From positions 1,364,001-1,428,000 of the forward strand of contig OZ017754.1 of NCBI GenBank assembly GCA_963969365.1: a DNA stretch of 64,000 nt. Direction: 5' to 3'. This DNA is from Asterochloris sp. CNOR1. Lineage: Eukaryota > Chlorophyta > Trebouxiophyceae > Trebouxiales > Trebouxiaceae. The position numbers and the translations under genes were made by a program. Numbering within the stretch: the first letter of the stretch is position 1; every line of letters starts with the position of its first letter. Shown in pieces: positions 1 to 64,000 of the stretch. The notes below the pieces were generated by a model that worked only from the letters and a program-made list of their open reading frames with translations, had not been told where the DNA came from and ran no database searches.

Positions 1-3000
1 TTGTAGGAGTCAGCAGCCGTCAGCCCAGGCGGTGGCGCTGTTTGCCGCCATTGCCACAAGTCTGACACTGCCGACGAGATGCTGGTCTGTGATGGCTGTG
101 ACTGGGGGCACCACCTGGGCTGTCTGGACATGAGCGAGGTCCCCGATGGCATCTGGTTCTGCGCAACTTGTAAGGCCGCAGGGGTGACCACCATGACAGA
201 GAAGGCTGCCGAGTTCCACAGCCAGTATGCTGGGGACGCTGTGGTCTCAGCTGCAAAGGTGAAGCAGGAGGCAGAGCTGCCGGTGCAGCAGGGCGACTCG
301 GTGAGTTCAAGCAGGCTTTTGTGCCATGCCTGGGGCGCTGCAGTGGAAGCCGCCAAAGTCATGTAGGAGGTATATCAGAAGGCTCAGGTGAGTCTGGGCA
401 GGCTGCAGGCCTTGGTGTGCATGCGTCACCATGCAAAGGTCGTGCTCTGGCAACCATTGAAGGTCAAGCAGGAGGACCTGTGAGCTGGGCGGGCTGCAGG
501 CTTGCATGTGCATGTGCAGTCTTGTTGGGCCCTTCTGCTGGAAAGGCTGTGCAGCCAGTTGCCGAGCTCACACATTGTCAGGTCTACAGTCTGTAGCAGC
601 CTCAACTACCCGACTGGCACCTCCATTGACTGGGCAGGACCTTGCGTCCCTCAGCTTACTTGTGGCCTCTATTGGCTCCTGTACATTTTGAAGCCTTTCC
701 CAGTGCACTTGACTGTCTACCCTGTTCTATTTGTCCATGACACAGCTCAAGTCCCCACAGCTGGCCTCAACTGCTGCAGGTGTTGTCTTCAGACGACTTT
801 GAGGCCCCTGCAGCGAGTGGAAAGGGTGAGTCAAGTCTGGGCACATGCCAGGCTGTCTCAGATACCCTGCCACCTCAACTTCTGATCGGCCTCTGTAGTC
901 ATCAGCCTGCCCAGACATCAGAACCCCATGCTGCTTGCCATGCGGCATCCAGATGGCTGCTGTGCATGCTATTGGCCGCAGCTCATGCTGCAAAGCAGCA
1001 GGGAGCTGCCTCACAGGCCTGTGAAATGCCCACCACACCCCCTGCCTTCATACCTGTGTGCACCTCTGACATCCCAGACTCATGCTTGCAGGCGGGGTGC
1101 CGAGTGTCCAGCTGTTGGCTTTGCGCAGGCGCTTGATGCAGCAGCAGGAGGAGCTTGCTAAGGTGGACAGCGAGCTCACAAGGATGCAGGGGCAGGTGAG
1201 CTTGTGACCTGCAGCAAGCTCTGAGGGCCATGCGCGTTGGTGGACCTGGACTGCTGATGCTCACGTCCTGTGTTGCTGCTTAAGTGTCGATGGCAGTCTG
1301 GATTGGGAGCCAAGAGGCAAAGGCAGCAGGACATCATGCAAGCAGCAGGTTTGTTTTCAGACGCTGGGGGACTGGCGCCTGGCTGCAACTGCATCTCAGC
1401 ACACTGGGCCATGTGCACTCAGGTGCTGTGTGTCCCTTGCTGCTGGCTGGTCCACATGCTAGGCTCCACTTGCCAGCTTGAGCGGTGTATGCGATTTGGG
1501 GCTTGGGGTCTGACTCTGGGCTGCAAGTGTCTCCTGCAGTGGCGGGGTCTGGGGCTGCCAGGGGCTGACGCCTGGCGGTACTCATGCTGAGGCACTGCGC
1601 TGTTGCATGCCGTGACCACACTCCTCCCATGTGCAACTTTGCACCTCGCTTTGAGATTGTCCCCACAAGCCAATGTGGTATTCTGTGCTGCAGCACCAGC
1701 GCCAACTGGCCAAGTCTCGGAGCGCCAGCCCTGTCGCGGGAAGGACTGCCAAGCGCATCAAGCGGGAGCCAAAGTACAAGGCAGAGGCTGTGTCTGAGCC
1801 CGAGCAGTCGGATGGGGACTCTGACTATGGCATGAGTGCTGAGGTGTGGCTGACCCTGTTCTCCGGGTGTGTCCGCCCCAGGGGGGGCATACCTTCATTT
1901 CACAGGGGCAACATGCACCACGTGGTCTGATGAGGTGTCCTTGCCTCCTGGTCTGTGTCTGCCCTGTCAAGGGCTTTGCTTGTGAGGAAAGAGACTGCCA
2001 CATGGCCTGGCAAGGTGTGTGGCCCCTGACAACAGGCAGTCAGGTGAATGGTGGCATCTGGTCCTGTCCCTCTGGTCCAGGAGGACGGGTGTCATCACAA
2101 AGCCTCATGACGCATGCGGCCCAACAGGAAACCTCTTGAGCAACATACTGTTCAACGGATGTTGCTAGGGCTTCTGCTCTAGCTCGCTTGACTGTAGGTC
2201 ACACCCAAAATTTGCAGCGTGCATGCCATGGATAGCCAGAAGGCAGTTGGCCAAGCAAGCCTGCACCACCTGAGCGCAGTGATGAGTGTAGCGCGCATGC
2301 CTGACCGCTGGCTGGCGGGCCCAACAACCATGCTGATGGGTGTTCTCTCCTGTGCAGGACTCCGGCAGGAAACTTGGCAGGCACAACAGCACCGAGGCCT
2401 CTGAGAGCAGCAGCATTGATGACGACTCCTCCACAGACACCACTCCAAACCCTTCAGGTGTGCTCCTGCTCTCTAGCTGGAAAAGTGCAAACATGCTGCT
2501 CTGCGCAGAGGCGGCACCCACAACCTGTGCTCACAGGAAGTGCAGCACCAATGGCTAGCACCGACCCTGCTCACATGCATGCCTGGGGCACCCTGCTCCG
2601 TGCTCCAGCACCCAATACTAGTGTGGCACTGCTGCTGGCAGGGCTACCTGTGCACAAAGCTATGGCTGCCAGGAGCTCGCCCTGCTGCCTATGTGCTGGC
2701 CAGCAGATCAAAGCTCTACACTCATGCCCTTCCTTCTCATGTTGACAGCCCAGCCTCATTAAGCGGCGCCACTGCTGCAAGGCAGCAGCCTGCATGTTCA
2801 TAGTTTGTGCAGTGCGCATCAGCGCATTCCTGATTTACCTGTGCCACCTGCCTAGCACCCCCCTGGCTCACCATGTGGTGGCCTGCTGCAGCAGCAGCAG
2901 GTGCCCACATCCAAATGCTCTGCCAGTCCTGCAAGCCTCTCAACCGCCTACCAGGTGGCTGCCTGCAGCAGCAGCTACTGCCCACATGCATGTGCTCTGC

Positions 3001-6000
3001 CTGCCATGCCAAGCCCTCAACTGCTAAGTATGTGGCTGACTGCAGCAGCAGCAGCACACCTACTCTTCCGTTCTCTGCCTGCCTTACCAAGCTCTTAGCT
3101 GCTCACCTATTGGCTGCTTGTCCTGCTGCAGGGCCAGCAGCCAGGGGCTGCAATTGGGGCGCCAGCGGTCGCGGCGCCCGCAATGGGCAGGGCAGTGCTG
3201 CACAGGGCCGGGGCCCCCGTGGCAACAGCCGTGCAGTGCTCACAGAGGACTTTGACGACGAGGAGATGGAGGAGCTGAGGAATGAAATTGAGGACGATGA
3301 GCATGCAGGAGGTGAGCACAGCTGCTTAACTCTTGGCGGGTGGGTCTGTCACCCTCAGGATTACATTGTGGAGCAGTGCTATAGCAGTGACTTGCTTCTC
3401 GCCTGCTGCATGGTGCAGGGCCTGAGTGCCTCTGCAACAGGGTGCACTGCAGGCCTGTGGCGCTGTTCTTGCCTTGCCTGGCTGGTGGACTTGGGACGGC
3501 ACAATGACTGGTAGACATAAAAGTATCAAGATGGGCACCTTGTAGAGTGTGCCCCTGCAGGCTGGGGTTCTCAGGGCCACATGCATTGCTGCACCTATGA
3601 GACAACGCTTCGTGCCAATTGTAGCAAGATCTGGTTGCCACAATTGTTCTTTTGCCGCCCTGCGCTGACAGCATCCAGCTTCAAGGTCCAGATGGTGACA
3701 GCCATGGCCGCTGACAATCCTGCGGCGCACAGAAACGCGCTGCATGTTGCTCATATTCCCCCTGCCGCCTTGAGTTGCAGGGCGGCCCGATGATAGGGTT
3801 GGACCCAAGCCCCAGCTGCAGCGCATCAAGAAGATGCTGCTGCGGCTGCTGAAGACCCTGGAGCTGCCCCCCAACCCGCTGGACGAGATGATCGACAAGA
3901 TGGGGGGAATTGACCATGTGGCGGAGCTGACGGGGCGCCAGGTGACGGGCTGTGTTTATGCAGGTGCATATGATTTCAAGCTGCAGACGTCAGGCAGACA
4001 GAGGCACAGCATGGCCGAGCGCCATGTGAGGGCTGCAATATGTCTGCAGAGCGCATGTGCATTGTGTCTGGTATGCGACAGTGCATCGGCGCTGAGTGGG
4101 CATGCTTGCTTGACGTACATCAGCAATCTGCAGCAATCAAGCAGTGCTTGGCTGTATGCAGGGTGGGCTGTGCAGGGACGGTGACAAGTTCAAGTACAGG
4201 GCCAGAAATCAGGAGGAGGCCCAGAAGGTAAATGTTTTGTGCCCAGATACACTGCAGTGAGTGTGGAGGCAGCAGAGCTGCTCATCTGCTTGAACAATCT
4301 GCTGAGCTTGCCAGGTGTCCTGCCCCACCCTGGCCTGCAGTGGCTGAGATGTTGCCTCTGCAGCTCAGTCACGCGTCAGCAGGGTGCGACTCGCCTGCTC
4401 GCTCCAAACAGGTGGAGCTCACTGGCCAGCAGGCAGCATTGCGTGTGTCTGCATGCCTCGCCATGCGGGATAGTCAGCGTCCCTGTGTGCAGTACATCCA
4501 CAAGAGCCCTGCCCTGCTGCCGCAGATGGTGAACATGAAAGAGAAGCAGTCCTTTATGGACGGTCACAAGCTGATCGCCATCATCAGCGAGGCAGCCTCT
4601 GTCGGCATTAGCCTGCAGGCTGACAAGCGTGTGCCAAACCAGCGGCGCCGTGTGCACCTGACGCTGGAGCTGCCCTGGAGCGCTGACAGGGCCATCCAGC
4701 AGTTTGGACGCTCCCACCGGTGAGGGTTTGCAGTGACGTTGACGTGCATCCTATGAGCTCTAAACAGCCTTTGCCCAGATGAGCAGAGTGCTGCTTGGCT
4801 GAACCCTGTTGCAAGCAGCTCACGCTGTTTTGTGTGGGAGACTATCTGCTTGGTGTGCGCAGACCTGACAAGAAGCTCTGGCTGTGAGCAGAGCTGGCTG
4901 CCAGGAACGAGTGATCCGTCATCTGAGCGGAGCATCAATTCGAGGAGCTTAGGGACTTGAGTCTTGCACCGACCTGAGCTGAGCGCCCGTCCCTCGCTCC
5001 GCAGGTCCAACCAGGCATCTGCTCCAATCTACCGCATCCTTGTGTCTGAGTGCAGCGGCGAGTACAGGTTTGCCAGCTCGGCTGCCAAGCGCCTGCAGAG
5101 TCTGGGAGCACTGCTGAAGGGCGACCGCAGGTTGGAGGCACAGTCCTGCTGAGCCCATCCATGTTGTGCATTCTTCAAGCTCAATTGGGTGTCATGCGAG
5201 ACTGTGGGCCCTTATGCTTGTCCTATCTGTGGACAGGCTGTTCAGGTCTTCTCCACATGCTATGTTGTGCCTGGCTTGCTGGTGAGCTGTCTGCAGCAAT
5301 GGTCATCATCAAGATGTCCTCCACGCTGTGCCTGGGGCCCTCGCTCCCAGCCTGCTGAAGGCCTGTCTGTCACTGCCTGTCTGCTGAGACACCCAGCTGA
5401 GCTGTGCTGCCATGCCTGCGTGCAGGGCCCTGGGGGCAGGGACTGATTTACAGGCCTTTGATGTGGACAACCAGTGGGGCAAGAAGGCGCTGAAGAAGTG
5501 AGCCTGCCCCTGACTGTCAGCACAGTACCTCTCAGACATCAGCTGCTGCAGGCAGCCTGTGTGCCCGCTGTCAGCTCTCGCGCTTGCCCAGGCGGTAATG
5601 CTGAGCTGTGCTTGAGCCTGGACTTACTGACACAGCGCACCTGCCGGGTGTGCTTCGGCATGGACGTCACAGCAGCATCCACCCACTGTGCTTGGGCCTC
5701 TGTGCTCCTCATGCATGCCATCAACAAGATCCCAAGTGCGCTGCTGTGCTTGGGCCTGTATGCACATCTTGCTAGCCCTTGACAACTATGGATGCCACGG
5801 GGCTAAGCTGTGCCTGAGGCTGCATGACCTGCGCTGCAGGATGTACCAGGACATCATGGGCATTACTGACCCTGCACCTGATGTGGTGGTGAGTCCCACC
5901 GGTCATCTTGTGTGCATTGACCAAGTCATTGCAGCTCTGAAGCTGTTCACTATGAGACTGAGCTGCTAGGCCATAGTGGAGCTGTGCGTCCAGCATATCT

Positions 6001-9000
6001 GCTCTGCTGCAGCCGCTGGCACGTTCATGCCCCGGCTTGCAATAGGTCAAGCCCCCAGCCGCAATGTACCACTCACCAGTTTGTACATGGGCGCTTTGTC
6101 TAGGCCAAGGCGCCAAAGCTGCCAGCTGAGCTGCAGCGCCACCCAGGCTTGCAGTGCTCAAGGCAAAGAAGAACGAGGCGACTGCTCTGTGCACTACAGG
6201 TGCCCAAGCTTCCGTCGGAGCTGGAGGCACGGCTGCAGGATGATGGGTCTCTGCCTCTGTGGAGGGCACCCAAGCCCAGTGACAAGCTCTTCCAGTGCTT
6301 CAGGCAGATGCTGGCCGGAGTGGGTGCCACTGAGTTCCAGAAGCGGTTTGGAAGCAATGAGTGAGCTCTCGCTGTGTTGACTATGCTTGATGTATGTCAC
6401 TAGCGCTCCTGGTCAGAAGGGGTGGCAATCAACGGGCCGCTTGCTGATGTGCTTACTGTATGGCGTCAGCACTCCTGCTGCGCTCAGTCGTGCTGATGAT
6501 CAGCAAATGAGGTCTCTGCAGGGTGCTGACTCTGGGTGCCTGCTCACAGGAACAGCATCGGAGCTTGACAGTAATTGCAGTTGCTTGCTGTGCTGAGCGC
6601 CAGTGGCCTGCCTGCTGTCCGCGCAGCAGCAGAGCTTTGCACAGAGGGCATCAGCTTGCTGTGCTGTGTGCACCTTGGCGGGTCCAGCATGCCAAAGGCC
6701 CATGCCGCAGCCTCTGCTGTGCCGTTGTGCAGGCATCCACCTCTGCTACCTTCTGCTGAAAACACTGTTTGTATTTTCTGCAGGGTGCAGTACCAAATGC
6801 CCAAGGAGCAGAATGTCGTGGTGCCCAAGTTCCTCAACAGGCTGCTTGCTCTCAAGCTGCTGGAGCAGAAGGTCATCCATGCAAAAGCAATGCTAGCTGT
6901 TCACAGCAGGCAGCCCTGCTGCTCCGCCTGCTCCGTAGCTGCCTTCCCCCTGCTTTCTTCACACTGTTCACCAGCAGTGGCCTGTTTGCTGTCTTGTTTG
7001 GGCTGCTGGCCTTGATGCTGCCTACCTTCATGCTTCCTCTCTTTCTGCTGCTCGCTGCTGCCTCTATCACTGGCAGGTGCTGAGAGGTTCAGACACCCTT
7101 AGCACTCTGTCAGTGGGAGTGGGTCAGGCTGGAATGCTATGCTGGCAGCTGCCGTCTTCATACCTGCACCGTCGCTGGTGGAGCTGCTGGTTTGAGCATG
7201 AGAGTGGTGTGCGTGGGGCCGAGATGGGGCCAGGCATGCTAGCAGCGACATGAGCACTGCTGCCATGCACCTGCAGGTGCTATTTGACTTCTTCAGCAGC
7301 ACACTGGAATCTGAGATCACCCTGGCCAAGTCAATGGGCAACTATGAGACTGGTGAGGGCTGCCTGGCAGGCTAGTTGCACATCAGTCTTCTTGTCTGTC
7401 AGGAGCCCTGCTATGGCACATTCTGAGTTACGGCCTCTGCCTTGGGGAGCTTCATGGTGACAGGCTCATGTCGCGTCATGCATCAGAGCTGTAGGACAGC
7501 ATCTGATGGAGCAGTCAGCCTTTTTCACATTGCACGATGACGCTGTGCTCGTCACACAAGTGGGAGGAGTGGCGAGCATGCCACATGCTACTGCAGGGAT
7601 CGTGAGGCTGAATGCGAGGAGTGCCCAACTGAAGAGGCGAGATGTTCTGCATGTAGACCCACAGACAGGTGAGGGCATGCATCCCTGGTGCAGCACCTGT
7701 TCTCAGGCTCTCTGACTGTGGTGTGGTCCATTGCTGACCACAGTGTGACACTTGCTGTACCACCAATTGGGTATAACGGCAGGCTGAGAATTCTCACTCC
7801 GGCCCTGGTCGTTGCCATGTTCCTGCAGGAGCCAAGCCCAAGCTCGTGCTTGAAGCTAACACCTCAGCCTGCCACATGAACACACGCACACATGTTCGCC
7901 GGTGTTCCTGCAGGCGCCAAGACCTTTGCCTCAAAGGTTGAGCTGGACCACGGCATGTCCTGGGAGGAGGCCCTGGCAGCCAGGGATGAGCTTGTGGCAG
8001 AGGCCAAGGCAACTGGCAAGAAGCTGCACCCCCGCACAGGCTTCTACCGCTCGCAAAACACCTGGGAACCACAGCAGGGCAAAGACAGTGAGTTGGTGCT
8101 GCTGGCATACATGCCCAATGCTAAAGCACACCACACTCAACAGAGTTGGCTCATGAGCTGATGCAGCGATCCTGTGCACGAGGAGGCTGAAGCCACCGAA
8201 GTTATGTTCTGCTTTACAGCACACAAGCCAGCTGCTCATGCTGATGATGCTCTGCATATGCATTGCTCCATGCCAGGGGGCCATTGGCCTTCCTGGCTGC
8301 TCAGGCATGCAGAGTGCTGGTTGCTGCCCGAATCATGAACAGATTCATGGAGCTGGCCCGGCTGCATGCACAGGGCCACTGCTCTCTTTGCTTGATTGTT
8401 CCTTTGCCTGAGACAGGTCCTCGAGCATGCAGGGGAGCTGGCCTCAGGAAGCTGGCCTGGCTGCCTGTGCAGGGAGGCTATTGGCCTTCTTGTCTGCCTG
8501 TTCAGACTGGGTCCACGACATGTGCAGGGAGGCCGCTGGTGTTCCTGGCTTCAGAGGTGCCACGGCGGTCCGAACGGGATCTTGCCAAATTTCGGAGACG
8601 GCGCCCCAACAATCTGTCGGGCGATGTCCTGTCTCTGGACGCTCTCATGCAGGTGTGCGGCAGCTGCTCCTGCATAGTGCAAACGATCTCAGTTTTGCAG
8701 AGGGTTGCTACAGCGTGCAGCATAAAAACCTCTCTTGTCGACAGTGCTTCTTGGGCAGCGCTGGTGTGCACTGCACAGACAGCACGTCTCAAGTGCACAA
8801 TGTGCCTGTGTCTCTTGGGGCCTGTACTGACAGCAATCTCTGCCTGCAGTCTAACGATGCGATTGGGCTCAAGGTGAGTGCCGCGTTGGAGCTGTTTCCA
8901 CATCAACCTTTTGTGCCATTTGGAGGCTGTGTATGGTGGTACTGCAATGTGCCGGCCTTGCTCCTGGGTTCTGGTGTTTTGCAAGTGCTTGCTGTGCAAT

Positions 9001-11355
9001 CTCAGTCTTTAGTGCGAGCTGCCTGCACCCTCCAGGAAGCGGAGAAGCACTGGAGATTCTGGCAGGAGCACCTCAAGGTCTGCCACTGTGCTCATGCTCA
9101 TGCCAAGCTGTCTCACTGTCTGGAGAGCCTCGCGTCATCATACTTTCTGCACATATTCTGATGCTTGCATTGACAATGCCCTGCTGCATGATAGTCTGCC
9201 TTGAGGTGTAAGAGCCCTGCACCAGGACCTACTGCAAACACTTACGACCATCTCCCTGGCTGCCTGCAGCGCAACTGCATGCATGGACACAAGTGCATCA
9301 GGTGAGCCAGGGCATGAGCAGCATGCTCCACAGGGATGGCGTATATGCTGTGTCAAAACCCGGTGTGTTTAGTTCTGTGTGCCCCTGTGCAAATGAGCTC
9401 CTGAAGTAGGTGTTGAGGCGGTGCCCTGAAACCTGAATCCTAAAACAGCCAGTGCCCCTCTGCCCTGCAGGCGTGCCCGTGGGGACCCCTGCTACCAGGG
9501 CGCCAGCCTGACAACCCTCTATCTCATTCATGGTGAGGCAGGTGCACAGCATGGTGCAGCAACTCCCGCTTGCAGCAGCACCTCCTGCCGGTCATCCGCT
9601 CTGCCCTCCACACCATCCAGTGCTGTCACCCCTCACGGACCCCCAGCAAAGTCTTGAAGGTCCTGCAAGCACTCAGGAATGCAGCTGCATCCACTTCTGG
9701 CGATGTCACCCCACCACCAGGCAGTGGCACACACCCCACCCCCCCTCCCCCCAAAACACCAAGCCTGTAACCCTGACTTCTTGCCTGTAGGCGCCGTGCT
9801 GCCCATCTGGAAGGTCCTGGCCCACGGCGCGATGAGGGAGACCAAGGGCGAGGGGGCCCCCAAAGTGGTGCGTTTTGAGGTGAGAGCGCTGCTCTCATGC
9901 CATGCCTATGCTGATCTGCATCCCAGCTGACTGCATGCCCTGCCCTGGTGCCTGGCTGCTGACTTCAGCATAGTGCTCTGCCTCCGCTTGCGCTGGCTTG
10001 CGACCCTGCCCAGCATGCAGCAGGCTAGATGCCTGCAGGCCGCACATACTCATACAGCTAGGTCCCATGAATAGTGGTATCAGTGCTTGCAAACTGTGGC
10101 CAGGGACCCTTATGAGCTGCGCATGGGCAGCCACAGAGCTGTGAGGTGTTGTGCAGACACTGCCCCTCCCAGTTGGGAGTCTCAGTCAGCCACTGACTGC
10201 TGGCTGGGTGTCCTGCCTGCAGCTGACCACTGGTGAGAAGATGGTGGGGCTGAGTCTGAGTCCGGAGATTGCAGCTCGGGTTCTTGGCGACGTGGAGGCT
10301 GAGTTTGGTAAGTAACTCACCGTAGGCCTTGTATGCAGCATTTGGTGCAGGCAGCCAGACAGGGCTTAGGGCAGCAAGTGTTTGCTTGACACAAAGGCAT
10401 TCTCTACCAGCCCTGCTGTGCACTTCAGCCGGTCTGTATTGGTCCTCATAGCTGGGCGGAGGCTCTGTATTCATTGGTGGTGGTCAGGGCATCGTTGCCT
10501 ACAGCAGTGTCCACCCCCCAAAACAGACGCTGTTGGCGAGGGCGCCTTGCTCTGCAGAGTGGGCAGAGGAGCCTGCCATGAGCCCTGCCACAAGGCTTGC
10601 TTGGCTTGCATGATGTCTTGGGGGAAGAAGGGTTTGTATGCAGGGGTGGCAGAAGACCCTCAGAGCCGCAATGTTGCTTGCTGGCTTGGCCTGCACCATG
10701 GTTGCCAGTGCTGAATGCTTTACATAATGTGCTACCTGGGGCAGGTTTGCCAAAAATTGCAACGGTGCCCGCACGGTTTCCTTACCCAGACTCTCATGAG
10801 AAGGAGCGTCTGCTGTGCAGGTGTGCCTGAGGAGCAGCTAGAGCGCGACCAGGCTGAGCAGGAGGGGCGTGACCCCATCATGCTCCACTTCAAGCAGCGC
10901 AAGGACAAGGAGCGCAAAGAGCAGCAGCAGGTCGCCCTGCGTGCACAGCAGCTCCAGCAGCAGGCTGCCGCCGCCCATACTGAGGCTGCTGCTGCACGTG
11001 CCCTGGCTGCTGGTGCAGGTGGGCTTGCCAGCGCCGCATTCAGGCTTGCCAGCGCCGCTTTCCGACACCTGTGACCCAGGGATGCAGGCAGCACACGTGC
11101 CTCAGGTGCACTTAGCTCACTTGCTGTGAGTCCGTGCATGCGTGCGTGCATGCTGTGCATACAAGTCATGGCTGTGACCTGCCAGAAGACACCTGCTGTG
11201 TGTTCATTGACTTCCCTTTGTGTGCCTCATGTGCAGGTGCACGGCAAGGTCAAGAGAACATCCCTGTTCCCAACAGCCAACACCCTACCTGTGCTATGAG
11301 GGGGCATGGCAAGCGAGGCAGAGGGGCCCATCAATACCATCGGGCCCATGCTTGA
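1..11355 (+). CDS. FGT1: Strawberry notch / FORGETTER1-type helicase with PHD finger (5' partial)
   Basis: Nuclear SNF2-like helicase co-activator; Arabidopsis FGT1 acts with chromatin remodellers. Phase-consistent exons: 7-300, 780-825, 1092-1195, 1694-1843, 2358-2457, 3132-3311, 3781-3941, 4162-4227, 4526-4719, 5005-5130, 5426-5497, 5840-5888, 6200-6360, 6784-6871, 7277-7352, 7597-7668, 7914-8087, 8528-8652, 8850-8873, 9036-9077, 9270-9301, 9471-9532, 9791-9879, 10223-10307, 10821-11018, 11237-11355 (about 962 residues). Exon 1 holds a complete PHD finger (CRHC, CDGC, HHLGC, CATC). Then come an acidic/basic linker and the strawberry-notch helicase C half ([54 protein letters not shown]), then the SBNO C-terminal domain ([17 protein letters not shown]). 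The N-terminal helicase half must lie before base 1, as FGT1 has its PHD between the two halves. The last two exons (charged tail) are less certain; if TAA at 10313 is used, the protein ends there. Confidence 0.93.
2878..3131 (+). repeat. Intronic tandem array, about 77-nt unit
   Basis: Inside an FGT1 intron, similar units begin at 2878, 2955 and 3032. Each starts GTGGC, then TGCAGCAGCAG, a TGCTCTGCC-type stretch and a CAAGCCTCTCAAC / CAAGCCCTCAAC-like stretch. A fourth, shorter unit from about 3110 ends in the true acceptor CTGCTGCAG before the exon at 3132. The real 3' splice site is thus the last member of the array. Confidence 0.75.
8271..8560 (+). repeat. Decayed copies of the exon start at 8528
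   Basis: The true junction TGTGCAG/GGAGGCCGCTGGTGTTCC at 8521-8545 is echoed at 8466 (TGTGCAGGGAGGCTATTGG followed by CCTTCTTG) and more weakly at 8271 (TGCCAGGGGGCCATTGG followed by CCTTCCTGGC). Both lie in the preceding intron. The nearest copy is 55 nt upstream. Confidence 0.7.
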
Positions 11356-11660
11356 GATGTGCCCAGTGCAGGCACTGCATACACGTACCAACATACCAGT
11401 GCCAGTCATTGCCAGTTCACTTACAACAGTCAATATGTCGACATTGCAGAGTCTACACTTGATGGTCGCATGCCCCACCAATGCATGCACCTGGTCCGTC
11501 AGTCAGCTGCAATACTTACTTGAAGCAGTCCTCCACACACCACGTCCTCGGCCACTCATTGAATCCCTATGAAGCAGTCATCTATGTCACTCCCATGTGT
11601 TGTTTTATTATTGTAGTATCGCTGTTCTAAGAGCTAGAAACTCAATCCTCTTTCTACAAC

Positions 11661-13401
11661 ATGCTGTCCATAAGAGCAGCCGTGCCAGTGAGAACAGCAA
11701 TCCCCGTACATGCTTCCCACAGAGCATTACGCTGGTGTGGACATCGAAATGTGCAAGCTGACTTCAGATGTAGAAGAGACTGGCAAGGTGTGAATCAATA
11801 TATTGTTTCTGCAGTAGGATGAGTGCAGCAGGTTTACTTGTACAGGTCTACTTGCTCGCAGTTTGTGCCATTGGCAACCATGACAAGCAACCATCTCAAG
11901 GAATGCAGGACCGCAAGGCAGTGCTGGGCATAGGTATTGAGATGGTACAGCATTGTGCAGCTGAGCACAGGCCAGCAAAAACAACCTGGCAGATCATCGC
12001 CCTGTCCTGCAGGTGTGGCGCTTGCAGCTGTGCTTGTTTTCGCCCTTACAGCAGGCCGTGAGTCCCTTGAGGACGCAGGTGAGGCCATGCTGCTGCCTCA
12101 CATGCACATACATCTATAGCAAGCCTGGCGCAGGCCTGCTCGCCTGCACAGAATTCGTAGCCATCAGCTGGCGCAAGCTGGAGCCTTGTTGAAGTTCAGA
12201 GGACAATAGCTGCAGTAGCTGTTGCCGTGAGCGTTTGGCTGCAGCAGCAGCACAGGCGCCCAGTTCCAACAGCATAGAGGTTTGGCCATGCTGTAGGCAT
12301 GCTTGCATTGTTTCACGTTATCCCTGCAGTCTACGGAGATGGTCTGGATCTGGGGGTCTCAAGCTTCACTGCTGGGGACCTGACAGGCAGCCTGCTGTGG
12401 TCATTTTCGCTGTGGTTCTGCTCCCCCCTGCAGCTGTTGTTGCTGTTTCTGGGAGCCATCGAGACTGAGCGGCCCAGCGACTGGCTGCTCAACAAGCTAG
12501 GGCGCGCTGCAGGCCTCAGGTGGGGAACTGCCAGCCTTGCTGACATCACTGGAAGCCAGGTGCATGGTTGGATGCTCATTGCAGCAGGCTTGCCTATGCT
12601 AGCTCCTGTTCACCCACTCAATGCATGCCCCCTGCACGATGGCCATGCTGTATGCGATGCAAACAGCAGCTTGCCAGCATTCAACTGCCTCTCACTCCTG
12701 TCAAGCAGCCAGCCTGCGTCTGCTGTGCAGGGTAGATGATATTGAGTACTCAGCACCCCAGGCACTCAAGGTTGCTGTAGCTGTCATCTGCCTGGGGTCA
12801 GGCACAGCCATTGCAGTGCTGCTGGGCAAGGGACTGCAAGACGCCACCTGGTCTGTCAGCACAGGCGAGACCTTGATGCTGCAAGTTGAAGATGCAGCTT
12901 TTTGTTCCATTTGGAGCACGTCGAGGATAGCTGCAGTGGCTTGTGCAGGCTTGGGCGCTTGCTTTGCAGCAGGTATCTATGAAGTGGGCCGGCCCCAGCG
13001 CTTCAGCCCTGCCGAGGCTCAGAAGCTGGAAGCACAGTGGCAGGATTTCGGTGAGCGCCTTAGTGACTCAGTTGTGATGGTGTGCCCTGCTCACTGCTCG
13101 ACGACCTTCCCTTTTGGGCACTACAGCGAGCTTTGGGAGAGGACGCCTGCAGCGCTCTGGCAGGTGTCATGAGTCAGAAATTATTTCAGCATTCCGTAAG
13201 AGCTCGGCCAAGTACCGCACAGAAGAGCAGCTAGAGGACCGTTTCATCAGAGATATGATGAGGAATTTTGCACCAGGCTCGTCAATTACTTCACAGGGGT
13301 ATGTGAAGGGTCTCAGTCTCGCAGAGAGGACAGATCCCTTCACAGGGGTGCAAACTGGCAGCGCCAAAGCTGATACAGGTGGCTCCTCACTGAATAATTA
13401 G
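11661..13401 (+). CDS. Putative plastid-targeted multi-span membrane protein, function unknown
   Basis: Five phase-consistent exons (11661-11787, 12013-12078, 12330-12519, 12731-13050, 13127-13401) give 325 residues. The start ATG opens a Ser/Arg/Ala-rich, acid-poor leader (MLSIRAAVPVRTAIPVHASH) resembling a chloroplast transit peptide. A hydrophobic helix follows (VALAAVLVFALTAG), then probably four more: around SLLWSFSLWF, PLQLLLLFLGAI, LKVAVAVICLGSGTAIAVLL and IAAVACAGLGACFAAG. Loops carry ETERPSDWLLNKLG and GRPQRFSPAEAQKLEAQWQD. The soluble C-terminus has GRLQRSGRCHESEIISAFRK and a charged stretch ending near TDPFTG. I do not recognise the family; plastid or thylakoid location is inferred from the leader and helices. 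The stop is 13 bp from the stop of the convergent RTF2 gene. Confidence 0.8.
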
Positions 13402-13414
13402 ATGTCAGCTGAGA

Positions 13415-15028
13415 TCATGTCCCATGAACAACACCTGGAGACATGTTCATTGCGGGTTGGTGGCTGTCAGATTTTGGCTGCTTTTTGATGCTCTCTGCCT
13501 CTCCTCGCTTGCGTTTTCTGCAGATTGCCGCCTTATGTTCCTGCATGCTGCCTTTGAGCTGCTCCCCTTCCTCTTGCTGTGGGTTTAGCGGAATTACATG
13601 CAGCTGCGTGAAGGCCGTCCCGCACAAACTGCAGGTCTGGTCCGTCATCTGCAGTCAGCAGCGCAAGCTCATGTAATATAGTGCAAATCAGCAGTGCGAG
13701 CTGATGTGATCTGGGGCATGCAGCCACCAGCAGGCTACAGGGGCGAACAAGTGCGGCTGAGGGCAGCTGGTGACATGGTGAGCCCATATGGACTCACCTC
13801 TTTCAGCGCTCGGCGGCTGAAGGCATGCCCACAGGAGCTGAGAGCCACTGTGGGGTACAATTCGCAGGGCAGGCCTGTGGTAGGGCACAGGAACCTGCCG
13901 CTTGCAGTGGTGTCAGCTGCTGCTGACCCCTGCCGAGAATGCGCCTCTTTTTCAGTAAGTCGGACAGGGAAGACATCTCTGCACAGCAAGACATGTATAG
14001 CAGCAGGTGCAACAGGTGCCAGTTCAATGCAACCTGGCTGTGTGCAGCACAGCAAGACCTCAAGTCCGCGGGGGCCTGCAGCCCTGCTCCAGCACAGCAT
14101 TGCAGTTTCTGTGCAGGCTCACTTGATGGTCTGCAGGTGGTCAAACACAAAGCCTGACACCCTTTGCTGATTCAAATATCGGTTCTGCAGCACAATAGGC
14201 TTTCCTCAGCATCTGGAGTGCAAGCTGCACTCAACCAAGCACTGGCTGATCTTGAGGCAGGAACTGCTTGGTCGTGCGCTGCGAGGCAGGGTGCACAGCA
14301 GGACAGCATTGAGCATTAGGTCAGTGCAGCAGCACCAGAGAAATAGTCTGAGCCAGGTGCACAGCAAGACTGAGAGCATGACATAAAGCTGCGCTTTGAG
14401 GATCTGAGACCTGTGCCTCCTCGTCGGTCACCGCCCCAGCCCTGACCAGCAGGAACTCAAGCGCTGCCTCCCTGCACAGAGACTTGTGGTGCTGCATGCG
14501 AGCGACGAAATCGTCAATGCTCTCAGCCCTGACCGGCAGGGAACTTGAGCACTGCCTCAGTGCAGGACATTCAATTTCGAAATCGGAGCATGGGTCTGCG
14601 ATAGCACAGCTGGTGGCATTGCCTGCCTGCGCGCAGGGCTCACTTGTTGTAGAGACTGCCCAAAAAGTCTGCAACAAGTGGCTGCTGCAGTGGCTGGCCT
14701 GACAGTGCACAGGTGCTCCACTTCAACAGCCTTGCAGTGCCTTTCTCAAGTCTGCGGACATGTTCACTGGAATGGCAAGCACTTCCTCCCCTCGTTGACC
14801 TGCATGAAGAAGAGGCTCTCAGTGCTGGTCATGCATTGGTGTGCAACAGGCTATATGCATCTTGTAACACACCTGCTGTTGTCAGCCTGGCTCAATGCCC
14901 AAGAGGCCCCACGCAGCACATCAGACCTGCATACAGAACCCTCCCCGATGTCAGCTCAGATACAATGTTGTAAAATACTGCAGAGCAAGATCACACCTGC
15001 TGATCTTGGTGCCCCCATCCAGGCCCAT
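13415..15028 (-). CDS. RTF2: RTF2 homologue (replication termination factor 2)
   Basis: RTF2 proteins act at stalled replication forks and, in plants, in splicing. Minus-strand exons 15028-14997, 14799-14644, 14471-14411, 14166-14123, 13978-13798 and 13648-13415 join in phase to 235 residues. The N-terminus MGLDGGTKISR matches the family start MGxDGGT. The first atypical RING-like half reads WSTCALSGQPLQQPLVADFL, then GSLYNKEAALEFLL. The second half follows FDHLQTIKDVFPVRLTEKEA with RFLCPTTGLPCE and SSCGHAFSRRALKE, then TCSLCGTAF and LNP. The lysine/arginine-rich tail (CRKRKRGEAESIKK) may be a nuclear signal. Length is slightly below plant RTF2. It is convergent with the membrane-protein gene and divergent from the gene at 15512. 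Confidence 0.93.
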
Positions 15029-15036
15029 CTGCAGGA

Positions 15037-15070
15037 CCAGCGCTTTATAGCACCAGCGCTTTATAGCAGG
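15037..15070 (-). promoter_or_regulatory. Tandem TATAAAGCGCTGG direct repeat upstream of RTF2
   Basis: On the minus strand, GCTATAAAGCGCTGGT occurs twice, 16 nt apart (TATAAA at 15065-15060 and 15049-15044), ending less than 20 nt before the RTF2 ATG. Position and sequence suggest duplicated TATA boxes. Transcription would then start very close to the ATG, which is unproven. Confidence 0.4.
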
Positions 15071-15511
15071 CTAGGTGGAGCACATTAGAATTCAGCAGTG
15101 GAGCCACAGCTCATTTATATAACGGCGTGTTCGCTGTTGATCTTGACGTTACCGTAGCTTGAGATAGATCATCTCCACCTCTGCTGAGCTTCCAACCATC
15201 AGAGGTGAGCCCCGAGATCGCTGGCTATTTGCAGAGGGGCCTGCAGCAGTCCAAAGTGTGCGTGCAGTGTACTACTAGGGACAACATGCGTTGCAGTTCA
15301 GACCTCCAATTCCACTAAGGCCCCCCACCCCTTTTTGACAATGCCCCCACCCCACGCTGTGTCAGATTGCATCCTGGCAGTACCCTGTGTTGCTGGCACT
15401 TTGCCACAGAAGGCCTCATTGGAAGCTGCCTGAAGCATGCTCTATGTGAATCTGCAGTCGTGATCTCATAAACCCTCTTTGCTGTGCAGGGCAACCCAAA
15501 CTGAAGCAGGC

Positions 15512-17528
15512 ATGGGGTCAGACGCCAGGCCCTGGAACTCTGCCTACACAGCAGAGTTCATCTCTCCCCAGCTGCCGCAAGGGTGGCAGGTCCCTGTCCC
15601 TCCTCAGCACGTGACGGAGGGAGGGGCCACCAGCTTATCTCAACTGCCCCCCACCTGGTTCCCGCAGACCAGCGCTGCCCCCAAGCACCCCCCAGCACAG
15701 GCCGCAGGTGACCAGCTGCAGGGGCAGCAGCTGCAGCATCAGCAGCTGCAGCAGCAACAGCCTGCAGGATTCCAGGCTGCGGGATTGCAGACCCCCCAGC
15801 CACAGGTGGCTGGAGACAGCAGGCAAGCAGACGCGCCGTGGCTGCCAGATGGGAAGTACATCATCAGATCAGCGTCTCACCTGAGCGATCAGATGGGGAC
15901 CTGCCTGACCAGAGGTGGGAAGCTGAGGTGCCTACACACCTGCCTTGTCTAATGCTCTCAATGCAAACCCCATCCCACCTGAGACTCGATATGAGGCAGT
16001 GGTGCAGCACTGTGTGGCAGAGGTGGCCAGCTTGACTGAACCAGGTTTGCTGTTCTGGAAAGAATTGCTGTTCTGGGACAATGTCATCGTTTCGGAGGTG
16101 GGGTCTCCCACCTCCAGACCTGCAGAGGGGCGACATCCTCCAAGTGCACTGCTGGACACTTCCTGTGCTAAGGTGTTTGAAGGGATGTCAGCAGGGCACT
16201 GGTGCTCTCCCAATGCTTTGCTGTAAGAGGTGACCAGCAGCCCTCCAGCCCTGCCAGCTGGAGTTGATTCCTGCCTGCGCCCTTCCAGCGGCATGGGAAC
16301 AAAGCCCATCTGGTGCCCTGTAGGCGACCCTGGGCGCCTGAAGAATAGTGACGAGCTGCCAGTGAACTGCCGCCCCCTTGACGAGGAGGGGCTGCATGCT
16401 GGCCAGAAACTGCGCCAGGTGTGGCAGCTCAGTCGGGCAGGAGGTGAGGGGTGCAGTGCATGCAGCTCCTCAGGTCACAAGACACACTGCATGCACCGAG
16501 TCATGGCGACTGGGAGCTGCGTCAGATGTGGCTGCTCTGTGCAATTGAGGACGTGGACAGCCCGGTCATGGCCCTGCCCCTGCACACATTGCAGCAGCTG
16601 GACCTGGCTGCAGGCGGGAGGCACAGTGCAGCCAGCCCCCTGCTTGCTGGTGCAGACTGAGTCATGCATATCTGGCAACCCAACATCACTCCTAGTCAGG
16701 CATGGCACACCTGCGCTCCTGCTTGCGCTCACTCTCCTGCCTGCCGCGCCGCTCTGTTGTTTTGACCTTAAAGCGTTGAGGCTTCTTCCCGGCCCCTGCA
16801 GGAGTGCATGACAACCTCTTCACACTGCAGTCGCTGCACCCAGGCAAGAACGGCAAGAGCTTCCTGGGGGCCCAGACTCCTGCAAAGCAGGCAGGCAGTA
16901 CAAGTGACTACGTTGGAATGCACTGGGAGGTGCGGAATCAGGAACAGTTGCTGATCAGATTGTGTGTGTAGCATGCCATACCGCTTTCCATGCAAGAAGC
17001 CACGGTCTTCAGACTGCCAGCGCGTCCCGCCTCATCTGCAGGTGGGGTCTGAGGGTATGGAGGTCTGGAGCCTGCACTACCAGGCCACTCGCAAGTGCTG
17101 GCAGCTGCGTTCCTGCGCTCGCCTCCGGGCAGGGCAGCCCAGCATGCTGTGCGCTCCCGACCATGGGCGCACCACCTACCTGTCGGACGACACCTCCCGC
17201 ATGAGGGCAGACTGGCGAGTGGGTCTTGCATCTTTGTGTAATTTCCTGCCAAGGTGGTAGCAACTCGGTGACAGCTCGTCCTCCTCCAGGCTGCTGCTGT
17301 CCTGCCACCAAGTCCTGTCTGGCACATGCAGCAAACTGCCTCGAAAGCTGGCCAGGCTGGACCGAGCCGCCACCATCAAAGCCCCTCCGGCACCAACACA
17401 TTCGTCCTGGTCTGCAGATGGACCTGATGCATGAGGTACTGCAGGAGCTAGCCCAGAAGCACAAGGAAGCCAGGACATCAGCTGAGCTGGAGACCGGCAA
17501 GCCCAAACCCAGCAAGCGCCCCTTGTGA
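15512..17528 (+). CDS. Unknown Gln/Pro-rich protein
   Basis: Not recognised. A long first coding block (about 15490-15860) starts plausibly at ATG 15512 (MGSDARPWNSAYTAEFISPQ). It is rich in Pro and Gln with a run of Gln/Leu/Ala repeats around 15710-15770. Later blocks look coding: about 15930-16043 (NALNANPIPPETRYEAVVQH), about 16280-16419 (SDELPVNCRPLDEEGLHAGQ), about 16490-16617 (HGDWELRQMWLLCAIEDVDS), 16802-16929 (HDNLFTLQSLHPGKNGKSFL), 17042-17218 (EVWSLHYQATRKCWQLRSCA) and 17418-17528 ending in TGA. The last three exons join in phase; the first junctions could not be resolved, so exon edges and start are uncertain. CTGTGCAG just before the start could be an acceptor, making a further upstream exon possible. 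Confidence 0.62.
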
Positions 17529-18281
17529 GCAGTGCACTGTGGTGTAGCACTGCTTTTCCCATTACTCATGGTAGCCCGATAGGTGCTGCAGGGTGCCTGA
17601 CAGGCCGTGAACCTCTTTGTCTGCTGGCAATGTTCTGCCTGCATGTGCTGCCATGTGATGATCCCATAGCTTGACATACTGCATTTCCTTGGGTCCCTCT
17701 TGAGCTGACTTGTCCGGCTGTGCTGGTACAGATGGATGCACTCCAAGCCTGCTGAACCACAAGCTCCCACTGGTGCCCTGACACATTTGAACACGCCACA
17801 GACACCCGCTCCTGGGCGCGGCTCATCTGAGCACCAAATTTAACACGTGACAATTCAGGCAGCTGACACTACCACATGCCTTTGTGTCCTCTTGACACCA
17901 TGAGATCACCTTGTTGATAATTGCTTGATCAAGGGACTATTTGCTTGCTCTTCTATGTGAGATGGACATGTGCTTCCACTGAGGGTGATGAATGATGACA
18001 TGTAAGGTTATATCGGCAGGCCATGTGCTGCTCCTGTTGAATCTGGCTGGAAGGGAGGCCTGTGGCCCTAAGCAGACAAGACCAGAGTCAATGAGATCAG
18101 CCAAAGGCGCTGAGCACTGCACATCTTCAGAGGCCTGGCAACAGCAGCCAGTCATGTCAAGCATCTCAGGAAAGATTGATGCTGTTCAGGAAGGCATGTG
18201 TGAGTATCTAGGTGATGAACAAGCATGAATCTCAGAAGCATGAGCTGACAGGGAAGCTGAGCAGTTGAGAGAGTGACAGGC
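17529..18281. other. Intergenic, between two convergent genes
   Basis: About 750 bp between the stop at 17528 and the carrier stop at 18282. It holds 3' ends of both transcripts; TGTAA, the usual green-algal polyadenylation signal, occurs at 18001-18005. No convincing gene seen. Confidence 0.5.
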
Positions 18282-20953
18282 TCAGTCGCGGCCACAAGCA
18301 GCAAATTTTGCAAGCTCATCATTATAGGCTGCCTGGGAGCCGGCTAGAAGGTGCTTGGCAGCATCAAAGGTTGACAATTTGATGCCTGCAAGCAAGTGGT
18401 GAGCCCCAGCATCAGCAAACGTGGCAGCAGTCTTGTTAGCACTTTCTGGATTCACACAAGAAGACCTTCAGCAACTCACTCTTATTTGGCAGATTCTTGA
18501 GGGCATTGGGCAGGAAGCCCTTATAGAAGGCAGCAGGCCCTCCTTTGCTGAAGATGTGGCCAGCTGCTGCTGAGAAGCCAATCCCACCGGCAGCCTGCAG
18601 CTGAATATGCCGCCTGCACACAGCACCTAACAGTGGTGGCACCCTGATTGAGGGGCGTACAGACTGTGTGACGTTGGGCCCTCAATCGAAAGCACTGCAG
18701 CACCGCAGCTGGTAGAGATGAGGACTGAGCTGGCAAACACAGGAGGGGCGTGAAGCGGGTGCACAACAAAGGTTGGTAGCCTGAGGTTGTGCACTGACAG
18801 GCCAGTGCTGCTGTCAAAAGTCCAGGGCAGCGCATGGGGCAGCTCTTGGCATGAGGGGCAGCGAGCACGGCCTGCCTGCAAAGTGCGTGACACACTTGTG
18901 TTCAGGGGATAGTGAAGTGGGGCCAACAAATCACTCATGAAGGGATGTGGCACGGAGCCTCGTGCAGCAGCGGGTGGCTTGGCTGGGAACAGGTGTGTTG
19001 TCACCTGACAGTGTCCAGGGGATAGCATATTGAAGTGGCCAGCAGGGCGGCGCTGAAGCCGCGAGCAAAGGAGGGGATGCGGTCACTCAGCAGGTCATAC
19101 GATGCCAGCTCCATGGCCATGTAGGGCGCTATGCCTGCAACAGCAATTAGCCACACGGCTCCAGTGTGCTCTGTTGCGTGCCTGCAAGCTAGCTGTATGA
19201 GAGAGCAGCCCTTGCCAGTGGCCTTATACTGCAGGCTTGACAGTTCCTGTGTCAGCATCATAACCGTGCCAGAGCAGGCAGCAGTGCGCTGCCACAAAGG
19301 CTTCTGCTAGCTGCCCACCAGACATTGGCTCCAGCTCTTCTCACCTACAAGGGAGGCCCCCAGCCCCCTGAAGAAGGCATTGTAGGAGCCCTCTCTGAAC
19401 AGGGCTATGGAGGCGCCCCGGATGGAGCGCATCTGGGGGTCCACTGCAATGCGCAGCCGCAGCGTGTCCAGCGGGTACGTGACCTGCAGAGGAAAGACAG
19501 CCACTCAACTTGATGCATGGCCTGCCGCCTTCCAGAGGCCATGGGTTGATGGTCTGAAGGGTGCAGGCCCGCTGCCATGTGGTACCTGTGTGAGGTGTAA
19601 GCCAGCCAGGCAGACAGCCTGCTGGGCAGGGCGTCAAGGCAGCCCTTTCTGGGGCATCTGTGCAGGGCATGGCCCAGACTGGCAGCGAGCCTGATGAAGA
19701 GGGCTCCAAGGCTTTGTGCCTGGGGGAGGGCCTGGCGCTGAAGGCCCAAGGCACAACTTGTCAAGTCAGCGTCAGGCAGGGTGATGGCGATGCAGGCTCG
19801 CCTGGCATGCTGAGGGGTGAGCCAGCACTGTTACGAGAGGGCATTCCCTTCTCGCAGCGCAGCTGCACCGTCTCGCACTGCCACAACATACCCTGAGCCA
19901 CACTACATGCAGTGCTACATTCCACCAGAAGTCTGGCCACCGCCAGCCTCACAGATGAGGGTGCTGAGCGGCGTTGCACAACCTCTTGCCTCAGATGTGA
20001 CACGTTTAACCCAGGCAGCAGCTGTGCTATGCTCACCAGGGTGGCGACCATGCCTGCGCACCCTCCTGCTGCCAGCCGGGCTGGCACTGTCAGCTCCCCT
20101 CTCTTATTCCGAAAGCGTCGTTTCAGCACCTCGTAGCTATACAGCTGGGTTGCGCTGTAGGGCACCACGCGCAGGATCTACAGGGGGCAGCGCGGTGTCA
20201 GCTGACTGCAGCACCAGCTGCGATGGGACCAACAAGACGCTGCCCCGCTGTCTGGCCCTGACGTCAGCATGTGGGATGCAGCAGAAGTGCAGCTGCCATA
20301 TGCATGCAGCCTGCTTCTGCAGCCTGCCCCAAGCATGCAGACTTTGCCTCTCTGGCACTGTAAGCCAGCATCAATCCTCCACAGCACAGAAGGCTGTGCT
20401 GGAATCCCCCTGACTGAAGTTTGGGCATGCATTGCACGCAGCCTGTTTCTGCCAGCGTCCTGCTCGCCTGCGGCAAGTTGCCCTTCCAGTAGCCCCGAAT
20501 GCCCTCCTCTCTGCCAATGGCCTGCAAAGCCTGCCACACACTGCCATGCCGGGCAGCGTCCCTGACTGCGCCTGATTGCAGGCCACCCCTGGTCTGCAGG
20601 AGTAGCTTGACGCGATCCAAGGGCGCTGTGAGGGTCTTGCCCACAGCTCCAGCGACTGCGCCGGCTGTGAATAGGACGGCCGCCTGTGGAACTCTGGCGA
20701 GCAGGGCCTGCGGCCTGTGCTTGAGCAGGTACGCAGAAGACGGCGGATGCCTGACAATCTGCCTGTGGCTGCTGCTTCCTGCTGCTGCAAGCTCAAAGAC
20801 GGGCTGGCTGCTGAAGGTTGGCTTTTGCTGCCTCTGCCTCTGTGAGGGACCTGGGATGGCAAGCTCTGATACTGTAAAGCCCTGTCCCTGAGAGCACGTG
20901 TTGCTGAGAGCGTTGGCCAAGGGAGAATGACGTCTCGACCTGCGAAGGCTCAT
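18282..20953 (-). CDS. Plastid (thylakoid) ADP,ATP-carrier-like mitochondrial carrier family protein
   Basis: Six minus-strand exons (20953-20468, 20177-20037, 19483-19345, 19134-19005, 18613-18480, 18385-18282) give 377 residues. The three carrier repeats are complete: PLDRVKLLLQTR, YPLDTLRLRI and YPLDTVRRHIQLQ, each with its Px[D/E]xx[K/R] core. Other typical segments are GIRGYWKGNLPQ, FRGLGASLVGIAPYMAMEL and FYKGFLPNALKNLPNKSIKL. The C-terminus (STFDAAKHLL) and a Ser/Arg-rich N-extension of about 100 residues point to the plant TAAC-like subgroup, which moves adenine nucleotides across plastid membranes; substrate is inferred. ATG 20953 begins MSLRRSRRHSPLANALS; the frame stays open upstream. 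The first intron seems to use a GC donor (CAG/GCGAGC). Divergent from the kinase gene. Confidence 0.92.
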
Positions 20954-21244
20954 GTGCTGCTTGTATTCAGCAACTGCTAGTCTCTCATATGTGCTCGATT
21001 GCTCTGGATGCTTGGCAGGCACAATCTTTGGGACCTCTGTCAGACAGAGAGGTAGGTCTTAAATGTGCTCGCTGTGCCACCAATAATGACACTAGGCGGG
21101 ACGACGCGCGAGTGGACCTCCAAACTTCCAGCTTCATTCAACTTTCAGGATAGTTGAATTTCACGCGCCCAGCATGGCTGGTGCAGCCCATGCTCATGCT
21201 GCAACCACATGCTGTGCATCAGCAGGATGAGTCTGCCTGCCACC
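20954..21244. promoter_or_regulatory. Shared promoter region, carrier (-) and kinase (+)
   Basis: 291 bp between the two start codons of a divergent pair. It must hold both 5' leaders and promoters unless further 5' exons exist. No clear TATA box was seen. Confidence 0.4.
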
Positions 21245-24200
21245 ATGGGCTGCGCATCCAGCAGAGCAGCGCCTGTTTCTGAGGTAGAACATCTGCACGT
21301 GAACGCTGTCCCGGCCTGCTGTGCAGCAGCCCCCTGATCTGCGGCAGTCCTGCAGGCTCTGCCGTCTGACAAGGAGCAGAGCAGTCGCAGGTCGCCCGCC
21401 ACAGCAGCCAAGGCTCTGCATGTCAGACCAAGTAAGAAAGACAGCCAGGCGCTCGGCACACTGTCTAGCAGCGCCAGCAGCGCTCAGATCCCTGCGCGGC
21501 ACCAGGTGTCCAAGACGTCTGAAGCAGGCAGCGCCTCGCCGCTGGCCGGCTCCGCTGCTGCAGGCAGTCAGGAGCCTGTGCCAGGCCTGGGCTCAGCTGC
21601 CAGTGTTACCGCTGGCTTCGGCACAGGCTTCCAGCCAGAGCAGCATCATCCTGGGCTGGCCACCTCTGCGAGGCAGTCATTTCCCACACGGGTGGCCTCC
21701 CCATTCGCCAGCAGGACTGCCTCCCCCTTCGCCAGCCAGTCGCGCATGGTCTCACCTTTTGCAAGTGAGGTGTCCACCCCTTTTGACGGCTCAAAATCGC
21801 TCAACGCTGCCAGCAGTGGCCCAGCAGCCTTGCCAGGGGACCAGCCTCAGCCTAGCCCCCAGCAGCCAGGCTCTGCACCGCAGTTGTTGCGTCTGGGGCA
21901 ACCTGTCGTCCACCATCCAGGCTCCACACCGCAGCTGGCGCCACTGCAGCAGCCTCCACGGTCACTTCGGTCCACTGCCTCAGCCTCTGGTGTCTCATTG
22001 GAGTCACGCATGACAGATGACCTGCACGGGACCACCGTGCCACCTGAGACACGGCAGGAGCAGCCACTAGGGGAGGAGAGGCAGCACTCCCTGAAGTCTG
22101 CTGCTACCGGGAGTGGGATGCTGACCCACACCTCAAGCAGCAAGGCCCAGCTGACACCCGCAAACTCTAAGGCCCTGAGCAAGCGGTGCAGCTTCAGTGA
22201 AGAGGAGCGTCTGGCCACCCTTCAGGCTCTTGGCCTGCCCAGACCCCCTTCAGGTGGGTGTACAGCATTCAGTGGCCCGGCAGCTTGACTGTGGCAGCTT
22301 GACTGTGCATGCCCTCGAGTCTGGGCGTGTCCTTGACTTCTTATGCTCTGCAAAAGTTTGGACCTGTTGTGTTCCCCTGGGAAGTGCACAACCAGGTGTG
22401 CTCTGAGGGCATGGCCTGACCAGCCCCATCAGGGTGGGTTGCAGCCTTGCTGCAGCTCGCAAGCAGTGGCTCCGGAGGCTCTGACGGGCCCTGATGTCTG
22501 TGCTTTCGGCTGTGTATGCCAGGCTGGGATGTGAGTGACCCTTAGATGCAAGCCCCTGCAAACTGGCAAAGTTAGGCCCAGCAGCAGCTCAATGAACCCA
22601 GCCCACTGCACCATAGCGCCTGCAGATCACTTGGAGCAGATCATTCAGCTGGTAGCTACAGTTTTCTCAGTCCCCTTTGCTGGCTTCTCCATCCTGGGCT
22701 CGGACTACAACTGGACAATGGCTGCTGTAGGGTAAATGGCTGCCTGCCGCACCTGAGCTCCTTTTGCTGCCAGCCTTCCTTGCTGTAGCCCTTGACATGG
22801 TCTTGCATGCTCAGCGCTCTGCCTTCAGCCAGGCTTGCAAGTGTGTGCTTGCGACTGCATGAGATGCTGCCTCCTGGCTGTACATTGTTGGCCTCTTTGC
22901 AGATACCCACGGTCTTACAAACCCTCTAAAGACACCAGCTTCTCAAACTGGATTCTACTCCCAAAGCGCCCGGAGGTTATGGTGGTAAACTTCCAGAAAA
23001 GTCAGGCGTTTGCTACCCAATTGATGCTAATGCTCATCTCAGAATTTGCCTGGCATTTGCAGGTCAATGACTGTCTCTTGGATCCCAGGTTCAAGAACTT
23101 TCCCTTCGTCGCTGGGCCTCCTTTTGTACGATTTTATGCTGGCAAGTTCTATGGCTGACTTGCTGTATGCAATACCTCACAACACTTGCTGCAAAGTCTT
23201 CTGAGGCCTCTGCTAGGAAACCCAGAATAAGTTGGCCCACCCTGCCTGAGCTGAAACGTTCAGCTGCACCCCCTGTCAGTGTTGCTTCCCATTCTGGCTG
23301 CAGGCGCGCCTCTGATAGCAAGCAATGGACACCGGCTTGGCGTACTGTGAGCTTTGGGGCTGCCCCTGATGCCCACATGCTGTGCAATTTGATGTGTTGT
23401 GACCTGCTGGACCCCAATCTGAGGTGCCGGCATGTGGCAGGAACCAGCTGTGTCTGTGTTTGCAGAGGGCTGGCAGACTTGAAGCCCAGGGAGCTGACTC
23501 CAGAGACCTGCAATATGCTTGTCAAGTAAGTGGCCTCGGACACTATTGGTCGGATTGCAGATGTGCAAAACAACTTGACATTTGTAGAGTGCCTGGCTAC
23601 GGCTTTGTTCTGTTGTCTGGCAACCCTGGGTGGTGTGCTTGAGACTGCAGCTTTGCAGGCGTTGCCAAGCTGTTGGTGTACTTCAGGCTGCACCGTTGCG
23701 GTGCTGGCAGGGCTGGGCACTTCTGCGTCATGAAAGCAATGCTGTCTGATGACCCGAGACCAGTATGCAACTTTCTGAACTGCAGCTTTGCCGAGATGGC
23801 AACACGGGAGGTGGAAAGGGACACGCTGCTCCACCAGGCGGTGCAGAGGCAGCAGGAGCAGGTCAGTCTTGTTTGGGTGTTTTGTACACAAGAGACTGAC
23901 AGGCTGGCGGGAGCGTGGCCAGCGCATGCATGACCTGCTTTTGCCTGGCCAGCTGGCGCATGGCTGCAGCAGGGGCCCAGCTGAGCTTCACTTCTGTGAG
24001 AAGACAGCCAATGCACTGACAGCACTGGAGGGAAAGGCTGCTGTGTGGGGGTGCCCGGGCTCTTGGGCAGCCTTGTGGCCCTCACATTGTTGTCGTGGGG
24101 CTCGACAGATGGCGGATGTGTGCAGGTGGCAGGGCAGGGCATTGATGCCGGCCTCACGCGCAGCCTGGAGGCCTTCCAGGATGCAGTGCTGCTGTGTGAC

Positions 24201-27200
24201 TCACAGACCGAGTGGCAGGTTGTGTTTGCAAACAGCCCTGCCAGGCGGCACCTCGGTGAGCGGCTTGCTTAAGCACTGGCCTGCAAAGGCAGCCACAGGT
24301 GGGGCAGCTGATATAGTGCATGCTTTGCAGAGCGGCCAGCCAGCATGTGCCTGCGGTCCGGTAGCAGCCGTACCCCAGATGCTGCTGGCCCTTGCTACAG
24401 GCTGCTCACTGGCAGAGCTTGGCTCACCTGCAAGGCTGCTCAGCCCACCATGCAGCAGCGCCTCCACTGGAATTGTGCACCCTGCTGCCTCATTCTGAGC
24501 AAGGGGTTGGTGCGCTTGCCTGTCTGGGATTAATTTTGCTGCAGCACTCCTGCACCAGGGCTGCACACAGCTCAGACTTTCTGCCCCTGCTGCAGCACTC
24601 CTGGGTGGCAGTGTGCTAGACTCACATGTGTAGGGCTGGTCTTGCTGCTCCCTGCTGCAGCGTGCCTCAATAGGTGGATGCGTCTGAGGTTCTCCGCACT
24701 TTGCACACCACTCCTGAGCGCTACATTTGTGCAGACACCGCTGCTGGCCTCTGCTGCAGCGCTGTTGGATGGTGACGTGCTGGGCGTGCCTGTGTGGGCT
24801 GCCTTCCACATGAAGCAGGCCGCGATGGCCCTTGTGCACCAGACAGCCCAGCTGGCAGTGCTGCGTCGTCAGGGCTTTGCTGTTGAAGTCCCATCAGAGG
24901 GGGTGGCCGAGGCCATCACGCTCATCTTTAGGTGGGCAGAACTTTGATGCAGGATTGCAAGAGGGCCACTTACTGCCAGCTGCATGGGCCAAGGCAAGGC
25001 AGAAGGCAGCTCCTGGCAGCCCAGCTGACAGTGCTGTGCCAGCACGGCCTTGCTGTGGAACCCCCAGCATGGGGGAGGCAGAGGCAGTCACACTCATCTT
25101 CAGGAAGGCAGGGGGTTTGTGTGTCGACATCTGGATGCGAAAAGGCATGCCGGGCCTTGTGCCACAAGCTGCGGTGTCAGTCAGGCAAGACAGCTGCCTT
25201 GGGCCTGTGTGCAGGAGATGGCGTCCAGCGCCAAGCTGATGGCGCCCCCTCTGGGCAGCGTCTGTAGCGTTCAGACCTTGCAGGGCTTGCACAACTTGTA
25301 TGCTAGTGGTCTTGGTCCCATCTGCCATGTCCCATGTATACCAATAGTGATCTACAATGACATCACAATGCTTATGTGTGAGAGCCGGCTTGCTCATGCA
25401 GATGTGCACGACAAGGTGCTCTTTCAGGCTGCCACTGGACAACCTGCATGCCTGAGGCTTCCCTTGTGCTCTGTCAGGCCTGCTCATGCGGACATGCCCG
25501 GCAAGGCATCCTGGCCCCGAATCGCAATCAACTCTACTGACGCGTCCGGCCGCAGCCAGGACATGCAGCACTACTATTTTGTCCTGATTCAGCGCAGAGG
25601 GTGAGACTCGATGTCTTTGTGATGTTCAGCCTGCAGCTTCTCACGCTTCCTTACCTCTTTAAGAAGGGAGCTGCTGTGCCAGCCAGCCTGGCTTTGCGGG
25701 CAGCTGCCCATGCTGCACATCAATGCTGAACTGCACCTGGTGTTATCTAGGTGCAGTACAGGAGGTCAGCCTCTTTGATGCAGCGTGCATGGCTGACTGC
25801 AGTAGTATGTGTGCGTCCCTATTTGAGGTGTGCAATGTTGAACACCCCCTGCACCAACTCGTGAAGGTGAGTCAACCGCAGCAGCCTTGTTCAAGCACAT
25901 GAGGCAGTGGTCCATCTGGTAGTAGGGAGTGCTGCTGAAGAGCCTGCCGGCACAGGATGCACGCACTTGCCACAGTGAGCTGCACCCACCTGCTTGAGCA
26001 GAAGTGAGGGGCGTGTTGGCCAGCAGCAGACGCTGGGCACATTAGCCAGAGACGCTGGCATGTTGGCCAGCAGCAAACGCTGGTCTCACAGTGCCTGCAT
26101 CTGCCGCCATGCTGCCCGCACACACTAGTCAGGATTTACTTGCTGCCCCTGTGCCTGTGCAGGCACCTCCAGCACGCCGTCTCGCAGATCACGTCTACCC
26201 TGCAGCCAGCCCAGCACTTTGGGCCCTTTGAGGATGTGCAGCTCGGGCCACTGCTGGGGCAGGGCTCCTATGGGCAAGTGTACCGTGGCGTCTGGCAAGG
26301 CGCTGCTGTGGCCATCAAGGTGAACTGGGAGGTTTTGCCTGGCCAGTGTGTGAGGCAAGCAGGCTGTTCACAGAAGGCTGTGTGGGCCAGAATGCGCCAG
26401 ACTGGGCCATGCAAGGGCAGCAGCTGCTGCGCGTATGAAGGGGGGGTGCTGTGGGGCAGCTGGCAAGGCGTTGCCATCGCCGTCAAATATCATGGGGGAG
26501 TCTGCCTGGTCAGTGTGCTAGGCAGGCAGGCCCGTTCAGGGCAGGCTGTGTGGGGCTGACTGCGCAGGGCGGCTGATGCCGATGGCAGCAATGACTGCGC
26601 ATGTCGACTTGGGCCACTGGAAGAGCATTGCTGTGGCTGTCAACAGCTGAGGGGCAAGTGACTGCCAGCTCCATGTGAAGAGTTGGCTCCGCAGGGCAGG
26701 CTCTGGAAGACTGCTTGCGCAAGAGCCAGGCAAGCAGCCAAATGATGGCGCCCAGTGCAGGCCATTGGGCATGCGAGCTTCCCATGATACACAGCAGCAT
26801 GAGCTGTTGCCTGAAGGTCTGAGCAGGCGGGGTGTGCAGCTGAAGAAGCAGGCAGGCTTGGCCAACCAGGGCAGGCTGCACAGGTGCACAGCTGAGAGCG
26901 CTGTACGCACAGCTGAGAGCACCAAGAGCAATCCTCGAGTGAGGGCTGAGCAGGCAGCAGGCACACTGACGCAGGTCTTGACACATGTAGAAGTGGCCAC
27001 CTGCCTGTCCCTCGCACAGCAATAGGAGGTCCTGACAGCCTTCTGCCGCTCCCAGTAGCCGTGCTTGCACTTCATACACTGCTATAGCCTTTGCCAGAGG
27101 CATTAGTGCTGGCTCTATGCTGCAGCCTGGACTTGTCTGCAGGTGGTGGAGCTGCAGGACACCTCCAATGCGCAAGACCTCATGGAGGGCATGCTGGGTG

Positions 27201-30200
27201 GGCGCGCTGCCTGGCTCAGTCTGCTGCAAGCCACCACCTGCTGCTGGCAAAGGCTAGCAGCCTGCATTGAGCCTCAGAGACTGACCCACACTCACGTTAC
27301 AGCTTGCCCTCACCACTGCGTGCCTGTGCAGGCATGGCGCTTATGCACCCACACGTAGTTCAGGTGAGCTGCTGCGGGAAGGCCTGCCCTGCCTGCCCTG
27401 CCCACACGCCATGCCTCTGCCTGAAGTGTGTGTGGAGGCCGCGCGTGCTCAAAACTGTGCTTTGCTCTCCCTGCTGCAGGTCTTTCAGTACTCAGTCTAT
27501 GACAATGAGGTGAGCTGCTGCTGTGTCCACCCCTCTCCACCTGTCTGGGCTGACATGCCACGAAAAATGATGATGCCAGCCTGTGCACATGTGCCCATGC
27601 CTCAGAAAGCCTGATGGGGCACACAGCAGCACATTGGCTGAAGAGGTGCATACTGGGGCAGTACGAAGCACGCAGCCAGTGACAGTGCTGCACCTGCCTG
27701 CAGGGCACCCTGGAGCTCTGGATGGTGCAGGAGTTCTGCCCCCAAGGGTCCCTGCAGGTGCCAGCCTTCATTTTCAGGCCTGCGGCTGCATGATGGCCTG
27801 CTTCTCACTGCCTTGGCCTCATGTGGCGACTGCCTGCCCATGATCACAGCCCTGTACTGCAAAGAGTGGCCTTTGTGCAGTTGCCTGCAGCCCAACAACA
27901 TGAGTGCACCCTTGCACTACCTGTCTGCACAGAAGTCATACATTGCCCTGAGGGTTGCTCTGAGGGTTGGAGCAGTGGTGCACAGGGAGGCTCACTGGTC
28001 GGGTAACCTGCTGCAGCGTTGCTGCAATCTTGAGAGACATGTGTGAAGATTCTGCAAGAAGCAGAGTCCACAATCAGCTGCTTCATTGCATCACCTGGCT
28101 TCCTGCCTCTGCTGCTGCATGCTGTCTCATGCGTGAGCAGCGGCGCGACTGGCGTGCATGGGCCAGCTGACCTGCATGCAGCCCTGTGCTGCTCCTCAGA
28201 GTCCTTTTGGCTGCCCCGTCTGCTCTGCAGCATGCAGGCCTGTCTCAGCACGTCTTCCCCACTGGCTGCATTTGGCTTGCGTGAAGCCAACGCCCCTGGC
28301 AGCTGCCATGCGCTCCTCTCCAGGGTCTGATGGGCTGGGCCCTCTGCTGCTGCAGCATGCGGTCCTGTCCGGGCGTGTCTCCCCTCAGGGTAGCCTCAGT
28401 GCCTCTTTCACAGGCATCCAGGCAGTGCTTCAGATTGCTCACGACATCGCCGGCGGCATGGGCTACCTGCATGACCGCGGCGTGCTGCATGGGGTGAGTG
28501 GGGTGTGCAGGGGGGCCCATGTGCTGCCCCCGGGCAGGACCGCCGTCGGACTCAGTATGCGACACCTGCGGGGCAGGTTCACTTGCACGGTGGCAGCGTG
28601 CTGCTTGGGTCAGTGGGGCGTGCAGGGCTGCTGGGGATGGTTGCCATCCTCCATCTCATGCCAAAGTCGTGCAGACACTGCCCTGTGCACATGCAGCTGC
28701 CCCAGAGGTCACTGGTCTTGCCCTTGAGCAGCATGAGCCTGCTGGCTGCTGACTCACAGGGACCACAGGGGCACTTGGCCTACTTGCACCATGCTCATGC
28801 TGCATGGTGAGACAAGGGGCCACTGACTGGCTGTCATCCACAAGCAGGCAGTCGCGCTGCACTCAGGCATTGCTCCAGCTCTGGCACACAGGCTGAGCAT
28901 GTCACGGTCAGGCGATGTGGCTGCATCAACACCGGGCTTGGCTGCTGTGACTGCAGGACCTCACCGGCGGTAATGTTCTGCTCACGGACAGCGCCCCTGC
29001 AGCAGGCCCTGTCAGGCTGACGGCCAAGGTGGGTCTTGGAGGGCAGGCAGCACTCTTGTAGCATTGCAGCAGCCCAGAGGCCAGGGTCTTGGAGCGCAGG
29101 CAGCACTGCTGCGTCATTGCAGCAGCCCAGAGGCGCCTATGCTACTTTTGGTGGAATGCGCAGCCTCTTTTTCAGGCTGTGCAGCCCTCAGCCGGGCAGA
29201 GACGGCATGTGTGGGGTCCTCATTGCCGGCCGTCCTCCTGCCTGACAGAGTGGATCTGTTTCGCCAGCTCTGCACAGCAGATGCTGTGTGCCTGTGCCCC
29301 TGGTTGAGTGCCCAGTGCTGCAGCAAGAGCTTCAGCTGTATTGCTGACAGTGTCTGGGAACTGGGCATGGGGTTTGACTTGTCTCTGTGGCCCAGCAGAA
29401 GCTGTCTGCCTGGACCTCTCAAGAAGTGCAGTCGGTGCTGCGCTGAGTACTCTAAAGTGTCTGGAGCAGGCCCTGCCAGCAGCACCCTGGCAGATGACAC
29501 ACACGCTGCCGACGCCTGCAGGTTGCAGACTTTGGGCTCAGCCGTAAGCTGAACACTGCAAGCAAGCTGAGTACAGAGACAACGGGCACAATAACTCACA
29601 TGCCCCCTGAGCTCCTGATCGACGGCGTGATGAGCAAGGCAGGCGATGTCTTTGCCTTCGGCGTGCTGCTCTGGTGAGGCTGGTGTGATGGCCAGGTGGC
29701 TTGCTGGTGGCAAGCTGCTGTTATGACGTCTGCATGGCAAATGGTGTGTGTCTTGCATGTGGCGTGCTGCTCTGGCATGTTCCCCTGCCGCGGCCACCCG
29801 GTCTCTCTCTGGTGGCATGCTGCGGAAGCACAAATGGCATCTGTGGCCTTCGGTGAGAGGCAGTGATCAATGCTGCAGAGCTCATGGTACAGGCAGCCAT
29901 TGTGGCCCTGCCCATTCGCAGTCAACCACATTGCAAGCCGCTCCAAGCAAGTCTGTCTGTGAAAATAGAGGCCCGCCCATCTGACTTCATCACTGTGCTG
30001 CAGGGAAATGTACACAGGGCAGAGACCCTGGTGAGCAATTGTGTGGTTTGTATCTGGCACGCTGGTCTTGCAGTGGCAGCTAGCGGCATGTGCCTGCCGG
30101 CTGGCCGTGCAGCGCAAGAACTGCCATTGCCTAGTGTCAGGGATGCCCTCTCACAGACAACTTGCTCGCTACATGCAGGGAGGGTTACAGGCAGGGGCAG

Positions 30201-30675
30201 ATTGTCTACCAGGTGGGGCTGTCAGTGTCTAATGGCAGCACATTGCCCGCTGAGCCTGAGTGTCAGTGCAGGAGGTGCTTCCGCATTCTCACTCAGCGGA
30301 TGTTTGCCTCACAGCTGCACTCCTGGCAGGCACTTGGCTATGCTGCTGAGTGTATTCTCCTGTGACGCAGGTGGCCTCTTTGAAAGTTACCCTTGAATGC
30401 CCTGAGGACACCCCCCGTGGATACCAGGTGAGATGGCGGCTTTGTGTCCCCCACACAATGCCTGCTGTGTGTGCCATGCGTGTCTGCAGTCTTTGGCAAG
30501 AGTGCAAAAAGCACTTGCAGGAGTGCGGCTCAAGTTAGTGTCACCACGGCTGCAGGAGCTCGTCAGGTGGTGCTTTGAGTTCAGTCGTCACAGCCGGCCC
30601 TCTTTTCAGCAGATTCAGCAGGCTCTGACAGATCTTCTGGACAAAGGGCCGCATAATCCTCTGATCAGATCCTAA
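21245..30675 (+). CDS. GAF-PAS-Raf/TKL-like protein kinase with N-terminal lipidation motif
   Basis: Twenty-two exons join in phase to 924 residues. Exon 1 (21245-21283) encodes MGCASSRAAPVSE, a myristoylation/palmitoylation-type start. A Ser/Pro/Gln-rich region of about 300 residues follows, with repeats of SPFAS. A GAF domain (about 313-460) includes FSVPFAGFSILGSDYNW, VNDCLLDPRFKNFPFVAGPP and GAPLIASNGHRLG. A PAS-like domain (about 462-602) includes FQDAVLLCDSQTEWQVVFAN and ends DMQHYYFVLIQRR. Kinase domain: GQGSYGQVYRGVW, Lys in VAVAIK (about 655), HGDLTGGNVLL with catalytic Asp about 759, DFG about 785, and HMPPELLIDG. HGDL replaces HRD, seen in many algal TKL kinases. Exons: 21245-21283, 21356-22253, 22626-22731, 22903-22984, 23063-23141, 23304-23346, 23466-23525, 23786-23861, 24126-24255, 24760-24931, 25478-25600, 26163-26319, 27143-27197, 27332-27363, 27480-27509, 27704-27757, 28356-28493, 28957-29028, 29522-29673, 30179-30212, 30371-30427, 30490-30675. 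Probably a membrane-bound sensor kinase; ligand unknown. Confidence 0.93.
24847..25111 (+). repeat. Decayed 172-nt-offset duplicate of a kinase exon
   Basis: The 3' part of the exon 24760-24931 and its donor (GCCCAGCTGGCAGTGCTG ... ATCACGCTCATCTTTAGG, 24847-24939) recurs at 25019-25111 (GCCCAGCTGACAGTGCTG ... GTCACACTCATCTTCAGG), within the next intron. By eye about three quarters of positions match. Confidence 0.85.
25387..25512 (+). repeat. Decayed copy of the kinase exon start at 25478
   Basis: The real exon start GGCCTGCTCATGCGGACATG (25477 onward) and its continuation are echoed 90 nt upstream by GGCTTGCTCATGCAGATGTG (25387 onward). Both are followed by similar C..G.CAAGG. sequence. Confidence 0.7.
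26281..26650 (+). repeat. Two decayed copies of the VAIK exon end in the following intron
   Basis: The exon end TGGCAAGGCGCTGCTGTGG, CCATCAAG/GTGAAC (26293-26325) recurs 168 nt later at 26461 (TGGCAAGGCGTTGCCATCGC, CGTCAAA). Downstream intron sequence matches too (GGCAGGC...GGCAGGCTGTGTGGG). It recurs again at about 26617-26645 (ACTGGAAGAGCATTGCTGTG, GCTGTCAAC). Neither copy fits the reading frame as an exon. Confidence 0.75.
29031..29136 (+). repeat. 53-nt tandem duplication just after a donor site
   Basis: GGGTCTTGGAGGGCAGGCAG at 29031 and GGGTCTTGGAGCGCAGGCAG at 29084 begin two adjacent 53-nt units. Both end near CAGCAGCCCAGAGG. The first unit starts 2 nt after the exon ending at 29028. 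Confidence 0.9.
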
Positions 30676-31346
30676 ATGGTGCTTGAAGTATTCAACTGCT
30701 CCTTCCCTCATTGCCCCTTCTCCAGCTCTCGCTCAGCATGTCACCGAATTGACTCCCACGCCCCAGTACTCTGGTCAGCCTCTTTGCCCAGATAGCCAGC
30801 ATGTGGGTAGGTCCAGGTCAACTCAGTGCTCTGTTGCGCCTGCGTATGTCACAATGCAACAAGGCAGTAAGAGCCCCAATCTAATATGCTCAGCTTGCAC
30901 TTCAGTGCTAATCTTCAATACTCATGATAGTAAGGCAACAATCAGAGCACTCTCATATATCTCAAATTCACCGGAAGAAAAGGACGCTGTGCTGAACAGG
31001 GGAGTTGATTTGCAGAGAAAGAGTACAATACTCAGCAGTAGCAGTCATCGCTACCATGAACACACTGCCATGAAAGGAAAGCACTGCCAGTCGTGGCAAC
31101 AAAAATTGACATCAAGGTTGTTACTAGTCAGGGGGTCCAGACCATGCACCTAGGTCTCAGTGCTGCTTGAGCATGGCCTTCTGTTGTGCACAAAACCTCA
31201 GCAAAAATAGCGGGGTTCAAGAGACGGGTGCTGTGGTCAGCATATTATTCTATCGCAGTGCATCAAGACAGTCCAGTGTTGGGCACCTTCAACCCTAGGA
31301 TGGGATAGCCCCGCGAGCCTTTGCCGGAGTGGCAGGTGCCGCCCGT
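30676..31346. other. Intergenic, between convergent kinase (+) and coiled-coil gene (-)
   Basis: About 670 bp holding the 3' untranslated parts of both genes. AT content is higher between 30880 and 31120 than in the surrounding genes. No convincing gene; a 156-codon open frame from 30683 directly follows the kinase stop and looks like 3' UTR. Confidence 0.4.
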
Positions 31347-33485
31347 TCAGAACGCTCCAGGGAGCTGACAGTCATGATACAGAGAGAGGCACAAGGCTCC
31401 TAGACCCTGTGCGGAAAGACCGGGCGGGCTGCTGGCTGCCTGCTGTCTAAGCGCTGCAGCCAGTTTCTGAGTTTGGAGGGGGTGGTTGTCAGGGACTGTT
31501 GCCACCTGTTGCAGGAAGGTGCCACTGCCTGGGCCAGCAACATGTCGCTTTTGCCCTCTTGTGTACACTTCTGTGCTGGCTTGGGTGTTGTCCAGGCAAG
31601 TCTAGATGTTTCTGGGCAAGACCTGCAGGCAAGGATGCACATGAGGAGGAGCAGCAAGCCGACGGCATTGTGCAGAAAAGCAACTTGATAATCATACAGA
31701 CGATGGCACTTTCCTTGGATCAACCACTCCCTGCACAATTCTCACACTTGCACGCACACTCAACCCCACTTCTATACCCACCTGATTGCCTGGCAGTGAG
31801 GGGAGATGGGTACAGCCGGCCACAGTCACAGGCAACCCTTGGGGTGTGACTGTAGGGCTGGCCGTGCCTACTGAGGAGCGCCCCCCTGCCAGCATGCTGC
31901 TCAGCAGCAGCTCCATCATGTGAGGAGGGACGGGCGGGCCTGAGGCTGAAGTGAATGACATCAGAGAGGACGCCGCAGCTCCTGTGCTGGAGGTGTCGAG
32001 CTGAGACTGCAGGGCGGTGGAACAGGTGGCTGACGCAGATCCTGTGGGACATCCCGCACTGACGTCATGCAGACCCATTGGTATGGTGCACTGGTAGGCT
32101 TTCGAGGCGTTAGCACAGGTGTGATGAGACACACAATCTCCATTAGTCCGTCAGCTGGCACTGACGCAACCACCTGAGGCTGGAGTCATGGACAGCAGTG
32201 ACGCTCCAGGCACCGTGAATGCAGCAACCCAGTCACCACCTGTGCAGTGCTGGCCAAGTGCAACTTGGCATCAAGCAGGCGCTACACAGCACAAGCACAG
32301 ATGTTGAGCGGCCCGGATCAGGGCTTCACGCTGCCCTCGGGGGAATGCAGCATGCAACAAGTGCAAGCAGGCCGCTCGCCAGCAAGAGTCTGATGGCAGG
32401 GCACTTGCCCCAGCTGAGCCTTCGCCTGTTCTGCCAGCCAGCTGCCCGCACTACCCACACTCAAGAGAGCAATGCTTGGCAGGGCTCAGCTGAGTGCTGA
32501 GGCCCCCAGCAGTGCCCCAGAAAGGGCGTGATGTGAGGGGATCCCAGCGACCCCTGCTGAGAAGCAGCTTGTTGGTGGTCAGGGCAGGCACTTGCCTCAG
32601 TGCTGAGGCCCAGATAGTCGCCCACACCTGGAAGGTCCAGGGAGGGCATGGGCAGAGGCAGGGCCCCCGCGCTGACAGACAGCCTGCCGCTGCCCAGCTG
32701 AGGCATCCCAGCCTCAAAGCTGGCTGCAACGACAGGTGCCTGAGTTGCGGTGAGGGGTGGTTGCAGCCACCCTCTATTGGTACCCAGGCTGGCTGTCAGC
32801 TGTGAGAGCTGGGTGTTGACAGAATGGTTCACTTCCATGAGGTGCTTGCAGTAGGCTGTGAGCTGAAGCAGCTGTGCCAGGCAGCCCCGCTTGTCGGTCT
32901 CCAGCTCGTCACAGCGAGCCTGCAGCTCAACAGGGAGAGCACAGCTGAGCTGGCCGGCATGGCTCCACAAGAGAGAGCAACTGGTCTGACAGCTCACAGC
33001 ACACCTGCAGGGCATGCGTGCGTTTTGACCTAATGCCATCTCTCAGCTGGCGCTGTCAGGCATGAAGGTGGCGGGCTGCAGCTTGCAACATGCCAACGTT
33101 GCTCATCCCAGCAAGCCTGCAGTGCAAGAATACATGTGAGGGCCCTCAGCCCTTGGGCTTGAGGTGATGGATCTTGCACAGGCAACCTGTATCGCTGTGT
33201 GCACACCTGACTATGGTCCAATCAGCAGTGTCCTTCAAGAGGCAAAGGTGTCCTGGGCTGGAATGGGGTTGCAGCCTGCAGCTCTGCAAAGTATGGCAGA
33301 GCTGCAGCTGGCGCTGCACATAGGCTGGCTGCTGTTTCACTGCCGATGCCTATGAAGACAACGCCCAGCTGTGTCACGAGAGGCAGCACGGGCTGACCAC
33401 CACAATCAGGCAATACTGCCCACCAAAATCTCACATCAAGATCTGGCCGCTTGACCTTAGTCAGGCGGCGCCTAGAGGCTGGCAT
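31347..33485 (-). CDS. Unknown coiled-coil protein, possibly with an in-frame stop
   Basis: Not recognised. Exon 1 (33485-33435) starts MPASRRRLTKVKRPDLD; exon 2 (33313-33207) and exon 3 (from 33116, LAGMSNVGMLQAAARHLHA) join in phase. Exon 3 then meets TGA at 33058-33056, but the same frame continues as QRQLRDGIRSKRTHALQ. A 45-nt intron (GTTGGC donor at 33098 to CTGACAG) would remove the TGA in phase. The next block, about 32930-32780, is a strong coiled coil (DELETDKRGCLAQLLQL, HLMEVNHSVNTQLSQL). Later blocks are ASFEAGMPQLGSGRLSVSAG (about 32715-32630), a Ser/Pro-rich segment (about 32010-31780, PPVPPHMMELLLSSMLAGG) and the end LQTQKLAAALRQQAASSPPG ... to TGA 31349-31347. Some middle junctions are unresolved. 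Either a functional gene with a tiny intron or a recent pseudogene. Confidence 0.6.
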
Positions 33486-33619
33486 AACACTGCCTCACAT
33501 AGCATTACAGTAAGCGGCCTACAGGCCGTGGCATCTGAAAGCAGGCACCGTGCCTCCCAGGAGACAGGGCAGAAGCGCAAAGGGCTGCAGCTGGATATGG
33601 TCCAGAATCAAGATGAGAG

Positions 33620-34075
33620 ATGATGGCATCATGGCATGCAACTTGCACAGCCAATTTTCAGCCTCAGCATTCCCCACAGCCTTCAACCCCCCTCACGCAC
33701 CTGCAGACTTTCTACATGCACTTGGCGGCGACGTCTGAGTCTTGCAGCAGCCTCTCTGTTCCCCTGGCGCCTGCATCACATGGAAGGCAGGCCCTAGGAG
33801 ATATGAATCAAAGTCTTGCACAAGTGACCCTCAGCCTGGCTGAATGTAGCCGAAATGAAGAGACTCCTGCCTTTGAATCTTCCAGGGAGCTGCATTGTGT
33901 CTTATGTGGCTATGAACACTCATCAGCTGACACTGCACAGCTAGTTGTGAGCGTAAGCTGCTGTTGTTTTGTAATGCTGATTCTCAGCCTGACCTTTTCT
34001 GAACCTTCTTGCTGCACTCCACCGACGCCCTCTGTCTGCCCTTGCTGCTGTCAGAATCCTGTGAGGAGCCACTAG
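33620..34075 (+). CDS. Possible small gene, divergent from the coiled-coil gene
   Basis: An open frame from ATG 33620 to TAG 34075. The middle part looks codon-like (ALGDMNQSLAQVTLSLAECS, then ELHCVLCGYEHSSADTAQLV) and is followed by a donor (GTGAGC) near 33948. Splicing to AATCCTGTGAGG after CTGTCAG near 34054 would keep the frame and give a short NPVRSH end. No family recognised; could be non-coding. Confidence 0.25.
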   Translation: MMASWHATCTANFQPQHSPQPSTPLTHLQTFYMHLAATSESCSSLSVPLAPASHGRQALGDMNQSLAQVTLSLAECSRNEETPAFESSRELHCVLCGYEHSSADTAQLVVSVSCCCFVMLILSLTFSEPSCCTPPTPSVCPCCCQNPVRSH

Positions 34076-35193
34076 CCATTGCGTCTGTCGCCCGTTCACC
34101 ACGCCCCACTCTCCGGGGAGCTACACCCTATTTCATCTAGTTGAAGTTCAGGTTTCTGCCCTACTGGCTGCCGTGGCTACTGTTTGAAGCTCAAATTCTG
34201 GTTATGTAAAAAATCATGACATGACAGTGAGGCCTAAAATAACAATAAGATTGTGATGATTTGATAGCATGTCCCTGCCAGTTGCGGCCTGACATGTGGC
34301 TCACAGCTGCCCTTCTTTCATTGTAAAGGCTGACTGTTCCTGCCCACAAAAAAGGGGCAACTAGCGCCAAGAGTCAGAGACTCCTGCAGACCAGCAGTCA
34401 AACTTTGCACAGTCATGCATGCTGCTGTGTCATGCAGTGCTCTGCTTAGCTGATGGGCAGCCGCAGGCTGCGAGTGCAGATTTTCAGATGCCGGCCTCTT
34501 ACATTGCTTAGCACCCCTTGAGCAGCACCTGTATCAACAGTGGAGGCAGCATGAATCATGCGGATTGCGGTTCCACGAAACAGCCTGCATAACATTCACG
34601 TGGGCCACACCAGAATGCCAGGCTGCTCAGCTGCTTTTGTGTTTGTCACAGCGTCATGTGTGGTGTTTTGAGGCATAGTGTGCACACCTGCAGCAGGGGG
34701 CCACAGCAGATGTGCTCTTGATTGCAGCACGCTGGCCGCCTGTCGCCACCTAGTGCAACGTCACTTGCTGTGCAGCAGGGGCATAGGATTGTGCGCTCCC
34801 TCCCGCAGTGTGTCTCGTGTGTGCTGGTTGGGCACCTTCAGCAACCTTGACAGGCACAATGCGCTTGGGCACAATGCGCTTGGGCAGCTGTCCCTGTTGC
34901 AAATGGCACTAGAAGCTGAGTCTGATGATGCCAGCGCTCCTGCAGGCTGCTTTGAAGCAGAACCAGTCTGGGTGCAGGACTTGAGACTCGCTCTCGACAG
35001 ACTGTGCCGTGCCCCATCTGGGTTTGCAGGCTAGAAGTACACTCTACGTGCCTCTAATTTCGGCCGCAAAGCATGTAATCGTTGGAAGATGCTGTTGCTT
35101 CGGTCAAGCTCTGGGTTACTTTCTTGCCTTGACTAATTTAGAAAAACAAATCAGTTTCGGTTTAGGCGGTTAACTGTGTGCTCTCAGAACAGG
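34076..35193. other. Intergenic before the secreted binding-protein gene
   Basis: No gene that I can support. An open frame at 34678-35034 contains a possible peptide (ESDDASAPAGCFEAEPVWVQ and a little more) but has no clear splice context. A 15-nt unit GCACAATGCGCTTGG is directly repeated at 34854-34883. The last 150 bp before ATG 35194 are AT-richer (TTAGAAAAACAAATCAG at about 35139) and probably include the promoter. Confidence 0.4.
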
Positions 35194-38100
35194 ATGGGCT
35201 TAGCTTGGGTGTTTGTCGGTGCTCTGCTGGCACGACTGGCTGCGGCGATCCAGCCAGCAGGCAACAACTCGGAATGTGTTTCAGTTAACCAAACCAGCGG
35301 CATGAATTTCTTCCCTCTGCAGACCCAGGTCACCAACGGCTCGCCAAATACAGCAGACGGCATGAATGTGAGCATTATCTCGTAGAGTGTAGTCCTGCAG
35401 CAGGGGCCGGCCTGAGATGCATCAGCCGCAGAAGATCTCACAGGTGCCAACTGTGCATGCAGATCACCTTTGCTGGCGGCTGGACGGTCCAGTACATGGA
35501 GCAGTTCAAGGTCCGTACCCGCACAACACCACCTCCTGTGCATGTTACAGGATGATCCTGCCCATGCTTGCCCTTGAAATGGCACACGGCTGCAGCAGGC
35601 TGATGAGCTCACTGCCTGCAGCTTGTGAACAACTCTGTTGCCGAAGAGATCTATGTACTGTACCAGGTGAGAGGGCAAGTGATGCAGAGTTGTGGGAATG
35701 TTGTCGGTCCAGGCACATGCTGCATCTTCATTGCTTATGGCGGCATCAATCAAAGGGGTGTTGCTATGACGCTCTCCTGGTTGTGGGCTATCAGCCCGTG
35801 GCTATCAGAACATTGTAGGACTGAGGCTTCTCACTGCCGTTGTGCCTCCAGTGCGGCACACCTGCGCCGTCCAAGGCACAGTTTGCCAAGGGTGCCAAGT
35901 TCTTCCCTATCCCCCTGAAGACTGTGATAGCCTCAGACAATACCTCCTACGCTTTCCTGGTGAGGCAAAATCTTGCAGCCCTGCTGGCATTGTCAAGCTG
36001 GCTGTGCTCTGCTTACAGACCCACCAGCTTCACACCTTTCACAGTTCAGCTGACCTCGCCGCCCAGGCCCTGCTGGCCCACGGCATTCTGTACTGATGCC
36101 CAGGCATGCCGATGCAGGATGTGCTGAATGTGACAGATCGCGTTGTGAGCACCTCAAATGCAACCACCAGCCCCTGTGGCCAGCTGCTTACGCTGTGTAA
36201 CCAGACAGCCCCAAGCGACGAGCAGCTGAGCGGCACAGTTGACACCAGTGCCATGGCTGTCATTGCCCCCACTGCACACACAGACAGCCAGGTGTTGGCT
36301 TTCAGCGCAGACCAGGCGACAGGTGCGAGCTGTTTAACTGTTCTTCTTCTGCGCAGCGCATGCTGCTGGGCGCCTCTCCCTGAAACTGAGGGAAGTTCCC
36401 TTCTCTTCGAGGGCTGCAATGCTAGCCTATACAGCGCGCTGGAGCACTCCTGCTCTGAGCATCAGGTGTCTTCTGGAAGGCTGTCCTGTTGCCAGTCAGC
36501 TTACGCCGTGGCGCCTGCAGCAGGCCAGCATGCATATGTTGAGCAGGGGCCTCAATGGCAACCGGCAGCTCAAGCTGTGCAATGCACCTGACTCATGCTG
36601 CCTCCTGCTGCAGGGCCCCTGCAGGCTGCAGAGTGGATCAAGTTTTTAGCCCTCTTCTTCAATAAGGATGCGGCAGCTGAGCAGCAGTTCAATGCCACTG
36701 CCACAGCTTACAATGCCACAGCTGGGCAGTACAGCAGCGGCAGTAGGGCACCTGTTGTTGCCTGGATCAGCAGAGTCTCTTCTGATGGCGGTGACCAGGC
36801 GTTCCAGGTGCAGAGCGGCCCCTGCCTGCCTGCCTGCTGGCGCCAGCCCACTCCTGCCTCAGCAGATCCCTCAGCGCTGCAAGACGATCTGGCACTGGGG
36901 CCACCCCGATGGTGGCAGCCTGATGCCCAAAAGCATGCGGCAGTGCTGTCAGGCCCCCATCTGCATGAGGAACTGCACTGCCTACAAGCCTCCATGTATG
37001 CCCACAGCTTCTGCCCTTGAGCACTGTATGCTCGTCTTTGTGCTCAAGTGGACTATATGGCAGCCCTGCATGCCTGCAGGCGCCCTTGGCATGAGTCCTG
37101 TTACATCTAAGATGCAGCCTGCCGTAAGGTGGCCTCTGCGTCCTACAAAGCCACCTTGAAAGGATGCCGCCCGCCTGCCTGCCTGCAGGTGTCTTCGCGC
37201 CCCTGACAGCCGCACAGACTGGTCGTGCTGGCTGGCTGGCTGACTGCCTGCAGTCTGTCCTGCATGCAGGTGTCCTTCGCACCCTTCAAGGCCACACTGA
37301 CGGGGGATGCGGGCGGTCAGCTGAACCAGAAGTACCTGGTCTCCAGCAGCAGCGGCGGCGTGCAGCCCTCCCCCCATGATGTGGAGAACGACCTCTGGTT
37401 CAGCTGGACCCAGCCCAACGCCTTTGGCAGCCAGAAGGACGCTGCCACTGCCTTCCACACCTTCCTGCAAGGGGTGAGCCTGGACAGGCGGCATGACTTG
37501 CAGCTGCCTCCCTGGCTTGCTGTGTGCGGTGAGATCTGAGCTTCCATGGCAGCTGCGTTTTGATGGCTGCTGCAAGGGACGACAGCAATAGGGTGACAGG
37601 ACTTGCTGCGGCTTTCACACCTTCCGGCAAGGGATGAAGGCTGCAGAGTGACATGTCTGGCGGCTGCCTGGGGTGAAGGCTCATCAGTGGCCTTTTCAGC
37701 AGCTGCCTTCCAAAATCGCTGCAAGGGTGAGAGCTGAGTGGTGGTTTTCTCTTAAGGGGTGCTGGCTGAGCAGGGGTTGAATGTGCTCGGAATCTGGCAC
37801 CGCATGTCATGCAGGTGGCTGCTGTGCAGCTCTCTCCCGCGTTGCCCTCTCAGTGGCCGCCTGGCTGTGCCAGCTTCACTAGCTCTGTATGACTTTATGT
37901 GCTGGTCACCGTGAGACAGCCTGCTGCAGTATGCGTCCAGAAACCTGAAGCCTCACAAGCTGGCAGCTCAGCACTAGCTCCCCCATCACCAGCAGTGAGG
38001 ACACCCGTTCGCCCTTTTTGCAGGTGGACATTGTGGTGGATGAGACTGTTGCCGCCAACCCAGCAGCCTACAACACCAGCTCCTTCCTCAGCAACTTCGA

Positions 38101-39540
38101 CATCGATGCCTCAGCTGCCATGCAGACCTACAACTTCCTGCAGAACAAAAAGATTTTCAGGTGGGCTTCCATAACGGCAGACTGTGTTGGCTGCTCATGA
38201 GCAAGGCAACCTTGAAGCAATGTGAGGTGTGGCCTGCACCGCCTCAAACATTCCAGTGTGTGGGCAGGCTGGCGCGCCAGCTGTGAGCCCAGCCGACCCC
38301 AGCCAATACCAAAGCAGGTACGTGCACCTCTGCTCCGCATCTGACCCCAGCATGCGGTCAGTCCAGTCAGCCCAGGCAGCATACACCAGCTCAGGCCCAC
38401 ACATGTCTGGCCACCTTTGCATGATGAGAAATGAGACCTGAGCTTCACCTGCAGGGTGGACGGTCTCGTCTCCAACAGCTCTGGCAGCTTCAGCCTGGAC
38501 TGGTCCCAGGGCGCCCTGGCCAAGCCTGACCAGGCCCTGCTGGACATGGTGCGCGCTGTGCAGCCCACAGGCACCCTGCCGGTGAGAGCCACACGGCCCT
38601 TCTTGTGCATCCCAGGCTGCATGAAGGTGTGTGTCCAGGCTAAGCTCCTGGGCAGGGTGCACGCTGTGCAGCCCAACTGCACAGCGACAACAGCATCAAC
38701 ACAAGCCCACCTTGCTCTTGCCAGGCTGCATGAAGATGTGTGTCCAGGTTCGGCTCCAGGACATGGTGCGCGCTGCGCAGCCCCACGGCATCATGCCAAT
38801 GGGGCCTAAGTGCCTGGGAAGGGGATGTGCTTGCTGCAGCATACATGGATGCACGCCTGGGCTTGTCCCTCTACCTGCCACACAGCAGACTGTGTAGCAA
38901 ACCAAAGCTTGCCGCAGAACATCCTAAATTCGGTGTTCAGGGCCCTCACAGTACAGGTGGAGGCATGTTGATGGAGACACACTTCCTCTAGTGCTTGATT
39001 CTCTCAAGCAGCGTCCCCTCACACAAATCTGCCGCTGGTACAAGCTCCATCAAGTCACCCGTTATGTCAGGTACTGTATTCTCTGCATGCAGGGCCACAA
39101 TGCAACCTGGCTGCGCAACATTGCCCAAAACGAGAGTGTCACCATCAGCACGCCTTTCCAGTGCTCAACAGCCCAAACTGTGCACCCAGGGCAGATGGCT
39201 ACCGCCACCACAGCTAGCTACCAGGCCCCTGGAAACTCCACTGCCGTCCAGTTCGTCTGTTCTGTCCCAACTCCAGCCCCCATCTGCAGCAACCTGCAGG
39301 TCTGCCCAGCAGGCGGCCTGCAGACCCTGCGGAGCAGCCAGGTGAGCCTAGGCCTCACAGTTCCACACAGACAGGCCTGTCGGTTCCATCTTTGCACTGT
39401 GTGCCGTCCATGTGTCGTCAGCTCTGGGCAGGAGCCTTGACAATACTTGTGTGCCAATACTGCAGGCTGGCTGCCAATACTCTGCCTGTTCCACAGTAGT
39501 CAATAACACAGCAACAAGCCCTTTGGTGCCCTCCTCATGA
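35194..39540 (+). CDS. Secreted protein of the bacterial ABC substrate-binding (TroA/BtuF-like) fold
   Basis: Eleven phase-consistent exons: 35194-35367, 35463-35510, 35622-35666, 35852-35959, 36118-36322, 36614-36807, 37270-37473, 38024-38160, 38455-38581, 39093-39341, 39466-39540 (521 residues). The N-terminus MGLAWVFVGALLARLAAAIQ is a signal peptide. Features typical of iron-siderophore/cobalamin-type class III binding proteins: FAGGWTVQYMEQFK, VLYQCGTPAPSKAQF, FLDVLNVTDRV, the hinge-helix segment AAEWIKFLALFFNKDAAAEQ, and DQALLDMVRAVQPTGTLP near the end. There are many Asn-X-Ser/Thr sites (NNSE, NQTS, NGSP, NVTD, NATT, NSSG), fitting secretion and glycosylation. The Cys-rich tail is absent from bacterial proteins. 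Ligand unknown; metal or vitamin capture at the cell surface is inference. No transporter genes are adjacent. Confidence 0.88.
38546..38797 (+). repeat. Two decayed copies of an exon end in the binding-protein gene
   Basis: The exon end GACATGGTGCGCGCTGTGCA, GCCCACAGGCACC (about 38543-38578) recurs at about 38652 (GGCAGGGTGCACGCTGTGCA, GCCC) and 38760 (GACATGGTGCGCGCTGCGCA, GCCCCACGGCATC). Intron sequence GGCTGCATGAAGGTGTGTGT, CCAGG also occurs twice (about 38615 and 38724). The unit is about 110 nt. Confidence 0.8.
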
Positions 39541-40581
39541 AGCTGCAGACTGGTAACAGTTTCCTGTGACGATTTATGTTGCAGGCCCCCTTCCCCACCT
39601 TTCCCTAATGCCCTGTTTTGCATTTGGCATTTGATGATGACTGCACATTTTGCCTGTCGTCACTATGTGTTGTGGCCCATCCCCTTGCTGCTGTAATGTT
39701 GACGTGTTTGGTAAGAATCTCTGTGTGAATCTTAGGTTACAATCTCCAAATGTCTTGTGTGGATGGCATGCATGGGGTGCCAGCGCTATGCGAACATGGT
39801 GTGATTAAGGCAAAGCTCCCCTTGATCTGAATTGAGGAGCGCTTTGACTGTGCTGCAAAGATATTGGAGCAATGACCCAGGCAGGGCAGTCAATTCAGTG
39901 AAAGGCACTTAGTTCCATTCTGCTGGGCCCACCCAAACCTCTCCAGTATCAGGGCGAGGACTTGTGCTCAGAGACAGGCTGGTGAGGGCAATGCCACAAC
40001 ATGGACATCGGAAATGACACCGTGGAAAACACTTGCACAGATCTTGTTTAAAAACATCAAAGGGAGGTCATCAAGCTCTGTGACCTTTGTCTTTAGAGGT
40101 CTGCTAGGCTCTGGCCAGCTGCACACGAACAAGCTGCAGCGACTTCATGGCGCAGGTACAGGCCTCTAGTAGCCCTGGTTGCCATACCTGCAGGCAGGGG
40201 CGTGGGTGTGGTGGGGCGCTCACCAGTAGGGGCTTTTGAGGGGTGTGGCTACCCAAAGCAACCAAGCAAAAGCACAGTTTGACACTGGCCTGCTTCATTC
40301 AACAGATGCTTCCCCGGTGGCAGCAATGCTGAGCCAGCCTGGGTGTGCACCAAAGCAGAGTTTGCCTGCACCATTGAAAGCGCTTCCTGAGCGTTGAAGC
40401 CTGCTCACAAGCGGCTTCACATTTCAGCACAGATATCAGCTACTCAAACAGCAAACAACCATGCTCTGTCTGTGCTGGAACAGCCACCGCCACACACGCA
40501 CCCAAGCCTGTCCATGAGAGGCTCCACACCCCAGGCAGACAGCAGCCAGCACACACAGCCGCTGGCAGCACACAGCAGGGC
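39541..40581. other. Intergenic, between convergent binding-protein (+) and cold-shock gene (-)
   Basis: About 1 kb with no supported gene. TGTAA at 39692-39696, some 150 nt after the stop, may be the polyadenylation signal of the binding-protein gene. Confidence 0.45.
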
Positions 40582-40907
40582 TCACCCTCCGCCACCGCCA
40601 GAGTAGCCGCCACCGCCGCCAGAGTAGCCGCCACCCCCGCCACCACGGCCGCCCCCGTAGCCACCACCCTCTGCATGACACAAAGGCCCCCCTCAGTACC
40701 AAGGGCCACAGCTGGCACATTCAGGATGCTTAGCGCAGGGCAGCATCATCAACATGGAGGTTACTGGCAGGCACAGCTGGGCAAGAGGAAGGCGATGTGA
40801 TTAAAGAGGACTTGTAGGGGGAGACATGGGACACCAGCGCAGCAGGTGGGACAGTGGTTGTGAAGCGCTAGGTAGGGCTCTAGACAACTCGATAACCGCC
40901 ACTGCAA

Positions 40908-40938
<31 letters not shown>

Positions 40939-43058
40939 TTTGGGTGCCCCCCCTTCTGTCGTGCCAGGCGCTAAGCTCAAACGCAAAACATGGAACGCAC
41001 CGCCTCCATAACCTCCGCCACCGTACCCACCCTGGCCGCCATACCCGCCGCCGCCGCCGTAGCCGCCGTCGTCATCTGCAGTGCACACTACAGCATCACT
41101 GGTTTGCATGGACAGAGGGTTGCTGACACTACACAAAAGCAAGACCCCCAAATGCACCAAGGCGACCGGGCTGGCGTGAAGACAGTAAGACAGGCAGCCA
41201 TGCAGAGGTGCAGGCAAGCACGCACAGGGTGAAGGAGCAGCAGCAGCAGCATCAGCAGTCGCAGGCCAGAGGGCAGCACAAGCTTTTCAGCAGGTGTTGT
41301 GGTCTTGCGTGTGGTGCTATTGGGGCTGGCCCTTACCCTGGCGGCAAACAATTGTCAGTACGAGGTGTGGTGCAGTGTGTGGTGCAGGATTCAGGCTGCG
41401 CATTGGAGAAAGTGATGCTCACAGCGCCTGCCACCACCACCGCCATAGCTTCCACCACCACCGTAGTCACGGCCACCGCCACGGCCGCCGCCACCCCCAC
41501 CCTGGCCGCCGAAGCCATACTCTGGCCTGGGCTGGCCCTGCAGCAGGAGATCAGGTAGGGTCACAACAGGATCCCAGGTGGGCTAGGACTGATTTGCTGT
41601 CTGGGTTGAGCCAGCACCATTTGGGGAGGAAGGCAAAGCTTAAGCAGGTGGATGGCAGTCTCTGGCCAACAAACCTGGTCTTGAGCAGAACCCTGCAGCA
41701 GTAGAGGGGTAGTCACAGTTCACCTGTCAAACTATAGGGGTCGACCTGCTACACCATTAAGATTCCACAGCTAGGCAACAAGCACAGCGATGAAGGCCCC
41801 AGGCGGCTGCTAGACACCCGCTCATCTGATTTGATGTAGGAATGGAACAGCATGCCCAGAGAGCTGTACACCTTTATAAGGTGGGGGCCATCAGAGAAAG
41901 CGGCACCCAGGGCGAGCAACCAGACATGTCTGACTGTGGAGAGGTAGTGGTTGCGGTCAATAGCTGCCAGGTATTGAACACCCCAGCGGCCTAAACACCT
42001 TTGGTCCAGGCCTTTCATGGTCCAGGCCTTTGATGTCCCAGATACAGAACCCTCCAAACCCCAAGACTTGTACAGCCAAGATCCACAAGCCCAGAGGGAA
42101 GCAACAGAAACCCTAGATGCTGGCGCACGACAGCTGAGCTCAGAAAGCCTTACCCGGGGGGGCTGGCCTGCAGGGCCAGAGACTTGTACGGCCTTGGTGC
42201 GGCCATCGTCACCCTGCTCCACGTAGAACTCGACCTGCTCGCCTTCTGCCAGGCTGCGGAAGCCATCTGTCACAATGCTGGTCTGCAGGCAGACCGAAAG
42301 ACTGGGTCAGGGAAACACCGAGTGGTGCCGCGCACACTGCCACAGGGCCTCAGGTGCAGCCACAACGCACCGTAGGAGTTGTTTGACGCAGGACTGCCTG
42401 AGCAGCCAGGCAGGCTGTAGCTGCCAGGGCAGGCATGAGAACCGGGAGGTGCCAAAATATCTGCTGGAGGATGGATAGACATGAAGTGCGTGGGTGCTGA
42501 CGCCAGCGCAGCTTCAGGAGCCCACCTGGTGAACAAACAGGTCCTCGCCACCCTGGTCAGGGGTGATAAAGCCATAGCCCTTTGTGCTGTTGAACCTGCA
42601 GGTGGGGGCTGGCCTTTAGGTCGGGCGCAGCCAAGCAGATCCAGCAAAGCGCTTGCCCAGGGGCCAGGCTGCTCAGCATGGCCTGACAGCTGCGCAGGTG
42701 GAGAAGGCTGACTGCACCAAGTCAGTCCAGGGCCACACAGAGCCACAAGACACTTTTGGCTGCCTGCTGACGCAGATCCTCACCATTTGACGGTCCCTGA
42801 GGCCTTGCCGGATGCTCCACCCTCCATAGCGGCAACGAACTGAGGTGCACGAGCTGCAAAAGATCGGACGGCCGGAACTGTGCTCCTAGACAGCACAGAC
42901 CTTAGAGTCTGAATCTTGACTGCCCGAACGCAGGATCGAGAAGACAGCAGTGACGCCAGCTTAACAGGTAGCCGACAAATGGGCTGAATGCTTAGAACGA
43001 ATGGCGTCAAATGAATACTGATACTGTGAGCCCATGGCCACTGGTACTTGGTGCTCAT
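40582..43058 (-). CDS. Cold-shock-domain glycine-rich RNA-binding protein (NAB1-like)
   Basis: Six minus-strand exons (43058-42784, 42595-42526, 42282-42154, 41537-41423, 41075-41001, 40670-40582) give 250 residues. The cold-shock domain (about 88-155) has [27 protein letters not shown] and [20 protein letters not shown], with both RNP motifs (KGYGFI, LFVHQ). It closely resembles Chlamydomonas NAB1 and plant CSPs. The C-terminus is Gly/Tyr/Arg-rich ([26 protein letters not shown]). No RRM or zinc knuckle was seen. An N-extension of about 85 residues, basic and Ser-rich with [10 protein letters not shown] before an internal Met ([10 protein letters not shown]), suggests either organelle import or that translation starts at the internal Met. 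Probably a translational repressor or RNA chaperone. Divergent from the gene at 43159, only 100 bp away. Confidence 0.92.
40910..40938. repeat. Homopolymer run of 29 C
   Basis: An uninterrupted C tract on the plus strand (G on the sense strand) in the last intron of the cold-shock gene, 62 nt after the donor at 41000. Could form a G-quadruplex in the transcript; its length may be a sequencing or assembly artefact. Confidence 0.95.
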
Positions 43059-43158
43059 GTTTCAAATGTAGCTCTGCAAAAGTCCGTTTTCAAGCCTCAT
43101 CCACATGAGCTTCAGCGTTGAGTTTCTCGAGGAACCAATGCGCCCATGAGCAGGGATC
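43059..43158. promoter_or_regulatory. 100-bp bidirectional promoter candidate
   Basis: Lies between the ATG of the minus-strand cold-shock gene and the ATG of the plus-strand coiled-coil/C2-like gene. A CCAAT motif sits at 43135-43139. Both 5' leaders must be very short, or there are additional 5' exons. Confidence 0.45.
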
Positions 43159-46100
43159 ATGTCTGGGAGAGGTGGCCTGCCAGGGGCCAAGCAGGCTCAG
43201 ACTGAGGCGGAGCACACAGCGCTGCTGCAGAGACAGGGGGGTCTGGCAACAACAGGACGCAAGCCCTTTGTACAGGTGCCTCGTGTGCCCTGCGATACGT
43301 TCACAGAGGCCTGGAGCAGCGCCGAAAGCCTAGGCGTGACCTATGCTGTGCTGTGCAAGTCTGCATCCCTCTGCGTGCAACGTCACAGCCACAGCATTCC
43401 GTGTGCTGCGCTTTACAGTGTCAGGCAGCCTCAACAGCCGGAGCAGGTTCTGTCCTGTGGGGAACTATGCCAGCCTTCCTTCACGATCTGATGTCCTGCA
43501 ACCTCAGTACAGCCTGGGCAGATCCTGTGCAACCTCAGGAATGGCTGATCATGTCCTGTGTGGTCTCCACGTAGCCCCAGCATTGGCTGCAGACCTCTGG
43601 GGACCCGGCTGCCAAGGCTGCAGCCCGTGATGAGTTCATCAATAGGCTCCAGCGGGAGCAGGCTGAGCAGCAGGCTCGCCTGGAGGCCCTCAAAGCTGTG
43701 AGCACTTTCAAACAAAACGTGATGTGGCCCTGGTCTGCCATGTCAGGACTGCAGGGCAGCATCACATAGTTCTCCCATCACCAGAACGTCTCGGGAAGCT
43801 GTGGGTGCTCATTGCTTCAACAAAGGCTCCCTCTGGATCAGACACTGCAGCATGGCTGGCTGCCGGTGCCACTTGATTTTTGGTGATCACGATGCATTCA
43901 AGCTTGCCAGTGCAGCCCACAGACTCCCCTCTGACTCTGCACATGGCACATGTGGCACCCAGGACTGAGGCCCTGATCACCTGCAGGACGCCTTCAAGGG
44001 TGGCCAGGTGCCCCAGCCAGCGCCTGCAGCAGTTCCAGCAGCCCAGCAGCCAAGGGTGCCAGCAGGGCAGACTCAAGGGCTGGAGCAGACTGGCGGGAGG
44101 AGGCCTGCGCGGCAGATGCAGAAGCAGGAGGTTGATGAGTTTCTGGAATTTGCACGCAGCCTGAGGGGGGACTCAGCAGGTGAGCAGACTTCTTGGTGTT
44201 TGCATGATAAACAGGAGGTTTGAGGCAGCCTCTGCCTATGTGCAAAGAGCTTGGGGGGCAGGCTTGCAGATGGCCATTTTACCTGTGCGCATTGCAGGGG
44301 TTGGACGCATCTGGCTGCAGGGACAGGGACTTTGGAAAGGATGCACCTTGTGCTGGCTCCACCTGTATATCATTTACACGGAGCCTGACAGGCAGTACAC
44401 ACAGCCACACTGCGTACAGCGTGGCTGCTAGACTGTTCCTGTGCACGCAGACCCTGGGCATGAGCAGTCAGGCCACTGCCTGCCTGCCCGGGGTGTACAC
44501 AAGCTGTTACGTACTGCATCAATATGCAGCCTGCCCAGACACACATGCCATTCCCTCATGATGGTGCTCTGCATAGGGTCTCTGAGATGCACCTGCCTCT
44601 GCTCCTGCAGTGCCCAGGCAGGAGACTGCTCAGCTGGCCAAACCCATGATACGTAGGCCTCGCCGGCCGGCCAGCAATGCAGAAGGTGTGCGGCAGCAAA
44701 CCCCCCCGCAGCTCGTTTGACAAGCCTGCACAAGATCTGGCAAGCAGCTGCGTACTGCGCATGCAGATGCAGCCTTGGGCTGGGCCCACTTGCAGTAGCT
44801 GCACTGCTTTGCATGGCCGAAGTGTGCTTCAGGCAGGCATGCCACTTGCACTATGCGGATGCTGACCAGCACGACATAGGCAGCACGCATCCAGGTCAGG
44901 TCCCATGCAGGGGCTGCAGAAAGGCTGTAAGTTCTGTTTCAGGGTGTGACTGCAGCAAGTGCGGACCAACAGGCCATCTCTGCTGCAAGCCACAAGCACT
45001 TTAGGTCTGTCAGACACATGGGCGCCAGGCTGCGCAATCAGCTGGCAGATCAGCTGGCAGTCACTGCAGCATGTGGTGGCCCAGAATCTTCTCCTGCAGC
45101 AAGCCACTCGTGCTGAGCTGCTGCAGGCCAGCCAGAGATGGGCGCCACACTGCCAGGGCAGGTCCCGGGGCGGAACCAGCCTCAGGGTGGTGGCACTGTG
45201 ACAGGGGAGCCAGCTCAGTACCAGGTCCCAGCCATGGGCATTCCAATGCAGCAGGGTCAGCCCTTCTATGGGGCGCAGCCCTACATGGGGGCCACCTGGC
45301 GTGGGCCTCAGAACCTGCTGATGGGAGACCCGCTCCCTCCAGCCCTGCAGCAGACAGCCTACTCTCAGCAGGTGGCAGACCACCTGAAGGTGACGCAGCA
45401 CGCCGGGAGCCCCTTCGTTTGATTCAGTTGATGTCTAATGCAGGCAGCCCTGTATGGTGGTGCGGCTACCATGCCTGCGGTGTGCTAGTCAGTTGGTGCC
45501 TATGGTAGGCCTTGCAGCCGTGCCTGAAGGCGTGGCTAGCATGGATGCAGCCCTCTTGTTCTGTTCAGTTGACTTTCACAGCAGGCCTTGCCCTTGATGA
45601 AGAGCCTACAGCCTTTGAAGCTTGTAGGGTGCCGCAGTCTCAAGCTGGTATATTTGCAAGCAGGCAGTGCTCTAAAATGGGGCGTGTTGCCAAGGCCTTG
45701 AAGGGCCTGCATCACTAAACAGTGAATGTTGCCAGTGTTTGCTGCAGGCATTGCAGGACCTTCTGCAGACTCAGCTGGCAGCTGAGCAGGCGCCCAAAGC
45801 ACCAGCTGTGCCTCAGTTGCCCGCTGGAAATGTAAATAACCTGCCTGCGACCATGCAACAGGTGAGGGCTGAACTCCACAGCAGGCGCATGAGTCTGTGA
45901 GTGCTCTCCTGCTGGACTGCCTAAAGTCGTCAAGTGCTCTGTCTGCATGGTGCGCTAATTTAGCTGCAATGTGCCCGGTGATGGCGGGCTTGCTGATGAT
46001 ACTGCAGAGCCGTCAGTGTGCACCCTCCTTGGCGCAGCTGTGGGTGCATCTCAGGGCAGGCGGTCGGTGTGGCTGCTGCAGCACTCACAGATGCAGGGGT

Positions 46101-49100
46101 GCAGGGTGGCTTGAACACACCAAGATCCTCCCGTGGTGCAAAAGTGCCCAAGCAGGGCCTCTCTGGGTGCTGCAGTACATAGTAACAATACCAGGCAATG
46201 CACAATGCCAAAGAAGCACACCCTGGGGCTGCTGCAGAAGTCAGGAAGGGAGGCCTGGCGTGGTGGGTCTGCCCATCTGCCCACATGTTGATCAAGCAGC
46301 TGTGCCTGCTGCAGGACTCTTGACATGCAAGCCCTGCATGATGCACATCAGATGCCAAAAGCACACACCCTGTGGCTGCTGCAGCATTCGGAGGGGCAGG
46401 CCTGGCATGTTGCATTCGCCCTGCTCCCTGCATGGTGAACAATCAACAACACTGGTCCCCTGTGACTGCTGCAGGACTCTGAGATGCAGGCCCTACATGA
46501 TGCCCACATCAAGGAGATGACCAAGTTGAGCTATGAGCTGGAGCGGGCCAAGACAGCCACTGAGCTGGCGCAGATGAGATACAGGCAGGGCTGGGTGCAC
46601 TGCCGTCGCTCTGTCACAAGCACCTGTGCACAGCACATGCAGAGTGTGCCACGGCAGTCAAGTCCGCCAACCCGCTGTGGGTGCTTTGGCACTTCAGTCA
46701 CCAGCCCTTTCGTCCCGCTGCAGCTCGTCCTTGTGCATCCTGCTTTCCTTTGCTGCCAAGCTGCAGAGCAGGAGGTGGCAACTGCCCACTGTCTTCGCTG
46801 CAGAATGAAGCAGCTTGGCATGGAGCCACCCCCGTTGCCGCCAGATGAGGAAATGGTGCCCAAGCCAGCGTCACCAGCGGGAGAGTTACAGCCTCCCCCG
46901 CCTCGAAAGCAGCGTTGGTGAGAAGGGTGCCTTCATGCCATGATGCATGAAGCTTGCAGACTCAAAGGCAATCACTGATATGCCCAGCGCACAATGCGGT
47001 TAGCTGGGTGAGTCTACCTCTCTGAGTGCCTCCAGGCAAGAATCTGTTTACTGATGTGCCCACGTCATTGTCAACCTCAGCACCACCTGCTTGAGCCAGA
47101 CCTCCACCTTCCTGGTCGCGTAAGGCAGCGCCTCTGCAGTGGGCTTGCCTACCTCAGCAGAAATGTGCAGGGGGCCTTCCATTGTGCTGGCGGCTGAAAG
47201 GCACCCCTGAGTCCTGTGCAGAGCCTCTGACCACCTTCCGTGCAGGTAGCTAGAGCTGGGGACAGCTGAAAGTTGTCACAATGTGTGGACACGCAGACCT
47301 GCAAAGTGCATGACTGTGCCTATTTTTGTGCAGGGAACTGAAGGATGAGCAGGAGAAGAAAGGTCATAAAAAGCCTGAGAGATACCGGGCACGCAAGCAG
47401 AGTGAGGATGAGAGTGAGAGCAGCGACTCTGAAGAGGAGTCTGCAGCAGCAGCCTACAAGCGACGCCGGCAGGCAAGTGATTGACATCATGGGGACAGGT
47501 AGCCAGGTGGGACAGTGAAGCAGGGCCCTGATGACCTTGCCTCTGGTGCATCTGCTGCTTGCAGGCAAAGAAGACTGCACATGCTGGGTTGTCAAGCATG
47601 ATCAAAGCATTTCGCGCAAACTTTGCACAATCACGTAGGGAATGCCTGCCAGCCCCAATGCGGTGCTTGAGCAGAGCTGCAGCTGTGCCTGGTAAATGAC
47701 TCTCATTCTCCAGGGACATTGCAGAAGCAGAAAGAGCGGGAACGGCAAGAGGAGGTTGAGAGTGAGGGGGAGGAGTCTGAGGGGGAGACTGAGGCAGAGA
47801 CTGTCATCACAGGTGTGTTCTGGCCGTTCTGGAGGTCCTTCAGCAGGACTCTTGCCTCCCTTGCCCACTGATCGTCAGGTACCTGGGGCCTGAAAGGGGT
47901 GCGGACAGAGCTTGCCCTAATGATGATTGTGTTTCCCGGGACGGGTGGCCTGCTTGCTGCCTTGTGTGACCCAATCACAGCGCAAGGCTGTGCTCTCTGC
48001 ACACCGGCAAGGTGTGTTGCTGTAGCTGCACAGGTTGAGGTATTCCCAGCACCGTTGCAATGTAAAGCTGACTTGGGACAACTTCCACCCCTGCCGCCAT
48101 GCCTTCTCATGCGTGAGTCCTGAACTCAATTGCTGCTTCCTGTGCAGATGCTGACTCTGCAGCCTTGAACGAGACATACCGGGTGAAGGATCTGTGGCTG
48201 GAGGTGGAGGTGATGAGCCCTGTCAGCATGGCAGGCAGCTACAGTGCGGCTGTGGTGCTGTACGATGGCAGCGAGCCAGTGCAGGCAGCGGGGACCACGG
48301 ACGGGGTCAGGAAACAGACCGCATTCAGGGTGGGTGTTTCAGTCATGTGTCTGCAGGCCAGCTGGAAGCTGTGAGGCTGCTGTGAGCAGGCAAGCATCAC
48401 CTAGGAGGCAGGCAGCAGGCTCTTGCAAGAATTGCCTAAATGGCTGCCTCGGCAGCAACGCATGAGATGCAACAGCGCCTTGCCGAAGGCCAGTCTGCGC
48501 ACTTCAAACTGCGCACCGTAAGCAAAGCACCCTGCTGGATACGTGCATGCACCTCCCACCCACCATCCCTGGTGCAGGAGGTTGGGCAGGATGAGCTGGA
48601 GGGCACTGTGCTCTGGAAGGAGCAGCTGTGCCTGGAGAGGGTGCGCCTGCGCTCCACCAGCCAGGTGGTGGTGGAGGTGCACCACCAGAAGGAGGGGTCC
48701 TTTGAGCCTGAGATGATCGCATGGGCCCATGCGCCTATCATGCAGGTGGGTTTTTGCACCTGGGCCTCTACTACCCGGTGCTCAACTACAAGCAGGGTTC
48801 CCAGCCCCAGTAGACTGCCTGGTCTCACGCGCCCATCATATGGGTAGGCTGGGCTCATGTACTGCGTACGTGCTGCGTTATTCATCGTGACAGGGCAACT
48901 GGATGGCAGCAGGGCAGGGGGTGCATCACCGGAGAAAAGGCGTCTACAAGCCCAAGATGATGGCTGGGAGTGACGCACCCACTCAGCAGGTGGGCCTTGG
49001 GCAACTGCAGTATGGTGCAGGTGGCTCTTGCACAGCATTGACAGCTGGAGCTGTTCTTGGCTGCACAAGGCTCCCTCACCGAAGCCGCTGCCAACACTCA

Positions 49101-52100
49101 CCAAAGCTTCCCTGCCAGCAGGCACTTTAGAAATACCTCAAGACACTCTCAGCTGCAGTACTGCATGTTACCTGCTGTCTGCAGAAGCAGGACATTGTCA
49201 CAGGGCTGCAGAGCGTGCCAGTGTACAGACTGCCGCTCATGCTCTCAGCAGCTCGCAAGTTCAGCTTTGACAACGCCTTTCTGGACTTCAGCCTGGCGGA
49301 CCACGATACACGTGCAGCTGCTGCAGTGGCAGAAGCTCAAGCAGCAAGTAGGTCACTATGCTGCTTGGGGCTGGCCAGCATCTAGAACAGCTATGGAGAT
49401 CTGGACAGCCTGCCACCATGGTGTCGCTCCTGCTGGCCAACCTAGCCTCCTCCCAGCTTGGGCTCAGCCCTCCAAGTTTGCGGTGAACCTGAAGACGCAG
49501 CTGCCATGGCATATTGTCTTGGCACCCAGCCTGTGTGCATGTAGTCCACCTGATTTGAGTTGGGCCTGCCGTCTGCCCCCAGCGCTCCACCTGCACCAGG
49601 TTACAGTTCAAGGGTGGAGGCGCAAACCCCTGCCTGCTGTTCAGCCGTGGGTGCTTGGGACTATGAATGACATCAAGCAGCAATCTGGTGTTTCGCAGCC
49701 TGTGAGAGGTGACATGCTGCACTGCAGGTGCACCACTGGGGCCAGACGGCAAACCGCTGCTTCCTGTCAAGCCGCCGGTGCCTGAGGATGTGAAGGGCGT
49801 GGCTACTGCTGCCTGGGCTAAGGTCAAAAGGGGCGTTCCTCCTTCAGAGGCGTTCAAGCCGGGCGAGGGCTTTGCTGTCCTGGTTGATGCTGCCAGATTC
49901 CTGCCAGGTAAGGCAAGCAGTCAGCTTGCTGCATGCTGAGGAAGGAAGAGCAATCTCAGTCACAGCGCATGCAAGGTTTGATAGAACAATGCTCAATACA
50001 TCTGGTACATTACATGCAGTGCATGCAAGGCTTGACATGGTGGGCTCGGCAAGCGCTGGTGACCCGTAGCCTGAGCCTAATGGTCTCCTGTGAAAGCAGT
50101 TTCCCTGAGAAGTTCCCATGTGCTCTCATGTACCGTCAAGCTCTCAGCAGTTCAGACCTCCATCTGGCTGCAGCTCACCCCAAAGGCTTGCCGCTTTGAG
50201 TTGATCCTGGGCGGTGCTGGTGCAGGGAACGTGACGCTGAGCAAGGTGGTGGGCTCGGTGTGGTCCTATGACCGGCAGCTGCTGTGCCCACCGTTTGAGG
50301 CGCTGTGTACGTTGGACTCAGATGCCCTCATGCCCACCTTTGCTTGTCAGGTGAGGGCGGCTGGCTGCCTGACCTGGGACTTGAGCAGTGGCTGGCAAGG
50401 ATGCCTGCCTGCAGGTGCTGCGCCAGTGAGACTTGGGATCCAGAGGCAGCTGAACACTCAACACCCAATCTTCCAGACGCAATTCTGCCCGCCAGGCCAA
50501 TCCCGCAGGCTGCTGTGCTGACCTGTGACCTACAAGCGACTGATGGTCCCCACTGCCATGCATGACCTTGGTGTGGAGCCTCTGAACTTGCCCCTGCATG
50601 ACCTCAGCTGCTGGCTGCTGGCCAGTGTTAGAGGCGGCTGGCCAGGCACAGCCATGCAGAACCTGTAGCCTGTGCAGCAGGTTCTGACAAACTGCACCCA
50701 ACTGGCTGCTTCTCTTGCAGATGACCCTGGGTGTTGGCGCAGAGAAGTTCACAGACCCCACAGCCACGCTGCTGCTGCAGATCGATTGTGTGGAGCGTGA
50801 TACTCAGCAGCTGAGGTGGGTCTGACTGTCTCACTGTTAAGCTCACCTTTAGATGGCCTCTGGGCTGATGGGCGCTGCAAGCCCCTCTTCATCATGCCTG
50901 CTGAGTGGCTCCACCTTTTCATCTGGCATGCAACACATGTCAGATCTGTGCTGGGCTGTGGTCTCTCTCCTGTCTATCCTGCACAATGGCTAACTTCCAG
51001 CTGACCAGCCCAGGCTGGCATGTATAAGGTGAGCAGGCTGGAAAGCTTGCAAGGCATGCTGCACCCTGTTCACTCATGGCAGGTCAACACAGTAGGCCTG
51101 GCCCACCTGGGCAGGACTGAATCTGGGCAGGACTGACAGCTGGGTGTGCCTGCTGCGCCAGTTCACACCTTGTGAACACAGCTCACCTCCCTGCTCATTT
51201 GCCCATGATGCAGGTGTGCAGGGTATGCAGCCATCAACCTATTTGTGGACCCCAGGGAGAATTCACAGCCCAATCGTAAGAATCTCTTTGACTATGTGCT
51301 GAATCAGGTAAGCAGCTGGAATTGCTGTGAAAAGCTCTGCAGTAAGACTTTCTGATCAGCTAGCGTTAGCCCAGCAGCCCTGTGGTCATGCTGTGTCACA
51401 GCTGCTGATATGACAATGACCAGTGCATTTAGACGGCAGCCTAGTAGCTGCAGTGTAACGAAGATGGGCTGCTGGGATGCTTTGACCGGTCCCAGCAGCA
51501 GGATGGGCAAGTGGGGTGCATAGGGGCCAGCATGCAAAACCCAGGCCATCCCATCAGCAGCCCTACTCACACCTTCACATCAGTGGTGCCTGCATGTGCC
51601 CTGCAGGGTGGCTGGCAAATCCCCCTGCATACAGGGCCGCCAGACAGGGAGGACTCCACCTTCCATGCCGAAAGCCTTACTGGGCAGCCCAGGGTGACCT
51701 GCGCGTCCCTGCTGATCCGCATCATGAAGTTGGACGCCGCACGGCTGGCTGCACGGCGGAAGCTCCCCAACTATGCTGACAGGTCAGGTGTTGGCTCTGC
51801 CTGTGAACTCCGCATGCTGCTTCTAGTTCTGCACAAGGTTGAGCACGTGCCCGCTAAGCTGGCATAACCTGCCTGACTCAGACGATGCTGGTATGTTTGT
51901 TCTTGTGGGCCTTTGGGCTGCCTTTGGCTCCTCCCCCAGCCTTGCTCAGCATCCCAGCCTCTGCTGTGGGTTGCCCTCACAGAGCAGCAGCACACCAGAT
52001 CCCGCATGCTGCTTGCTGCGGGTACACAGGGCAGGCTGGTGCCATGCGCCTGCCTCGCAACAGCACAGGCAAGCAACAGCATTTGAGGCCCCTGAGGTTC

Positions 52101-55100
52101 ATCTGAGTTATTCTGCCATGTGCTGATATTCTCTGCACTGCACAGGGCATGAGGCAGGGCAGATGCTTGGCATCGTGTAACCCCTACTGAGCAGGACTGA
52201 TGTGCCGCAAGGTGCTCTTGCAGGGCCTACGACTCCAGCAGGGACTTCCCCACAGCCACAGAGCGCCGGGTGTATGGCGTGTTGATGATGCGGGAGCCAG
52301 TCAGGATCCGAGACGTTCTCAAGGCGCTGCTGAGCCCTGCAGACACCTCCAGCGTGCTGCAGCAGCAGCAGCAGCTGCCGTCCAATGCAGGCCCTGCCCA
52401 GGCCAGGTGGAGCTCAGGGCTTTCAGTGCCCTCTGGCTGCTGTGTCAGATTGCACTGGGTGCTGCCTCTCCTCCCTTCATTGGGCCTCAGTCCTGCTCAA
52501 TTGTCTGGGGTGCCTCTGTATAGCCCCATCATGCTGAGTAAGATTGGCACTGTCAGGGCAATCGCATGCAGGAGTGCTGGGGCTGGGTGCTGCATGCAGG
52601 GATGCTTGGGCTGGGTGCTGCCTGAGCTGCTCTTTGAGCTCACTGTGATTCCTCAGCACTGCCCTGCCTGCCAGTGCTTGAAGCTGCTGTCAGAGCCCTT
52701 CGCAAGAACTTCAAGTGTCATGCTCACCCATTGCGCTCAATACCTGGCTGCCCCATCTGCAGTGGAACACAGCAAAGCAAGCGGTCCAGCATCTTTGGAG
52801 GAGCGCGCTGGGGCACCAACAAGGCAGCAGTCCCTCTGAGGGCTGCACCCTCCCTGCTGCCAGCGCAAGGGGAGGCTGCAGCCGAGACTGCCATTGAGCC
52901 AGAGCTGCAACCAGAGCCTGAGGCGCCTCGCCCTGACGATGGCCCCCTGCTGCCAGACGAGGACTTGGTGGATATCATGCAGGCAGGTGCCTTTGTGCTT
53001 TGCCCACACATCTGAGATGCGGGCAGCCGCAGAGGCCTGATTGGGTTCCATGTAGGTCTTCAAGCAGACACAGGGGCTGTAATCACTGCGCTAGAGGGCA
53101 ATGGCTTGGCAGACATGCCGGCGGCCGTGCAGGATACCTAGCTGCTCTTGTCAATGAGGGCCCTCACCTGCCAGACCAGGAGTTCATAGGTTCATGCAGG
53201 TGCGGTTTGGGAGCGGGTGTCAGCTGTAACAATCACAATGCGGGCGTCATGCATAGAGAGCCTGCACCTGCTGCTGGCGTCTGATTGGCCCACAGCATTC
53301 ACTTAAGCCTTGCTCTGTGAAAGGCCAGTGTCTGCACCGTCAGATGCACATACCCTCTGCAGTGCCAGCAGCTACATTGCTGGGTCCAGTTGCCCTGCCC
53401 CGCAGGCTTGCTTTCAGCCACTAAAGCTGTGAACTGACACTAAGTGGCTAGACACCCTTCTTCCCTGTCCTGCAGGTCTGTGCATGGCTAGCCTTTGCAT
53501 GTGTCTGCAGATGGCCTGCACCCTGGCCTGCAGGCCGTAAACCCTATACCCTATACCCTGCAGGCCCGCTTGCAGCGGCCAGAGCTGTGGAATGACATCA
53601 TGCTGGACTACTGCCGCAGCTGGCCCTACAGCCTACAGCTGGGGTTCCACGTCTCCCTGGACAGCTGCGCGCGCCTGCCGCGCAACCTTCCCGTGGCAGC
53701 TGTCTTCTCTCTGTCGCCTCCAGGTCAGGTGCTCCTGGTGGCCTTTGCAAGTCTGGTGCTTCACAGATGCAGGTAGCTCACACATACATGACCATTCCCG
53801 CCAGGTCAGACACTTTCAATGCTCCTCTTTGTGGGTTCGCTGCATCTTACTGTCACTCGAAGAGACAAACCTGCCCGTTTGATGGAAGCACAGTGCTATG
53901 CAATTTGTGATTGCTCCCGTGGCAAGCTGAGGTATAGAGGCGCACGCAATATTGCCCGCTGCCTCATGCCTCACACCTCTGCTGGATTTGAGCTCTGTCT
54001 GAGTCTGCATGCAACGTCGCAAGGTCTCACCTGCCTGTTTGCTGCAATGCCTCTCCATGCAATCCAGGTGCAGCCTTAGGCCTGCTGCTGCAGCTGCCAT
54101 CCCACAAAAAAGAGCAGCCTGCTATGCAGACCTGCCTCCATGACTACATCCTCATCCACTCGCCAAACCCCTGACCCACAGTTCTCAGCCGCCTGCCCTG
54201 CTGCCTGTGCTGTCACCCCTCCTGCCTGCAGGCACGCCCTCCCAGCAACATACTGTCAGCCTGTGCATCAAGGTATTCAGCTTCTTCTGCATTTGCTCAC
54301 AGCTTCTCTTGCCTGTGTTCACAGCATCTCCATCCGCCACCTGCAGGTGCATTCTACCAGGACCTGCCTCGTGTGGACGCTGTGGGTGTGACACTGCAGT
54401 ATGACATGGATGCGCCCCTGAACGCTCCTACCTGGCTGGATGGGTACCAGCAATTCAAGGCAAGCTGGCTGTGTGGCAGCAGCAAAGCTGACCTGCTGTT
54501 GGCACCTCAGCGCTTCTCTGGCTCCAGACTTTAGGACCCTAAATCAGACTGAATGGCTACCAGAGGTTCCAGACATGGCTGGCTGGGTATCCGAATCCCG
54601 CCCAGCTGGCTGCAAGGGCAACCAAGATGGCCTGCATAACAGCGCCTGCGCCATCTGTGGCTCCCAGAAATGATATGGCTGCATGGTCATGGTACGAAGC
54701 GCTCGCGCCTTCAGGATGCTGGCCTGCTAGCCCACAACCGCTTCTCATACTTCATTTGCTGGGGCTCTTTGGCTTGCAAGCTGCCTGCCTCTGAGCACCA
54801 GCGCTGAACAGATGCGCTTGCAGTCCTCCAGTCTCATTGGATGCAGCTTCCCAGCAACAGACCCCCTCAAACGCCCTTGCTATGCACTGCGCTGCAGAAG
54901 GTGCGATACGACCCAGCGCTGGCGCTGATTGTGGACATTCGCACAGTGCTGCCTGGCAGTGGCGCAACAGCCCCTGTGGGGTGGGCTGCCCTCCCCATCT
55001 TTGAGTCTGGGCCAGGCAGATATGTGGCCAGCGGGTACTACCAGCTGCCCCTCTTTCAGGTCAGCAGCTGCTTGGTGACAGTGCAACACTGCTGCCTATG

Positions 55101-56915
55101 CGATCCAGATCTGCCTGCTGTACAGGCTATGATGAGGTCCTCATTGCGCCATTGTGAGCTGCACCTCCAGAGATGTCTGCACTGTGCCAGGCCCTAAGCG
55201 CTCAACTCCACAGACTCTTTGTAATCTGCACGGCATGCCTTTGTGGTTGCTGGCAGCCAGTGTGGCTGCAGTACACTATTTTAGCCAATGCCGCCACACA
55301 GTGCTGGTGTAAACCCCTGCTTCAAAGGTATGTCCAAAGGGACCCACAGTATCCCAACCATGCCGCAGGGCCTGCCCTCAAGAGAGATGCTGGATGGAAT
55401 GGCCTCTGCCAAGGATGTGCACACGGCGCTGCGCGATGCACTTAAGGTAAGCGTCCGCTGGCAGCAGATGGCCCGCAGCAGGAAAGGGTCTGTATCCTGC
55501 CCTGCATCTGAGCAGACCAGCAGCATCCTGGGAAGTCCATGGGCTGGTGTTGCAGGCAAGGGGCACCTGGAGGGAGTGCTAGGCCCAACAACAGTCTTGT
55601 GGGTAGCAAGCCTTCTTGCAGGAGTCCTGAATGCGGTGCAGACCCTCACGGCAGGTTGCATACACCACAGCTTCACAAGTCTCAAACCGTCTTTCCCCCA
55701 CCCCTCCCCATTTTGCAGCCTCCTTTGGAGCTTGGCAGGTCCAGCAAGGCCCAGTTCGCTTGTGGCATGCTGCTGCCACTGTTCTCTTGAGGCCCTGACT
55801 GTAGCTCACAGCTGGCATGTCGCTTTACAGTGACTGCCACATGTGCAGACTGGCTGCATGAAGCACATCAGCTACTGTCTCAGATATGTCATTCAAAGTG
55901 AGTAGCATGCTGTTGCCCTCACAAAAGGACTTTGCCTGTGGAGCAGACTGGGCGCCTGAAGTACATCAGCAGCTATGCCAGTGTGCTGGTCAGGCTGTGC
56001 GACGAGCAGCGTATGGGGCACCTGCAGCATGCAGCCTGGTCTGGCAGTGCCAAGCCCTACCTGAGGCTGCCGCCTTACGTGAGGGAGACCCCGCGTGTGG
56101 AGGCTGAGCTCAAGAAGACTAAGGAGGCTAGCAGGACATATGACAATGCCAGGTGGCTTTTGTTAGCTTTATTCTTTCAGATGTGGAAGGCTCAATCCAC
56201 TTTGTCTGTTGCTGAAAGCACAGTGTCTTGGCAAACACACCAACATGGCCGCTGACAGCAAGCTGGCTACCGTGTTGTCTGCGTGCGGCCGCTTGCCAGG
56301 TCAAAGATATGTCGGCAGGCCTGTGACTACCCTGGCAGCGTGTCAGGCTCTGTGCTGGAGCCCAGGGAGGAGCTTGACAGTGTGCCCGTTCACATACTGG
56401 ACCAAATAGTGTCGGCCGCCGTGTCCTGAATGACGCCACTGATTGAAGCTGACCTGTGCAGGTCTGAAGAGTCTCAGTCAGCATATGGCCCCTTCAAACT
56501 GCGACTTCCCTGTAAAGGCAATCTTGCAGGGCGCCCTGCAAGATTACCTTTTCACAGCAGGTACCCCAAATGCAGGGATATGTCAGCTGACATGTGGCCT
56601 CAAGACCTCAACGATGCCACCATCCATGCATTGTAGGGACCACCCTGTATGAATGTCACCTGCGGAGCCATAGCATGTGGCTGTAGTGCGACTTCAGGGA
56701 AGGACGCAGCAGGATTGCTTCTCACCTGCAGGGCCAAGGACATGTCAGCTGACATGTGGCTGCAAGACCTGAACGACGCCATCGTCCGGGCGGTGGGACT
56801 GGACCAGCTGGGCAAGGAGCCGGACCTCAATGCCCAGGACCTGACAGAAGGCGAGAAGGAGATGCTGCAGCTCATGCATGATGCGAGCCAGCCAGAAGCT
56901 GCAGCTGCCCCTTGA
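43159..56915 (+). CDS. Very large coiled-coil protein with repeated C2-like segments (CCDC17-like)
   Basis: About 30 exons, roughly 1,470 residues. Part 1 (43159-46917, exons 43159-43275, 43593-43697, 43987-44179, 44611-44714, 44943-45075, 45127-45389, 45748-45861, 46475-about 46600, 46767-46917): Ala/Gln/Pro-rich with coiled coils (DEFINRLQREQAEQQARLEA). Part 2 (47334-47812): acidic/basic (SEDESESSDSEEES). Part 3 (48148-56152): repeated C2-like blocks with PGEGFAVLVDAARFLP, GYAAINLFVDP ... GGWQIPLHTGPP ... ASLLIRIMKLD, then YDPALALIVDIRTVLP ... GWAALPIFESGPGRY ... YYQLPLFQ ... ASVLVRLCDEQR. This pattern resembles animal CCDC17, often linked to cilia. The last exon, 56732-56915, ends DASQPEAAAAP. 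GC donors are inferred at 47473, 52983 and 54460. Two junctions (near 48450 and 55060-55446) are unresolved. Function unknown. Confidence 0.82.
46309..46520 (+). repeat. Decayed copy of the exon starting at 46475
   Basis: The true start GCAG/GACTCTGAGATGCAGGCC then CTACATGATGCCCACATC is echoed exactly 160 nt upstream by GCAGGACTCTTGACATGCAA then GCCCTGCATGATGCACATC (from 46311). The copy has an in-frame TGA, so it cannot be an alternative exon in that frame. Confidence 0.85.
56298..56790 (+). repeat. Three copies of the terminal exon start
   Basis: The terminal exon start GGCCAAGGACATGTCAGCTG, ACATGTGGCTGCAAGACCTG (56732 on) is echoed at 56574 (GGGATATGTCAGCTGACATG, TGGCCTCAAGACCTC) 159 nt upstream. 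A weaker copy lies at 56300 (GTCAAAGATATGTCGGCAGG, CCTGTGAC). Each copy follows an AG acceptor, and the two upstream copies run into stops, at 56632 and 56428. Confidence 0.8.
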
Positions 56916-57953
56916 TAGCGGGGGCTGCAGCGCAGTGCCAGCCCTGCAGTTGCCCAGCTGCTGTAGTATCGCCCCCACGCTGTTGCTGTGGGGCGCTGGG
57001 GCCAGCACAGCGCTTGGCAAGCAGCTGTGCTGTTGTCCCGTAACTTGGCATCAGGCTCAACTTCTGCCATCCTCCCGCCCGTCACCCAGATTGAAAAGCC
57101 ACTGTACTGCATCCTGGCCTTGCCAATCTGGGGATTTGAGAACCATGATGGCTGCCAGACTTCAAGAGCTGTGTCTGATAGACACAGCCCTTGAAAGTCA
57201 AAGCCTACCAGCCCTTGCTGCCTTGCTGTGTGCTAGTCAGCTTTGGTGACATTAACAACTTCGATTCAGAGAGTTTGTTTTGCGACGCATGCTGTTGATG
57301 TGGCACAAGAAGGCTGGACTTGGTGGCGCACTGGGGTCTTCATGGGGACTGTAATACATGCACAGGGGAGGTGAAACATGCGGCCAGCCTGAAAGCTGTG
57401 CGGTGTGTGGGTAGTGACAGAGCTGCCATCCAGGTCAAGAAGATGCTGCAACGGTCACGCTGAGTGCTAGAACTGTGGGTGCTGTACAGGCATGATGACT
57501 CTGCTTGGTGGGCATTCCGTCAGGGTTTGCATCACAATGAATTGAAGCAGTCGAGCTTAAACTCATATTGCCCGTGTGTTCAAGCATTTGGAGACTGCTT
57601 GAGGCATGCTTTAGACTTTTAAGGCTGCAATGTCAGACAGGCAGTCACCAGAAGGTGACCTAAGGGACAGTCTCGTAGATCGGCGGCACTTTGCACAGGC
57701 AGGAGAGACCACAAGCTTGCAGGCCAACCTCCAGGTGGGTTTGCTGTCCTCCTGTGCGATTTGGCAGGCGGCTTTACAAATCACCGCCGTGCCGAAGGTG
57801 CCAAACTATGATCGTGGGCAGGCAGAACCATGGCTGTGCTCCTGGACAGCAACCATCGGCGTTCCTGGCCATTCAGCTGATCTGCTGGCGTCATGCTTGC
57901 AGGCCTTGCTACCAGGGCACAGCGCACAGAGGCCTGAGGCCTGAGGCAGCAAG
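56916..57953. other. Intergenic before eL21
   Basis: About 1 kb. It must carry the eL21 promoter. An open frame from 57630 (MSDRQSPEGDLRDSLVDRRH ...) reaches a donor-like GTGGGT after about 35 codons but joins nothing in phase with eL21; it may be an untranslated 5' exon. No separate gene is supported. Confidence 0.4.
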
Positions 57954-60143
57954 ATGCCAGCTGGGCATGGGCTGCGCGCTCGCACCCGCGACTCTTTCTC
58001 CCGTGGGTTCAGGCAGAAGGGTTACATTCCTCTGTCCACCTACCTGACCACCTACAAGCTGGGTGACTATGTGGACATCAAGGTCAACTCCGCAGTGCAG
58101 AAGGTGAGCCCTCAGCGTTAATGTCAGGCAGGCCAAATTGTGGAGCACACAGAGTGGGGCGTCCATGTGTGAAACCCAGGCGCAGCATGGCTCTGCTGCC
58201 TCAAGGCAGTGGGCGCTTTGGGGCGCTTTGGAGGGGCCAGCCCTCCTGTGCAGCTTGAAAACTAAAGGCAAGGTATGCTGCACCTAACTCTGCTCCAGGA
58301 GGCGTGCTGCAGCCTGCTGTTTGCACCAGAAGGGGCACAGGCTGTGGACCGTGCTCTGAATAGCACCTGGCCATGAGCGCTGCAAAGTGCAGTACACTGG
58401 CATGCGTTGCAACGCTCATCTGCCAGCGACTCACTCATGGCTGCCTGCCCTGCTGCAGGGCATGCCCCACAAGGTTTACCACGGCCGCACTGGTCGCGTG
58501 TGGAATGTGACAAAGCGGGCTATTGGCGTGGAGGTCAACAAGCAGGTGCACCGCTCTCACAGCTCCTGAAACCTGCGGGGGGGCTTCCTGGCTTGTCCAA
58601 ATTTTGTCCACAGGCCAGCACCGAGTGGAGGAGAGTTAACCCTCATCAAACAGTGACTGCGTTGAGGGCGCTGTTAGGCCATTCTCCTGCGGGCATTGAT
58701 TGCCAGCATCTGCCAGGCAACAGCTCACATGGCTTACTGGAGGCCCATGAGCGGGCTGGCAGCAGGGTTGGATCCTGCAGCAGCACAGGCTGAGCAAAGC
58801 CTGGCTGCAGCCTGTATGCGTATGCTGTCTGTGCCAGCTGCCAGGTGGGCCCACCCTGTACGACCGCCAGCTGCTCTAGGACCAGGGGCGCTGAAGCAGG
58901 CAGCAGTGCCGAGGCGCACACTGCTTTTGCCCATCAGCACGGGCTGGGCAGTCTCCAGGGCTGGCACTTGAGGTCTCAGCTGGGACACAGGAAGCACTCC
59001 AGGGCCGGCTGCACTCAGCCACATGGGAACACCAGGGCCAGCTGCCAAGGCTTTAGCCATGTTGTGGGCTTGGGCTGGGCAGCAGTGCTGAGCCTCATGA
59101 GTGCCTGCAGGTTGGTCACAGGATCATCCCCAAGCGCATTCATGTCCGCGTGGAGCATGTGCGCCCCTCCCGCTGCCGAGAGGAGTTCCTTAAGCGCCAG
59201 AAGTCCAACGATGAGTACAAGCAGCAGGCCAAGGCTGCAGGAGGTGGGCCAGGGACTGGCAGTGCCAGGCACTGCAGTGTACGAGGACTGTTTTCGGCCA
59301 AGGGTCTTGAAGCTGTACTCTGTCATGAGGAGCACCAAATGCTGAAAAATGCAACTGGGTGCCGGGCTGTCGCAGCTGCTCAATATCTCTCTCCCTTCCG
59401 GCATGCAACCTGTATCTGCATAGAGCATAAGGGCACTGCCTGCAGTTGCCCTGAGTGCGCCTGGCACTGTTCTGACTGCTGCTGTGCATCCCGGATTCCA
59501 GGCCCACATCCTGCCCGCCTGTCCCAAGGTAGAGGGGTCCAGAGGTGTCACGCTCACCTCTGTCTGTCCAAGCAGCAGAGGTCCATTGGTTGCAGCACGC
59601 ACCTTGACAGTGTGGTGCCCTGCTGGTGCAGAGAAGCTTGTGACTCAGGTCTGCTCACACCATTATAGAGGAGCCTGCAAGCAGATCTGCTCACACAGGT
59701 GTGCTGCTGCTGCAGAGAAGCCTGTGACTCGGAAGCGTGAGGTGGCACAGCCGCGCCCAGGGTTCACACTGGAGAACATCAAGATGCAGACCATCACAGC
59801 CATCCCCTATGATATCATCAAGGAGGTGGGCTTGGCTGCTAAATTCCAGTTCCAAAGGTGTTACAGCAGTGTTCGAGTTGAGTCGGCACATATACAGGAT
59901 CTGGCACAGCCAGTTGCCGCACGTGTTAGTGGACGCAGCACGAACTGCAGCAGACCCTCAGCTCATCTGATTTCATTTGGGATGTGACCTTGAGTTTGCT
60001 TGTGATAGTGTATAGATGCTGTCTTGAGGCTGGTCACTGGTTCCTTGTGATTGGTATCTACAAGGGCTCAGCAAGACTGCGCCGTGGCCCTTGCTCACCT
60101 TGTCATGATTGCTTGTTCCTTCCTGCAGGGTCTCCAGAACTAG
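57954..60143 (+). CDS. RPL21: 60S ribosomal protein eL21
   Basis: Five exons (57954-58103, 58459-58545, 59111-59243, 59716-59825, 60129-60143) give 164 residues, the normal eL21 length. The sequence is highly conserved: [79 protein letters not shown] and [20 protein letters not shown]. The last exon adds only GLQN and a stop; animal and plant homologues diverge at this end. A structural component of the large cytosolic ribosomal subunit. All junctions are canonical and in phase. Confidence 0.97.
59624..59733 (+). repeat. Decayed copy of eL21 exon 4 start
   Basis: The true junction GCAG/AGAAGCCTGTGACTCGG (from about 59712) is echoed by GCAGAGAAGCTTGTGACTCAGG at 59628, 84 nt upstream. TCTGCTCACAC also occurs twice between them. 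Confidence 0.8.
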
Positions 60144-60343
60144 ATGGTTGGACGTGTTACACAGCCTCGCTGCGTTTGCTTTTGTTTGGATGTGAAGTGG
60201 CATGTGAAAGTAAACAACCTCAGCAAGGCTCAGGTCAACAACGATCGGCGTGCACAGCCTCAGTCCGAGCGATCTTCCAGTTGGGTTATGCTCAACCAGC
60301 AAACAGTACACTTGATTGTGCTCCTCGAGCTGATCCAGGCCCA

Positions 60344-62232
60344 ATGACAATGCTCTACTGCGGGACCACCCAGGGCTGGCACCAGATCTCGGTTGCTGAT
60401 GCACACACTGTGAATAGAGGCCTGCCAGACCAGGTGGTCACCCAGATCGCTGTGCACCAGCAGAAGGCCATTGCTGCCTGCCCACACCTCACTCGTGCAC
60501 ACTTCATGCTAGATTGGGCCACTGAGGAGAGTGCTCAGCAGCACCAGCAGCCAGGTGTCTGGCTGGAGGACCTTGGGTTGGATCAACCCAAGCCAAGACG
60601 CATTTGGGAGGGGAATGCCAAGTCCTGCGCTTTCGACAAGGCTGGCAGCCTCCTGGCAGGCGTCGAGCCTGCTGATGTCCTGTCTAGCACAGATGACGGG
60701 GCCACCTGGCAAGACAGCAACTCCTTTAGACAATTTGACAGCAGAAGCTCCTGGTGAGGCCAAAGCTTGCTCCACTGCACATGGATGTGAAGAACCAGCT
60801 GGGTTCTCCAGCAGTCGGTGCAACCTTGACAGCATGCTAGAGGACACAGCCATGCAGCATTTGGCACTGCCATCAGTTGCTGACAAGCCCCGCCAGGTTC
60901 TAGCGGAGATGGCTGAGCTACCTGGGGGAGGGTGCTGCTGCACTGAGAGCTCCTGTTGCTGCAGCCACAGGGTATCAACCAGGTTGCACGCTAACGTACC
61001 TGCAGCACATGCCTCGTCGTGAGTGTGCGGTCTGCTGCTGACCGCCCCTCGTGCTGCCCCCACAGGCGGTGAGCGGGCTGCACAGCTTGCCAGCGACAGC
61101 TGCATGTCCTGAGCAGCTGGGCTGACTGCCTGCAGGAGCTACCCAGCAGTGCCGCGAGAGCCCCACGTCATGAGCTTCGACTTTGCACAGGACATGCACG
61201 ACCCAGATGGCGCCCCCCTCATGATGGTGGGCATTGAGGTTGGCGGCTTGCTGGCTTACGTCCCAACGGCTGGCGCCTGGCAGGAGCGCAATGTGCTGCA
61301 CACGGATGACGGCCAGCAGCAGCGCTTGAAGGACGTGCACCAAGTGCGGCCGGACCCCTTTGACCACAGCAGGTGGGTGCTGCCCCTGTGGTGGGTTGCT
61401 GCATTCATCCTGAGCAGGCCAGCAGCAGCACCTGAGGGATGCGCATCAGGTGCGGCCAGAACCCAGTGAGACTGTTGCAGGTGTGTGCAGGTGGTACTGC
61501 ACAGCAGGAGAGACGGCTGAGCACCAGGGTGGCTTCTTTGTGACTGAAGATCAGGGGCAGTCCTGGCGTCGCCTTCTGCGAGGCAGCGACGGCTCTCCAG
61601 CTGCAGGAAAGCAGGGCATCCCCTACATCCTGGGCCTGGCGCTCAACCCCTGGCGGCAAGGGGAGCTTCTGATCACGGCTGCCAACAATGCCCCTGGTGG
61701 GGTGCTGCTCTGGCCTGGGAACATGCATGCTTGTTGTGTAGGTTGTGCAATCACACTCAGGTGCAAGACTGCTTAAGACGAGTGCTGTGTGTCTTGATTG
61801 CAGCAGAGATGTGGGTATAGCTGAGCCACACAAACCTTGGGGGCAGCAAGCAGCCTTCTGACAGAGCAAAATTGAGCCATGCTTGTGGGGTGCTCTTCAT
61901 CCGAGCTGCACCTGCATAGCTGGTGCTGCTCGCACTGATTCAGTTTCATCTGTCCTACAGGCATTGGTGGTCATGTGCTGCACAGCCTTGACGGCGGCAA
62001 GACAATAGAGTCAGTTACACAGCATGTGACTGAAAGCGGAGGCTGCAGCATTGGAGGCCACCTGCCAGTACCTTACTTTATTCAGGAGGGAGCTGTGCTT
62101 GGGGTAGACACGGGGGACATCCTGATATCAGCAGATGCCGTCTCCAAGCCCTGGAGAAAGCTCACAAGGCTCAGTGGTGCCATCATCTCGATTGCTGAAG
62201 AAGATCGTGGCAACTCTGCAGTGATGCATTGA
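60344..62232 (+). CDS. Asp-box (BNR) beta-propeller protein
   Basis: Four exons (60344-60753, 61136-61372, 61491-61696, 61961-62232) give 374 residues. Asp-box motifs (S/T-x-D-x-G-x-T/S-W) recur: SSTDDGATW, VTEDQGQSW, HSLDGGKTI, with a weaker ISADAVSKPW at the end. This indicates a six- or seven-bladed propeller like exo-sialidase-type or YCF48/WD-like photosynthesis-assembly propellers, but catalytic sialidase residues were not identified. Other conserved-looking stretches are MLYCGTTQGWHQI, VMSFDFAQDM and GIPYILGLALNPW. No signal peptide was seen at ATG 60344, so a cytosolic protein is likely unless there is an upstream exon. Precise function unknown. Confidence 0.87.
61311..61472 (+). repeat. 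Decayed copy of an exon end, Asp-box gene
   Basis: GGCCAGCAGCAGCGCTTGAA, GGACGTGCACCAAGTGCGGC, CGGACCCCTTTGACCAC (61311-61367) recurs at 61417-61472 as GGCCAGCAGCAGCACCTGAG, GGATGCGCATCAGGTGCGGC, CAGAACCCAGTGAGAC. The copy is 106 nt downstream, in the next intron. Confidence 0.88.
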
Positions 62233-62512
62233 AAAGCCCTGTGTCCCCCGCTTGTGCAGTAATTTCCCCTTCTTGTACACTCTTGATTTGTCCCTGTCCA
62301 ATGTTTGCATCTGTCTTTGACGGTTGTTGATCAAGAATGGGCCTTCATATAGGTGTTGAATTGAGCAAAGCAGACGTGAAAACCCAAAGATCTGTGGAAC
62401 TATCAGCTTGGAAAGGAGCACAATGGGCAGTCTATACTGAGCAGAGTTCAAGCAGTCAGACTGAGGTACGTTGAAGGAGCCGCACATTGATTCAAGTCTG
62501 TGCAGTGGGGGT

Positions 62513-64000
62513 TTATTCCAAAAAAGGCATGGCATGGACCTTGATGCCATTCCCGGGCCGGGTTGTTGATGCAACCTTCTCACTGCGAAGCACTCCCTCG
62601 CTGCCGCCCATCTGCAGCAGAACAGACGGCTCAGACGAGGTGCGCATGCGGCTTCAAATGCAATCCACAAGCAGCAAGGCAGGGAAGTTGTAGGTGCAGG
62701 CAAGGCAGACAGCTAGAGCACAGTCCACGATGAAGCACAGCATGCAGCCTGCATGTATGCTGTGCAGGCAGCAGCGCCGCAAACAGTCAGCAGGTGCAGG
62801 ATAGAATCTGAAGTTGGCTCCCACCTCCTCAGCAAGGCTGAAGGTGAAGTGGGAGAACAGAATGGCAGCTGTCGCCATCACATTCATTTTGCCTAAGGAT
62901 TGGCCTACGCAGGTTCTGCGGGAGAGCACAGGACGGCTCCAGTTAGCACATGAGCTTGGTGACCATCCAGACCTGAGCAGAGCTGTCCAAGCTTGACAGG
63001 TGTGGCGCCTGGTGCATGTGGCCATGCCAGACTGAAATCGCCAGTGCATGTGCACCCTCAAGGGCCAGGCAAAAGGGCTACCAGGAACGTGTCAAGCTGG
63101 CACCCACCTGGGCCCTTCACTGAACGGCCAGTACTTTTTGGGCCGCCTGTGGAGCAGGGAGCCCATGTCGTCAAGCTCATCAGCAGCTTCTGCCCCACTG
63201 AAGCTAGCCTTGCCATCAGCATACTCTGCGCCAGCCTGTGAGGCAGGGCACAGGCATGCTGAGTGCCACCTGGGTGCTTTGACCTCAGCCTCATGTGAGC
63301 CGTGCTCACACCACCACTTTCTCTGTGCCTGTGAGCAGAGAAGCAGCATGAAAGTCTGTCACAGCAAGCCAACTTGAGGCTCAGGCCCTGGTTGCTGCCT
63401 GAGTGTTTCCATGCCAGCCTGCATGGCCTGCTGAGCATTGTCAGGACTGCGCGAATTTGTTACTCAGGCAGCTCAAGTAAAGCAAGAAGTGCACTGTGCA
63501 TCAAAGGGCATGTACATGGTACTCTTGGACCCGCTGCTGCCACCAGTGTACTATGGTCAGCCTGCATGGCAGGGTGTCAGACCAGCGGGCACCTGCAGGA
63601 GTCGGGCAGTATCACCAGCACCACACAACGAGCCCATGCTGCTGCACAGCGCTTGACAGCCATCTCAGCAGCTTGGGCCAGCTAGCCTACCAGGATGTCG
63701 CAATGCTTCTGCTGAGGTGGTGCTTCCATACCTTCCGCCAAGCACTGCAATGGGGCGCTTGAGGATGGAAGACATCAAGCAGCCTGTATGGAGCAGGTGG
63801 CCCTTTCCTCCTTCTTCCTGGAGGAGCCCCTTCACAAGCAAGTCACAGTCTGTTGCACCTGCCAATGCCTCTGAAGACATGCCCTGTCGCTCTGCCAGGG
63901 TATGTGCCTGCAAGCTTCCCTTCATGCGCACCTGAGCCCAGCGCTCTGGGATGAACTTGTCCGGGTCACTCCAGTTAGCCTGGCAGTTCATGAGCGCATG
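62513..64000 (-). CDS. Cytochrome P450, C-terminal part (5' end beyond the window)
   Basis: Membrane-bound haem mono-oxygenase. Minus-strand exons 64000-63932 (continuing beyond the window), 63235-63108, 62915-62825 and 62611-62513 join in phase. Exon order gives NWSDPDKFIPERWAQ (the PERW motif), an acidic insert (AGAEYADGKASFSGAEAADE), then YWPFSEGPRTCVGQSLGKMN, the haem-binding FSxGPRxCxG loop with the Cys ligand. The C-terminus follows (FSHFTFSLAEE, then TTRPGNGIKVHAMPF). The haem loop is split: GPR is at the end of one exon and TCVG at the start of the next. The I-helix and ExxR lie upstream, outside the window. Clan and substrate cannot be assigned. The 696-nt intron 63236-63931 holds no gene I can support. 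Convergent with the Asp-box gene. Confidence 0.93.

Follow-up and report, generated by a model that had tools for sequence, protein, structure and literature searches.

Local tandem duplication in genes of a green alga probably lengthens introns and leaves decayed copies of exon ends

INTRODUCTION

Why should an intron contain decayed copies of the exon end beside it? The question is raised by a stretch of 64,000 nucleotides from the green alga Asterochloris sp. CNOR1 (hereafter the window), in which a sequence-only reading had described degenerate exon ends in adjoining introns and had proposed local tandem duplication as a route of intron growth or intron gain. In the titles and abstract openings of the open-licence literature, we recognised no green-algal example of decayed exon-edge copies or of introns lengthened through tandem duplication.

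RESULTS

Exon-end copies in the window

Gene models were predicted ab initio by a self-trained HMM, from DNA sequence alone. By these models, the window holds 25 pairs of an exon end and its intronic copy (echoes) at 21 predicted exon edges; for a few of them, the matching exon sequence lies well away from the edge concerned, by as much as 237 nt. The principal loci are as follows.

2877..3141, + strand: 77-nt tandem array of ~3.4 units in an intron (TRF; 72% by gapped self-alignment), mostly intronic and CTG/CAG-rich; the last unit reaches the acceptor 3131/3132
7818..7924, + strand: acceptor echo, offset 85, in an SBNO helicase gene (Pfam Helicase_C_4 and SBNO); copy 7818-7839, real edge 7913/7914 (22 nt, 91%)
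8464..8552, + strand: acceptor echo, offset 55; copy 8464-8497 retains TGCAGGGAGG; real edge 8527/8528 (34 nt, 74%)
24500..24801, + strand: acceptor echo, offset 164; TGCAG retained in the copy; real edge 24759/24760 (61% over 139 nt)
24836..25111, + strand: donor echo, offset 173; exon end 24836-24931, copy 25009-25111 without GT (77% over 104 nt)
26214..26723, + strand: two donor echoes, offsets 168 and 325, of a kinase exon (Pfam kinase) ending VAIK at 26319; neither copy retains GT; the true intron is probably 26320-27142
29031..29134, + strand: 53-nt tandem duplication (TRF; 88%) starting at the third base of the intron after donor 29028; wholly intronic, not an exon echo
37436..37669, + strand: donor echo, offset 160; real donor 37473; copy without GT (75% over 74 nt)
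38527..38797, + strand: two donor-side echoes, offsets 108 and 217 (72%); exon end plus intron in three tandem copies, GT lost in the copies
46157..46511, + strand: nested tandem copies, offsets 147, 90 and ~160, before acceptor 46474/46475 (self-alignment)
53396..53597, + strand: acceptor echo, offset 158; real edge 53563/53564 (75% over 44 nt)
55835..55981, + strand: acceptor echo, offset 98; predicted edge 55946/55947 (71% over 49 nt)
56526..56795, + strand: acceptor echo, offset 162; real edge 56731/56732 (85% over a 53-nt core, 70% over 108 nt); the copy, if used, would bring in one in-frame stop
59614..59732, + strand: acceptor echo, offset 84, in the eL21 gene (Pfam and PDB); TGCAG retained, in frame, stop-free
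61311..61490, + strand: donor echo, offset 106, whose copy (61417-61490) stops exactly at the acceptor (74% over 72 nt)

Pfam was run on six of the eight predicted window genes, the first of them in part only, and Rfam gave no match in the window at its gathering threshold. We judged the predicted exons 26840-26938, 46238-46262, 46385-46404 and 59446-59544 to be spurious, and the edges beside them are therefore unsafe.

The degenerate exon-end copies of the earlier reading were confirmed, and every offset it quoted was recovered: 53 (29031), 55 (8464/8519), 77 (2877), 84 (59614), 90 (46368; also 25387), 106 (61311), 108/109 (38527, 38560), 159/160 (46300-46321 and 37436), 168 and 157 (26287, 26455) and 172/173 (24836). 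All are present as repeats, but the one of 53 nt lies wholly inside its intron and only the last unit of the 77-nt array touches an exon edge. Six further offsets were found: 162 (56526), 158 (53396), 164 (24500), 85 (7818), 98 (55835) and 147 (46157).

The repeats are direct and local

With score thresholds of our choice, ungapped direct repeats at offsets of 20-400 and score at least 18 numbered 52 in the window, where one locus may give several matches, against none in any of three distant offset ranges; low-complexity masking, which covered 0.1% of the window, was on. Local against distant repeats came to 167 against 10, 0 and 2. In a survey sample of 264 kb from the 56.4-Mb genome, exon-edge probes matched their own adjoining intron at score at least 14 in 49/857 cases and the introns of other genes in 16/4260; in a 30-kb holdout the figures were 9/114 for own introns and 1/570 for the control. 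Exon edges thus match their own adjoining introns more often than those of other genes, and the outcome named by the earlier reading as a refutation did not occur. The density of duplications is uneven: loci L003, L004 and L020 hold no pair at all, and the holdout locus L027 has no excess (2 matches vs 2, 1 and 0).

Could the similarity be due to chance or low complexity, given CTG/CAG runs and common TGCAG acceptors? TGCAG occurs in introns 8.6 times more often than base composition predicts, and much of the excess that edges seem to show can be put down to a shared splice motif. However, few matches occur at distant offsets, in introns of other genes or in far introns of the same gene, and the distant-offset, other-intron and holdout controls together leave chance scarcely credible as the source of the echoes.

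Inverted duplication was likewise rejected, since inverted repeats show a small excess at best (68 vs 49 and 46 at score at least 14). Nor do the copies behave as introner elements, which would place a similar element in many genes: matches to other genes are as rare as given above, and a 23-letter pattern from the 53-nt unit occurs in the whole genome only at its two window sites. What is found, in the window and beyond it, is adjacent direct repeats within genes, above chance, often in several copies and neither inverted nor dispersed. These data support the earlier proposal of local tandem duplication.

Exon edges do not appear to be a preferred target

The earlier reading had also treated the exon edge as a special unit. 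Under placement tests in which pairs below offset 30 were dropped and neighbours merged, 35 edge/intron pairs were seen against 20.3 for random placement with splice motifs left as they are, and 20 against 17.6 ± 3.8 at score 18 once the motifs were neutralised; because edge pairs lose some score in the process, this last test leans the other way. At score 16 the neutralised count was 28 vs 22.2 (p 0.11). The raw excess is thus largely gone after neutralising, and the frequency with which exon edges are struck is close to that of random placement.

When random duplication and decay were simulated, with divergence range, exon rate (0.35) and indel rate set by us, edge echoes came out at least as numerous as those observed. 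From the 6000 simulated events, we removed 767 that fell within exons and 632 that fell in intergenic DNA. Pairs in which one side is an edge or exon were expected at 71.6, and 64 of the 127 observed pairs are of this kind; for intron/intron pairs the figures are 53.2 and 49. The simulation misallocates the classes (seen vs expected: edge/intron 35 vs 60.3, exon/intron 29 vs 11.3, edge/edge 9 vs 2.1, edge/exon 5 vs 0). With splice motifs neutralised, random placement accounts for the edge count, and the notion of a special unit is not supported. Repeat coverage at acceptors was 0.098 in the first 20 exonic nucleotides, 0.037-0.052 at 40-100 nt and again 0.098 at 160 nt. Among exon/intron pairs, whole-codon offsets may be favoured (14/8/7).

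Duplication probably lengthens introns

Duplications were detected in 51 of 466 predicted introns, whose median length is 456 nt vs 217 nt. They occur in 29/73 introns of 400-600 nt and 3/113 of 200-300 nt; above 600 nt, only 4/19 carry one. Intron length minus offset averages 306 nt, against 316 nt expected under growth (KS p 0.25), and fits ordinary introns, while a model without growth is rejected (p 0.004). These results support intron lengthening by duplication.

The kinase genes point the same way. Fourteen of 17 kinase matches were read, the other three ending before the query end. The intron after the VAIK codon is present in 12/14 of these paralogs, whereas a clear echo (score at least 16) is found in 4/14; one paralog intron without echo, in L032, measures 1125 nt. 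In an identity comparison that leaves out the L035 copy, 4/5 copies are closest to their own exon, the exception being the L029 copy at +325 (0.58 to another paralog's exon, 0.56 to its own). This is the only family in which the order of events could be polarised, and here the intron seems to predate the echoes. Together with the intron lengths, paralogs that have the intron and lack the echo support the growth part of the earlier claim.

No general link to intron gain

The other part, intron gain, fared differently. In the Rogers AGGT model, a new intron forms from a duplicated exon segment that brings both splice sites with it, so that offset equals intron length. Among 453 introns, repeats in that register (k=0) reached score at least 8 in 5/453 cases, within the range of 1 to 10 at 28 other shifts, and the kinase intron is common to paralogs without an echo. 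The window intron 61373-61490, with the copy ending at its acceptor, is 118 nt long (length minus offset 12) and is a single candidate for an intron made by duplication; L013 7327-7701 is a candidate in register; and one intron each scores at least 14 at shifts -12 and -9. As a general route, in-register gain is rejected for want of any excess at k=0, and we regard it as very unlikely to explain the echoes, with two single candidates remaining.

Most copies appear to decay

Selection might instead maintain the copies as alternative or mutually exclusive exon ends. We scored 69 echoes (score at least 16, offset at least 30, at least 12 exonic bases in the pair and no more than 20% of the copy coding). 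Nine of them would lengthen the exon in frame and stop-free, but 60/69 would shift the frame or meet a stop, and extension lengths modulo 3 are 27/22/20. Among copies whose match reaches the edge, the full motif stands in 9/23 acceptor and 7/21 donor copies, where by our estimate decay alone would leave about a quarter to a third. The three codon positions differ little in mismatch (0.179/0.194/0.223; P 0.086). Stops in intron copies are fewer than a neutral model predicts (4 per 689 codons vs 10.7; P 0.014), which favours selected exon ends, and synonymous change in intron copies is raised (0.368 vs 0.269; P 0.002); the latter excess arises because of change on the exon side, which explains the stop deficit only in part. 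Splice sites and open frame are not both kept as a rule, and alternative exons are highly improbable as the general reason. There are single exceptions, such as the eL21 echo at 59715 with its full TGCAG acceptor, which from its sequence would be the window's best candidate for alternative splicing.

Gene bodies and intergenic DNA

Within 40 intergenic segments, only 1 pair was found, against 13.9 ± 5.2 in length-matched genic stretches (P 0.003) and 12.7 ± 4.7 with GC matched; TRF arrays of period at least 30 are 0 intergenic, 9 intronic and 1 coding. Such figures would be expected if transcription or splicing confined duplication to gene bodies, in place of a genome-wide background process. 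Against this, the intergenic DNA amounts to only 28.4 kb by ab initio annotation, the deficit is milder at a lower score (8 vs 19.9), and composition may contribute (CTGCAG at 4.5 per kb in introns vs 2.3). We hold such confinement to be doubtful. It is compatible with our preferred explanation, local duplication that lengthens introns; a uniform process, however, does not predict the near absence from intergenic DNA, which therefore counts against that explanation.

DISCUSSION

Our results make it quite probable that local tandem duplication is frequent in the genes of this green alga, mostly at offsets of ~40-300 nt, and that its lasting effect is longer introns and not new ones. When a duplication straddles a splice junction, one exon end would stay in use and the other would be stranded within the intron, there to decay, presumably neutrally and without being spliced in. 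Replication slippage or microhomology-mediated repair may be the molecular cause. Several further results sit badly with this account: the surplus of edge pairs before neutralising, the coverage profile at acceptors, the misallocated simulation classes, the lean to whole codons, the stop deficit and raised synonymous change of the copies, the few duplications in introns above 600 nt, the uneven density among loci, and the L032 intron and L029 copy. A stronger form would have duplication confined to transcribed gene bodies and recurring at the same homologous exon edges, with a process linked to transcription or splicing as the main driver of intron growth and ~5% of exon edges as its readable record; this we consider unlikely.

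The process looks like a known kind of mutation, not a new way of making introns. Internal gene duplication was reportedly treated by Gao and Lynch in 2009, a work cited in PMC3443670, and Messer and Arndt are said to have described short insertions arising as tandem duplications. With the former, our loci share tandem duplication inside genes, but those seen here are short and worn and in most cases add length to introns already present, with no general link to new ones. PMC2374710 describes short insertions arising as tandem duplications, likewise a case of local copying as a source of insertions; the algal units are mostly longer and lie almost only in genes. The cases in PMC3443670 and in a potato RdRp gene (PMC4974935) are the same kind of mutation as the alga's; the potato gene also has, within an intron, an 83-bp tandem duplication that left the gene structure unchanged. 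Unlike there, offset and intron length do not coincide in the alga, and wherever the order could be tested the intron came before the copies. Introners, described for diverse eukaryotes (PMC9860276), also put repeated sequence into introns, whereas the algal copies match their own neighbouring exon and rarely other genes.

With ~11% of predicted introns carrying a detectable duplication, extrapolation gives thousands of events genome-wide. If the near absence from intergenic DNA is confirmed, a link to transcription becomes testable; if not, this would be an ordinary mutation process, unusually clearly seen. As a rule, changes in intron length are deduced from statistics on length. In this alga single events of intron growth can still be read, since of the two exon ends one remains in service and only its twin decays.

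Exon echoes in flanking introns

The main sample comprised the window and twenty further 10-kb stretches of the same genome (264 kb), and three further stretches served as a holdout; genome searches covered 56.4 Mb in 21 contigs. Gene models, which are predicted only, came from an HMM gene finder trained on the same 264 kb, which yielded 59 genes and 567 introns with a median intron of 227 nt and a median exon of 111 nt. A Pfam scan of six of the eight predicted window genes identified an SBNO helicase, a mitochondrial carrier, a protein kinase, a cold-shock protein and eL21, and one of the six gave no match. The eL21 protein has PDB matches, the best of which we take to be wheat and Arabidopsis ribosome entries. 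Predicted acceptors in the main sample were close to, or nearly always, TGCAG/G; when the HMM was given AG alone, T, G and C reappeared at 67%, 69% and 76% (338 acceptors). Introns carried TGCAG at 9.2 per kb on the plus strand, 8.6 times what base composition predicts. The cold-shock/glycine-rich gene has a run of 29 C in one predicted intron (40910-40938).

Local direct repeats were defined as pairs of copies 20-400 nt apart (the offset) with an ungapped score of at least 18, and were compared with pairs at three distant offset ranges. The 264 kb contained 167 local repeats versus 10, 0 and 2 at the distant ranges, and the window alone 52 versus 0, 0 and 0; the offsets of 137 of the 167 lay between 40 and 299 nt. 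We then took exon-edge probes, omitting the 4 nt beside the junction, and accepted matches with a score of at least 14. The sequence-only reading had described decayed copies of exon ends, or echoes, in the adjacent introns, and this was borne out: 26/427 acceptor probes and 23/430 donor probes matched their own adjacent intron, versus 5/2120 and 11/2140 in introns of other genes and 1/897 and 4/897 in far introns of the same gene. The holdout gave 9/114 own-intron matches versus 1/570 in controls. In all, 69 echoes were found at 58 predicted edges (25 and 21 in the window). These results confirm the echoes and show that the window is not special. Their density is patchy: three of the twenty sampled stretches had no pair, and local repeats exceeded the distant controls in holdout stretches L026 (9 versus 1, 1, 0) and L028 (18 versus 0, 1, 0), with no excess in L027 (2 versus 2, 1, 0). 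Exon-edge probes also matched their own intron in reverse complement (score at least 14), at a slightly raised rate for acceptors (6/427; donors, 2/430), and local inverted repeats overall were little enriched.

Tandem duplication as a proposed route of intron growth and intron gain

Duplications were carried by 51 of 466 introns, with a median length of 456 nt versus 217 nt for the others. Their share was 3/113 at 200-300 nt, 10/67 at 300-400 nt and 29/73 at 400-600 nt, and only 4/19 above 600 nt. Host intron length minus offset averaged 306 nt, versus 316 nt expected if an ordinary intron had been struck (KS p 0.25), and a model in which repeats merely occupy introns with enough room for them was rejected (p 0.004). 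The proposal that tandem duplication is a route of intron growth therefore stands. It had also been proposed as a route of intron gain. If a duplicated exon segment supplied both splice sites of a new intron, as in the Rogers AGGT model, the offset would equal the intron length; among 453 introns there was no excess of such cases, and gain was not upheld as a general route. In the sampled stretch L013, the last bases of the intron at 7327-7701 match the end of the exon upstream, in register with intron length, which makes this intron an isolated candidate for origin by duplication. In stretch L018, two copies lie 387 nt apart (donors 6587 and 6974; 134 nt aligned, exon part 90% identical); each carries a predicted donor and exon, and they are a recent exon duplication.

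Echoes at a homologous edge in kinase paralogs

The window kinase has an exon ending in VAIK at 26319, with echoes at +168 and +325. A genome search gave 16 further matches, 13 of which were read together with the window copy. An intron was predicted to start at the VAIK codon in 12 of these 14 paralogs, one with a GC donor. Echoes with a score of at least 16 were present in four of the 14 (L029, L030, L034 and L035; offsets 168/325, 219/331, 154 and 112), versus 3/182 in cross-paralog controls at score 16; two more paralogs scored 13 and 14, the latter lacking a donor there. Since the intron is common to 12 paralogs and the echo to four, the intron looks older than its echoes. For four of five compared copies the best match was their own exon, and the fifth (L029 +325) tied with the exon of another paralog, so the echoes appear to have arisen independently at the same homologous edge. 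Model introns with an echo measured 520, 747, 540 and 448 nt, the first probably being 823 nt in truth, and those without measured 182, 1125, 403, 273, 325, 226, 49 and 325 nt, of which the 49-nt intron is doubtful because it comes with a 6-nt exon. The rate of 4/12 among paralogs with the intron, one of the four being the starting case, exceeds the approximately 5% of edges elsewhere.

Distribution of duplications across genes and intergenic DNA

Where the exons and introns of genes are short, random tandem duplications of about 100 nt will frequently cross an exon edge. Random placement of the observed pairs gave 20.3 edge/intron pairs versus 35 observed with splice motifs left in; edge pairs pass the score threshold more easily because of the TGCAG common to acceptors and the GT-motifs common to donors. 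With these motifs neutralised, 20 were observed versus 17.6 ± 3.8 expected at score 18, and 28 versus 22.2 ± 4.4 at score 16. As edge pairs also lose score when neutralised, the true edge count lies between the two tests. The other classes at score 18, observed versus expected, were intron/intron (48 versus 34.6), exon/intron (23 versus 19.7), exon/exon (9 versus 12.0), edge/edge (8 versus 3.9), edge/exon (0 versus 8.5) and intergenic (1 versus 13.8). A simulation of random duplication and decay with slowly evolving exons, compared with 127 pairs, expected 71.6 in which one side was an exon or edge (64 observed) and 53.2 intron/intron (49 observed). It failed on the class split, expecting 60.3 edge/intron, 11.3 exon/intron, 2.1 edge/edge and 0 edge/exon pairs where 35, 29, 9 and 5 were seen, a misfit that could reflect gene-model errors or loss of a duplicated splice site.

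The remaining oddity is the near absence of tandem pairs from intergenic DNA. In a small sample of 40 intergenic segments (28.4 kb, main sample and holdout), one pair with an offset of at least 30 nt lay wholly inside a segment. Length-matched genic stretches gave 13.9 ± 5.2 such pairs (P 0.003), and matching for GC as well gave 12.7 ± 4.7, none of 300 draws being as low. The deficit was milder in the neutralised placement test at score 16 (8 versus 19.9). TRF arrays with periods of at least 30 nt were intronic (9) or coding (1), with none intergenic; those with periods of 10-29 nt showed no bias against intergenic DNA.

Tests for coding signatures in the copies

If the 69 copies were used, exon-extension lengths modulo 3 would be 27/22/20, and nine extensions would be in frame and stop-free. 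Where the match reached the edge, the full motif was retained in 9/23 acceptor and 7/21 donor copies. Offsets modulo 3 were 11/10/14 for edge/intron pairs and 14/8/7 for exon/intron pairs, the latter an apparent lean toward whole codons. Mismatch by codon position was 0.179, 0.194 and 0.223 (chi-square P 0.086). The copies held 4 stops in 689 codons versus 10.7 expected under neutrality (P 0.014), and a synonymous fraction of 0.368 versus 0.269 (P 0.002), both at odds with copies that are purely neutral. Synonymous change on the exon side is to some degree expected, and the shortage of stops is explained only in part. Within the window, the eL21 echo (59614-59732) is the clearest candidate for genuine alternative splicing.

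Relation to known intragenic duplication

Our search of an open-licence literature collection found no description of intron growth by tandem duplication for a green alga. Intragenic tandem duplication is an established process that is also known to contribute on occasion to intron gain (PMC3443670; PMC4974935). Intron growth in this alga belongs to this known process, whose growth side its genome displays clearly.
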